From contig NC_091142.1 in NCBI RefSeq assembly GCF_041381155.1, positions 24,824,362-24,888,361 on the forward strand: DNA of 64,000 nucleotides, given 5' to 3'. Positions within the stretch are counted from its first letter, which is position 1. Each line of letters begins with the position of its first letter. Source of the DNA: Argopecten irradians (taxonomy: Eukaryota; Mollusca; Bivalvia; Pectinida; Pectinidae). Below the pieces are notes generated by a model. The model did no database searches. It saw only the letters and a list, made by a program, of their open reading frames with translations, and was not told the DNA's origin. This document shows, in pieces, positions 1 to 64,000 of the stretch. The translations under genes were made by a program, and so were the position numbers.

Positions 1-98
1 GATATAAAGTGTTTACATTGCATTGGACCTAAAACAACTTATTACTGCTGACATGTAGATTGTTGTGTTGTTTGTAACTTTTGGCAAAATATGCAAAA

Positions 99-3000
99 AA
101 ACAAGAGGCCCATGGGCCTTAACGGTCATCTGACTCATTGCAAAAAACAACAAAGTCACAGTATAAAGTATTGGTTAACGATTAATATAAACAATACAAG
201 GAACTCCTTAGTTGAATATGTAAGTTTCTGAAATAGGTAAATGTCATTCGTTGAACAAACTTGGTAGCCCTTCATCCATATATGGTTGTAACCCATTTAC
301 GGATTTTAAAGCCAAATTTCAGCAAAGCTTCCATTTTGGACATCCGCCATACTATCCCCATGGGTCTTAGCTCGGTCCTTTATAAAATATGATTGTCCTC
401 ACTTAAAGTTCCCCTTCAGAATCAATTAAAACCCCTATAGACCAATTTTCCTTGAGATCGGAGACTGAAACCTGAAAACAGGAAGTGGGCCAGCGGCCAT
501 CTTGGAAAACCAAAGTCTTAATGAAAATGTTTGCATGTTGTTTGGCATTAATTTTAACCCCTATAGACCAATTTTCATTGAGATTGGAGACCGAAATCTG
601 AAAACAGGAAGTGGGCCAGCTAACATTAAGAAAATTTGCCCTTTTGGGGCCCCACACCTCAGCCCCTAGGGGTCGGACCAGACTCATATATATAAAATAT
701 GATTGTCCTTCCCCAATGATGTTTCACACCAAATATGGATGAAATCCATCCAAGGATGAAGGACTAGTAGGATTTTAAAGCTTAAATTAAGAAAATTTGC
801 CCTTTTTAGGCCCCGTCCCTCTGCCCCTAGGGGTCGGACCAGGCTCATTTATATAAAATATGATTGTCCTTCCCCAATGATGTTTCACACCAAATATGGA
901 TGAAATCCATCCAAGAATGAAGGAGGAGTAGGATCTAGCTTAAATTAAGAAAATTTGCCCTTTTGGAGCCCCGCCCCTCTGCCCATAGTGGTCGGATCTA
1001 TTTCATTTATATAAGATATGATTGTCCTTCCCCAATGATGTTTCACACCAGATATGGATGAAATCCATTCAAGGATGAAGGAGGAGTAGGATTTTAAAGC
1101 TTAAATTAAGAAAATTTCCCCTTTTAGAGCCCCGCCCCTCTGCCCCTAGGGGTCGGACCAGGCTCATTTACATAAAATATGATTGTCCTTCCCCAATGAT
1201 GTTTCACACCAAATATGGATGAAATCCATTCAAGGATGAAGGTGGAGTAGGATTTTAAAGCTTAAATTAAGAAAATTTCCTCTTTTGGAGCCCCGCTCCT
1301 CTGCCCCTAGGGGTCACCAGGCTCATTTATATAAAATACGATTGTCCTTCCCCAACAATGTTTCACACCAAATATGGATGAAATCCATCCAAGGATGAAG
1401 GAGAAGTAGGATTTTAAAGCTAAAATTAAGAAAATTTGCCCTTTTGGGGCCCCACCCCTCAGCCCCTAGGGTTCGGACCAGGCTCATTTATATAAAATAT
1501 GATTGTCCTTCCCCAATGATATTTTACACCAAATATAGATGAAATCCATTCAAGGATGAAGGAGGAGTAGGATTTTAAAGCTAAAATTAAGAAAATTTGC
1601 CCTTTTTTGGGCCCAATCCCTCAGCCCCTAGGGGTCGGACCAGGCTCATTTATATAAAATATGATTGTCCATCCCCAATGATGTTTTACACCAAATATAG
1701 ATGAAATCCATTCAAGGATGAAGGAGGAGTAGGATTTTAAAGCTTAAATTAAGAAAATTTGCCCTTTTTGGGCCCCATCCCTCAGCCCCTAGGGGTCGGA
1801 CCAGGCTCATTTATATAAAATATGAATGTCCTTCCCCAATGATGTTTCACACCAAATATGGATGAAATCCATCCAAGGATGAAGGAGGAGTAGGATTTTA
1901 AAGCTAAAATTAAGAAAATTTGCCCTTTTGGGGCCCCACCCCTCAGCCCCTAGGGGTCGGACCAGGCTCATTTATATAAAATATGATTGTCCTTCCCCAA
2001 TGATGTTTCACACCAAATATGGATGAAATCCATTCAAGGATGAAGGAGGAGTAGGATTTTAAAGCTTAAATTAAGAAAATTTCCTCTTTTGGAGCCCCAC
2101 CCCTCTGCCCCTAGGGGTCGGACCAGGCTCATTTATATAAAATATGATTGTCCTTCCCCAATGATGTTTTACACCAAATATAGATGAAATCCATTCAAGG
2201 ATGAAGGAGGAGTAGGATTTTAAAGCTAAAATTAAGAAAATTTGCCCTTTTTTGGGCCCCATCCCTCAGCCCCTAGGGGTCGGACCAGGCTCATTTATAT
2301 AAAATATGAATGTCCTTCCCCAATGATGTTTCACACCAAATATGGATGAAATCCATCCAAGGATGAAGGAGGAGTAGGATTTTAAAGCTTAAATTAAGAA
2401 AATTTGCCCTTTTGGGGCCCCACCCCTCAGCCCCTAGGGGTCGGACCAGGCTCATTTATATAAAATATGATTGTCCATCCCCAATGATGTTTCACACCAA
2501 ATATGGATGAAATCCATCCAAGGATGAAGGAGGAGTAGGATTTTAAAGCTAAAATTAAGAAAATTTGCCCTTTTGGGGCCCCACCCCTCAGCCCCAAGGG
2601 GTCGGACCAGGCTCATTTATATAAAATATGATTGTCCTTCCCCAATGATGTTTCACACCAAATATGGATGAAATCCATTCAAGGATGAAGGAGGAGTAGG
2701 ATTTTAAAGCTTAAATTAAGAAAATTTCCTCTTTTGGAGCCCCGCCCCTCTGCCCCTAGGGGTCGGACCAGGCTCATTTATATAAAATATGATTGTCCTT
2801 CCCCAACGATGTTTTACACCAAATATAGATGAAATCCATTCAAGGATGAAGGAGGAGTAGGATTTTAAAGCTAAAATTAAGAAAATTTGCCCTTTTTTGG
2901 GCCCCATCCCTCAGCCCCTAGGGGTCGGACCAGGCTCATTTATATAAAATATGAATGTCCTTCCCCAATGATGTTTCACACCAAATATGGATGAAATCCA

Positions 3001-4587
3001 TCCAAGGATGAAAGAGGAGTAGGATTTTAAAGCTTAAATTAAGAAAATTTGCCCTTTTGGGGCCCCATCCCTCAGCCCCTAGGGGTCGGACCAGGCTCAT
3101 TTATATAAAATATGATTGTCCATCCCCAATGATGTTTCACACCAAATATGGATGAAATCCATCCAAGGATGAAGGAGGAGTAGGATTTTAAAGCTAAAAT
3201 TAAGAAAATTTGCCCTTTCGGGGCCCCACCCCTCAGCCCCTAGGGTTCGGACCAGGCTCATTTATATAAAATATGATTGTCCTTCCCCAATGATATTTTA
3301 CACCAAATATAGATGAAATCCATTCAAGGATGAAAGAGGAGTAGGATTTTAAAGCTAAAATTAAGAAAATTTGCCCTTTTTTGGGCCCCATCCCTCAGCC
3401 CCTAGGGGTCGGACCAGGCTCATTTATATAAAATATGAATGTCCTTCCCCAATGATGTTTCACACCAAATATGGATGAAATCCATCCAAGGATGAAAGAG
3501 GAGTAGGATTTTAAAGCTTAAATTAAGAAAATTTGCCCTTTTGGGGCCCCATCCCTCAGCCCCTAGGGGTCGGACCAGGCTCATTTATATAAAATATGAT
3601 TGTCCATCCCCAATGATGTTTCACACCAAATATGGATGAAATCCATCCAAGGATGAAGGAGGAGTAGGATTTTAAAGCTAAAATTAAGAAAATTTGCCCT
3701 TTTGGGGCCCCACCCCTCAGCCCCAAGGGGTCGGACCAGGCTCATTTATATAAAATATGATTGTCCTTCCCCAATGATGTTTCACACCAAATATGGATGA
3801 AATCCATTCAAGGATGAAGGAGGAGTAGGATTTTAAAGCTTAAATTAAGAAAATTTCCTCTTTTGGAGCCCCACCCCTCTGCCCCTAGGGGTCGGACCAG
3901 GCTCATTTATATAAAATATGATTGTCCTTCCCCAACGATGTTTTACACCAAATATAGATGAAATCCATTCAAGGATGAAGGAGGAGTAGGATTTTAAAGC
4001 TAAAATTAAGAAAATTTGCCCTTTTTTGGGCCCCATCCCTCAGCCCCTAAGGGTCGGACCAGGCTCATTTATATAAAATATGAATGTCCTTCCCCAATGA
4101 TGTTTCACACCAAATATGGATGAAATCCATCCAAGGATGAAAGAGGAGTAGGATTTTAAAGCTTAAATTAAGAAAATTTGCCCTTTTGGGGCCCCACCCC
4201 TCAGCCCCTAGGGGTCGTACAAGGCTCATTTATATAAAATATGATTGTCCATCCCCAATGATGTTTCACACCAAATATGGATGAAATCCATCCAAGGATG
4301 AAGGAGGAGTAGGATTTTAAAGCTAAAATTAAGAAAATTTGCCCTTTTGGGGCCCCACCCCTCAGCCCCAAGGGGTCGGACCAGGCTCATTTATATAAAA
4401 TATGATTGTCCTTCCCCAATGATGTTTCACACCAAATATGGATGTAATCCGCTCAAGGGTTAAGGAGGAGTAGGCTTTTGTATAAATAGTCTTACGCACG
4501 ACGCACGGCGGACGGCGGACGGCGCACGACGACGGACGAAACACGATGACAATAGGTCATCCTGACCTTCGGTCAGATGACCTAAAA
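99..4587 (+). mobile_element. pearl/Helitron-like nonautonomous element with giant core array
   Basis: The left end starts with acaagaggcccatgggcc and a GGTCATCTGA motif. The right end is a 13-bp hairpin with a one-base bulge at 4554-4583, followed by ctaaaaa. A left unique part (about 100-600), a tandem core (about 603-4490) and a short GC-rich right part (4490-4550, CGGACGGCGG-type runs) lie between. This left part, roughly 160-bp cores and short right part matches what I recall of the bivalve pearl family, later regarded as Helitron-like. No transposase is visible, so it would be nonautonomous. The family name is from memory; the ends and hairpin are seen directly. Confidence 0.75.
603..4490 (+). 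repeat. 161-bp tandem array, about 24 copies
   Basis: The word gaaaatttgccctttt recurs at 791, 949, 1110 and 1271, then onward at about 161-bp steps. Each unit has a GC-rich patch (gcccctaggggtcggacc), an AT-rich patch (catttatataaaatatga) and a purine patch (aaggaggagtagga). Higher-order structure is visible: blocks around 2040-2910 and 3140-4040 repeat the same order of variant units, so several units were copied together. The 63-codon minus-strand frames starting at 2262, 2907 and 4036 are the same unit read three times and are not genes. Confidence 0.95.
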
Positions 4588-5343
4588 ATGTACATTTCAG
4601 TTTTGAAAGTCCACCAAATAACCATGTTACATGTATATGGTCCCTACATATTTCCTGAACAATTTTGAAATCCAGACTGGTATTATGAGACCATATTACC
4701 TGTCCATCAATAACTAATTATCTAAGGGCCACACAAAGTAGGAAATTAATGAAGACTTGGGATATACTGCATAGAAAATAAACAAACACATCATACATGT
4801 ACCGGTAGTTTCATTTATTTGATCAGAGGAAATATACTTCTGAAAAGACTCTCAAATATTTTCCCATTAAAAATCACAGACAGATTAATTGTTTATCTAC
4901 TCTAGATCATGACACACCTCCAGTTCATAATTACATTATGTTGGCGCAGCCGGATCACAAAATAATAATTGATATTATGCATTTTCTGTAAAAACATGTT
5001 TCCTCACAGTAGACTAGATTTTCAGGTAAATACTACAAGTTCAGTTATAAGCAACAATTTTTTTGGTGATATCATCTTTTCCTATTACCATGATGCAGAG
5101 CAAAATGATCAGCCAGTAAGCACATTTAATGTAATTTAATCACATCTTTTGTTTGTATGAGCGTTGTATAAATATATCATTCTGAAAAGTGATAAATACA
5201 TTGTATGTAATTTTTAAGTATCAGGTAATAAACAATGAATCGATACCTGCTTAAAAGAGCAGAAGTCTAAATAGATCAACAAAAGTTAATAATAAATGTG
5301 AATTAACACCTATACTAATGCTGAGGATGATTTCTGTATTTCT
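4588..5343. other. AT-rich intergenic stretch, no feature seen
   Basis: No credible coding frame, splice pattern or repeat was found between the 161-bp element and the first palindromic MITE. Confidence 0.5.
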
Positions 5344-5527
5344 ACCTATTACAGAGTTATCTACCCTTATAAGTAGGTATCATCTTTTTTTTATTATTTA
5401 AGAAATTACGTTTGCAGCATAACATCATAATTTTCAAAGAAAATGATGTGAGAGTTACCCACAAAATAACAACACCAATATGGATACCTACCCATTAGGG
5501 ACGTAACTCTGCAGTATACAAAGACAG
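5344..5527 (+). mobile_element. Palindromic MITE, copy 1
   Basis: The left arm (cagagttatctaccc ... gtaggtatcatc) is the inverted match of the right arm (ggatacctaccc ... taactctgcagtatac). The centre carries acataatcatcattttc-like words. Four more copies of the same family lie at 10128, 40481, 53757 and 55869. This copy is diverged. Confidence 0.7.
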
Positions 5528-5642
5528 AATAATGAAGTTCATGTGATAACAATTGTTTGACTATAAAATAACAAAAATTTGATTAACAATAAAATTTGAT
5601 TGGAAGCAACAACAAGACAATTAAAGCATCTATATTTGATAT

Positions 5643-5965
5643 ACCGTATTCGCTGTGATTAGCACCCAGGGCGGTCATTAGTGTACCAAAATATATGTTG
5701 TAGACGAAAAAAGTCGGCCATATCTTCAAAGTTTTTCTGTACTCAGTCATGTTACATTAATCTGTTACAGTAAACATGATATGCCTTTTATCCTTTGAGA
5801 TGCATTATTATGTTCTGATCCACAAGTAAAAGACTCACAAGCTCATGTACTATGGGATAAAATGCTGATGTTAGAGGCTTCAACTAAATCCATATGGGAT
5901 GAGGTGTTTATACAGAAAATGGGAGGGGTGCTAGGGAAGGGTGCTATTTACGGCAAATATGGTAA
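5643..5965. mobile_element. MITE with about 26-bp terminal inverted repeats
   Basis: The left end taccgtattcgctgtgat and following agcaccc pair with the right end gggtgctatttacggcaa and following atatggta, apart from a few mismatches. The element is about 320 bp with no coding frame. Confidence 0.6.
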
Positions 5966-6631
5966 TAGCTATCGTGGTTGTTACATATATAGATCTGATC
6001 TTGATCAGAAATCATGCATATCTGCATGAATATAAAATAATGCTTTAAAAAAATTACTACTTCATTTCTCTGCATTCCATTAAAATTAACAGGAACCATC
6101 TAATATAATAATGCTTTTAAGAATGACTATCTCTTTTATCAGCATTTTATTAGAATTAACACGAAACATCCAAGTAAGTAATTTTCCCTGGATACATCAA
6201 AAACACAAAAACCAATGTCGGTTCCTATCTGATAATTAACCCTGATTAAAATGACATCACCTGTGATTATTTCTTTTACAATAATTGCAGCTCAGGAATA
6301 TTGTAACTATTGTTATTATAGTATTTTTTCCCTAAACTTATAGATGGAATTACTTTAAGAAATATTTACACATTTTATTTTCTGCCTCTCTGTTTTAAAA
6401 TAAACCCATATGTAAAATAGCACCCCATACATGTACATTTTACACAACAGGAATGGTTTGGCATGAAAAGAGCAATCCGGTATTACATGCAAGTAAACAT
6501 TTCTATTTTTGCTTATAAAATCAAAAGTACCATGCTGAAAGGTGATAAGTACTTCTTCACTTAAAAAATTAATAATCATATAACATGAAAGCTAGTCTGA
6601 TCATGGTGGGATATTCTAGGTACATGACATA

Positions 6632-6802
6632 CCATAATTGACCCAATTAGTACCCATGTCCTATGAATGCCCCTTCTCCTTTTTGAGGCCTCAATTTCAA
6701 TTGCCAGCTGGGCATAAATAAAGGCCAAAACTACACAAAACAGTACAGGTTTTAATAATTTCATCTTATTAAGCACCTTGGGCGCTTATTGGGTCAAATA
6801 CA
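6632..6802. mobile_element. Short TIR element (GACCCAATAAG family), copy 1
   Basis: The right end gggcgcttattgggtcaaat matches the right end of the element at 58392-58596. The left end (aattgacccaattagtaccc) is the diverged inverted copy. A 66-codon minus-strand frame with a signal-like start lies over this element and is not called as a gene. Confidence 0.5.
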
Positions 6803-7147
6803 GATTAGTAGAAATAATTTATAATGAATTACACTCTATAATTTGGTGATATTCTGGACAGCACTGTCCTGTCAATCTGTCACAATATTACTACAGAGAA
6901 TCTTAAAACAGATAAGGAGAATAGCGTAAATAATCACAATCTATTGAAATCGAACACAAAAGTCTCAACTTCCATTTTACAAGGAATTTGAATATTTCCC
7001 AATCTCATAAGAATAACCTAAAATTAATAACCCAATTATGGAATGTATTCAACGTAAATTACTGTTTGATTGTTTTTATCATGATCATAATTATTATTAC
7101 AGGTATAGTAATTCAATTATAGTGTCCAACAAGCACCAAGAAAATAA

Positions 7148-7722
7148 AACAAGAGGCCAACAAGGCTTTAACGATCAAAAGTAATGAGGTCAAATTTTAA
7201 ACTACTGAATTCTTTGATCTCGTTTCGCCCCACACGCTCAGTCCCTAGGGGTCGGTCAGCACTAACTAAGCCAATTTAATTTACATATCAATTTACTTTG
7301 TACAAAGTAATTCTAACCAAGCTGAAGAGCGAGTCATTTCCTAAAAAAGTCATCAGAATAATCATCAGAAATGTGTATTCCCTACAGAACCTATTATATA
7401 CTGTTCTCTAAACTCGACCCTTCAATCTGCGAACAGTTACTGTATTGGATGAGCCACCACTTGACATTTGTGAGATGAGAAGAAGATATTTAAAGTTTTA
7501 AATCCATCTGACCTCTTTTGGCCCTTCTAATAAACCCCTGAGAGTTTGGAACCATGTATTCACAACATTTCATTGTATGTGCTTATTCACTATCAGTAGG
7601 TTTTGATAAGAAGTCGCAAATGTAAATTATTTACGAACACACAACGAATACATGTGCACAATGACCGACAAAAGGTAATTAGGATAGGTTACTCAAGACT
7701 TGTTCTCAGGTGATCTAAAAAT
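7148..7722 (+). mobile_element. Degenerate pearl/Helitron-like element, no core array
   Basis: The left end aaacaagaggccaacaag then gctttaacgatca, the internal cagtccctaggggtcggt and the right end ctcaggtgatctaaaaa match the ends and core of the 99-4587 element. It contains at most one core-like unit, so it is a compact relative of the expanded copy upstream. Confidence 0.65.
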
Positions 7723-8216
7723 TAAATTAAAAACTTCAGTATATGTATGTGTACATGTACTTTGTATGTACATGTACTATGTAAATATTTACTGTACTTC
7801 ATAAGTATCTTGTAATAATTAAACACTAATCAACCTTTAATCATCTAAAAAGTTCTTCAAACATCTACCAACCAAACTAACATGCATCTTTCTGTAAAAT
7901 ATTGACAGAATGCCACATTCATCACATGTCCTGGAAATAACGACAAAGATACATGACATTGTATATAAATTCCATCGTGAACTTGCATTCGACTTATATC
8001 ACCCTGTCGCCCTTTCCTCTATGTATCTCGGAATCATTTTGGCCTATTTGTTTGATGTACCTGCTCATCATTTTCACCAAATACATAAACATATTATATT
8101 TAAAATACAAATGGAACGACAAATCACCACTCTGGTTAAGGTTTCTCAAAAACAAAAGAAAAGACTGAAATCAAAACTTATTACTATTGAAAACCATCAG
8201 GTTTGATGAATTAATC
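7723..8216. other. No supported gene; one open frame of unknown status
   Basis: A plus-strand frame of 98 codons (7910-8206) encodes a Lys-rich tail with no domain I recognise, and no splice signals or codon pattern support it. Nothing else is visible here. Confidence 0.3.
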
Positions 8217-8474
8217 TGTGAGAATCACCCAAATGGACAGACAAACATGTATGTTGTTCTGTGAGAATCACCCAAAAGGACAGACAAACATGTATGTTGT
8301 TCTGTGAGAATCACCCAAATGGACAGACAAACATGTATGTTGTTCTGTGAGAATCACCCAAATGGACAGACAAACATGTATGTTGTTCTGTGAGAATCAC
8401 CCAAATGGACAGACAAACATGTATGTTGTTCTGTGAGAATCACCAAAATGGACAGACAAACATGTATGTTGCCT
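8217..8474 (+). repeat. 43-bp minisatellite, 6 copies
   Basis: The phrase gagaatcacccaaatggac recurs every 43 bases (starts near 8217, 8260, 8303, 8346, 8389, 8432), with almost no divergence between units. That suggests recent expansion. Confidence 0.95.
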
Positions 8475-9012
8475 TATAATTTATGCATTGTAAATTTCTT
8501 GATTGTTATGCTTTTTGTATGTTTGGATGTAAAATATGTTTTTCTTCTTAATACATGCATGTAACTTATGTGAAAATTTCTGACTACAGTCAAATCTGCA
8601 CTAAGGTTCATCTGTATATATACATGTATAACAACCAGCTGTATATATATATATATATATAGACTCCCTGTGCATTTTTATGAATGCGTATAGTCAGTTT
8701 TACTTTACTTAAGTTTCTTCCAGAAATCGAGGCCTGGAGTTGACAAGTTTGTAGTACACAATAAAGTCCCCGATGACTTTATACTCAGATTATTTTAAGC
8801 AAAAGCAGATTACCATCACTAAACCAAATGTCTATATATAGAGTCATTAATTCTTTTAGTTTTAATTCCCACATTTAACTCATTCACAACTAAAAACTCA
8901 AAATGAACTCTCCTAGTATTTGATATGGAAGAGTTCAATGTATCTCCAGGGAGTGAATGAGTTATATTATAAAAAACCCATTTAAATGGAAACGTTGATA
9001 TGTGGAATTTCT
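8475..9012. other. Intergenic, (TA)n microsatellite
   Basis: A TA dinucleotide run sits at about 8641-8662. The rest is AT-rich. It lies downstream of the minus-strand gene and may hold its 3' UTR, but no clear AATAAA was seen on the minus strand. Confidence 0.4.
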
Positions 9013-9337
9013 TTAGTAAATTTCAACATAGTCCAGGAGAGCGTTAAACATGGTTGAAGCCTTGCGGAGCCTACTACGTGCACCACTGCCACCATCACCA
9101 CCACCACTACCACTTTCGCTGAGGGACGTAGCGCTGTCACAGTCCCTGCTACCGCCCTCATCATCCATGCCCCTCCCGCAGCCCTCCACATTCATGCCCC
9201 TCCCATCGCCTTCTCCATTTGCCCCCCTCCGTGCACCAAACTTGGGAGGACTCTGACTTGGGGAGGGCGGGACTCGACGACCTTTCAAGAACGACTCTAG
9301 TTTAGACATGCAGGCCTCTTGGTAGTCGTGTACCCAC
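9013..9337 (-). CDS. Last exon of the minus-strand gene, reading frame ambiguous
   Basis: An acceptor tttcctctgtag precedes base 9337. Joined directly to the TSP1 exon (phase 1), it gives GGYTTTKRPACLN and a stop at 9299-9297. A second frame stays open for 107 codons to TAA at about 9013: it starts WVHDYQEACMSKLESFLKG, has a Gly/Glu/Ser-rich middle and ends MFNALLDYVEIY. That frame is GC-rich in AT-rich surroundings, which looks like coding. Using it needs phase 2 and therefore an unseen intervening exon, for example a membrane segment, or a different gene. I could not find that exon in 9643-11020. Confidence 0.5.
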
Positions 9338-12300
9338 CTACAGAGGAAACCGATATAACGCATTAGTCTACATGCAAGCACCCAAACCACATTGATCAAT
9401 TAGTATAAAAAATCAGTCAAGCACCCAAACAACATTGATCAATTAGCATAAAAAATTAGTCAAGCACCCAAACCACATTGATCAATGAGCATAAAAAATC
9501 AGTCAAGCATCCAAACTACATTGATCAATGAGCATAAAAAATCAGTCAAGCACCCAAACTACATTGATCAATTAGTATAAAAAAACAGTCAAGCACCCAA
9601 ACCACATCGATCAATTAGCATAAAAAACATCAGTCACGCATCTAAGACAGATTCCAGTTTCAGAACAACACACAAGATCGCATATATCCAAGCACCCAAT
9701 TTATCTCTTATACCAAATTATCATAACAACCTGAATAAGCACAGGCAATCAAAAGGTTTCAGCTCCAAAAAGGTTTTAGCTCCTAACTCAAGCTCTTATT
9801 TAGCATAGATTCACGTATCAAACACGCATACATGCATAAAATTACGTAAACACAGCAAAAAACCAAAAACCACAAATTCAAACAACCAAACAACCAAACA
9901 ACACAGATTCAAACTTCCAACCAACACAGATACAAACAACTAAACAATACAGATTCAAACAAACAACACAGATTCAAACAATACAGGCTAAAATAAGCAC
10001 TTTCCATTGACAAGTTTAAATCATCAAATCACAAAAGGTCTGAAAGTAAAGCAAAACCTTACAGATCTGACAGACCTAAAACTAGCCATATTCAAAAGCT
10101 TGTTCTTATTGTGTTTCAAAATATGCTATTCTGCAGTTGTATATTACAAAAATATCTACCGTTGCGGGTAGGTATCGATTGTGACGTCACGTGTTTGCAA
10201 GCGTAACGTCATACATTTTGGAGAAAACGATGTGAATTACGCTCACAAAATAATGAGGTAACAATCATGCCTAACTGCAAGGGACCTAACTCTGTAATAT
10301 GCAAAGACGGCATTGGACTGCTTTCAAATCTGACCCTAAATATGGTAACTGTGAGAAAAATCTAATCAAAGTCAATTTCTTCGCATGCAGAGAGGTTTTG
10401 ACGGGGGATTTATTTTTCTATTCCATAAGAAATTATACCGGGTACATCAACACCATTTTTACCAACTTTAACTTTCATTGTCCGACTGTTCACTTTAAAT
10501 ATAAGATATTCTGACTTCCCTTTGTGTGACTCCGTTCACTTCGTATCACTCCGCCACTGACGGAGTGAAAAAAGGGAGGTAACTCTAAAGATCAGAATTG
10601 ATAAAATAATATTACATGTTTGGTTTATAAAAAAATAAAATATACGCATTTTAAATAATATATTGGATTGGAATACTGTATATACAAAATTATTTGCGAC
10701 ATATGTGACGAAAGTGTACATCAATTTGATGAAGTCTGAATTTATCTTCCTCTTCTGCTGTTCAAATCTTCACATTTTCAAAACAAACTAGAACTGTAAG
10801 CTAATGACTGACTAATTCTCTTGCCCCCTGTTAGAGGTTTCTGACTTGTTCTTAAAAAATATCATGGTCATAGAGAATTTACATGCTGTCCGGCAAATTT
10901 TAACCTGTGTATAGTGACATGGTTACCATGGCAAGCTAAAATCTTTTGTTCTGGTTGAGATATTCCTGTCCACTTGACAGACCCGTGTAAAATTATATTA
11001 GACTTTATCTCTGTGTTTACCTGGACATGGTGATAAAGTACAAGCCGCGGTCTCGGTGTCACTTCCCCTACAGTATGATCCTCCGCCCAATTGAGCAGGA
11101 CTGTCACATATCCTATTCCTTTTCTTCCCTCCACTTCCGCATGTTACCGAGCATGCGCCCCAGGAACCCCATGATCCCCATCCTCCATCTCCTGTAAAGG
11201 AACCATAGTTAGAAGAATATCACAATAACAATGACTACTATCTTGAAGGGAAAAAGCAATGATATTAGTGTAACGGGCAAATGGATATTATTCAACAAAT
11301 AATTCCTATTTAACAATCTATAAAGGAATGCTCGGTATTACAAGTTGGTACATTTATTTTTATATACAATTGCAAAAACACAGTTAGTGTAAAGAGCTTT
11401 CGTGTCAAAAACTGGAATTATCATCAACAACTAGGTATTTACTAAGTATTAATCTATGTTCAAGAGACTTGCACTGTCTTCTTTTTTCCTGAATATGCTA
11501 ATGAATTGTGAGCTATATGTTACAAGGATTTTTTACGGATAACATATACACTGCACACATAAGCACAAACAGAACACCTTCATAAGCATTTAACACCCAT
11601 GCCAAACCATGTAGTAAGTGTTCTTTCAACTGGATCATGCCAAACCACGTAGATAGTGTTCGTTCAATTGACTAATGCCAAACCATGAAGATAGTATTCG
11701 CTCAAATGACTCATACAAAACATCTAAATAGTATTCGCTCAAATGACTCTTGCCAAACCATGTAGAAAGTATTCTCTTAAATGACTCATGCCAAACCATG
11801 TAAATAGTATTCACTCAATTGACTCATGCCAAACCATGTAAATAGTATTCACTCAATTGACTCATGCCAAACCATGAAGATAGTATTCGTTCAAATGACT
11901 AGTGCCAAACCATGTTGACAATATTCGTTCAATTGACTAGTGCCAGACCATGTATATAGTATTCGCTCAAATGACTCATGCCAAACCATGTAGATAGTTA
12001 TTCGTTCAAATGACTCATGCCAAACCATGAAGATAGTATTCGCTCGAATGACTCATGCCAAACCATGAAGATAGTATTCGCTCAGTGCCAAACCATGTAG
12101 ATAGTGTTTGCTCAAATGACTCATGCCAAACCATGTAGATGGTATTCGCTCGAATGACAAGTGTCATACCTTGTAGTAAGCGTTCACTGAAATAATTCAT
12201 ACCAAACCATCTAGAAAGTATTCGCCCAAATAATTCATGCTAAACCATGTAGAAAGTATTCGTTCAAATGACTGATCTAGATAGTATTCGCTCACATGAA

Positions 12301-15300
12301 TCATGCCAAACCATATAGATAGTATTCGCTCAAATGACTCATGCCAGACCATGAAGATAGTATTCGCTCAAATGACTCATGCCAGACCATGTAGATAGTG
12401 TTCGCTCAAATGACTCATGCCAAACTATGAAGTTAGTGTTCGCTCAATTGAAAATCGATAACAAAATTTAGTATGTGAGTTGTGAATATGTACAATGTAA
12501 AAGTTTGAACAGAAAACATTTATGAATTATCCAAGCATCCAAAGACGTGGACACTTAAACACGTACAACACGTCAAAAACGTTAATGTTACTTCCCTATT
12601 TAAAACTAGACATTAAAGAAATAAAAAAAATCCTTTACTTTGTAATAAAGTTTCCATGATAAGCTGATGGAGATATTGATGAAGCTGAACCAACTTGTAC
12701 TTACGAGAACATCTATATTTGTACTTACGAGAACATCTATAATTGACTTCGTGTATTTCTCTCCACCAAGTTGTCGTTAGTTCACAGTAGGTAAAGGCAT
12801 CAGACTGACAATCATTTCCACATTTAAACTCACGCGCAAACTCATTCTAGAAAAAAAAGTATCAAATTATCTCTTTATCTAGCTTCATTACAAATCAATG
12901 AAGACAAAATTAAAATAATTCTTTTGTTATAAAATTCAGTTTATGATTATTACTGGTTTTAAACTTAGTTTAATGAACCTTTGAATAAGCAGGGCCTGAT
13001 TTGTTATTTTGTACTTTTACTGTACATAACAGAAATTCTCATGGAAAAAGAACACATTGCTTCACTGAGCTATATTTTGGAACAGACTATCCGTTAACTG
13101 ACAAAACATAGAAATGGTAAGAGACCCTCGATTGTCCTGTCGTATGGCAATCATAGTTATCATTTTCGATATGAAATAAAAAAAATGTGAATAATCCATT
13201 TAAAATGATAGAAATCGTCCTTGCTATATTCAAACCGATAAAAAAAACGGGGTTAGTACTATACAATCCAAAATATGTTATGTATTTGAGCTTTGCTTGT
13301 TTGCGTCTCAGTATCCACAATTTTATCATTAGTAACACTTAAAGTGATTCACAAAATACAATACGATGTCCTTAATCATTCATCCATCTTGCTTGTAAGG
13401 AGCATTTTGATTGGCTTTTAACAATTCCCCATAACATTAAACCTGACATCCGTTATACCATATGATTCGACTGGTTGATTCCACGATCTCCGAGAGAAAA
13501 ACTCATTTCTCATCATAAACCGCCTCACAATTCAGGGTCCGCGACGAGTGGTTAAGATGTTCTGTCATATGTGATGATGATAATGATGAGGAATGATGAT
13601 GATGAGGATGATGCAATAATTATGATAAAGATGAAGGTGGTGATGATGATGCTTAATTATGATGATGATATGAGAAAAGTGTTGTGAATAAGTGTGATAG
13701 TCATATTGAAAGTGAATAAGTATAAAAGTGTTTAGCGACATGTATAGTACTTTAGTTTATAGTATATGAAAAAAGGAACAAACACAAAAAAAAAAAAATG
13801 TCCTGACATTTTACCACTAGCGCTCCATAGGTCTCTTATCTAGTCTCTAGTTCTAATCCAATATGGGATAGTTGCAAGGCACTAACCGCCGGTCGGTGTT
13901 TAACTTTCCACCATCATCGAAACCTGTCACATCCTTTATTGACCCTTACTGCTAATAGAACGTTCAGTTTGTCAAACGAAACCAAAATTGCAATTTACTA
14001 ACAATACACTTAGATGTGTGTTACGTTTTCATACAAAGCGAATAACCAGAACTAGATGACTTACTATGTTGTTACTGCTACCATATACCTCCTTCACCTC
14101 TTCCCATGAGCAATGCTTGGTACATTCATAGATCAACGCAGCATTCCTGCGAACTCTGTTCAATGGTATCAGAAACGTGTTTGCCGATGTTTTAGCTAGA
14201 AAAATATTGGCTGCAAAAACATAAAAAGACGAATAAAGGCAATCTCCTGAATATCGTAACTCAGCGTAACGTATGCAAAATCTACCTTTACGCTTCACTT
14301 CAACTCGTGTGAAAATGTTGTTTCGATCTTAACACCTGATATGCTAGTTTCGTTCAACTAGACGTTTGATGCTACGCATTCTCTGTCTGGCATACGAAGC
14401 CACCAAGAGTCTGGTTGAACGAGATTACTAATATGCTATAAACTTCAAATTGACCTAGGACTTTAATATCAATCATTTTTACTACACACGTATAAGGTAA
14501 GATATTATCATTAGTTGTCAATATTAGGTAGGAAAATCAGATACGTAATCGCTGGTTGTCTGATATAGTTTTCCCCATTTAGTTACGCCCGAGCATGCAA
14601 TATTAAAATACAATACATTTCAATATTAATAGTCAGCCAAAGTAAAGATTTCGAAATATTGATAAATAAGAGATTAACACATTCTCTTTTAAAACATTCG
14701 TCATAAAAAATACAAGAATTTAAATTCCATTTTATCATTCTCTTCTTCACGGAGCGTTAAATGCAGCATGGAAATTTACAAAATGACTAGAGGTATCATC
14801 GAATGAAAATTCGTGAAGTGATAGAAGATAAGAAATATTACAAAATGAAAAATAAAACAAAGTATTCTCAAATTCTGACTTGGCGCTCGACAAGTCTTTG
14901 TTTCTTTGATTTAAAATGGCATAGCACGGGTATTGTGTGAGTGTCACGAGGAAGAGAAACAATAAACATGAATGATCTAAATTCCGTTTCAGATTTAGTT
15001 CAGCTTCTTTATCATTTATTCATTTATATATTGAATTTCAATTCATTTTTAGCAATAAAAAATACTGTTTCTGTAAACCAACTGATTATATTCACAGTTT
15101 GTAATAGACCGCAAAATATGCGACATTTAACCGCACGTGAAAATATGTTGGTTTGCAGTTACAGTAATATCGACAATTTTTATAGGATTAGGCATAGCAA
15201 TTGTGTATATCTAACGCATGAAACATTTAATTGTTTTCTTCAAATTATCATTTTAGAGAGCGACATCCTAAAAATAGACATTCACTCGTCATTGTTGTGA

Positions 15301-17726
15301 TACATTCATTGTATTAGATATCGTAGATTTAATCACAGAGACATTTATGGAGATGTATATATATTCGTATGAATACAGTACATATTAATCAATAATAGTG
15401 TAACTAATTGAAGCGTATCCTGTTGGATGTTATTATATTTATATACCTTTATTGATTAACACCAGTACATGTGAAATAAAATGTTATCGAACTAATTAAG
15501 TTATTTTTTAATTGAACAACATCGATGTTTAGTATACTCTTATGATATGCAGCTGACATGTTAGAAAACGACTCAAAGGCACTCGAGACCACCGATAGAT
15601 ATCACTTATAATTTTCGAAACGAATCCGGACTAATGAAAAACGTAAAAGCCTCAATCACACCATAAAATATAAAACAACAATTATAGAAAACACGCGGGA
15701 AATAACCAAGCAAGCAAGGAATAATTGGCATTAATCATTCATGAACGTTCACGTTATGCTATTTGATTGCTGAGAATAAATGATAAGTAAGATAGATTTG
15801 ATGGATATTTATATATACGCATTCGAAATTTTATGTCGGATGGTAATTCTGTAAATCTCCTATCAATGCAGTATCATTGTATAAATGTGTGTTATATGAA
15901 TCACATAAATTTAGAACTTCTACTCAACAGTTTGCTGGTACAGTAGTTTATTTTATCCATATCACGACAATATCGCAGTACATGCATATATGGAGATGGA
16001 CCAGTAGCTATCAGATTAACATTGACAAATGACCAAAAACCACTGGTTATATAAGGCGGTTGTTGTAAAATCCTGTCATTCAAGTATGTTACTTTTTCTG
16101 TGATGTTAGGTAGGCAAAATTACAGGACAAATACCATGTAACCTATTAAGTGATGACGTCACTATTTCATTAATTAGTTCCAAAGTAATACGCAACGTCA
16201 GTGTGCGGCAAGATGACGTCAGCTGATGAGACTACTACATTTTACATACAAATAGCGAAAATTTAATCATGTCCAGATAAATAGTGTCAAAGCAAAATTT
16301 TGTATTTATCATTATTTTTATAGAAGAATAAAAATGGGTTATCATTATTTATGTGCATATCCGTTAAGTATCTATACAATGGTAAATGAAATTCAATTGG
16401 ATTACTTTCTATGTTTATCACGAAAATATTAACTACCTTTCCTGATCTGGTGCGATTTCTCTGTAGACGGTTCGTTTTTCTGACATACGACAGGTTTCAG
16501 AGCTGTTAATACCATCAGTGTGAATTCTGCAAACAGAAATAAACATAGTTACATTTCACTCAGAGGCGGAAAATAACCATTAGGCAAGTTAAATCATTGC
16601 CCTTGTTCCTTTCATTTTCCAAATGCTTTCTTTTACACGCAGCACTTAAATGATCTTTTACGTACATGCACAATATATTTATCACAAACGAGTGAACGCC
16701 CCAATGACTTCTGGACGACTATCAGTATTGTTATGAGAGACTAATTTATGTTTATGTAAAAGAGATATCTTACAATCGAAGTCAAACTATCAAATATAGG
16801 CAAGGCACTGTTGATTGGTAAATATACGATCGCTAGAATACAAGTATGACTGATAGGCACAATATATACGATAGCTCTTTAATTGGTCTATTTTTTAATT
16901 TATTGATATAATAAAAATGTATCAATAGCAAATGAATAAATATGGACGCCATGTTAATATTTCGAAATTTATCTCTGATGAATTCTACTGTACACGCAAT
17001 GATACTTCTAACGGTGTTCATTTAAGTGATACTACCTAGGTACACCGTATTTTACTTATTACATTGTAGACTTTTTTCCGATCTTCGTAATCGTTTCATT
17101 GGTGTCCTAAACCATCCTAAAACGACAGAACTCTTACTCTTTGGCACAAATGACTTAACCCTTGACTAACATTCTTTGATGCTTATATGTGTCCAACAAT
17201 TCACTATCAGCTCGCAAAAATTCGATTGATTCCATGATTCAATTTTGCATTCATCGTTTCACATTTGTGTTAACATACAGTTCTACTCTTGTTTTTAAAG
17301 TGAAAATGACATTGGCAATCTCCATTCTTCTCTTCCCCTTTCCATCTCTACCTGTTATTATCCAGTTTAGACTTATTTCTATATTGAATTCCATATTCAT
17401 TCTCCCACTTTATTACCATGGAAAATTGATGAGCTTAAATGTAGACGAATTAACTTAAGTGTTATCACTTGTTTCCAAATCCAATTCATGTTGTACTGAT
17501 TTGATTGTGTACTATTTATATGTTTATTAATGAATGAATAAAATAAAATTTACATTAAATCTTATTTAAGTAATGCATTTACTGATAATTATATTTCACA
17601 GTCAGAATGGATTGAAATAATTTCAAAACGTATGATACACGTATCGATGCCGAGCTAAAGACTGCAGGTACGTATAATCACACACTTACCTAACCAAAAC
17701 ATGAAGTTTTTGATGGCTGTAGTCAT
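9297..17726 (-). CDS. Secreted Gla-like / thrombospondin type 1 domain protein
   Basis: Minus-strand exons are 17726-17690, 16526-16437, 14210-14065, 12846-12729, 11191-11021 and 9337-9297. All junctions are GT-AG and phases join without a stop, giving 603 bases (200 residues). Residues 1-27 form a hydrophobic signal peptide starting MTTAIKNFMFWL. Residues 43-64 resemble a vitamin-K propeptide (IFLAKTSANTFLIP, then the furin-type site RVRR). Residues 65-98 are Gla-like: ECTKHCSWEEVKEVY, then an EFAREF segment. Residues 100-130 are Cys-rich. Residues 132-187 are a TSP1 domain with six Cys (144, 148, 159, 171, 181, 186). The tail is GGYTTTKRPACLN if exon 5 joins exon 6 directly. Known for the family: Gla glutamates are carboxylated in the secretory pathway and bind calcium. 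That this protein is carboxylated is inference. No gene symbol is recognised. A different last-exon frame is possible (see 9013-9337). Confidence 0.8.
9375..9642 (+). repeat. 43-bp minisatellite, about 6 copies
   Basis: The unit caagcacccaaaccacattg and following atcaattagcataaaaaatcagt recurs at 43-bp steps (9375, 9418 and onward). It lies in the intron just upstream (minus-strand sense) of the last exon acceptor at 9338, but is not in register with it. Confidence 0.92.
9643..10127. other. Intron sequence with degenerate short repeats
   Basis: CA/AAC-rich words (aaacaaccaaac, acacagattcaaac) recur loosely at 9850-9990. No exon could be recognised on either strand. Confidence 0.4.
10128..10311 (+). 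mobile_element. Palindromic MITE, copy 2
   Basis: The left arm gcgggtaggtatcgattg plus tgacgtcac and the right arm ctaactctgtaatatgcaaa frame a centre with gcaagcgtaacgtcat. It matches the copies at 40481 and 55869. It lies in intron 5 of the minus-strand gene. Confidence 0.8.
11021..11191 (-). CDS. Gla/TSP1 gene exon 5, thrombospondin type 1 domain
   Basis: One 171-base exon with phase 1 at both ends encodes the whole domain: WGSWGSWGACSVTCG with the Trp ladder, CSVTCGSGG, the Arg layer KKRNR, and six Cys. Symmetric phase-1 boundaries are typical for shuffled TSP1 exons. The acceptor is ctttacag and the donor is CCAG|gtaaac. The domain normally acts in extracellular binding and can carry C-mannose on the Trp residues. 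Confidence 0.92.
11590..12445 (+). repeat. 38-bp minisatellite, about 22 copies
   Basis: The words catgccaaaccatgtagata and gtattcgctcaaatgact alternate with a 38-bp period (for example 11821 and 11859). Units are moderately diverged with occasional short units, so the array is older than the 43-bp arrays. It fills much of intron 4 of the Gla/TSP1 gene. Confidence 0.93.
12701..12748 (-). repeat. 24-bp tandem duplication spanning the exon 4 splice donor
   Basis: The plus-strand phrase ttacgagaacatctata occurs at 12701 and 12725, 24 bases apart. On the minus strand each copy carries the last codons of exon 4 and the donor TCTC|GTAAGTAC, so a second identical donor lies 24 bases into the intron. 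Using it would add eight residues (RKYKYRCS) in frame. Confidence 0.85.
13538..13975. mobile_element. Degenerate tRNA-derived SINE interrupted by GAT microsatellite
   Basis: The stretch gcgacgagtggttaagatgt at 13538 matches the SINE head. 13870-13975 (ggcactaaccgccggtcg ... gacccttactgctaatagaa) matches the SINE tail seen at 21562, 44948 and 55182. Between them lie GAT-type triplet repeats (13570-13670) and unrelated sequence. Confidence 0.5.
14065..14210 (-). CDS. Gla/TSP1 gene exon 3, propeptide and Gla-like core
   Basis: The acceptor is tttttgcag and the donor is ATA|GTAAGT; 146 bases enter in phase 1 and leave in phase 0. It encodes residues 43-91. Phe46 and Ala52 have the six-residue spacing of the carboxylase recognition signal of clotting-factor propeptides, but lie three residues further from the RVRR cleavage site. 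C72-x3-C76 then S-W-E-E-V-K-E-V-Y is the hallmark C-terminal half of a Gla domain. The usual N-terminal loop of about 13 residues (Glu-rich, with the GNLERE-type motif) is missing, leaving Glu71, 79, 80 and 83 as candidate Gla sites. Confidence 0.75.
14211..17689. other. Introns 1 and 2 of the Gla/TSP1 gene around exon 2
   Basis: Apart from exon 2 (16437-16526) I see only AT-rich sequence. A 119-codon plus-strand frame at 14941-15300 has no recognisable domain and an AT-driven composition. Confidence 0.4.
17690..17726 (-). CDS. Gla/TSP1 gene exon 1, signal peptide start
   Basis: The minus-strand ATG at 17726 opens 12 codons and one extra base before a perfect GTAAGT donor. The next exon supplies AA to complete Glu13 and continues with FTLMVLTALKPVVC, completing a signal peptide. 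The phase match and hydrophobic continuity decide this start. Confidence 0.75.
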
Positions 17727-18423
17727 CCTTATATCTTATTCTACGGTTCTACTGCTTACGATGTTAGACCGGAGCTATTGTTTACCGAACTTAACCAGTA
17801 TGTCTAACTAGATGATTGGGCGTCACGTGTCCCTACCTCCTACTCATTGAAAGATGAGACATTGGGGAATAACTTGTTTATTTCCAAATAAAAAAAACCT
17901 AGTCGAATGAAGTGTAACGGTCGCGTGACCGAGTATGCCTGCTGCTACTTTTCTGTTCTGCCACTACAACTGTAGTACGTTCCGTTACCAAGTTCTATCT
18001 TGAACCCAGGCACTGTTAAACACAATAAACTAAATACTGCCGACAATATATACAAATAAATGGATAGTCTACTTGACTCATAATCACATGTTAACAACCA
18101 TGATCCGATTCATTTACACCTGGTAAATACAACAACTGAATCACCTTGAGCACCCTGTATCTTCAATACCACAGGTCTGAGTAAAGAGGCTGCTTCACTA
18201 TGACAGTCAGTTCCTCATGTACCACATAGTATCACGTCACCGATACCGAGACACCTGTGACTGCAATATCGAGTTACCCTTTTACCGCGGCACCGAGTGC
18301 TTTGGTAAACCTTGTCTCATTGGTCAAGCACCACGTCGCCCTGTGTTCCTGGACACCTGGTATCGAACTGACACCCTGTGACCCTGTACTCGTCAGTACG
18401 TTGCCCTGTACTGCACTACGCTG
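17727..18423. other. Upstream region of the Gla/TSP1 gene
   Basis: This holds the presumed promoter of the minus-strand gene. A CACGTG E-box-like hexamer is at 17824-17829 and no TATA box stands out. 18170-18420 has a skewed cacc/ccctgt-rich composition that I cannot assign. Confidence 0.3.
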
Positions 18424-19470
18424 TAATTGTGGGGGAGGAGAAATAGGTTCCCATGTACCCCTCTTGCAGTTTTTCGAAACATGTTTTTTTTAGGACCGGT
18501 ATGATGTCTAGTTTCATTTTATGCTTGTTGCCATTGACAACTAATGTCCCATGGGGGTCATATGGCAGCCATCTTGGATTTCAGGTATCAAAAATGGCCA
18601 AAATGATACATTCGCATATATGCACATAGATAGAGAACCAGACAACATTCAGAGGCAAATAAACACATTTTTTGATATGATTGAAATATGCTGAATACGA
18701 TTAAATCATAATAATGACGTTACGCCTTCTCATTTTTGTGAAATGACGGGAAAACAATGAAATTTTCAGCTTTTTTCCCCTAAAAAATCGATAAATGTCA
18801 TAATTTTCATCACAAGTAAAAAAAATGATGGACAAATCACCTTATAACAGTCATTTCGAATTGAACCAACCCTTGTGTAAACATATGTGTACTATAAAAA
18901 GGTAGATCGCATCAATGAGGTCGGAAAAAGAGATGGACCCCCCCCCCCTAAAAAATTATCAAAAAATTGCCAAAATGACACATTCGTATACACGCGCATA
19001 GATAGAGAACCAAACAACACACAGAGGCAAATAAACATATTTTTAAATATGATTGAATTATGCTGAATACGATTAGATCATAATAATGACGTTACGTCTT
19101 CTCATTTTTGTGAAATGACGGGAAAACAATGAAGTTTTCAGCTTTTCCCCCCTAAAAATCGATAAATGTCATAATTTACATCACAAGTAAAACAATTAAT
19201 GGACAAAACCCTTGTGTAAACACATGTGTACTATAACACCCCCCCCCCCCCCCCACACACACACACCAAAAAGAAAATGCAGAAGAAAAAAATTGAAAAA
19301 CAAAATAAATTAAAACTCCAAATATTCTGTCAACACATATTGTAACAGTCATTCTGAATTGAACTGACTCTTGTCTAAACATATGTGCATTATAAAAGGT
19401 TATATTTATGGTTTTTAGCAGAAGAAGCGAGATGACCTCCACCCTCCTCCCCAATAATTAAAAAAATATA
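18424..19470 (+). repeat. Left inverted arm, two and a part direct subrepeats
   Basis: Two subrepeats of about 370-400 bp share gatagagaaccagacaaca, cataataatgacgttacg, gtgaaatgacgggaaaacaa and ccttgtgtaaacatatgtgt. A third partial unit ends near 19440. Poly-C tracts (18940-18948, 19238-19254, the latter running into a CA repeat) sit at equivalent points. Confidence 0.8.
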
Positions 19471-19689
19471 TATATATATTACCGGATCCAGTAAACATCC
19501 AAAGGCTAGTTCACATGTTTTTTCCATAATTCAGGCAGTTCCCAATAACCGTAATAATTTATTTCTTTTTATAAGTTAGTTGAAACCACTATGTTCGAAT
19601 TGTTCTCCTTCAATTTTGGATATACCTCCCCATGAAAAAGGTGTACCATTGTGATGCCTGCTCGCATAAGTTAAAAACTACAAATACAT

Positions 19690-20800
19690 ATAATATCTGC
19701 TGAGGAGGAACAGTCACAGACTGGGCCGCCACAACGGGATCCTAGGAAAACAGTCAATTAGAATGAGAGGACCGGGACCGTAGGTAAAAGTCATTGAAAG
19801 TAGTCTGACCACGCCAAAAGGCAGCAGACATGATGTCCTGGAACCAGGACCCATTATGGAGAGCCAAAGAAGCCGCAAGGGCTCTAACCTCATGGGCCAT
19901 CTCGCCCCAGATTGATAATTAGACTGCTCATAAGCAATCCTGACATATCCATCTGGAGATGTACTAGGAGGAGAAATCTTGCTGACCGAGTTTAATGGGC
20001 AAGAATAGTACATCGCCCACTTGTTTTATCAAGGGAAAACCTAAGCGTCCGACTGGGACAAAGCAGCCGATCATTCTCCTTCGACTCAATAGAGATTGTG
20101 AATCTTTACCAAAAAGGCAGGAACAGTGAGTAGGGTAACAGAGCTATATCTGGCCCAAAGAAGCACGAAAAGTGAATAGATGGATATCACTCCTCCTACG
20201 GCCTGAGGCAAAAGCAAGCAGGAAGTCAAAAGTAAAAACCTTAATGGAGACCGACACCAAAGGCTCTTAAGGTGCCCCTTTCAATAACATAAGTGCTAGA
20301 TTCCACTGTGGAGCTAACTACCGTACCCTAGGCCTGTCCAGACTGAACCATCTAATCAAGGCAGACAAAGAGTTGGAAGACCCTAACTCTGTTCTACCAT
20401 GATAACACAGTACACAGGAAATAGTAATGCGATAGCCTGCAATAGTACTAGAGGCAAGTTTGCGTTCCCTAAACAAACAAAGAAAGGGAATCCACTATCA
20501 GCTGGGCAGAGGCCTTGACCTGATCAATTTTCCTGTCGATACACCAAACACAGACGATCTTCCATGACTGTTAGGCGGCAGGTGAGGAAGACTTATTGAA
20601 AAGCCTGACTGAGCGAGACCTCCTGAGTTGGCTTCCACGCTCTTGAATGGATCTTCCGGGACCGAGGCTGGCGCAGGAGATTGGTTCTGAGTGGGAAAAC
20701 CAGCCGAATATCCACCAATAAACTAATAGAGCGTCCACAGCCTAAGTCATTTGATCTGGCACCGGAGAGACAAAAGTGGACAATTAGTGGCGAAGTGGCG
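19690..20800 (-). pseudogene. DIRS-type tyrosine recombinase remnant
   Basis: The minus-strand reading gives KVFTFDFLLAFASGRRRSD at about 20241-20185, matching the region around the first catalytic Arg. AHEVRALAASLALHNGSWF at about 19905-19848 then continues to FNDFYLR, matching the H-x-x-R box and terminal Tyr. Several in-frame stops and frame changes lie between them, so it is inactive. Confidence 0.75.
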
Positions 20801-20849
20801 AAAAGGTCTATATGAGGTCTGTTCCTAGCAAATGCCCTCGAAGATCGGG

Positions 20850-21290
20850 AGATTTAGCTACCTTTCTGTCACAAGCAGCTTGCGGCGCATGGAAAGAGTA
20901 TCCGCCAGAACATTCAACCTGTGTCTGGAAGATGCTTGACTAAGAGAGTCAACCGCATTTCCTGACAGAAGAGAAGAACACAAATGACGAGGGCACAAAG
21001 GACGTGGGACTTTGCCCCCCCCCCACCTCCCTTTAGGACGTGGGACTTTGCCCCCCCCCCACCTCCCTTTCTCTCCAGATATGCGACAACTGTAGAGTTG
21101 TCTGTAGTCACACAAACCCACTTGGAATGTAGAATCTTCCGAAAAGCCTGCAGAGCCAACTGAACAGCCTTATCTCCAGCACGTTGATGTGCTCGGAGAC
21201 CTGATCCCCAGACCACTCCCCCGACTGGCATTGGCCGTCGAGGCAAGGCCCCCAACCTGCCATCTGTCATCGCTCCAACGATTCCTAGAC
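20850..21290 (-). pseudogene. DIRS-type RNase H remnant
   Basis: Minus-strand frames give GEWSGDQVSEHINVLEIR, then after a frameshift LQAFRKILHSKWVCVTTDN and STVVAYLERKG, then NVLADTLSMRRK. These are the HIN-LE, TDN-VAY and N-LAD-LS landmarks of DIRS/Ty3-type RNase H. A 36-bp tandem duplication containing a poly-C run (21000-21071) interrupts it. Confidence 0.75.
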
Positions 21291-21561
21291 TCGGTAGAGT
21301 ATTAGGGAATCGTCGAAATAGATGTGTACATTTATTTTCCTGGAGTGATGAAATCCTACACCAACCTGCAGCAGTTTGATGAAAACCAAAGTAACAGTCG
21401 TGATACCGAAAGGATTTAGTTTTGTGGTAATGAACTGTGCTATACCATCGTGTCTTCAGGACAAAAAAATCAAAGAAAATTTATGAAAAATTCTATGTTT
21501 CCAGTTGTTCACAAAAAAGAGAGTGGATTATTAATGTTCTAGCCACGTTCTAGTTGTAATT

Positions 21562-21765
21562 GCGGTCGCGATGGCCGATTGGTATGATGTCTCGACATAA
21601 AACCACAAGCCCTCCACCTCTCGGTGGCTTGTTCGGATCTACAGGGGCAGTTGCCAGGTATTGACTGCTGGCGGTGTTTTTTCTCCGGGAACTCCGCTTT
21701 TCCTCCACCAATAAACCTGGCACATCCTTACAAGACCCTGGCTGTTAAAAAATGTAATTATAGTT
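21562..21765 (+). mobile_element. tRNA-derived SINE, copy
   Basis: The head gtcgcgatggccgattggta is tRNA-like (A box). The body cagttgccaggtattgactg and ctttt-cctccaccaataaa, then acctggcac and gaccctggctgtta, match the copies at 44948 and 55182. The B-box region is damaged (cttgttcggatctac). Confidence 0.75.
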
Positions 21766-21835
21766 TGGACTGTCTAAATCATAGATCAGGAAATATGTAA
21801 TTTATGTAATAATAATTATGGTATTTTTTTCTCTA

Positions 21836-22740
21836 TGAGTAGTGTTGGGAGGGGGTATATCCACGATTCTTCTGCTAAATAACCATAACATCCTTTTAAA
21901 ATACACATATGTTTACGCAAGGGTAAGTGCAATTCGAAATGACTTGTACAAGGTGTTTTATCCATCAATTGTTTTACTTATGATGTTATATATGACATTT
22001 ATCGATATTTTAGGGAAAAAAGTTGAAAATTTCATTGTTTCCCCGTCATTTCATAAAAACGAGAAGACGTAACTTCATTATAATGATGTAATCGTATTCA
22101 GCATGTTTCAATCATATCAAAAAATGTGTTTATTTGCCTCTGAATGTTGTCTGGTTCTCTATCTATGCACATATATGCGAAAGTGTCATTTTGGCCATTT
22201 TTTGATAAGTTTTTAGGGGGGGGGGGTCCCTCTCTTTTTCCGACCTCATTGATGCGATCTATCTTTTTATAGTACACATATGTTTACACTAGGGTTGGTT
22301 CAATTCGAAATGACTGTTATAAGGTGATTTGTCCATCAATTTTTTTACTTGTGATAAAATTATGACATTTATAGTTTTTTTAGGGAAAAAAGCTGAAAAT
22401 TTCATTGTTTTCCCGTCATTTTACAAAAATGAGAAGACGTAAAGTCATTATTATGATTTAATCGTATTCAGCATGTTTCAATCATATCAAAAATGTGTTT
22501 ATTTGCCTCTGAATGTTGTCTGGTTCTCTATCTATGTGCATATATGCGAATGTATCATTTTGGCCATTTTTGATACCTGAAATCCAAGATGACCGCCATA
22601 TGACCCCCATGGGACATTAGATGTCAATGGCAACAAGCATAAAATGAAACTAAACATCATATCGGTCCTAAAAAACCATGTTTCGAAAAACTGCCAGAGG
22701 GATACATGGGAACCTATTTCTCCTCCCCCACTATAACGTA
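21836..22740 (-). repeat. Right inverted arm of the DIRS-like element
   Basis: This is the reverse complement of 18424-19470, again with two subrepeats (about 21840-22250 and 22250-22740). Shared words include cccgtcattt, agaagacgtaa, ctctatctatg and tgacccccatgggacatta. It matches the left arm closely, base by base, over most of its length. Confidence 0.8.
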
Positions 22741-25204
22741 TAGCCCATATTGATAGCAACAGTGGAACCCCAACTTACTCAGCTGGGCCCAAATTTATTC
22801 AGCTTGGTCACTGACAGAATCTTGCCGAAGCAGAGATTCGCCTCTTACATTGTGCTTCCTATTGATGGATTGATTGATGGGGCTTAAGTCCTTGTTCCGG
22901 TTATAACCGAGCCTAGGACACTAAGTGTGGAGGGGGTTTAATGGGGATATTAAGGGAGGCAATATCGCACTTTACTGTATATAATAAAGGTTCTAAATTA
23001 TTTGGGCCAGGAACACTAACACTGCACCTTACACTAATAAAAATAACAAATAAATAAAAACAATAATAATAATAAATATATAGATAAATAACCTTGTAAT
23101 TTTTGGACTATCACAGAATTGTCTATGCTTTCATTACCCTACCTAAGCTATATTTACCTAACAAAACCTACAACCTACTCTGTGGCGGCTTGCAATAAGC
23201 CTTCTCTTTTCGAATACCATCAGAGGATCTTAAACATGAATGGCATGACTGACCGTACACCGGACCCCGGATTAACGTCCCTTCCGAAGGACAGAGCTGG
23301 AAAAGATAGAGGACGGTTTGAAATAGCGTAAAGGAAAGCAGATAATACGAAAGTAAGTTTAGATGGTTAATGGGTAGAAAATTATTTTTTAAAGAGAGAA
23401 TCTAAGATGCCCTAGTTTTAGTGGAAATATGGCTATCTTAAGAAGGTGTCAGATGGGGTTAAAGATTATGAAAGGTAGATTGATATAGGGTGATGTTTTA
23501 AGCGCGTGCAGGGGTTGTTAGAAATAGAAGAATGGGTTATATGGTGAAGTGTTTTATATTACAATCGATGTTTTTTTTTTCCTTTTGGGAGACTGTTGAT
23601 TACTGTGTAAATCATCTAAAAGTCTGCCCTACTAAAGCAGTTATTTAAAAAAAACACATTTTTAGCATTAAGGGATTCACTTTAAACACATAAGCCTACA
23701 CGGTTAGAATCTGAATTTTTAGAGCCATTTGTATAGAATTTAGCAAAGGTACAATACTTGTTATCTATCAGATCTAAAGCTATGTTTTAGCGCCTATAGG
23801 GCTATTGTGTTTGTCTACAATCTTAAGGACATCTAGGGATATCTCAGGGTCTACTTGTAACCATGGAATTAATAGATCTTGTTTACGGGAGATTTTAACA
23901 TTATTTAAACCATACTTCTGTTTTAGTCTATGTATTTTTAATGGATACGGAGCCCTAGTTTTAGAGACGGGATGTTCACTATCTTCAATGTCCCCACATT
24001 AACTGTGTTTTCTGCTCCCTATTGACAACCTAGCCAAACTATATTTGTTAGGATTGGTAGATTATTCTTGGTATACAGAATTTTAATAATCAAATACTTA
24101 TTTACTTCAATTGTAATCAACTTCTATCATAAAATTATAAATTATCATTAACACTCCAGCCCTGCCCATTAATTAGTTATCAATTAATTAAAGAACCCTT
24201 ATAAACTTTCAGAAATCAAAGGGAATAACTTAACTCTAATCAAAATATCTTACAATCATTCGCTTCAGAAGATTAATACTTAATGAGATTATGTGTAATA
24301 TTAAACATGTATTTTCTATCGTGGTACTGAGCTTCGTACTATTCCATCTGTATAGACCACACAAGTTCTATAAATCAATTTATTTTTACGGCGACTTAAT
24401 GTCGTGTTTTCATGTTGAATGTTCTTTCCATAGGGAGTCCTATGGTTCTAAATGGTTCACACACGATCGTACGTTTGTTTACAATATATATATATAAAAT
24501 AGCACATTCCGTATTATTTGTGACGTTTTCTTATTATGTTTTCAGCTGATTCTTTACGTCAAATTGTTTATCTATAAGGACGTATTTATAACCCAACCTT
24601 TCCCCCGAGTGGTATTTAATTTCGCGAAAAGTAACTACACCAAAATGTTGGAAATCTACGAAAATTGCGAAATAATATCGCAGTGATATGTCGTTAGTCT
24701 AAAGACACGGACACGCGACATTAGGCAAGAGCGAATATTGGCAAGTTTACAGAGGTATATTGTAAACATTACATGGAAATAGAAACAAGTCAAGGGTTAC
24801 CGAGATTTTTGTACCTGACATGTTCATAGTTTCGCCTGGTTTTGTTACCAAACCGATAACAAATATTCATATATTTTAATGTCGAAGTAATTTAATGACT
24901 ATAAGCTTGGAATACATCTTGCTGCTTCTTGCCGACAAAAATGGCTTTGTACATCTTTTATTTAGTCCAGTGGAATATTCTGAATATACACATAAGCTTT
25001 AAACATACGCACCACTTATGTGTTGATTGTATCAATAACTGATCACTTTGTTTTTTATACAATAAAATAGGTTTAAAAACAGTTTGAAAGTTTTAATAAT
25101 CACAATAATCGTTTTACATATAGATTAGTAATTTGGCTATAATAATGCACGGCGTCAGTGTGTAAAACAAACAGTACATAAAAGTCATTAAGCCTTTATC
25201 ATAT
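22741..25204. other. Intergenic, unassigned
   Basis: 22860-23350 (ggggcttaagtccttgttcc ... attaacgtcccttccgaag) looks like part of a dispersed repeat, but I cannot name it. No frame longer than 70 codons and no splice-consistent exon were found. Confidence 0.3.
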
Positions 25205-25525
25205 AATAATTACATTTTCACTGCAGTCCCACCATGTAACCTTACCAAGCGCAGTTCTAATTCATATAGTCTATGAACTTCAAGTGCTCGTTATGACGTC
25301 ATTATCATTGTGATGTCACAATTGTCTGTTCCATCCATGATGATAATAACGAATGATTAATTAAGGATTAACCTATTACTTTATTTAATTTATGAACCCA
25401 ATAGTAAACTGCGTAAACGCGAAGCGTTTACGTACAATTTACCGACTGCTCCATTGAGTTTGCATGTGTATCATCTAATAAACTAAACAAAGTAAGGGGT
25501 TAATCCTTATATATTAACAATAATT
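25205..25525. repeat. Dispersed repeat followed by a fold-back
   Basis: 25205-25355 (tttcactgcagtcccacca ... gacgtcattatcattgtgat) has a diverged second copy at 28183-28310. Next to it 25362-25525 folds back: ttaaggattaacctattact pairs with aagtaaggggttaatcctta, around a centre gcgtaaacgcgaagcgttta. Confidence 0.65.
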
Positions 25526-28182
25526 TCTTTAAACAATAAAATCAACCAGAACACCAGATACAATCATTTGCCGTGTTTTATTCGCCGTCAAAATTATACA
25601 GCCATCATGTTTATACATGCACAACAGCCATTCAAAAAAGCGCACCGTTGACTAGCAGCTTAATCCCGCCTTTTTCTGCCCAATATAGTTTATCGATACA
25701 GCAACAGTGGCAAGTGTAAATATTTCATGATAATTCCAAAATCGCTTGGGATTTCATCATAAAATTGTAACCAAATGTAAATATAAGCATTGTATCAGAA
25801 AACTGGAAAACACTTCATTTTTGCGTATTTCTTCGTTTACAACATATTCGTGAATGATTATCAGGTCTGGTTATAACTATTCCTACTATTTGTATATGTA
25901 GTAAATTGACTGGGTTCATTGTTTATATATACATACTGAAGTGTTTAAATTTATATATTTATTTTATTTACTATTATTGTTGTTGTTCTTATCTCTTGAA
26001 TATTTTGCACTATAATGTACTTATTGATATAATAAAATAGTTGTATGTACATGTACTCAACTAGTTGTCACATCACTTATATTATTCTATGTTATGTATA
26101 AATTATGCCATGTTAAATAATATGTATGTTATTCTATTTATGTAATCTTCAATATGGAGGAAATAAAGGGAATAATGACATTTTCGTGATCGAGGATCTA
26201 ACTCACAATCGTGCAATTAAAAATATGCGCCATGTACATATGCGCCATGTACACCTTTTTGTGACACATCTAATTTCGCGTCCGAGCTATATTCGTTTAT
26301 TAGTGAGTTAAAACCACTGCCTGGAAGAATAAATTTCGCGTTCTTGTACTCGAGTTCTTATGATTAATTAATGTGATATCGGTATTTTTACTTGTTTATT
26401 CATTTATATAAAGCTTCCAACGGTACGCTACTTTTAGGGCCTGGGGTCATGGAAACATATAGCTTCATAGTCCGTCATTAAAATCGATGGTCGATATATA
26501 TATAATATCAATACAATACAGTCTGTCTATGTACTCAATTAAACATGTCATTAGCCTATTGGGAGTTCTTCTCATTATATCTGCTAACGTACATGTACCT
26601 ATCTCGTCGTTCTGAAAAAAAACACAATTTGCTTTACCAATACAAAACAACAGAGCTTGTTATTATAACATAAAAGTCCTTAGTGAGTTGTATTCAATGA
26701 AATAAGAACATCAAAATCCATGCCTGCCTAACATTTTAGCATCAGCAATTCAATGTTTAAAGCCTATTATGTCTCAGACCTCTGTGGTTTGGGGTTGTTT
26801 TGTTGAAGGCCTATAAATTATTGTTAAAAGAGATGGTGTAGTATTATTACATTGTATCAATTAATAATCAACTCAAATAAAATATATTGCTCCTTTGATT
26901 GCTGTTTGGTTTTTAATAAGTGTAACGTCCTATTAGCAGCCAGGGTCATGATTTTGAACAACAACTAATGATTTGTAGTTGATGTAACTGTAAATCATCA
27001 ATAATTTGTGTCAATTAGACAATAATAAATGCTCTATCGTGTATTTATATGTCTAATTAACACAAAATGCATATAAAATATATAATAATTTATCATATTC
27101 CATAGAGGGGATTTGTTTTTTTCGGGATGCACTTAATTATTTTTAAAAAATCTATATTGATTTAAAATAAGAAGCTCAAACTTTTCAATGGTGGTGAAAG
27201 TGTATAGTAATTAACATTTGTAATTGAAGAAAAAAACTTAGATCCACCTGCTTATGTTTTTAGTAAATACAAATTACCATTCGTCAGCGCTGTACAGTAT
27301 CTGCAAAATGAAATTAGGGTATATTTTTTATCAATATGTCTTGTTTCAATATACTTGAGAATGTTATAAAAAAAAAACTTCCCGTTTTTACTTGTGTGGT
27401 GTATATATAGCTATTCGGCTAGTTCTTACACAACCAGCCAATGTAGATACACAGCGTGTGTTAAAAAGTACAAGAGTTGCACCCCTTTGTATACTAAAAC
27501 AGTTGGCAATTGTAATACGAAGTTGTTCCTTTGATAAATAGGACGTTTATTTCAGAACATAACACATTAAAACTACAAAAGACGGGATGATGTAACCAGA
27601 ACGATTCCTCGTAATACATACTGTACAATGTGATTCCAAGCTGAAATGAAATATCTACGTAGATATGGCATTAACAAATTTTAAATTACTCTGGCGATAT
27701 GTACCTTTGCTCTATATCCTGTTACGATAGACCAGTTATCACTTGTATTTACTACTCACTACGCTAATGTGACGTATATCTGGATATAACTCACACCCAA
27801 AACGTGACCATTTTGATGTCACTGAAGTTGCCACGGTTGATGTTATATGGTGACTTTGGAATATATCGCCGCTGATGAATATAGGACATTTATTAATTTA
27901 ATAATCCATTTAAGAAAAAAAAAACAGGTTTAAATGTTCCATTCTAGAGATTTTGCGATATATTTTTTTCCGAATCGATACGCAACGCCAATGTCTGTTT
28001 TATTACGCCACGATAACGTCGGGGTCTCGCGCCATTCTTGATTTTTTTTAAGCATTGATGTAACTATTTTTTTACGGGGTATAAAAAGAAATTGTTTGCA
28101 AGCTGTGTGAAACAATTTTTTTAAATTGAAAAACAGTGACATCAATGCTTATAATTTAATCAAAAAAGTACATATATTTAAA
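25526..28182. other. AT-rich intergenic stretch, nothing recognised
   Basis: Both strands were read for exon-like stretches, repeats and RNA genes. None could be supported. Confidence 0.4.
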
Positions 28183-28594
28183 CATTTACATTTTCAGTGC
28201 AGTTCCACTCTGTAATCCTTACCAAGCACAGTTTGTAGTCATATAGACTATGAGCGTCAATCGCTTATCATAACGTCATTATCATTGTAACGTCACAATT
28301 GTCATGCCAGCGATCACGGAAAACGGCTGTTCAAATGGCTGTCCCATCTTTGACGATACCGAATAAAAAATTCATTATAGACGCAAATTTCCATGATATT
28401 TCAACACAAAATTATTACTAAATGTAAATATAAGCATTGAACGTCTTTCAGTTGGAATTCGTATCCAATATGAATGCCAACTGGACAGAGGCAAATCAAG
28501 CATGAAGCGTTAGCGCGTTTTATAAAATTTGCCTCCGTCCAGTTGGCATTCATATTGACTAGGAATGTCAGTTGAAAGATGCTCAATGCTTAAA
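28183..28594. repeat. Dispersed repeat copy 2 with about 160-bp hairpin
   Basis: 28183-28310 repeats 25205-25355. 28430-28594 is a strong inverted repeat: aagcattgaacgtctttcag and atgaatgccaactggacaga pair with their reverse complements at the other end, leaving a loop of about 30 bases (catgaagcgttagcgcg). Confidence 0.75.
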
Positions 28595-28962
28595 TCTACC
28601 ATTTCAGTGATTTTGCAAGGGATTCTTTTTCTATTGTGACGTCACGATAACGTTGAGGTTTCGCGTCATTCTCGGATTTTTTTATGAAAACAAGACAATT
28701 GAATTATTGACCTATGCAAAATAATATTACACGGAAGAAGTTTTTGGATATCGGGCGGTTTTAACTTGAAAAATAAAAGGTAAAACAAAACTAGAAAACA
28801 ATAAATAAATGTACCCCTTAATTAAATCGTACCCATCATTCTCTCGTTGTTTCGCATCAGGTTTGATTAGAAGATTTCGGGGTTATCTCGTATATAGAAC
28901 GGATGTAATATCTACACTACTTACTTATTTACTATAGGTATATACATACTTACACTAGGAGA

Positions 28963-29079
28963 ATGTATGGTAATGGCGAATCGAGTTTTGAAAAATATTT
29001 GGGACTTAAGGAAACTGTTTGTTGTTATCCTCGCACACCCCTGGTATTACTTCCTATTGTCTTTGCTGCTGAAGGCCAG
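28963..29079 (+). pseudogene. Gene A exon 1
   Basis: The ATG opens 39 codons (MYGNGESSFEKYLGLKETVC ...) ending TPLVLLPIVFAAEGQ before a CAG|GTGAGA donor, in phase 0. It aligns with gene B exon 1, which ends [15 protein letters not shown]. The start is chosen because it is the only ATG in the frame that gives the family N terminus. Confidence 0.75.
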
Positions 29080-29139
29080 GTGAGAAGATAAATGTACTCG
29101 GTAGATATAGTGTCATTTGGCTTGTAAATTCTGGTCACT

Positions 29140-29865
29140 TTCGCCTTACCATGTATAACAACATTTTTGCAGCAACATAATTTCGCGTTGCCATGTCTTA
29201 CAACATTTTTGCGGCAACTTAATTTCGCGTTGCCATCTCAAACAACATTTACGGCAACTTAATTTCGCGCTGTCATGTCTAATAATTTTTTTGCGGTAAC
29301 TAAATTTCGCGTTGTCATGTCAAACAATATTTTTGCGGCAACTAAATTTCGCGCTGTCATGTCTAATAATATTTTTGCGGCAACTAAATTTCGCGTTGTC
29401 ATGTCAAACAATATTTTTGCGGCAACTAAATTTCGCGTTGTAATGTCTAACAACATTATTGCGGCCACTTAATTTCGCGTTACCATTTGTTACAACATTT
29501 TAGCGGCGACTTAATATTACGCTTCCATGTCTTAAAACATTTTGACGGCGACTTAATTTTGCGTTGCCGTGTCTAACAACATTTTGACGGCGACTTAATT
29601 TCGTGTTGCCATCTGTTACAACATTTCAGCTGCGACTTGATTTCGCGTTACCATGTCTTACAACATTTTAGTGGCGACTTAATATTGCGTTGCCGTGTCC
29701 AACAACATTTTGACGGCGACTTATTTTCGCGTTGCCATGTCTATCAACATTTTAGCGGTGACTAAATTTTGCGTTGTGATGTCTAACAACATTTTTGCCG
29801 CGACTGAATTTCGCGTTGTCATGCCCAAAAACATTTTAGCGGCGATCCACTTTCGCGATATAGAA
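29140..29865 (+). repeat. 42-bp minisatellite in gene A intron 1, about 17 copies
   Basis: The unit contains aacaacatttttgcggcaac and taaatttcgcgttgtcatg, with a 42-bp period (for example 29293 and 29335). Since 42 is 14 codons, a periodic frame stays open on both strands (MSNNIFAATKFRVV on plus, LVAAKILLDMTARN on minus). The frame starting at 29695 runs on through the intron into exon 2. There is no evidence that any of this is translated. Confidence 0.92.
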
Positions 29866-30974
29866 TTATGCAACTCATATACATGTAGTTCTATTTTACC
29901 TGTGATAAGAACATTTTACCCAGATTTATTTAACTCACAACATACGCGAAATTTAAGCACACGCAAAAATAATTTGCTTAACAGTAATAGTTTTACAACG
30001 TTCTATACCTTCTATATTTTACAGAAGGCGAAATGTGGCTTTGTAATTCTGTTGGTATCTGTATTTTGGATCACAGAGGCTTTGCCCATTGCCGTGACAG
30101 CACTGCTTCCTGTAGTGGTGTTTCCTTTGGTTGGAATAGCAAACGCTAAAGATATATCAACAGCGCATGTGAACGTATGTGTTTTGCTTCTGTAGAGGGT
30201 AGTGTCTGTCAAGTGTTAGCGTATAGCAGATTATTTTCACCATTTAGGGGGATTTTTTTTAAACATATTTTATTGTGTAATTTTTATATACAATGAGATT
30301 GAGCACAAGTTTTCCAATTTAGCAGGATAATGACGTATACTATGACCGCAAAGCTTCGACCAGCAAAATATAGGAAAATGGTTGAATAATAATTATACTC
30401 GGACAGTCAGATCGCAAAAATTCAAAACCGATACATTTGTAAAGTATATATATTTTTGTTTGATTTAAAATTGCGAAATACTTGATACGAGTAAATAACA
30501 GTATGAAATCAGTAAGAAATGAAAAAATGGGAACAAAGGAAGGTGTCCTTGTCACAATTTAATGCATCCAAAATAATATTTTTGACATATATACTTCACA
30601 AAGATATCCTATGGACGCTTGGGAAAAGAAACTTTTATTTTACACAGGAGTTGAAATGCAGTTCACACGCTTTATATAATTACGTAATCTCACTAATACA
30701 TGTTTCGTAACCGCGGTGAACATTACCGATGACATCATCAGTTTTGACGCATAGCGACGTATTTTGGGATGAAATACGACAAGTCTCGTGTTGATAATCC
30801 ACGACATTACACTCGGGTTGAGATATCCGTGTCCACTTGACACACATATTCTACCCATCATATTGGTGTCTAAAATACTCATCATGCGACTGACTAAGAA
30901 AATTATGTTTATGACAAGATGCTGCATCAATCAAATAAGCATTTTCAAACAATAATCCTTCAGAGGGAGAAATT

Positions 30975-31192
30975 TAAACAGTACAAATGTCTGTTCCTTT
31001 ACACAATTTTCGGCCTCTTGGTACATGGAAACAAAAACCCAGCTTTGTAAAGCCCATCTTATGTTAAATCATCCATCTTGAATTCATTAAAAAGTTCAAG
31101 ATGGATTTTACATAGTTGGTTTTTGGTTCCACGTACCCGAAGATGGCCGAGAGCCCGAAAATTTGTAAAGGACTTTGTACTGTTTTAAAGGT
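30975..31192. repeat. Fold-back element in gene A intron 2
   Basis: The left arm cctttacacaattttcggcc and tggaaacaaaaaccca pairs with the right arm tttttggttccacgtacccg and gagcccgaaaatttgtaaag. The inner part atccatcttgaatt pairs with gttcaagatggat. It ends 40 bases before exon 3. Confidence 0.8.
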
Positions 31193-32076
31193 ATTGATGA
31201 ATAATTTATGTACATCATTGTTTTTACTCTAGGACACATCCATGTTGTTTGTTGGGGGACTCATCCTTGCCTACGCCATAAAACGCTGGAACATCCACAA
31301 GCTGTTCGCATTGCGAGTCCTCCTTTGGTTTGGAGCGGAGCCTCACTGGTAAAAACATCGTTTTTCTTCTTATTGTGTAAGATTGACTAGATTTTTTGTT
31401 ACTGCAGTTTTGCTGGGAAAATAGGTTATGCTTCGAATTGCTTTGAATGGGGAAACTATGGGCCAGATGTTACGGATTCCGTTGATTTTATTTTAAAGCT
31501 TATACATGTAGATAATGATTTTAATTAAAATGGGCGTAGTACTCATGAGACAGCCGTTATAAGAAAAATCACATTTTCCCTTGTTTTATAATGACAATTT
31601 TATTCTTTCACTTTCATTGAAATGTCAAATTTATCTTCTCCCCGTTCGTTCTGATGTACATATGAAACAATGATATCGTCGAGAAAGTCGTGCAAGGAAA
31701 TTTATTCTTCATACAAAACGTGGTATGCAACCATTGTATAGAGTGCATTCCTAAAGTTTATATTCTATTTTCAGTTTTCCCCAGGATAAAAATGTGTGTT
31801 TTACATTAATTGTGCAAAATTTTCATGGTGAAATTTCTTCAGATAATTGCCTCACAAATATCTTACAAAGGCGTTTCTCGTTACCTAGAATAATTGGCTT
31901 GTTATTTCAGGAAACGATAATCATAGAACTACCTGCTATATTACCGTTCAAGTATACACAATCCATCCCAGCAACATGTATTTAATAAAGGTTTTTTTTC
32001 ATTTTCACAGATAAGTTAGGTTATTGTTTATCAAAAATATATCAATAGCAAATTACCTGTGATATTACTGTTCTAG

Positions 32077-32225
32077 GTTGATGCTAGGGATGATGATTCC
32101 GACTTGTTTCCTCTTTATGTGGATGAGTGATACAGCCACATCTGTAATGATGTTACCCATACCTAACGCGGTACTTGTACAACTGAAACACGCCCATAAA
32201 GCCGAAAAAGATGCCTCCTGTACAG
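32077..32225 (+). pseudogene. Gene A exon 4 with altered first SNT motif
   Basis: It encodes LMLGMMIPTCFLFMWM then SDTATSVMM. The Asn of the SNT motif, part of the first sodium site in this family, is Asp here (codon GAT at 32129-32131); gene B keeps SNT. The acceptor is ttctag and the donor ACAG|GTAAAA. Confidence 0.85.
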
Positions 32226-33445
32226 GTAAAATGATCATCCTTCAATATCTTATCACAGACAATTACTGTCATATGTACATATTTTAGTTGTTATCTTATT
32301 GTAGCACTTTTCGCACCAGAAAGTATGAGCTAAATTATGATTGCCTTAACTGTATTTCTTACGTTGTTTATATCTTTGGCCATTATGTTGAACGCGCGAA
32401 TTCATCATTGCACTGTTAAAAGTTATTCTGTTGAAACCCACATTTGCATTGAAATTTAATTTGGGGAAAATAAGTACAGTTTGCCTTATTGGTTCAAAAA
32501 TTACTTTACTTCAATTTACTTTAACGGTATTTATTACATCATACTTTCAAACTCAAAGAAAATATTTAAAAATTAAAGTGAAATACTGTAATCCTTCACT
32601 TTAGGAATCTAATACAGATAAAATGTTACCGTATAGCCGTGGACCAAATTTTCGCGATTTGATCTTAAAACGAGAAAGTCAAATTTTAAAGGTTTTAAAA
32701 ATGTTCGCGATATAGATATAAGGTTAGATATCATTCAACCAGGTAATACTATTTCAGACAATATAAAGTAGCGGATTGATTTCCAGTCGTGCGTCAAAGT
32801 ATGATAAAAACGAATGTAAATATTATTTGTATATTCATTGTATATATATTATAAAAAAGATAACGCTGACCAAGACTCGTATTGGAAACAAGATACTCAA
32901 CATGTGTCAATGGACGCATATTCTTCCGAACAGAAAGCCAGAACCGCAGAAAATGGAAGGTAGGTGTTATTTTAAGTTGTTTCCATCGCGAAAGAATTGT
33001 CATCACTACTGTTGTCATGATAAAGATTCAAACTAAATTAATCAAAGATATCAACATAAGCAAAATTCAAAAGTTATATGACATCCCCTTGAACGAGACA
33101 TCACACCTCCTCTACATGTTCAGATTCTGTCCTTCTCTCTGATTTTCCGCTGATTCTACTGTACAAAGAAACATATGTTAACAAAACAGAAATTAAAAGA
33201 CGTCTGAAAGCTGAAATCGAAAAACCTAGTTTGTCGTCAATGTTACAACCACAAAAGTTGGCAGCCTCCATCGACAAACTTAAATTAATTCAACCTCTTA
33301 CAGTTAAATAATTGCATGAATATATCATCCATATTGTTTTCCTTTTTGGTTTGCATTTGATTAAATTTACATTTAATTTTTGTATGACTTACTAGTTTAG
33401 ACATGAAACCTTTGGACTGATAGGGAATGCCTTATCAAAAAAATA

Positions 33446-34008
33446 GTATTTATCCTGCAACTGTCCTACATACTGACCGATAACTACTGCCGGATAAACT
33501 TGTGCTTTATCCGTCAATACGAAATGCTTTATCCGTCAGTACGATCACGTGAATTTGTTCCATATCTGACGGAACTTTTTCTAACTTGACCCAGAACTTG
33601 AACCTTCCGGTGAATGAAACGTCATTCAGTCCCGCTAAAACGTGACGTCACATTCATCGGAATGACGTCATTTTTACGGTATCCAAAATCTCGTATGGCG
33701 GTGTGGTTTTTTTTCTTGACTCATGACAAAGGTATGTATTGCAAAGTAATTCTTAAATGGGTTTATATTGTTTTTTGAGTATTTTCATATTGTTTCAGTG
33801 ATATATTACACTGCATGGATTTACGGATGGTGTGTGTGAATGGGCTTGTTTATTTCCCACGGCAGTAAAACAGAGTACACTCTCATTCGGTTTAGTGAAT
33901 GAATATTTACCTCCGCATCAAAGAAGCGTCACGCTTCGAGCGAAACCAACTAAATAACTGTAAATTTGCTTTCGTTTTGAATGCCATAATAGTTGCAGGA
34001 TAAACAGA
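33446..34008. mobile_element. Possible TIR element in gene A intron 5
   Basis: TTTATCCTGCAACT at about 33452 recurs inverted (agttgcaggataaa) at about 33992. The inside has gacgtca-rich and tttatccgtca words. Boundaries are uncertain. Confidence 0.4.
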
Positions 34009-34017
34009 ATACACGAT

Positions 34018-34127
34018 TAGTATCTTACAATACAAGTTCTATTTTGGTGCTCGACACGGAAAGCCGAGATGCCTCGTCATCTCGGCTTTCCTAAGTCTCG
34101 CACCAAAATAAACCTTGTATTGTAAGA
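34018..34127. repeat. Perfect-looking hairpin 60 bases before gene A exon 6
   Basis: agtatcttacaatacaag, ttttggtgc and ggaaagccgagatg pair with catctcggctttcc, gcaccaaaat and cttgtattgtaagatact, leaving a loop of six bases. In the pre-mRNA this would put a long stem just upstream of the exon 6 acceptor. Confidence 0.88.
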
Positions 34128-34186
34128 TACTAACCATGTATTCTCTTTGTAGTATTTTCTAAGAAAAACACATCCATCTTTTGTAG

Positions 34187-34356
34187 TGACGAGGAAAACC
34201 AAACCCACCAGGACCACCTGACGCTATGCAAGGCTCTGTGTTTGTCAATCTGTTATGCTGCTAACATAGGCGGCATTGCGACCTTGACCGGTACTGGGGT
34301 TAACGTCATCCTGAAAGGTCATCATGAAAGGTCATCATGAAAGGTCAAACAGACAT
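34187..34356 (+). pseudogene. Gene A exon 6 with frameshifting 13-bp repeats
   Basis: The segment [20 protein letters not shown] matches gene B. The 13-mer gtcatcctgaaag (34305) is followed by two copies of gtcatcatgaaag (34318, 34331) before the expected gtcaaacagacat and donor GTGAGT. The two extra units (26 bases) shift the frame and give TGA at 34338-34340. The exon 7 phase fits only the unexpanded form, so the expansion is the later event. Confidence 0.88.
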
Positions 34357-35453
34357 GTGAGTGCATTCATTTCGTCAGTTCCATGGTATCTTAGCGTTTT
34401 ATTAAAGTATGTTAATTAATTGTTATATTTTTAATATATAAATGATAAATGAAACAAATAAAATATTTAAAAATGTAGAATAAACCCTGCCATAGAGACA
34501 ACCCCTGTATAGCTGCTTAATAAAAAACATCTTGCTAGTGTCCGCAATAAGTTACTTTCAACAGACCTGTGTAGAAACACAATTTGGTTATGAAGACTAT
34601 TTGATCCTTGAATGGTCTATATAGACAGGAGTGGCTCTAGTAAAGTTACTTCCTCTATGATAACTATGTTTGTTATATGTTAGAAGAGGTATACTGACAC
34701 TGGAGGAGATTGTGAGGTGGATGATCAGTTAACAAATATCAATATAACAAGGAGGATTAGAAGACCGTTTTCATGACAGCAAAAGAAATCTTTCCACATG
34801 CTCCTTATCGTACTGAAAATGTATGATTACCAAGATATGTTGATATTTATTTTACGTATTTATTTTCAGACTATTTCAGAAATATAAATTGGAAAATCCT
34901 ATCACGTTTACATCTTGGATGCAATATGGCGTCCCTATAACCATCATACTCCTATTTATGTCAGGGATCTGGCTGGTAGTATATTTCCTTGGATTAAGGT
35001 ACGGCATTTTGTACTAATATAACGCAATAATCATATATCAATGTTAATCTTTCGCGCAGCATCATCTATGAAAACAAGGAAACGTTAAAAAGTCCAAATG
35101 TATATTCATATTAAAAATGCATATTACACCTACCAATGGCATAACATGTAGGCACTGCAATGAACTAGTTCTCTCGATGACTTAATTTTGTATTTTATTT
35201 CTTAACGACATTTCCTTGGCGATCTAATTCCGTGACTTACATGTAATATGTACCTGTAATAATCTTGTATACGGAGATATACTTTCGCATACACTAAAAA
35301 GTGAACGACGCGAAAATAAATCGCAAAAGAACTCAATCATACCAAATTAGAAGTTTTGAGAAAAAAAATACTGAATGAATTTGCGACACGTATTTTTATT
35401 CTTTGACAGGATAATTTAATTTGAAATAATAATGTGTTGATTATAATCTTCAG

Positions 35454-35540
35454 GTCACTGTGCAAGAAACAACCAAAGGAAACCACATTGGAGATAAGAA
35501 ATGTTTTGCAGAGGGAGTACGATGCCCTAGGTTCGGTTAG
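35454..35540 (+). pseudogene. Gene A exon 8 with lost splice donor
   Basis: The acceptor atcttcag leads into SLCKKQPKETTLEIRNVLQR and EYDALG. At the expected end, gene B has ATTAC|GTAAGT; gene A has GTTAG|TTAAGT, a G-to-T change in the first intron base. The nearest GT (gttagt at 35536) would shorten the exon by five bases and break the frame in exon 9. Confidence 0.8.
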
Positions 35541-35926
35541 TTAAGTTATATGGTATCATGACATACAATTTCTGTGGCAGTTAGTAACACTCTTTCCTTA
35601 TTGGTATTATAATGTCAAGTACCTTTACATTCTATAGTCTTAAAAAATAAAACTAACTAAAAGAAATTACGCCGAAACAATTATAATTTGTACCTGATCG
35701 ATAAAACCATACAATGTATAGATTTTGTTGTTGAATTTACCAATTTCATGCTTCAGGTTTGCCCAGGGTGCAGTTATCACCCATTTTCTGGCAATGTCCA
35801 CTCTTTGGATAACTCGTGATCTTGGCGGTGTCGGTGGATGGAAGAATCTATTCCCAGAAAAGTACCATTGATTTAAGGCACAAATCATATTTTATAACGC
35901 AGTTGAAATCTATATTTGAGATTTAT

Positions 35927-36170
35927 ACAGTCGACCTCCGGTAATTCGGACGCCGATAGTTCGAAAAACTCTCAGTCCGGACGGAAATTTTAAGGGAAAT
36001 GATTACCTAAATGTTACATATTGACTAAGAATACAAAATACGACTGTGAATTCGTAATCCGGACGTTTTAGACTAAAATCGAAGGTGTCCGGATTATCGA
36101 AGGTGTCCGGATTATCGAAGGTGTCCGGATTATCGAAGATATCCGGATTATCGAAGGTTCGCTGTAGTAC
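35927..36170. mobile_element. Pogo/Tigger-like MITE with 18-bp expansion
   Basis: The left end tacagtcgacctccggtaat and right end ttatcgaaggttcgctgtag are inverted repeats flanked by TA. Inside the right part gaaggtgtccggattatc repeats about four times (36079-36160), an expansion of the inverted-repeat sequence. It lies where gene A exons 10-11 should be. Confidence 0.6.
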
Positions 36171-37265
36171 GATAGAGTATTCAGTAACACAGAGGTAGCA
36201 GTCTACGTCATTGATCGGTTGTATATTGTTGGAAAGACGACCATTTTGTATCGCCTCGCATGTAAATGTATAATTTTAATAAGTCATCTTTAATGGCAAT
36301 TGGTACGAATTTAAAGGACATGTGTCACGGAACGTAAATAAACATAATGAATATACGTATTATGATATTTATTTCACACAATGCAGTATTTGTTTGAATA
36401 CCTTGTCCATATTTTACAATCGTGCCCGTAATATATCAGATTACTAACGAACGGCGATGTTAATATGACATATCGAACCACAAACACATTAAATTGGCAG
36501 TGTTTTCCTGGTAAAATAGCCATTTGAAAATTGGGACCATGTTTTATTACTTAGCAACGTAGATTTGTTATCCAGCTTAAACATTTGCAAATAAAAGAAA
36601 AAGAATAAATTTCACGTTTTCAACTAATCTGATAATAAGATTGTCATTTGCAAAAGAAAATAAGAAATTATTTTGATAATTTGAATTATACTACATAAAT
36701 GATAGAACGAATAAACGTACCCGGCCTTCTATACCTTTCAGCCGGGTACGAATTGGTCCCTATGTGTCGTAGTGGAGCACTGCCTCCGAAAGTCACTCGG
36801 GCACTGTTTTCTATATTTTTGAAGGTTTCCAATTATTTTATGCGTGCATGCATTTACATATAAGTTTTGTCCAAAACAAACATAACTACCGTTCTTAATA
36901 TCTACCTTACCGCTCACAAGACGTCAAATTCACAATTTGTGAACTTGCCGTCTAAATTCCCTTCAGAAAAACCTTCATATATGTGTTATATAAAAAATGC
37001 CTCGATGAGAATTTGATATTTTATGTGGTTCAATTGAATTGCCTAGTAGGTAAGCGATATCAAACAAGTACGTATAAATGCAAACAAACGTTTTATAATG
37101 GTTTGAATAATCATTACTATGCTCCATTAGCAGTAATAGGCACCAATTGTAGCTCTTAAGACGACACCATTCTCTGTCTAAAAGTCTTTTGAGCTACAAT
37201 ATTGCAGTACATAAATGATATTAAATATTAGTAAGGCATTCTTTGAACTATTGATCACATTACAG
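36171..37265. other. Gene A intron where two exons are missing
   Basis: Both strands were read for a counterpart of gene B exon 10 ([20 protein letters not shown]) and exon 11 ([19 protein letters not shown]). Neither appears. The stretch is AT-rich non-repeated DNA. Confidence 0.7.
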
Positions 37266-37433
37266 GAAACTGGCTTGTCAGACTGGATAGGGGACAAGCT
37301 GTCTGTATGTAGTGGTCTAGATATATGGGTTCTCAACCTAGTCCTCAGTTATATTGTTGCTGGCTTCACTGAAGTGGCCAGCAACAGTGCCACAGCTACA
37401 TGTACACTAATGCTGCCGATTTTAGCACAAGTG
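37266..37433 (+). pseudogene. Gene A exon 12 with altered second SNT motif
   Basis: GLSDWIGDKLSVCSGLDIWV through SYIVAGFTEVASNSATAT to TLMLPILAQV. Gene B reads [13 protein letters not shown]. Gene A has SNS and two extra codons (gccaca gctaca at 37389-37400, a near 6-bp duplication) in the segment that forms the second sodium site. Confidence 0.85.
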
Positions 37434-37571
37434 GTTAGTTAGTGTAAACTTTCTGTGACACTGTACTCCTTAAACATGTATAATTTGACGATAATGGTAT
37501 TTTTACCGCAAGAAATTTCACGATAAAATATAATTGGGTTATTTTATTTTCTACACAATATCAGTATAGCT

Positions 37572-38232
37572 TAGACTAGATTGCCTTTCGTAGTTTTTCT
37601 ACTCTCCGTTAGGCTTCGCTCCGAAAATACAACGACAGGTCAGGGCTATCGATCCTGGAAATTGATTGGCTAATATTTATAACGTTCAGGGGATATTCCT
37701 TTTCAAAATGGCGTCTGTATATTTTCGCCAAAAAAATAACAACATTCAATTTTTGAATTGCTGACCTCTAGTCTGCTATACAATGGTAAATGGTAATCAA
37801 TATTAAGTATTTATTGGTGGAAAATAACTTAACATACTATTTGTTGCGTATTGGTTGTTTGAAACGCGAAATTGTCTTTTGAAGCAGAAACTCAGGGGTT
37901 TTCCGGTACACACATAATGACGTCAGTGTAATTTATGGAACTTCAGACTTCAGAAATCGTAACGTTCTTAAACTATTTCAAATACCTTTTCAATGCTGAA
38001 TGCATCCTAGACAATATCGAAATTTTATTTCCACCTCGTTGCTATTGTAAACAGAAGGGAATTTCGTGTCATAATGAACTCAACGATTTGCTAATTTGAA
38101 TTGACCAATCAGAATCATTTTGGTCAGGATCTTGACCAAAATGGCGGCCATGACCTGTCTTAGTATTTAAGAGCGCGCGCAGCCTAGCGGAGAGAACTGG
38201 TACTAAGGCGGGTAACCCAGTCTACGGTATGG
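37572..38232. mobile_element. About 660-bp element with 45-bp TIRs in gene A intron 12
   Basis: The left end tagactagattgcctttcg and ctctccgttaggcttcgctc pairs imperfectly with the right end gcgcagcctagcggagagaa and aaggcgggtaacccagtcta. The inside has no recognisable transposase. Confidence 0.6.
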
Positions 38233-39654
38233 CTATTATTGCGAATGCGCGAATTCATCACTGCGATAACCTATTGCTTTTGAGTTAATTTTTTTTACAA
38301 TATTTACAATATCTTCTACTCAGTAAAGTATATCCTGAAGCGAAAAAATATGGAAATAAAGAAGCTCAACTTTTTTGTACAGAACTGAAACACCAAGGTA
38401 TATATTGTTTACCGATAATTGGAAAATAAAATTCAATTTGTCCATTACATGTTAATATCAAAATACTTTCCTTGTGTAATTCTTTATTCGCCACCACTGA
38501 AAAATCAAAATGCCATGCTATTGATATGGGATTGTTTTCAATATGAAAGTAAATGTTCAAACGCCTGCTAGCAATTAACTAAACATTGAGAAAAGGCGCA
38601 TTATATACCCTTATATATACAGATCATATACTTTTGTTTAGCTCGGTTGAAGACCACTACAGCTATATACATGATTATATGATTTAGCGTTCTTATAATT
38701 CGTATGAATTATAGTATGAAAACCATTAATAGTTTTGCAGATTTTCATATCGCAATCAAAAATATCAAAATAAAAATAATGTTAAAGAGAAAAAGGTTAA
38801 ATAAAGCTCTGTTGTCCTGCTCTTACTGTAATTTAAAATTAAATTTTGTTTCGTTGTCCATTTTAATACATTTGGTGTTTACGTTAACAGTAAGGCCCTT
38901 GTTGTTTAAGGAGCATTATATTTGAATTATTTTGTGTATAGTAGACTAGATTATCTGATTTATTGATACACTCTTTTGTTGCTAAGAACAAAGTTGATGT
39001 GAATTTACTTATAATCGTGCAATAAGCTACTCATAGGGCTGCCATAAATGTGCCTTTATATTGACATCTAATTTTACAACAATATAAACATATCGGCTCT
39101 CTTTATTACACAAGACTTGATGTCTTACTGACTATAATGAGGGGCGTGTGTAAATATGGGTCCCTGAGCAGAGATTGATAGCAAAAACAACAAATAGATA
39201 CGTGCCATATATCTATTTACGTTTTCGTATATATGAAACTCACGTTTAATATCTTTGGTTTATGAGGTAATAAAGTAATGCTCTTTGTGCTCATTCCTCT
39301 TTCTCTAGAAATCAATGTGGCTATAGATTATCTGTGTGTTCTACATAATGTTTGGAATATAGTTTTCTGTCAAGCGGGCTTTTAAAAGTTCAGTTAAATG
39401 TACGCCAAAAATAGCGGTTCAGTTAAGAAATCTTGAGCAACTCGCTTTTTTTCTTTTATCCTTCTCCTTGCTAGTTTCACACCTGAAATCATTTTGCGAA
39501 GAAGAATATAATAGAAACAAAACCTATTTTAAGCTAGATATATCTACAATAATAATAACACAAAATGAGTTACAACTTTGAAAAAAAATCAATAATATTA
39601 TTTTAATATTAATTTTATTAATCTGACATATGACTTATATTTTGCTTCTGACAG
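38233..39654. other. Gene A intron 12, remainder
   Basis: AT-rich with no exon, repeat or RNA gene recognised; a 73-codon frame at 38704-38925 has no support. Confidence 0.4.
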
Positions 39655-39792
39655 GCTTTGAAGTTGGAAGTAAATCCGCTATATTTGGTCCTTCCGGTCA
39701 CGATAGCAGCCTCAATCTCGTTTATGTTACCCGCAGCTACACCGCCCAATACTGTGGTGTATTCATATGGATATCTCAAGGTCATTGATATG
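39655..39792 (+). pseudogene. Gene A exon 13, family signature region
   Basis: LYLVLPVTIAASISFMLPAA then TPPNTVVYSYGYLKVIDM, 46 codons, phase 0 at both ends, the same length as gene B exon 13. The sodium:sulfate symporter signature is nearly kept, but has Ala where Leu/Ile/Val/Met follows the Pro. The end of this exon seeds the 47-bp array. Confidence 0.85.
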
Positions 39793-40091
39793 GTACTTGT
39801 GTTTTGTATCAATATGGATATCTCAAGGTCATTGATATGGTACATGTGTTTTGTATTCATATAGATATTTCAAGGTCATTGATATGGGACGTGTGTTTTG
39901 TATTCATATGGATATCTCAAGGTCATTGATATGGTACATGTGTTTTGTATTCATATAGATATCTCAAGGTCATTGATATGGTACATGTGTTTTGTATTCA
40001 TATAGATATCTCAAGGTCATCGATATGGTACGTGTGATTTGTATTCATATGGATATATCAAGGTCATTGATATGGTACGTGTGTTTTGAGG
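39757..40091 (+). repeat. 47-bp array copying the exon 13 end and its donor, 7 units
   Basis: The phrase gtcattgatatgg starts at 39781 (the true exon end), 39828, 39875, 39922, 39969, 40016 and 40063: exactly 47 bases each time. Each unit has the exon tail gatatctcaaggtcattgat, the donor (ATG|GTAC) and the first intron bases. Confidence 0.97.
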
Positions 40092-40480
40092 TGTATCAAA
40101 GACACCATAGATGTGTATGTGGTCAATGTCTTTTCGTTAGTAATCAAAGTAAAAATTTGTATGTTTGAAATAACACAAATTGTTTTAATTACGCTAAATT
40201 CAATCCAAATTGACTAAATACATATATTATACTTCGCGATATTTTTCAAAACCATAGTATTTCATATTACGGCCTGCCGAATGAATGACGCTTTCAAATG
40301 TTATCGAAAAGAATTGGCGAAAATAAACCCAAAAGTTCCAAAAGTAAATCGCGAGAATTTACACCCTCAAAATTTTACAATTATAAAGTATTGTAGAAAA
40401 TCACTTGGAGAGGCGACAAGAGACGTATGGTATGTAACATTATACATAGCATCTCACTAAAGCAGTAAAATAGCAGGTAG

Positions 40481-40643
40481 TCCGTCTTTGCATATTACAG
40501 AGTTAGCTCCCTTGCGGGTAGGTATCGATTGTTACGTCATTTTTTTGTGAGCGCAATTCACGTCGTTTTGTCCGAAACACATGACGTCACAATCGATAAC
40601 TACCCGCAAGTACAGATAACTCTGTAATAATATATGCAAATTC
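40481..40643 (+). mobile_element. Palindromic MITE, copy 3 (most complete)
   Basis: tttgcatattacagagttag, cgggtaggtatcgattg and tacgtcat are mirrored by atgacgtcacaatcgataac, tacccgcaag and ataactctgtaat. It is almost a full palindrome of about 160 bp. It lies in gene A intron 13. Confidence 0.88.
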
Positions 40644-40860
40644 GGAATACATCCACATGGAAAGGAGATAAATCGAGACACTATCCCTAGTATCAAAGGC
40701 CTCCAATATGGCGGTATTACAATCGGTAACAATACGAATATAGTCTCCAAAAACATGCATACCGAACACATGGAAGGCCGTACTTAAATGGCCCTGACTG
40801 TATGTATGACGTTAATCCGATCAATCAACCAACCGACTATTTATAGTATTCTCATTTCAG

Positions 40861-40995
40861 ATAAAAACTGGACTCCTAATGAACATCATTCCTATTCCAA
40901 TCGTCGTGTCCCTGACTGAATATTTCGGAAATAGTATATTAAATGTGAAGGAGTTTCCGTTGGAATTCCGAAATGGAACAAATGGATCCACTTAG
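40861..40995 (+). pseudogene. Gene A terminal exon
   Basis: The acceptor tctcatttcag opens IKTGLLMNIIPIPIVVSLTE and ends RNGTNGST then TAG. It has two N-glycosylation sequons in the extracellular tail; gene B has five. The tail is 25 residues shorter than gene B. Confidence 0.85.
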
Positions 40996-42429
40996 CTGTA
41001 ACCAAACTGGCGGTTTCTATTATTCCATCGATTGAAAGTTGAAGATATCTGACACCAAAGCAATCATCATATACTGATACCATTTACTGTAGAGATGACA
41101 TGACATATTCTGATAGTAAAACAGCACCCCTCCCCCCTTCCTCCAATCAAAGTAAAAAGTAACTGTGTCGACTTACAAACTCATATTTCAATCCATGATA
41201 TGGATTGTCGGTATACACCTTCCACTTTTGCTTTCTGTATTTTCTTGCTGTATTTGGCTATGGAATAAAAAGGCTTAATATGTCTCATATTCTGTATTGA
41301 TAACGATCACAAACACGCTACTTTCCTATTTTTTGCTTTCCAATCCTTTTCATAATGTAACTTACACATTTAGAAACTGGTAAATTATTCTGTATATATT
41401 TGGTATATTGCATGTCCTGAGTTGAAATGATCAGGGGGTAACCCATGGCCAAGTTTCTGTCAATAGTAAGATTACTCGACCGTGTCATTTTTCAGTTTAA
41501 GCAACTTATATTAGCAGGTCAGCAGAACTGTTTCATTCCGAACATATCCTTATGCTTTACGCCTTTCCGTTTATAGAAATCCACAACGAATGGAGTAGAG
41601 GTATTGCCTCGTATGTGCAATGGGAATCTCTCTGAGCTACAATGGATTGTTATCAGAAGAGAATACACGGATTTTAGGCTTGCCCTGTATTTAAATAAAC
41701 AAACAATTAAGAGTTCATCCACCTTATAAGGATGACTTACGACTTTCACTCGTACAAGCATCCATATGACCTTAGTTGTTGATGGGCCGTAAAACTAAAA
41801 CAAACAATTATCCAGTTTTAGTAAAGTTTACACGCCAAGAGAGAGAGTAATGTTAGCCTTTCCCTTCAGTGTTAGACTATATATCGTGTCGAGGCGACCA
41901 AATGAATTAAACATCTATTTCTAATATTACATATGTACTCATTTTTTTTATTAGTAATCAATTCATTATGACATTGGCAACAGTAAATGTTCAATGGGAA
42001 CCAATCATAGAAAATTCACAGTTTATTTATATCCTTTCTAATCATAACACACACGAAACCACATACAAACACACGTGAGGGATGTAAAAATGGAATTGTT
42101 TTATCGAATTCTAACCTTTGCTAATGTATAAGGATTCAACATAAATTGTATTAACCATGTCGAATAAAGCAGTTACCCATCTATAAGGTATTTACCACAT
42201 AATGGAGTCTAGCATTATTTCATTACGATGAAGTAAAGTCATGAACAGATTATACTGCCAATCTGACTGCAAATAAAGCGGGTAAGGGTGGATAGAACTC
42301 ATATCAAGTTACTCTGACTTGATATTGTAAATACTACTGTACCACTGGCATAAGAAGCATTTGTTTTCATAACAATCTATATGTTGTATCATGTTTGTTA
42401 TGATTTGTTTACGTCATCGTTGACGTTTT
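40996..42429. other. Intergenic between the two transporter genes
   Basis: An 80-codon minus-strand frame at 41519-41761 has no recognisable domain. No other feature beyond the gene A 3' end is visible. Confidence 0.4.
41264..41269 (+). terminator. Candidate poly(A) signal of gene A
   Basis: AATAAA lies 269 bases after the gene A stop codon. It is the first full hexamer noticed in the downstream sequence. Confidence 0.35.
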
Positions 42430-43010
42430 TGCTTTATGCCTTCCCCTCTCTCCATCCCTCACTATTTACTTCATTCCTTCCCTCTGCCATGTCCCCTTAC
42501 CTGTTTGATGTCCAGCCAATCCGCCGCCATGCAGGTCCCTAGAGTTGGCCAAGGCTATTGAGAGGCCTAACATCTTTACCTCTCCCTTCCCTCCATCCTT
42601 CCCCTCTCCCCCTCTCCTTTTACTTCCTTCGTTCCCTCTGCCATGACCCCTTACCCGTTTGATGTCCAACCAGTCGGCCAAGTCCCTAGAGTTGGTCAGT
42701 GCTATTGAAAGGCCAAACATATCAACCCTCCCCTTCCCTCCATCCTTCCCCTCTCTCGATCCTTCCTTTGACGTCCTTCGTTCTATCTGCCCTTCCCCCT
42801 TACAATGTACCTGTTTGATGTCCATCCAGTCGGCCAGGCAGGTCCCTAGAGTTGGTCAGTGCTGTGGAAAGGCCTACCACCTTTACCTCTCCTTTCCCTC
42901 CATCCTTCCCCTTCTCCACCCTCCCGTTCCCTCCATCCTTCCCCCTCTCCAACCGTCCGTTCCCTCTATACTCCCCATCTCTTCGTCCCGGTTTATCCAC
43001 ATTGATTGAC
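42430..43010. repeat. CT-rich imperfect tandem repeat, about 156-bp unit, 3 copies
   Basis: The words gtttgatgtcca and gtccctagagttgg recur at about 42505, 42658 and 42815, separated by CCCTTCCCTCCATCCTTCC-type tracts. Minus-strand frames in the copies share GLSIALTNSRDL, but indels put them in different contexts. Confidence 0.8.
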
Positions 43011-43786
43011 GTGAAGACGATTGCCGATTTCATTTGTTGTGTTGGCATTTATTGTAGTCTATCAACGCGCTTTCAGTGCAAAAAGATATTGATATTACAT
43101 TAAGTTTTTTTTTTAAAAGTTAATTAAAAAAATCAATCAATTTCTTGATAAGTATGAAATAATAATCTTAAATAAACCAAAAAATACTGCTGGCCACCAA
43201 TTTCTGTGTATAATGGGGTGTTACAATAAAATAGAACCATGTGTTTCGGAATAGTAATCATATAGATATAATCCATACCATGGTCAGAACGTCAAATGGC
43301 AATCAGTTCGTATAAATAATACAGCATATCAAATATAACCACGTTGGTAGAGGATGTCAGAGGACTTTGCGAGGCTCCTTATGGTAGGAAGTATGTTGTC
43401 CTACATTAAGAGCGAGAAAAAAAAACAGATACAAGGAGCGCTTTTATCGAAGTGTACTTTTCCGTCAGCGTTCTGGTTTTTCATTATCATAGACATTTGT
43501 ATGATGATATGTGTAATGATATGCGCTTGTACTGATACATAATTTGTCATTAACCTTAAATATATTTAAAACAACAGTGAAAACGCGTTATGTAACTATA
43601 ACAGGTCATCAGATTAAACCACATGCTAATTATCTTAGATATACTTAATCATGAGGTCGAGTAGTAGAAATATGTTTGACATGCGTGTAATACTTATGCT
43701 AATGTAGAAAATAGATCAAGCTGACAACCAGGGACAGACATATTGTTTACAGAGCAGTGTAGTTGCCCAAACATAGCCCACACGGA
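43011..43786. other. Upstream region of gene B
   Basis: No gene is supported. A 62-codon plus-strand frame at 43354 has no family resemblance. Confidence 0.4.
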
Positions 43787-43793
43787 TATAAAG
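43787..43793 (+). promoter_or_regulatory. TATA-like box upstream of gene B
   Basis: TATAAAG lies about 130 bases before the gene B start codon in otherwise unremarkable sequence. The position would allow a short 5' UTR, but no other promoter element is evident. Confidence 0.3.
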
Positions 43794-43920
43794 ATAACGG
43801 AGAGATCATTACTGTCCACGACAGGTACCAGATGGGTTGTGGCTTAAACTCACCGTTACATCATTCCGATTGTGTTCGATTTATATAGAATTCAAATTAA
43901 CGAACAGATTCCGATTTAAG

Positions 43921-46900
43921 ATGGGATATACTTGCAGTGAGTTCTTACACGACCTGTTGGCGATACGAAAGGTTTTGATTGTTCTTTTGACGCCTATACT
44001 GTTGTTACCTGTCCCGTTAAGTGTAGAAACAAAGGTATGTATATGATATAAATTACAAATTCCACGTATTTTTTTTTTTAACAAATCCTCTTATTTTTTA
44101 ACCATTTTATCATTCTGCATTTTTCATCATTTCTAAATTAGTTTCTGACATGGCTTGAGATGTCCATATCAGAACATAAAATAATATCAAAGTTTCCATG
44201 ACATGTCATTCCATACATAAAATAATATCAAAGTCATTCCATACCATAAAATAATATCAAAGTCATTCATACCATAAATAATATCAAGTCATTCCAAGTC
44301 ACCATATAATATCAAAGCCATTCCACACCATAAAAAGACGTTTTCGCATATGGATACATTTGGAAACAATAGTTTATGTATTCATATTATTATTATTATT
44401 TGTGATTATTAAACAATTTAATTTTAGACTCAAACCACAACGAAATTTACCTTTAATATCGTTTGATGTTTTATATACAAAATAAAAATAATATTACGAT
44501 ATTAAGTACGCATGAAACAAACACATAAGATCCTGTTAAATGAGTGTGTGTTTTACGTGATCGATGACAGTTGGCCTGTTAACGGGACAAACGTAAAAGA
44601 GACAGGCCCTATCACCTCGTCCCAACACACACCTACCTGTTCACATTTACACATGTATCTAACGTGTCTACCGCTACCTTATGTTTTCGTGTCCTAAAAC
44701 AACTAGTAAAAGCACACGTTACCAACCGTCCCTTTTATCTTATCTTTACATATGGCAGTATTGCATAGTAATACATGCTATATAATATTGCATATCGAGA
44801 ATAATGTGCCAGAATCCTAATAATAACTTAATTATATTGCATAAATTACAGGATTCATACACGAGGTCTTTGTTTTATGGCATCATACTCGACGAAGGGA
44901 AACTATTTGACTTTATTGTATTTTGACTTTTTATTTCAATGTGTTAATGTCGCGGTGGCCAAATGGTTAGTATTTCCCGACATATTACCACGAGCTCGCC
45001 ACCTTTGGCGTGCGAGTTCGAATCCCATGTGGGCAATTGCCAGGTACTCACTTTAAGTGTTTTCTCTTGGTACTCCGGGTTTCTTCGATCAACCTGGCAC
45101 ATCATGAAATAATCCTGGCTGATAATAGAATGTTAAACAAATAAAAGCAAATAAATATCGAACTTAATATAAGAAGCAATAAATATAGAACATGATTAAT
45201 GGATTTTGGATCATAACTACGTAAAATATATCAATACTAGTTTTTTTAAAATCAGTTAGAAAACAAGAAATTCGTTGTCTTTATACGCATATCAGTTGCC
45301 AATAGTTAGTTGTTTTGATATTAGTATGATGAAGTATGTTGCAATGGTCCTTCGAAAACGCCATTTCCTGGCATGAGGCACTCTGATTTCTTTTTAAATT
45401 ATCTAAAGCAATACCCTTGGATCTTTTCACGAACATTATTTCGTACAACGGTTTGAGTTTCCATTTATTTAAAGTTACTTAATATATATCAAGGTAGACC
45501 TACAACGGTCCTATATTGTGGATTGATTGAGAGTTAAGTCAATAGTTGAACTTAAATCGACCTTATTATTATCACATGATCAACCTCATTAGCATAATCA
45601 TGTCTTTGCATCTAAATCATAGCATAAAAGTTAACATTTACATAAACTATGATTCATAACATTTAGCTTATATCTCGAATATAAGGTCATTTACTGGATT
45701 TTTTCCCTTCTTTCTTTCTTTCTTTTTTCTTTTTTCTTCTTCTTTTTTTACTTTAAAAAAAAATAATTTACACGATATCATCGCTTTGACCGCGATACTA
45801 TATAAAACACACGTTTTTATTATTGTTTTATGTAAAGTTCAAATTATGCTTTTCTGTAGTTCCGTTCTAGTATTATATTGCCACTGTCTCATTCTTTTTT
45901 ATTATTATCTTTCATTTAAATTTATTTTGTTTCATTTACTTATGCATCGTTTTGTTTTTGTTCGTATCCCTAACACCACGTTGTGATTTCAGAATTTGTG
46001 TTCCATTCGAATCAATGCAGGTCTATATCTTTAACTTGCGTCTAATACGATATCATATAAGTACGTATACAGATGTGACCTTGACCGTATCTAAGTTACA
46101 CGTATCGTAAATGTAATTGCACCAGTGTGACCTTGGCCGTCACATGTTTTATGAATCAGTGTAAGCATGCTAGGTAAAATTTACGTTAAAATTGATAAAT
46201 CTACAGCCAAAGAGAGAAAGAGAAGTAAACACCGTGCGTCATGTCAAATATAAAATAATGTTGTAAATCAGCAGTCATTCAGAGTAAACGTTGCGGTTAA
46301 TCCCTAAATGTTATAGTTAAAATGTTATGCTTAGGATAGAGGGAAATTATATAGAATATATACAGCAGATACAAAATTAGTATATTAAAAGGTTTTTACA
46401 TATATTCTATATTCTATTTTCTATATCAAACATATCATATACATATGCTCCTTTCCACGTGCTAACACATTGGATAGTAAACGTGAAATACAGGTCATCC
46501 CCGTATTACCCGCTTTATCACTTTTATAACACACAAAAGAAGTGGGGTACTTAATGTTTTGCCCTGCTTCTTATGATTAGTATTTTTTCTTCCAATTTCT
46601 TCCGTCGCTAAGGGTTCCAGAGTTTGCCTTTGAGACAGCCGCCAGGGCCTGCTTACTGCATTTCAAATTTTGGTCTCCAATTTTAATCGAAAATGGTATA
46701 GAGGTTTTAAGGGAATGCCGAACAATATGCTTACATTTTGGGAAAAACATAAATACACCAAATCCTTAAGAGCCATTTCTTAATAATAAATAGATGATAC
46801 TGTGGTATGATAGTACAGACAAGGAGAATATTATGATGATAAAAAGATATATTAAATGAAAAAATATATTCTGATGGTTTTAATACGTCGTGATACCTTT

Positions 46901-49900
46901 AACTTGAGCGAATGTCAGTAAATATGTTACTGTGATTTTTGTTGACAGGAGGCACAATGTGCGTATGTGGTGATAATAATGGCGATATATTGGGTGTCGG
47001 AGGCCTTGCCCATTGCTGTCACAGCCTTGCTGCCTATCATCTTATTCCCATTGGTCGGAATGATGTCCGCAAAAGACGTTTCATCGAAATACGTTACTGT
47101 AAGATTTTTCAAAATATTTTACATATTTGAGGTGAAAACATACAAGACATTCAACCCCAGGAATAACAAGAAATTATTAAACACATCTAGTGCTGCGTTT
47201 TGGTACTAAAACATCTGATGCACAAGCTTTTCATATACATGTATAAGATTGAGAATTTTCCAGATATTAATTATCATGTTTACAACATAACTTTGAATAC
47301 GTGCATTACATCCAGTTATCCTCTTATACTTACCCGGTATTCTGTTGTTAATATTACGCATTATTTGTTGTGTTGTCAGTTATCATATTCGCAATATAAT
47401 GTTAAATGCATACATTATATCAAGTTAAACAACTTTACTTATGTAATATTCTGTAGTTCCCAAACACAAAAAAATGCTGCCTATTTGTGTTACTCATTAT
47501 TTGTTGTGTAGTTCCTAATACATATATGATCCCTGGACATTTATTTATATTTACTATTCACTTACTGTTATTCCTTTATTTGTTGTTCCTTATCATTCGG
47601 TCTGTTGTTCCCTTTGACATATCTCTTTTGTTCTACAGGACATCTTTCTGATGTTCTCCAGGACATATTTCCGTTGCTCTCCAGGACATATCTCTGTTGT
47701 TCCCCAGGACATATCTCTGTTGTTCTCCAGGATGTGTCTCTAGTGTTTTCCAGGATGTGTCTCTAGTGTTTCCCAGGACATATCTTCATTGTTCCTCATG
47801 ACAGATCTTTATTTTTCTCCAGGACATATCTCTGGTGTTCCCCAGGACATATATTAAATGTTCCCCCGGACATATCTTCATTGTTCCCCAGGACATATCT
47901 CCGTTGTTCCCCAGGACATATATCCGTTGTTCCCCAGGACATATCACTGTTGTTCCCTCGGACATATCTCTGTTTTCCCCGGACATATCACCGTTGTTCC
48001 CCAGGACATATCTCCGTTGTTCCCCAGGACATATCTCCGTTGTTCCCCAGGACATATTTCCGTTGCTCTCCAGGACATATCTCTGTTGTTCTCCGAGACA
48101 TATCTCTGTTGTTCCCCAGGACATATCTCCGTTGTTCCCCAGGACATATCTCCGTTGCTCTCCAGGACATATCTCTGTTGCTCTCCAGGACATATCTCCG
48201 TTGTTCTCTGGGACATATCTCTGTTGTTCTCCGAGACATATCTCCGTTGCTCTCCAGGACATATCTCCGTTGCTCTCCAGGACATATCTCTGTTGTTCTC
48301 CAGGACATATCTCTGTTGTTCCCTAGGACATATCTCCGTTGCTCTCCAGGACATATCTCCGTTGCTCTTCAGGACATATCTCTGTTGTTCTCCAGGACAT
48401 ATCTCCTTTGTTCCCCAGGACATATCTCCGTTGCTCTCCAGGACATATCTCCGTTGCTCTCCAGGACATATATCTGTTGTTCTCCAGGACATATCTCCGT
48501 TGCTCTCCAGGACATATCTCCGTTGCTCTCCAGGACATATATCTGTTGTTCTCCAGGACATATCTCCGTTGCTCTCCAGGACATATCTCTGTTGTTCTCC
48601 AGGACATATCTCCTTTGTTCCCCAGGACATATCTCCGTTGTTCTCCGAGACATATCTCTGTTGTTCTCCAGGACATATCTCTGTTGTTCTCCAGGACATA
48701 TTTTTCTTGTTCCACTGTATCACGTCTAACATGCTGTTCCTCTGAATCAGCCATTATTGTTTTATTTACCCAGGACACCACCTTGCTGTTCCTTAGTATC
48801 ACACATAATTGTTTTATTTACCCAAGACACCACCATGCTGTTCCTTGGTATCACATATTATTATTTTATTTGCCCAGGACACCACCATGCTGTTCCTTGG
48901 TATCACATATTATTGTTTTATTTACCCAGGACACCACCTTTCTGTTCCTTAGTATCACGTATTATTGTTTTATTTACCCAGGACACCACCTTTCTGTTCC
49001 TTAGTATCACATATTATTGTTTTATTTGCCCAGGACACCACCTTTCTGTTCCTTGGTATCACACATAATTGTTTTATTTACCCAGGACACCACCTTTCTG
49101 TTCCTTAGTATCACACATAATTGTTTTATTTACCCAGGACACCACCTTTCTGTTCCTTAGTATTACATATTATTGTTTTATTTGCCCAGGACATCACCTT
49201 TCTGTTCCTTGGTATCACACATTATTGTTTTATTTACCCAGGACACCACCTTTCTTTTCCTTAGTATCACACATAATTGTTTTATTTACCCAGGACACCA
49301 CCATGCTGTTCCTCGGTGGGCTGGTTATCGCCTCCGCTATAGAGCACTGGAACATCCACAAAAGGATAGCTCTGAGGATCCTTCTCATTGTTGGCTCGGA
49401 ACCTCATTGGTACGAATCTAATTTCATTATAATTGACATTATATAAAAAATCTGTTATGTAACTTGTAGTAATATTTTAAACAAGATGTCTCGCCCTCCT
49501 TTTGCTTCACCAAAAGGATATTCATAGATGGACATGTATGTAAATAAGACTTCATCAAATTATTTAATGATGATGCTTGAATTATCAACCCCAAAAGTAA
49601 TACGCGACCATGTGTGTTAATAACTTATTTTCTCAGAGATGCCAGTCAATATGTATCGTATAATTGTAATGCGTTTAGTTCATGTTGGCATATAATGCTT
49701 ACGCACTTTTTTCAGTTTTAATTTGAAGGGGGGTGTCATAAAAACAACACAACTTGTGCATCTTTATCCAATTTTTGTATTGTATTAATGTTTGATATAA
49801 AAGGTTGATGCTTGGTATGTCGCGGTTCCTTTTTTATATTATGATTGATAAAAAGGTTGATGCTTGGTATGACGTGAGTCCTTTATTAAATAACGTTGAT

Positions 49901-52900
49901 ATAAAAGGTTGATGCTTGGTATGACGTGAGTCCTTTATTAAATAACGTTGATATAAAAGGTTGATGCTTGGTATGATGACGTGAGTCCTTTATTATATAA
50001 CGTTGATATAAAAGGTTGATGCTTGGTATGACGTGAGTCCTTTATTATATAACGTTGATATAAAAGGTTGATGCTTGGTATGACGTGAGTCCTTTATTAA
50101 ATAACGTTGATATAAAAGGTTGATGCTTGGTATGACGTGAGTCCTTTATTAAATAACGTTGATATAAAAGGTTGATGCTTGGTATGACGTGAGTCCTTTA
50201 TTAAATAACGTTGATATAAAAGGTTGATGCTTGGTATGACTTAAGTCCTTTATTAAATAACGTTGATATAAACGGTTGATGCTTGGTATGACGTGAGTCC
50301 TTTATTATATAACGTTGATATAAACGGTTGATGCTTGGTATGACGTGAGCCCTTTATTAAATAACGTTGATATAAAAGGTTGATGCTTGGTATGACGTGA
50401 GTCCTTTATTAAATAACGTTGATATAAAAGGTTGATGCTTGGTATGTCGCGGTTCCTTTTTTATATTATGATTGATAAAAAAAGGTTGATGCTTGGTATG
50501 ACGTGAGTCCTTTATTATATAACGTTGATATAAAAGGTTGATGCTTGGTATGACGTGAGCCCTTTATTAAATAACGTTGATATAAAAGGTTGATGCTTGT
50601 TATGACGTGAGTCCTTTATTACATAACGTTGATATAAAAGGTTGATGCTTGGTATGACGTGAGCCCTTTATTAAATAACGTTGATATAAAAGGTTGATGC
50701 TTGGTATGACGTGAGTCCTTTATTAAATAACGTTGATATAAAAGGTTGATGCTTGGTATGACGTGAGTCCTTTATTAAATAACGTTGATATAAAAGGTTG
50801 ATGCTTGGTATGACGTGAGTCCTTTATTAAATAACGTTGATATAAAAGGTTGATGCTTGTTATGACGTGATTCCTTTATTATATGATGTTTGATATAAAA
50901 GGTTGATGCTTGGTATGACGTGAGCCCTTTATTAAATAACGTTGATATAAAAGGTTGATGCTTGGTATGACGTGAGCCCTTTATTATATGATGTTTGATA
51001 TAAAAGGTTGATGCTTGGTATGACGTGAGTCCTTTATTAAATAACGTTGATATAAAAGGTTGATGCTTGTTATGACGTGAGTCCTTTATTTACATAACGT
51101 TGATATAAAAGGTTGATGCTTGTTATGACGTGAGTCCTTTATTACATAACGTTGATATAAAAGGTTGATGCTTGGTATGACGTGAGCCCTTTATTAAATA
51201 ACGTTGATATAAAAGGTTGATGCTTGGTATGACGTGAGCCCTTTATTAAATAACGTTGATATAAAAGGTTGATGCTTGGTATGACGTGAGTCCTTTATTA
51301 TATAACGTTGATATAAAAAGTTGATGCTTGGTATGACGTGAGTCCTTTATTATATAACGTTGATATAAAAGGTTGATGCTTGGTATGACATGAGTCCTTT
51401 GTTACATAACGTTGATATAAAAGGTTGATGCTTGGTATGACGTGAGTCCTTTATTACATAACGTTGATATAAAAGGTTGATGCTTGTTATGACGTGAGTC
51501 CTTTATTATACGATGTTTGATATAAAAGGTTGATGCTTGTTATGACGTGAGTCCTTTATTATACGATGTTTGATATAAAAGGTTGATGCTTGTTATGACG
51601 TGATTCCTTTATTATATGATGTTTGATAAAAAGGTTGATGCTTGGTATGACGTGAGTCCTTTATTAAATAACGTTGATATAAAAGGTTGATGCTTGGTAT
51701 GACGTGAGTCCTTTATTAAATAACGTTGATATAAAAGGTTGATGCTTGGTATGACTTAAGTCCTTTATTAAATAACGTTGATATAAAAGGTTGATGCTTG
51801 GTATGACGTGAGTCCTTTATTAAATAACGTTGATATAAAAGGTTGATGCTTGTTATGACGTGAGTCCTTTATTAAATAACGTTTGATATAAAAGGTTGAT
51901 GCTTGGTATGACGTGAGTCCTTTATTAAATAACGTTGATATAAAAGGTTGATGCTTGGTATGACGTGAGTCCTTTATTAAATAACGTTGATATAAAAGGT
52001 TGATGCTTGGTATGACGTGAGTCCTTTATTATATAACGTTGATATAAAAGGTTGATGCTTGGTATGACGTGAGTCCTTTATTACATAACGTTGATATAAA
52101 AGGTTGATTCTTGTTATGACGTGAGTCCTTTATTATACGATGTTTGATATAAAAGGTTGATGCTTGTTATGACGTGATTCCTTTATTATATGATGTTTGA
52201 TATAAAAGGTTGATGCTTGGTATGACGTGAGTCCTTTATTAAATAACGTTGATATAAAAGGTTGATGCTTGGTATGACGTGAGTCCTTTATCAAATAACG
52301 TTGATATAAAAGGTTGATGCTTGGTATGACTTGAGTCCTTTATTACATAACGTTGATATAAAAGGTTGATGCTTGTTATGACGTGATTCCTTTATTATAT
52401 GATGTTTGATATAAATGGTTGATGCTTGGTATGACGTGAGTCCTTTATTTAATAACCTTGATATAAAAGGTTGATGCTTGGTATGACGTTAGTCCTTTAT
52501 TACATAACGTTGATATAAAAGGTTGATGCTTGGTATGACGTGAGTCCTTTATTACATAACGTTGATATAAAAGGTTGATGCTTGTTATGACGTGATTCCT
52601 TTATTATATGATGTTTGATATAAAAGGTTGATGCTTGGTATGACGTGAGCCCTTTATTAAATAACGTTGATATAAAAGGTTGATGCTTGGTATGACGTGA
52701 GCCCTTTATTATATGATGTTTGATATAAAAGGTTGATGCTTGGTATGACGCGAGTCCTTTATTAAATAACGTTGATATAAAAGGTTGATGCTTGGTATGA
52801 TGTCAGTCCTTTATTACATAACTTTGATATAAAAGGTTGATGCTTGTTATGACGTGATTCCTTTATTAAATAACGTTGATATAAAAGGTTGATGCTTGGT

Positions 52901-55900
52901 ATGACGTGAGTCCTTTATTACATAACGTTGATATAAAAGGTTGATGCTTGTTATGACGTGATTCCTTTATTAAATAACGTTGATATAAAAGGTTGATGCT
53001 TGGTATGACGTGAGTCCTTTATTAAATAACGTTGATATAAAAGGTTGATGCTTGGTATGACGTGATTCCTTTATTACATAACGTTGATATAAAAGGTTGA
53101 TGCTTGTTATGACGTGCGCCCTTTATTATATTATGATTGATAAAAAAAGTTGATGCTTGGTATGACGTGAGCCCTTTATCAAATAACGTTGATATAAATG
53201 GTTGATGCTCTATATGACGTGATTCCTTTATTACATAATGTTTGTTATAAAAAGTTAATGCTTGGTATGATGTTCCTTTCGTGATTCCTTTATTATATAA
53301 TGTTTGACATAAATGGTTGATGCTTGGTACGACGTAATTCCTTTATTATATAATGTTTGACATAAATGGTTGATGCTTGGCACGACGTAATTCCTTTATT
53401 ATATACTGTTTGACATAAATGGTTGATGCTTGGTACGACGTATTTCCTTTATTATAAAATGTTTGTTATAAAAGGTTGATGCTTGGTATGATGCTACCTA
53501 CGTGGTTCCTCTCCATGTGGATAAGCAACACGGCCACCACAGCCATGATGATCCCCATAGCTAACGCAGTGTTGGTCCAGCTACGAGATGTTAAGGAAAT
53601 GGAGGAAACGACGGACCAACCCGAATTAAATGGTGGGTATACAATACTAGAACCACACAATATGAACCATATTATACCATATTTTAAGTTCTTACATCCG
53701 TGACAATACAGTATAAACATTCCATGAAAGTGTTGTTTTCACGACAGATTATTATAATTTGCATATTACAGAGTTATCTGTCCCTGTGGGTACATGTATG
53801 TGTTGATTGTGACATTATGTGTTTGCGAGCGTAACCTCATAGTTTATCTCATAAAATAATGATGTTAAATGATACTGACGCGCAAGTGATTTAACTGTAA
53901 CCATAGTGAATACAAGCCTCAATTTACCGCTCGACTAGAGAGAACTTCTCTTTAGCTCGATTGGTTGAGCATCAGACTAGTAACCAAGAGGTCCCGGCAG
54001 AGGCAGTGATTATATATCAAAACATGCGCTGTGTTACATAATTATGTAATATGCAAAGATGGAATACCTTAGGACATTTAAAAATATAGCTTAAATTTCC
54101 ACCAAAAAATACACGTAGACTTTTTTTAGAAAATTAGTCGTTGTGTTTTATGTGTCCTTCGGGTACATTTCTTCGTTTATAGCAGTCCTGTTGGATCTGT
54201 CTAGACACATAATATTTCCTACGTTTAAGAATGGGATACTTATTTGCGTAATACTCTGTGTGGGTTTGAGAAAAACAAGTATATAAATTATTTTACATCA
54301 TGAATGTTATCCGTTCATGTTTTAGATTGAAACATATTCCTGATTCTTTCATTACAGGTGTCGATAACAAGGCTCTCGAGTTGGAAAGTGTTACCGTCAC
54401 CGAAAAACATAACGGATCTGTTAATAATGATACAGCTCGACAGGAACTTAAAACGTAAGCCGCATTCCACAAAGTAAACGATCCGATTTGTATCCCCATT
54501 TCTTTGATTGAATATATCATTAATATGAAAGCTTATAAGATTTTAAATAGCAAAATTTGTCATTTTTTTCTGATTAAATGAAAACAACATTTCAACAATG
54601 CTTTGTCTTAATTTTGGTTTATTATTTAAAGATTTTATTTTTCATAGCTCACTTCAATATATTTTTAATGTGAGTATCAAATGGTATCAGGTTATGCTTA
54701 AGTTGATTGGGTGCATAGACGTTCTATGTATTGGTGTTCTATTGGGTACATCTACTGTCCTGGTGAGTATGTTGTATATATCGGTACATTTATCAAATAT
54801 CATCATATTTTTATTGCAAGGTATTATTTGTGACATTATAATAAAAATGACAATAAATGCCATTTAATTAGTCCAGATCGACAATAAAGTTCATGAAATT
54901 GATTTTATTTCAGTTCCACATCTGAGGATGGATCTAGTTCTATGGATGACGACAAGTCCGGAGCTGAGCACTTAAGGATGAGTAAGGCACTATCACTGGC
55001 TATCGCCTACTCGGCCAATGTTGGAGGTATAGGCAGTCTGACGGGAACTGGACCTAACCTCGTCATGAAGGGACAGAGCGACATGTAAGTCATCCACTAT
55101 AATACGTATTTATACGATAATTTAGAATTTCCGACTGACTTTTTATACCGTATATAACAACGAATATTCGTTGTGATATTAGGTGCCGCGGTGGCCGAGG
55201 GGTTAAGATGTCCCGACATATTACTACAAGCCCTCCACCTCTGGGATGCGAGGGGCAGTTGCCAGGTACTGACCGCTGGTCGTTGTTTTTTTCCGGGTAC
55301 TCCGGCTTTCCTCCACCAACAAACCTGGCACGTCCTTTCATGACCCTGACTGTTAATAATCCTGACGATAAACTGAAAAAAAACAATTGTGAAAATATTT
55401 CGATGTTTCTTCGTGGGTACTGTATAACCACAAATTAAACAAAACGAAATAAGTCTTATATTGTATACATTATTAGAATGACTGTTTCGTAGGAAACTAC
55501 GGATTTTGCTACACACGACATATTTAAATAAAGCATTAGAAAATAAACACACGAATATTCCATGTTAAATAGTATTCCCCATATCAATAGGACGGATAAG
55601 GATATTCTGTCCGAGGGTCTCAAAATTTAGTAAAATCCCAGGATTTAATTGTAAGTCCAACTATTTGCGTCCTATACAAAAATATCAACATGGTTTCTGA
55701 AATTGAGAAAACAACCTTTTTGTAAACGCCGTGACGTCACGAGGTTATATTGCATGAGTGACCATGTAATCCAGCATCAGACGACATGCATTGCATGGGA
55801 TAAACCAGTGTTACACCCGTAGTTAGGAGAGAGTAAGAACTCAAATGAGAAATATGTACTGTATTCCGTATTTGCATATTACTGAATTATCTGTCTTGCA

Positions 55901-58900
55901 TGCAGGTATTGATTGTGACTTCATATCTTTGCGAGCGTAACGTCATACTTTTCAGAGTAAACTTTTCACGTAAACTGCGCTCAGAAAATAATGACTTAAC
56001 AATCGATACCTACCCGTAAGGGAGCTAACTGTGTAGTATGCAAAGACGTAATCTATCTGTGCTAAAACAAAGGTTATTTTTTATTATTAAGTAACATGAA
56101 CTCTGTATACAGTGTGTTTCAGAAGTATGGTGCTGAGTCTCCAATTACCTTTGCTTCCTGGATGCAGTTTGGACTTCCTCTTTCTGCCATCTGTCTTGTC
56201 ATACTTTGGATATGGCTACAAATTTACTTTCTACGTTGTAAGTAAGTATCCCATTATGAGATATTGGTTTTACTATTAGTTTTGATTTAGTACTAAGAAC
56301 GTTGGTTTTGATCATGAAGACGTAGTGATATCAACTGTACATTCTTTTTCGTTAATGATTATGAAATATTATCATTTGCCTATTTTTATGAAGAGGAACA
56401 ACACATGTTTCATTTGTTTTGTCGAGACATAGCCTTTTTAAAAGTGGTAGTTTCTTCTCCCGCTGATGTCGAAACACAGTCTCTTGAAAAGTGGCGGTAT
56501 CTACTCCCACCGATGTCGAATAACAAGCTCTACAAAAGTGGTAGTTTCTTCTCCCGCTTCTGTCGAAACACAATCTTTATAAAAGTGGTAGTTTCTAATC
56601 CCGCCACTGTCGAAACACAATATCTATAAAAGTGGTAGTTATACTCCCGCTGCTGTCGGAACTACTCCCGCTGCTGTCGAAACACAATCTCTATTAAAGT
56701 AGTAATTTCGTTTCTACTCCCACAGCTGTCGTAACACAATATCTATAAAAGTGGTAGTTCTACTCCTGCTGCTATCGGAACTACTCCCGCTGCTGTCGAA
56801 ACACAATCTCTACAAAGTGGTATTTTTTACTCCCGTTTCTGTCGAAACGCAATCTCTATTAAAGTGGTAGTTTCGTTTCTACTCCAGCTGCTGTCGTATC
56901 ACAATCTCTATAAAAGTGGTAGTTTCTACTTCCGCTGTTGTCGAAACTACTCCCGCTTCTGTCGAACCACAATCTCTATAAAAGTGGTAGTGTCTATTCC
57001 TGCTGAATACTTAGCATTTTTTTATTGTTTTCAGTATAACATGAGTTGATGGTTTGATAATCTGTGTCTCTGGCAAATGAAAATCCAAACATACTGCAGC
57101 CACCCAAACACTTAACTCTATTACCACATCAGCAACATGCCATTCAAACGACACACATTCAGTGGTGTCTTTACTCTAAACCAAGCCGTTTTTAAAGCAT
57201 GTTTATTGATTTATCGAAAGCTCATGAATAAGTTTCGTTTGTTTGATATTGGACAAGGAAGTAATTCCAACCGTGTGGACAAAAGAAATGTCAAATTTTC
57301 GAGGCGATATGCCCCTTTATCAAGACACACAAAACGAACACGGTTACATAAAATGATATAAACAGTACTACCAGTGGTACGGGACAACGAAAGAAGATAG
57401 ATTTAATATTGATATAGATAGTACTTTGTAGTTGTTTGACTACTTGTTAACGTCTTAGCAACAACACATTCCGTCGTTCATTGTGAGTAATATACGCTAC
57501 GATTGTTTGCTTACATTTGCATGTTCTTGTCGTTAAATTCGAACTCTTTTGTCTTAAGTAAACACAACGGTCGTATAGTGATAAGGATTACAATATACAC
57601 ATCCTATCACATAGGGCCTCGTAAATAGCCCAGTCACTAAATGACCCTGATGAGAGTTAAGTTGTACTACACTATACAATGTATCTTATAAAAAGCATCC
57701 TGTGTACCTTGTGTAAGTTCTTAATACCTTAAATATATATATATGCATTAATGATAAGTTCAGCCTGCTATTCACAACCATGGTCATTTGAGGACATTCA
57801 GGGTTTAGGCTGTGAAGTAAAACCGGGGTGTACAAGGAGAAAAAACCCATTAAATGCCTTAAATAAAAAAACCGCATTTAAATTGGCAAATTGTTTTGAC
57901 GACAAAATCGAACGATGATGTACTAATAGTTTTCCTTTTATCCATGTTCTATGTACTCTAATTCATTACTCCAGATCCTGTTTTAGCTGTTGCCACAAAC
58001 AGGATAAAAACACGTCTAGGCAGGTGACTGAGGTACTTAGGAAAGAATATGATGCCCTAGGCCCAATTACGTAAGTTCTGTTCGTTTTCTTTTAAATATT
58101 TCTTATGTCTGTTTTGCATCACTTCGCCAAGCAGAGGGAAGTGCGTTCAAGAGAATTAAAATGAGTGTGAAATACTACTACAAATGTGTGTCTATGTTAC
58201 TGGAGTTTGTTAGTAAAGTACACGTACTACATCTTTCAGTCGGATCGTTAAAGTATTAAAGCAGAGAAAGAAATGGACAAAAATATTAGAATCATTTATG
58301 AAAAAGCATGTATAATAAAAAGGGCATACTTTTCTGCAATAATTTGTGTAATGCATGCAGAGCTGTTGAGTTTACTTGAATTATTAGAATTACCGTATTC
58401 GACCCAATAAGTGGCAAAAACAAATTTGGACTTGCTTTGCAAAAAATCATTGTACAACGTAAGTCATATACATATATCAATTTGCAAAAGAAATCGGTAA
58501 GAAAACCAACAAAGTTTTCTCTTTTTCATTCGGCATTTAATTCAGAGTTAGTGAAGCCTAAAAAGGGATAGGGCGCTTATTGGGTCGAATAGGGTTAATA
58601 GATATTGATTTCTATATATATTACAATATTTTCACTGTTTAAAAGGTTTGCCCAGGGAGCTGTGCTAGGTCATTTCTTGTTGCTAGTTATTTTGTGGATA
58701 TCACGTGACCTGGGCGGAGTTGGTGGATGGGGAGACTTGTTCCCGCCAAAGTATGTGCACGTGTTTAAATTAGTTGTAAGGTGGTTTAAACTAAATTTAT
58801 GATTACTTTATTTAAATTGTATTGTATGTAGGTTTTATTTATATGTATGTGGTTTGAATTATATATTTGTTGCTTTAAATACATAGATGTTTTTAAATAA

Positions 58901-61900
58901 CATATTTGTTATTAAATAAATATATCGTTTTGTTTCTTCTTCTTTTTTGTAAATGGATAAAACTTTTTCGTGATTTTTGCATCAAATATGATAAGTGTAA
59001 AAATGCAGATTATGTATATAACTTATCAACGCAATCGTCTATGAATAGACATAGAAGGGCGAACAAGGTGTTTGGTGCATTAGGTTTTATCAAGTGTTAA
59101 CCGAAACCGAAATCTAAAACCCTATTTTAAATCGTCATCGGGACGACCGTAAACCTCAGAAAGCCTCAATGTTTCAATGAGATTGAAATAATGGCATATA
59201 CATTTATCTAAGATTGTCCACACCGAGATATCGCTGCATGATGATTTTCAAATATCTCTATATCGAATTCAATAATAAGACCATACTAAACAGTAAGTGG
59301 AAATCCTTTTCAGTCTGTGAGCTAAACTACGTGTTTTATTATGTGTATTGCAACAAAATATCCATTAAGCGAACCATCATTCTGAATAATGCATGTTGAT
59401 GAGCAGTGCATCTGCAGTTGGCGCAGTGTACGGTACATGTAACGACCTCGGAAAACAGTTATGTGGTCAATGTACGAAAATTTATACCGAATCACCTATT
59501 ACACGAATAGCCTGCACGTAGGCCATAAATTATATTGACATTTCTTAAAACGTAAAATCGTTCAAATGTCTCATATGACTATGCGATCTAATGGGCAAAA
59601 TATTCATTACGATATTTAACTGTGAAATGCATTCCGACAGAAAATGAATATATCAGATACATGGGAAGCACTTTATATTATAATTGCAAATAAGAACTTC
59701 ATCAGCGTAAGTTCTAAAAAACATTGCTCATTTTATTCAATTAAAAAAATGTGAATAGTGCCCAAAACAGACATTTATAAGAGCCGCGTTATTAAAATGG
59801 TTATTAGCTTAAGTATCTTCAGCTGAATTTGTAATCATCTTTTGAACAACCTAGTTCTGTAACATGATTGAAGTCAGAATTATGGTAGTGATGTTTTGAC
59901 GCATATCAGCTACACCTCGGTATTGGATAGTGGACTTTAAAATATAAGGATTTGCAATGGCTTAAAATTTAACGACATTCGATTTCCAGAACTGTCACAG
60001 ATTCTACTCCGTCCATTTTGATATCTGCAAGTCTTTTCCTGTTTCCGTCCGAAGTACCTAGACTTTTCCGGTGTGGAAAGGACGCTCACTCCATTAGTGA
60101 GAGCAAAGGTCTGTAGCTGTTTATTTTCAGTTTGGTAATACTCAATATCGTCGTCAGAAGTTTTTACTTTTAATTGTAAATTGCCATGAATCTGATCTTT
60201 GGATTAATTATAGCATTACCGACAGAGACAGTGGTGTGGCGATAGAAATATGTCACACAATGAAATCAATTCTATCATGTATAGAGGTTCATGCATCCCT
60301 AGGTTAGTTTTTATTTAGTTATAATCCTACTGAAAATATATGGACTTCTGGCCAATTTTAATTCTCACTTACAAAAAATATTTCAAATTCTAATGATCAA
60401 ATTTGAAATGAAAGGAATGTTCTGACATTATCATTAAGTATATAATGTATATTTCTGCAAGCAGGCTCTAGTTATCATAAAAGATGCTCCAACGCCGACA
60501 GAGCATAAACGATACTCATCATTTGAGCAATAGATGGTGTTAAATCGTGTATCTATATGTGTCCAATTAACACAAAAATGATAAAACTAAATTATTTGGC
60601 TTTTGTGCAATGACATTAAGTACTTCATATAGGACATTATGCCATGGATTTTTTTCGGAGTGCAATTGATTGTTTTCTATATACTTATATTGAAGGAAAA
60701 TTAGAAACTCTGACCCCAGTGTAGCATCTTTCACGATACATGTAAATTCAATACAACATTTTAGATAAGTATGATCTTGCTATCTCGACTGTGACATGTT
60801 ACATATGAAATACTTTCCTCTATATTTTAGCCAGTACTAAGGAAGTAAAGCCTTTAATGTCATGGAAAGTAGTGGAAAAATCAATTCCATGGGGCATCAT
60901 CTTACTGATCGGTGGTGGATTCGCTTTGGCTGACGGAAGTCAGGTAAGGAAACATGTTGTCAAAACACCACGAAGGAACGAATTATATGAACATTTTTTG
61001 GCGATGAAAGAATTACGTATAGCACGTCTGACGTCTTCATCAGGTGTCTTTATTTTGAATATTAGCGCATTTGTAGTTGACATTATCACTCTGGTAAGCA
61101 TAATGCTTGTACAATCCTCCACCTTTGTCTTTCAACCATATAGTTGATTGATATCCCAGTGGATTCTATCACTGTCGATGTCAAACCTGGACTATGTCTT
61201 GGCAAAGCTGGAGGCATTTCAGAAAAAAATATCTTACCAATACTAGGCCTAAAGTGACTTCCTTTGAAGAATGCAGAACGAAAAGCCAAAGATACATAGA
61301 AGAACCACAAAACTTTTTTCTCACAAGGGCGATACTAAACTCGAAGTCAAAAGTGTGGTGATGTCAAAAACCACGTCAAGAAGACAATATAACAAATTTA
61401 GTTGCATTTTACCATCACGCAATGGTTGGTAGCATGAACGATTAGAATTAAGTCCAAACTGCAGGGTATTGTATCAACTTACTGACTCCGTGAGACTCGA
61501 TTTAGCCAACAAAAACAATAGCGATATAATTTTTATCAAGCAATTGGATTATTTTATTATTTTATTTTTAAGCAATCCGGATTGTCCTCCTGGCTTGGAG
61601 ATAAACTGACGGTGTTCAGTAGCTTTGATCCCTGGGTAATGAACTTGATACTTTGCTACATAGTAGCGGCTGCTACAGAGGTCACCAGCAATACGGCTAT
61701 CTGTACACTGATGATGCCTATCATGGCCGAACTGGTAAGATGGAGAAAAATGCATTTATATCCAAGTGTTTCAGAAATACTAAAAAGTAGCAACTTGTTT
61801 AGATGACATGAATATGTTGGAAAAGTATAGCATAAAATCTATATATGGATGTAGATATAAAAAAATGGTTAAAATCGTAACATGAATGTTTTATGTTTTA

Positions 61901-63905
61901 AAATGATGTTTAAAGATAAATATAAGGCCAAATTTTATATATTATAAAAAATAAGCATTTAATTATGGCCAATATGGAACGTCTAGATCAACTTATTTCC
62001 GCGTGCGTATTTCGCAATCGATTGGATAATGAATTATGTTGTTGCGAGCATATGTTGGTATACACTACTAGAAGGATAAAAATTGAATCACTTTTTATGT
62101 CAACAACGAACAAAACCAGTCTGCATTAACGCATAGAAATATAACTTCAATATGAGAAATCATTTCGGTTATATACTACCATGTTAATTTTTCGTTGTAC
62201 TGTAGAAGGGGATAAACACATTCAGTTTAAATTAATGGTAATGTTAATATGTAATATATGTTCTAAATATTAATTCATTATGGACTTTAAAGGGTCCGAA
62301 ATGGTGGTCAGAGACTAAAACTAGTAATATGTAATTTATATTTCAGGCTAGAACTAGTTATATGTGATTTTTATTTCAGGCTAGACCTGGTAATACGTAA
62401 ATTATATTTCAGGCTAGACCTGGCAATACGTAATTTATATTTCAGGCTAGACCTGGTAATATGTGATTAATATTTCAGACAGGAACTAGATATATCTGTT
62501 TTATATTTCAGACTGGAGCTAGTAATATGTTATTTATATTTCAGGCAATAAAGTTGGGAGTGAATCCATTATATTACATGTTCCCTACCGCCATCGCCAC
62601 GTCGTTCGCGTTCATGTTACCGGTGGCCACGCCCCCTAACGCTGTCGTATTCTCCTATGGTTACGTCAAGGTCATTGACATGGTGAGTTTGACACGAAGT
62701 GGTGATCTTATTTAAGTTTTTCCGCGCCAAAAATGAACTTAACTATTGAAACATTAACAGAGTTTTTTTCTGCATATCATTGATTGATAATGTATATTTT
62801 TTGCACGTGTGTTATTGATAAAGCGTGTATTTTTTTATTATTATTATTTTTTTCGTTTTGTTTATTTTTTGTGTTTTTGTGTCTCTTATTCTTAAGTTTT
62901 TAATTGCCTTTTTAAATTTTGTTTCTGTCTTTTAAAGAAGACATGTTTACCTTGGCTAGCCGTTGTCATCTTTTCTCCAAATGATAATAACAGGACTTAC
63001 TTTTTAGGACACTCGTTCTTATTTTCACGTTGTTTATATTTTGAAGGAAAATTGTTTTATTTCAAGGAAGTTTTGTTGAATCATTACATGTGCTAAAATT
63101 TTAAAATCCATGTAAAATTCTGTCAATGACAAACACACAGGAAATTGCAATTAATTTATGAAAAATCACTTTCGTTACCTATATCAGTAGTGCTTTGTAG
63201 TGAATGCCTCCAACTGATTATTTGCAAGTCATGTTTGCGGATTTGTGGAGCATACATGATCAGATATTTAGATCCTGGTTAACATAATTAAACCTATCAA
63301 ATTAGCTCTGAAGCCTCCCATAAAATAGAAATGTAGCCAAAAGTTAGAAAATAAAATAACAATCACAAATATGCTAATGAAGTCAACATGAACACGATCA
63401 AAGACTCATGATAACCAAATTACTCGGACCAGAAAAATAATATATCAAGAAAATAATACCAGGAAAATAAATATGGATGCATCAATATAGATGTGCAAAT
63501 GAAATATACATATTCATAATTTTAGAAAAGAATTATCAGCATTGAAAACCAATTATATATTTCTTTCTTTCAATAAAGATATTCATTTTTCTCTACCAAA
63601 GAATTACGGAAAATGGTTAACTAATCTTTCCAACAGCGTTTGTCAAGAAAATTGATATTTTCATTTGGAAGTAAATCAAATACATATTCGCATTGCAGGT
63701 CACGGCGGGTTTCCTCATGAACATAGTTGCAGTATTGGTGCTAATTGGAGCAACAGAATCTTGGGGAGAAAGCATTTTTCATTTCCACACGGAGCCTGAC
63801 TTTTTCAAAAATTCTACCTTACTATTGCAGAACAACACAATAATGAACTCAACCACTTCGTGTATTTGTCCTAATGTGACACTTCCCTTTAACAGTACTG
63901 TATGA
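43921..63905 (+). CDS. Gene B: intact SLC13-family sodium-coupled anion transporter
   Basis: Fourteen exons: 43921-44034, 46949-47098, 49294-49409, 53475-53632, 54358-54454, 54914-55084, 56113-56241, 57975-58070, 58646-58750, 59990-60108, 60831-60943, 61573-61734, 62545-62682, 63699-63905. All introns are GT-AG, phases agree, and the sum is 1875 bases (624 residues), near the usual size for SLC13 members. Key residues: SNT at 144-146 and 495-497 (sodium/substrate sites), and the sodium:sulfate symporter signature [17 protein letters not shown] at 529-545. The tail has five N-glycosylation sequons. The protein would be a plasma-membrane symporter moving dicarboxylate, citrate or sulfate with sodium. 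[17 protein letters not shown] looks closer to the carboxylate than the sulfate branch, but substrate is inference. The introns carry large tandem arrays at the exon 3, 4 and 13 acceptors. Confidence 0.95.
44185..44335 (+). repeat. Short AT-rich tandem repeat in gene B intron 1
   Basis: ataaaataatatcaaagtca and ttccatacc recur about six times with an irregular period of 27-40 bases. Confidence 0.75.
44948..45135 (+). mobile_element. tRNA-derived SINE, copy with intact B box
   Basis: Head tcgcggtggccaaatggtta (A box), then gtgcgagttcgaatcccatg (B box GTTCGAATC at 45016-45024), and the body gccaggtactc, cctggcacatc, ctggctgataatag. This is the best-preserved RNA polymerase III promoter among the copies. 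It lies in gene B intron 1. Confidence 0.85.
45136..46948. other. Gene B intron 1, remainder
   Basis: A CT-rich tract (about 45703-45750) and AT-rich DNA; no exon or RNA gene was recognised. Confidence 0.4.
46949..47098 (+). CDS. Gene B exon 2
   Basis: Residues 39-88: a membrane segment with the strongly conserved [20 protein letters not shown]. It has phase 0 at both ends and the same 150-base length as in gene A. The acceptor is gttgacag and the donor ACT|GTAAGA. Confidence 0.93.
47600..48715 (+). repeat. 23-bp minisatellite, about 48 copies, gene B intron 2
   Basis: The core caggacatatctccgttgtt recurs every 23 bases (for example 48672 and 48695). Sixteen of 23 positions equal the exon 3 acceptor junction of gene B; it is closer still to gene A exon 3 (caggacacatccatgttgtt). 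Because 23 is not a multiple of 3 and units lack stops, long periodic frames exist on both strands (up to 295 codons plus, 262 minus). They are artefacts of the repeat. Confidence 0.97.
48774..49293 (+). repeat. 52-bp array, 10 units, in register with the exon 3 acceptor
   Basis: Units start at 48774, 48826, 48878 and every 52 bases to 49242; the true exon 3 starts at 49294, the next step. Each unit reads tttatttacccag|GACACC then ACCATGCTGTTCCT, an acceptor plus the first coding bases of exon 3, then gtatcacacataattg. The frame through the last units is open into exon 3 (49069-49446). Confidence 0.97.
49294..49409 (+). CDS. Gene B exon 3
   Basis: [20 protein letters not shown] then [18 protein letters not shown] plus TG of Trp127. 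116 bases, the same as gene A. The start is fixed by gene A and by phase, since ten look-alike acceptors precede it. Confidence 0.93.
49803..53474 (+). repeat. 52-bp array of about 70 units, in register with the exon 4 acceptor
   Basis: The unit holds ataaaag|GTTGATGCTTGGTATGAC|gtgagt followed by cctttattaaataacgttg. GTTGATGCTTGGTATGA is the start of exon 4, so each unit copies the acceptor and 17 exon bases. Most units also have a strong donor (ACGTGAGT), 18 bases after the acceptor. Variant units (gagccc, gattcc, atgatgtttg) recur in blocks, showing multi-unit copying. Units near 53210-53470 are the most diverged. Confidence 0.98.
53475..53632 (+). CDS. Gene B exon 4 with first SNT motif
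   Basis: It completes Trp127 and encodes [16 protein letters not shown] then [17 protein letters not shown] and an acidic loop ([11 protein letters not shown]). Ser144-Asn145-Thr146 are intact. It has phase 2 in and phase 1 out. Confidence 0.95.
53757..54064 (+). mobile_element. Palindromic MITE copy 4 interrupted by a tRNA-like SINE head
   Basis: Left part 53757-53905 (tttgcatattacagagttat). A separate right end lies at 54035-54064 (ttatgtaatatgcaaagatg). Between them 53945-53990 reads tttagctcgattggttgagc then atcagactagtaaccaagag, a tRNA A-box and anticodon region. The B box appears deleted, since gtcccgg runs straight into cagaggcagtg. Confidence 0.6.
54358..55084 (+). CDS. Gene B exons 5 and 6, cytoplasmic loop to next membrane segment
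   Basis: Exon 5 (54358-54454) and the start of exon 6 (54914-55084) encode a variable, charged loop ([38 protein letters not shown]). Exon 6 then has the conserved [18 protein letters not shown] and [14 protein letters not shown]. This loop is usually intracellular in SLC13. Confidence 0.9.
55182..55370 (+). mobile_element. tRNA-derived SINE, copy in gene B intron 6
   Basis: Head tgccgcggtggccgaggggt then taagatgtc; body agttgccaggtactgaccgc, ctccaccaacaaacctggca, tgaccctgactgttaat. The B-box segment between gggatgcgag and gggcagttg is deleted. Confidence 0.8.
55869..56046 (+). mobile_element. Palindromic MITE, copy 5
   Basis: tttgcatattactgaattat then gtattgattgtgac; right arm acaatcgatacctacccgta then agggagctaactgtgtagta. 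It ends 66 bases before exon 7 of gene B. Confidence 0.8.
56390..57000 (+). repeat. Degenerate 40-50-bp minisatellite in gene B intron 7
   Basis: aaaagtggtagtttctactc and gctgctgtcgaaacacaatc recur about 13 times with variable spacing. It is not in register with an exon end. Confidence 0.88.
58392..58596. mobile_element. Short TIR element (GACCCAATAAG family), copy 2
   Basis: Left end taccgtattcgacccaataa and right end gggcgcttattgggtcgaat are inverted repeats of about 20 bp. The inside is AT-rich. It lies 50 bases before exon 9 of gene B. Confidence 0.8.
58751..59989. other. Gene B intron 9
   Basis: AT-rich; frames at 58906 and 59214 have no family resemblance and no splice support. Confidence 0.5.
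59990..60108 (+). CDS. Gene B exon 10 (short, found by phase)
   Basis: Acceptor gatttccag, donor AAAG|GTCTGT. It encodes [21 protein letters not shown] then [19 protein letters not shown]. It enters in phase 2 and leaves in phase 1, exactly what exons 9 and 11 need. The VSDAT/TDST-like start and FLFPS end are family landmarks. Confidence 0.9.
60831..60943 (+). CDS. Gene B exon 11
   Basis: Encodes [20 protein letters not shown] then [17 protein letters not shown], the strongly conserved PWGI--L-GGGFALA segment. It has phase 1 in and 0 out. It is missing in gene A. Confidence 0.95.
61573..61734 (+). CDS. Gene B exon 12 with second SNT motif
   Basis: Residues 457-510: [52 protein letters not shown]. 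Ser495-Asn496-Thr497 are intact. Phase 0 at both ends; the acceptor is atttttaag. Confidence 0.95.
62309..62544 (+). repeat. 33-bp array, 7-8 units, in register with the exon 13 acceptor
   Basis: The word ttcag recurs with cag at 62344, 62377, 62410, 62443, 62476, 62509 and 62542, every 33 bases. The last one is the true acceptor. Each unit reads atttatatttcag|gctaga then cctggtaatatgt, so it repeats the polypyrimidine tract and AG, with a possible donor (CTG|GTAATA) ten bases on. Confidence 0.96.
62545..62682 (+). CDS. Gene B exon 13, sodium:sulfate symporter signature
   Basis: Residues 511-556: [17 protein letters not shown] then [20 protein letters not shown] and GYVKVIDM. It fits the family pattern fully. 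138 bases, the same as gene A. Confidence 0.95.
62683..63698. other. Gene B intron 13
   Basis: AT-rich with T-rich tracts; no repeat or exon recognised. Confidence 0.6.
63699..63905 (+). CDS. Gene B terminal exon
   Basis: Last membrane helix ([20 protein letters not shown]), then an extracellular tail with five N-x-S/T sequons and two Cys (CIC), ending TGA at 63903. No AATAAA is seen before the window end, so the 3' UTR continues outside. Confidence 0.95.
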   Translation, partial: VTAGFLMNIVAVLVLIGATESWGESIFHFHTEPDFFKNSTLLLQNNTIMNSTTSCICPNVTLPFNSTV

Positions 63906-64000
63906 TCCCTATCTATAGATACAACTATATGTTACATGATTTCTGTGATAAATATTTTTGATACAGCTTTATTCATCTCACAAACACAGTTAAATATTAG

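Follow-up and report, generated by a model that had tools for sequence, protein, structure and literature searches.

Tandem arrays that copy splice junctions in SLC13 transporter genes of the bay scallop and their likeness to the mirages of amphioxus

Why should minisatellite arrays be found at splice junctions in a pair of transporter genes, with copies of the junction in their units? The question is raised by a 64-kb stretch of the 846-Mb genome of the bay scallop Argopecten irradians (C9:24824362-24888361), referred to here in its entirety as the window. One of two SLC13 proteins labelled as Argopecten irradians, P0043, gave 14 exon-like matches in sequence from C9, nine with 100% identity and five with 77-98%. 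As predicted from the sequence at the outset, the window has two paralogues of the SLC13 transporter family, termed gene A and gene B. The gene B model is free of stops and agrees with its closest protein, P0001 from Pecten, at 527 identical of 618 aligned columns, the junction of exon 5 to exon 6 being weakly supported in the model. Gene A is probably a pseudogene, since two homologous exons were searched for and not found in it and a 13-bp triplication throws the remainder of one exon into a different frame. The features of the window on which the argument depends, with the arrays as delineated by TRF, are as follows.

12695..12749, minus strand: 24-bp duplication with a GTAAGT donor-like site, beside an open frame that is a putative exon
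28973..40980, plus strand: gene A, SLC13-type paralogue, closest to Pecten P0051
34305..34347, plus strand: 13-bp triplication within an exon of gene A, its end 9 bases short of the donor
39758..40088, plus strand: period-47 array, 7 units, spanning a gene A donor (exon end 39792)
43921..63905, plus strand: gene B, SLC13-type transporter, modelled with 14 exons and 604 aa
47601..48712, plus strand: array of period 23 with 48 units, immediately upstream of that at exon 3
48734..49313, plus strand: period-52 array, 11 units, spanning the gene B exon 3 acceptor (exon start 49294)
49792..53491, plus strand: array of period 52 with about 70 units, across the gene B exon 4 acceptor (exon start 53475)
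62315..62546, plus strand: period-33 array, 7 units, ending at the acceptor of gene B exon 13 (exon start 62545)

In three of these arrays, of period 52, 52 and 47, a genuine splice junction is repeated together with 17-35 bp of exon. At exon 3 of gene B, each 52-bp unit is composed of the final 28 intron bases and the initial 24 exon bases, and the AG is kept in 10 of the 11 units; at exon 4, each 52-bp unit carries the acceptor along with 17 exon bases, the AG being kept in 60 of 70; and the period-47 unit of gene A, made of 35 exon and 12 intron bases, keeps its GT in six of seven copies. The frame of gene B is open across exons 3, 4 and 13 if the last acceptor copy is taken. None of the three periods is divisible by 3, and at period 52 the use of upstream copies would therefore shift the frame. 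Edge units are more diverged than inner units in several arrays, those at either end of the 70-unit array being among its most diverged.

The original prediction had placed the period-33 array in the same class, and here it went too far. This array stops precisely at the exon 13 acceptor, with CAG as the end of the intron and G, the first exon base, as its sole exon content, and it resembles further bases of exon 13 no better than chance allows, scores as high being reached by 2977 of 11935 other windows. The period-23 array, which lies side by side with the period-52 array in the exon 3 acceptor region, had likewise been thought to resemble the exon 3 junction, but its score against the first 34 exon bases is equalled or exceeded by 4527 of 11723 other windows, and an origin from exon 3 is not supported. 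The 13-bp triplication, described as sitting just before a donor, does exist, although it lies within the exon and is frame-shifting. Similarly, the 24-bp duplication with its GTAAGT is present, but the donor that it was said to cover in a neighbouring gene is unproven, as the adjoining open frame matched no Pfam family.

Other features were seen on the same stretch. A thrombospondin type 1 exon (Pfam TSP_1) lies at 11001-11219 on the minus strand, near the donor-like duplication. Several long open frames, of up to 188 aa, occupy 19717-21480 on the minus strand, and the four that were queried in Pfam gave no match. An array of about 24 units of 161 bp, matching at 93% and without a known link to an exon, extends from 618 to 4479.

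When the unit of each of the three spanning arrays was searched in the genome, with very common words passed over, it matched its own array alone, and a dispersed satellite or a transposon-borne repeat is thus unsupported as their source. The period-23 unit gave 12 matches, 11 within its own array and one, a weak match (74%), on C1.

The arrays had been presented as a feature of this one gene pair, a view that did not survive comparison with four further SLC13 loci (five genes, with 180 kb of their 200 kb covered), three of which, each through one gene, bear junction arrays. In the C15 locus, acceptors are touched by arrays of period 32 and 46/23, and a donor by an array of period 89 with 1.8 copies. 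Acceptors of the first gene at the locus C9a are touched by arrays of period 25, 56 and 36, and those of the C9b gene by arrays of period 25/50 and 56. Among the fetched SLC13 loci, the C7 gene and the second C9a gene have no arrays that touch a junction. The two 25-bp arrays share a unit of 22 exon bases followed by TAG and are located as follows.

C9:9667189-9668145: C9a 25-bp array, 38 units
C9:24543648-24550232: C9b 25-bp array, 263 units

Nine of ten exons match between C9a and C9b at 96.6-100%, the tenth lying outside the fetched stretch, and the flanking stretches are 93-94% identical, by which standard the two genes are recent paralogues; the length of the array would then have changed about seven-fold since they split, a difference between paralogues, with within-species variation outside the comparison. 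Exon content varies among the remaining arrays. The C15 period-32 array stands moderately above background in its likeness to its exon (79 of 4238 windows score equally high). A period-56 array has 11 of 15 bases in common with its exon in register, which is unremarkable when scored at any position, and for the period-36 and the C15 period-23/46 arrays exon content was not shown when scored against other windows.

It had also been implied that there are more junction arrays than chance would provide. In a placement test, the 36 arrays of seven SLC13 gene spans were placed randomly within them, with intrusion into exons of at most 60 bp allowed and arrays wholly within an exon core excluded. 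Arrays touch 10 of 69 acceptors against 2.3 expected (p 0.0002), and the excess persists when the window genes are left out (7 of 46, 1.4 expected, p 0.0005) and when C9b is dropped as well (5 of 38, 1.1 expected, p 0.003); donors across the seven spans show no excess (2 touched, 2.3 expected). In a second test against random windows, acceptors spanned or abutted came to 10 of 76, with 2.1 expected (p 0.00004), and acceptors strictly spanned to 4 of 76, with 1.7 expected, which is not significant (p 0.09); among the same 76 exons, one donor was strictly spanned where 1.4 were expected. The SLC13 acceptor excess thus stems largely from arrays that abut the acceptor.

A coding-potential search for further exons in the SLC13 loci found too few, and 153 exons from other gene families were surveyed, chosen by hand among the places hit in each family: 68 of 121 for SLC6, 41 of 102 for SLC5, 11 of 25 for ABC, 30 of 82 for myosin and 3 of 100 for P450. 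Most are without in-frame stops (L145-L147 were kept despite one each), some come from one gene or from paralogues, a few windows overlap slightly, and the flanks comprise only 200 and 100 bases per exon. The null was given by 8000 random non-exonic windows from the SLC13 regions, in which 1280 arrays covering the pseudo-exon and 169 internal to it were not scored as spanning. Arrays confined to a flank were found at 6 of the 153 exons (3.9%) and at 4.5% in the null, and array density is therefore comparable between the two.

Junction-spanning arrays occur at 10 of the 153 exons (6.5%) against 6.3 expected (4.1%; p 0.10), namely 6 of 68 in SLC6, 1 of 41 in SLC5, 1 of 11 in ABC, 2 of 30 in myosin and none of 3 in P450. 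At a lower score threshold, 11 are spanned where 6.5 are expected (p 0.06). The two sides of the exon are represented by the following survey exons.

Acceptor-spanning arrays: L043, L047
Donor-spanning arrays: L048, L060, L081, L082, L107, L128, L152, L168

Donors account for 8 cases against 2.8 expected (p 0.008), as in L168, where a myosin exon end with its GTGAGT donor is repeated 2.5 times in the fetched stretch, whereas acceptors show no enrichment among the 153 exons (2 against 3.4). Adding the 76 SLC13 exons to the survey brings spanning arrays to 15 of 229 exons (9.4 expected, p 0.05) and touching arrays to 21 (11.2 expected, p 0.004); without the window genes, the figures are 12 of 204 (8.4, p 0.14) and 17 of 204 (9.9, p 0.02), respectively. 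Junction arrays accordingly occur on several chromosomes and in unrelated gene families.

Two further duplications were observed in survey exons. In L167 (C1:42670954-42671424), a 118-bp duplication of 2.1 copies at 81-323 lies over a myosin exon start, its second copy beginning after a CAG provided by the exon itself; since the array covers its exon, it was excluded from the spanning count. In L040 (C1:15692513-15693082), positions 390-474 hold a degenerate 15-bp coding minisatellite within an SLC6 exon, with the frame kept.

Set against random placement, then, SLC13 acceptors and survey donors show an excess, and junctions in general only a weak one. The argument that an ordinary minisatellite would have no cause to take in an exon edge is weakened, since arrays span 4.1% of random windows and 6.5% of surveyed exons. 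Compared with random placement in this minisatellite-rich genome, junction arrays show no depletion, and any enrichment is no more than about two-fold, SLC13 acceptors standing above that.

The reading that best accommodates these observations, to which a probability of roughly 0.65 may be assigned, is that the arrays are mirages, local tandem duplications of short segments that happen to straddle one splice junction, as suggested by units that contain exon, splice site and intron. A short segment across a junction would be duplicated locally in tandem, and unequal exchange or slippage would later lengthen and shorten the array. If the exon-proximal copy were used, the last at an acceptor or the first at a donor, the extra copies would leave with the intron; the mRNA would be unchanged, and a duplication holding exactly one junction could be near neutral. 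Such concealment by splicing would explain why junction arrays are not depleted, in line with the RT-PCR results reported for amphioxus (PMC3087553). In a genome loaded with minisatellites, junction arrays would then be common, and a modest excess at junctions may add to those placed at random. Against this reading stand the SLC13 acceptor, survey donor and pooled touching excesses, which pure indifference to junctions does not explain.

A stronger formulation, that scallop splice junctions are privileged birthplaces of minisatellites, where the same exon edges spawn arrays repeatedly and leave, hidden by splicing, a standing stock of surplus splice sites and would-be micro-exons at about 1 exon in 15, can be offered only tentatively. 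Of comparable but still unlikely standing is the related proposal that the junctions or nearby features (pyrimidine tracts, paused transcription or R-loops, for example) act as mutational hot spots that start tandem duplications. The acceptor excess in SLC13 genes within and outside the window and the donor excess in the survey both speak for a hot spot, as do the two adjoining arrays at gene B exon 3 and the arrays borne by acceptors like those of exons 3, 4 and 13 in more than one paralogue. However, strict spanning in the survey (p 0.10) and in the pool without the window genes (p 0.14) is close to expectation, the likeness of the period-23 array to exon 3 is not above chance, and the enriched side differs, being the acceptor in SLC13 and the donor in other families, which argues against a single boundary-specific seeding agent that would be expected to favour the same side. 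The suggestion that exon-intron boundaries seed repeats is supported only in part: arrays do recur at junctions, but the favoured side is not consistent.

That the arrays are retained because spare splice sites are useful, whether for redundancy or for alternative splicing, was among the options raised at first and appears very unlikely. The AG is kept in 38 of 38 units of the C9a 25-bp array and 254 of 263 of the C9b array, in 7 of 7 units of the period-33 array and in 8 of 8 of one period-56 array, as selection would have it; but most other columns of the 25-bp arrays are conserved too, and young homogenised arrays conserve almost every column regardless. Where ranking by conservation was made, the AG columns stand 45th and 36th of 52 in the 70-unit array and 18th and 16th of 23 in the 23-bp array, so that consistent support for selection is lacking, and the low rank together with the diverged edge units of the 70-unit array is better fitted by turnover through unequal exchange. 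Nor are frame-keeping periods preferred, 6 of 18 listed periods being divisible by 3 (the list omits the 23-bp array and the C15 arrays of period 46 and 89, and counts C9a/C9b pairs once). Lastly, although long tandem regions are often of inexact length in assemblies, an origin as assembly artefacts is highly improbable, given that units differ among themselves within arrays, that the same arrays are found at two paralogous loci, and that junction arrays are found on several chromosomes.

The interpretation of the scallop arrays as mirages places them beside several known systems. In the human CBS gene, a VNTR spans a splice junction. The closest parallel is offered by amphioxus, where mirages are described for Adh3, the globins BflGb6 and BflGb9, troponin C and PGBD5 (PMC3087553, PMC3902484). 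Amphioxus and scallop share a minisatellite-like structure in which every unit includes an exon-intron boundary, an involvement of both 5' and 3' junctions, and the retention of AG or GT in many but not all units; the inner units of amphioxus mirages are homogenised, and no disturbance of splicing is reported in the passages concerned (PMC3087553, PMC3902484). A boundary in each unit was found here for the window arrays of period 52, 52 and 47, for the paralogue arrays of period 25 and 32 and at 10 survey exons, and is absent from the period-33 and period-23 window arrays. The scallop differs in being a mollusc, in having such arrays at about 6.5% of surveyed exons and in array size, with up to 263 units and periods of 25-87, compared with amphioxus units of 10-72 bp in Adh3, 150-160 bp in the globins and 60 and 108 bp in PGBD5. 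Mirages in molluscs were not reported among the matches listed in full-text literature searches (titles and abstract starts), and to the gene-by-gene cases from amphioxus the scallop adds a phylum, a measure of scale and a controlled frequency per exon.

Other parallels are more distant. A human VNTR over an intron-exon junction of FAM20C is said to affect alternative splicing (PMC5941971) and resembles the scallop arrays in its position, but constitutes a single human locus. In plants and green algae, tandem repeats are commoner near intron-exon junctions (PMC3887541), although these have units of 1-50 bp and were counted by distance, with no claim noted in its abstract and passages that units copy the junction. 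Mirages have been proposed as a route to intron gain by tandem duplication (PMC3087553), of which a case is described in potato (PMC4974935); intron gain likewise duplicates splice-competent sequence in tandem, whereas the scallop arrays are seen to lengthen existing introns. The rate of about 6.5% of surveyed exons in a bivalve suggests that minisatellite-rich genomes may routinely carry mirages, and that spare splice sites can accumulate in them without visible damage to the gene. If so, such genomes would supply many natural cases in which to follow the choice of the spliceosome among dozens of near-identical acceptors, and in which to ask whether such arrays yield new exons and introns.
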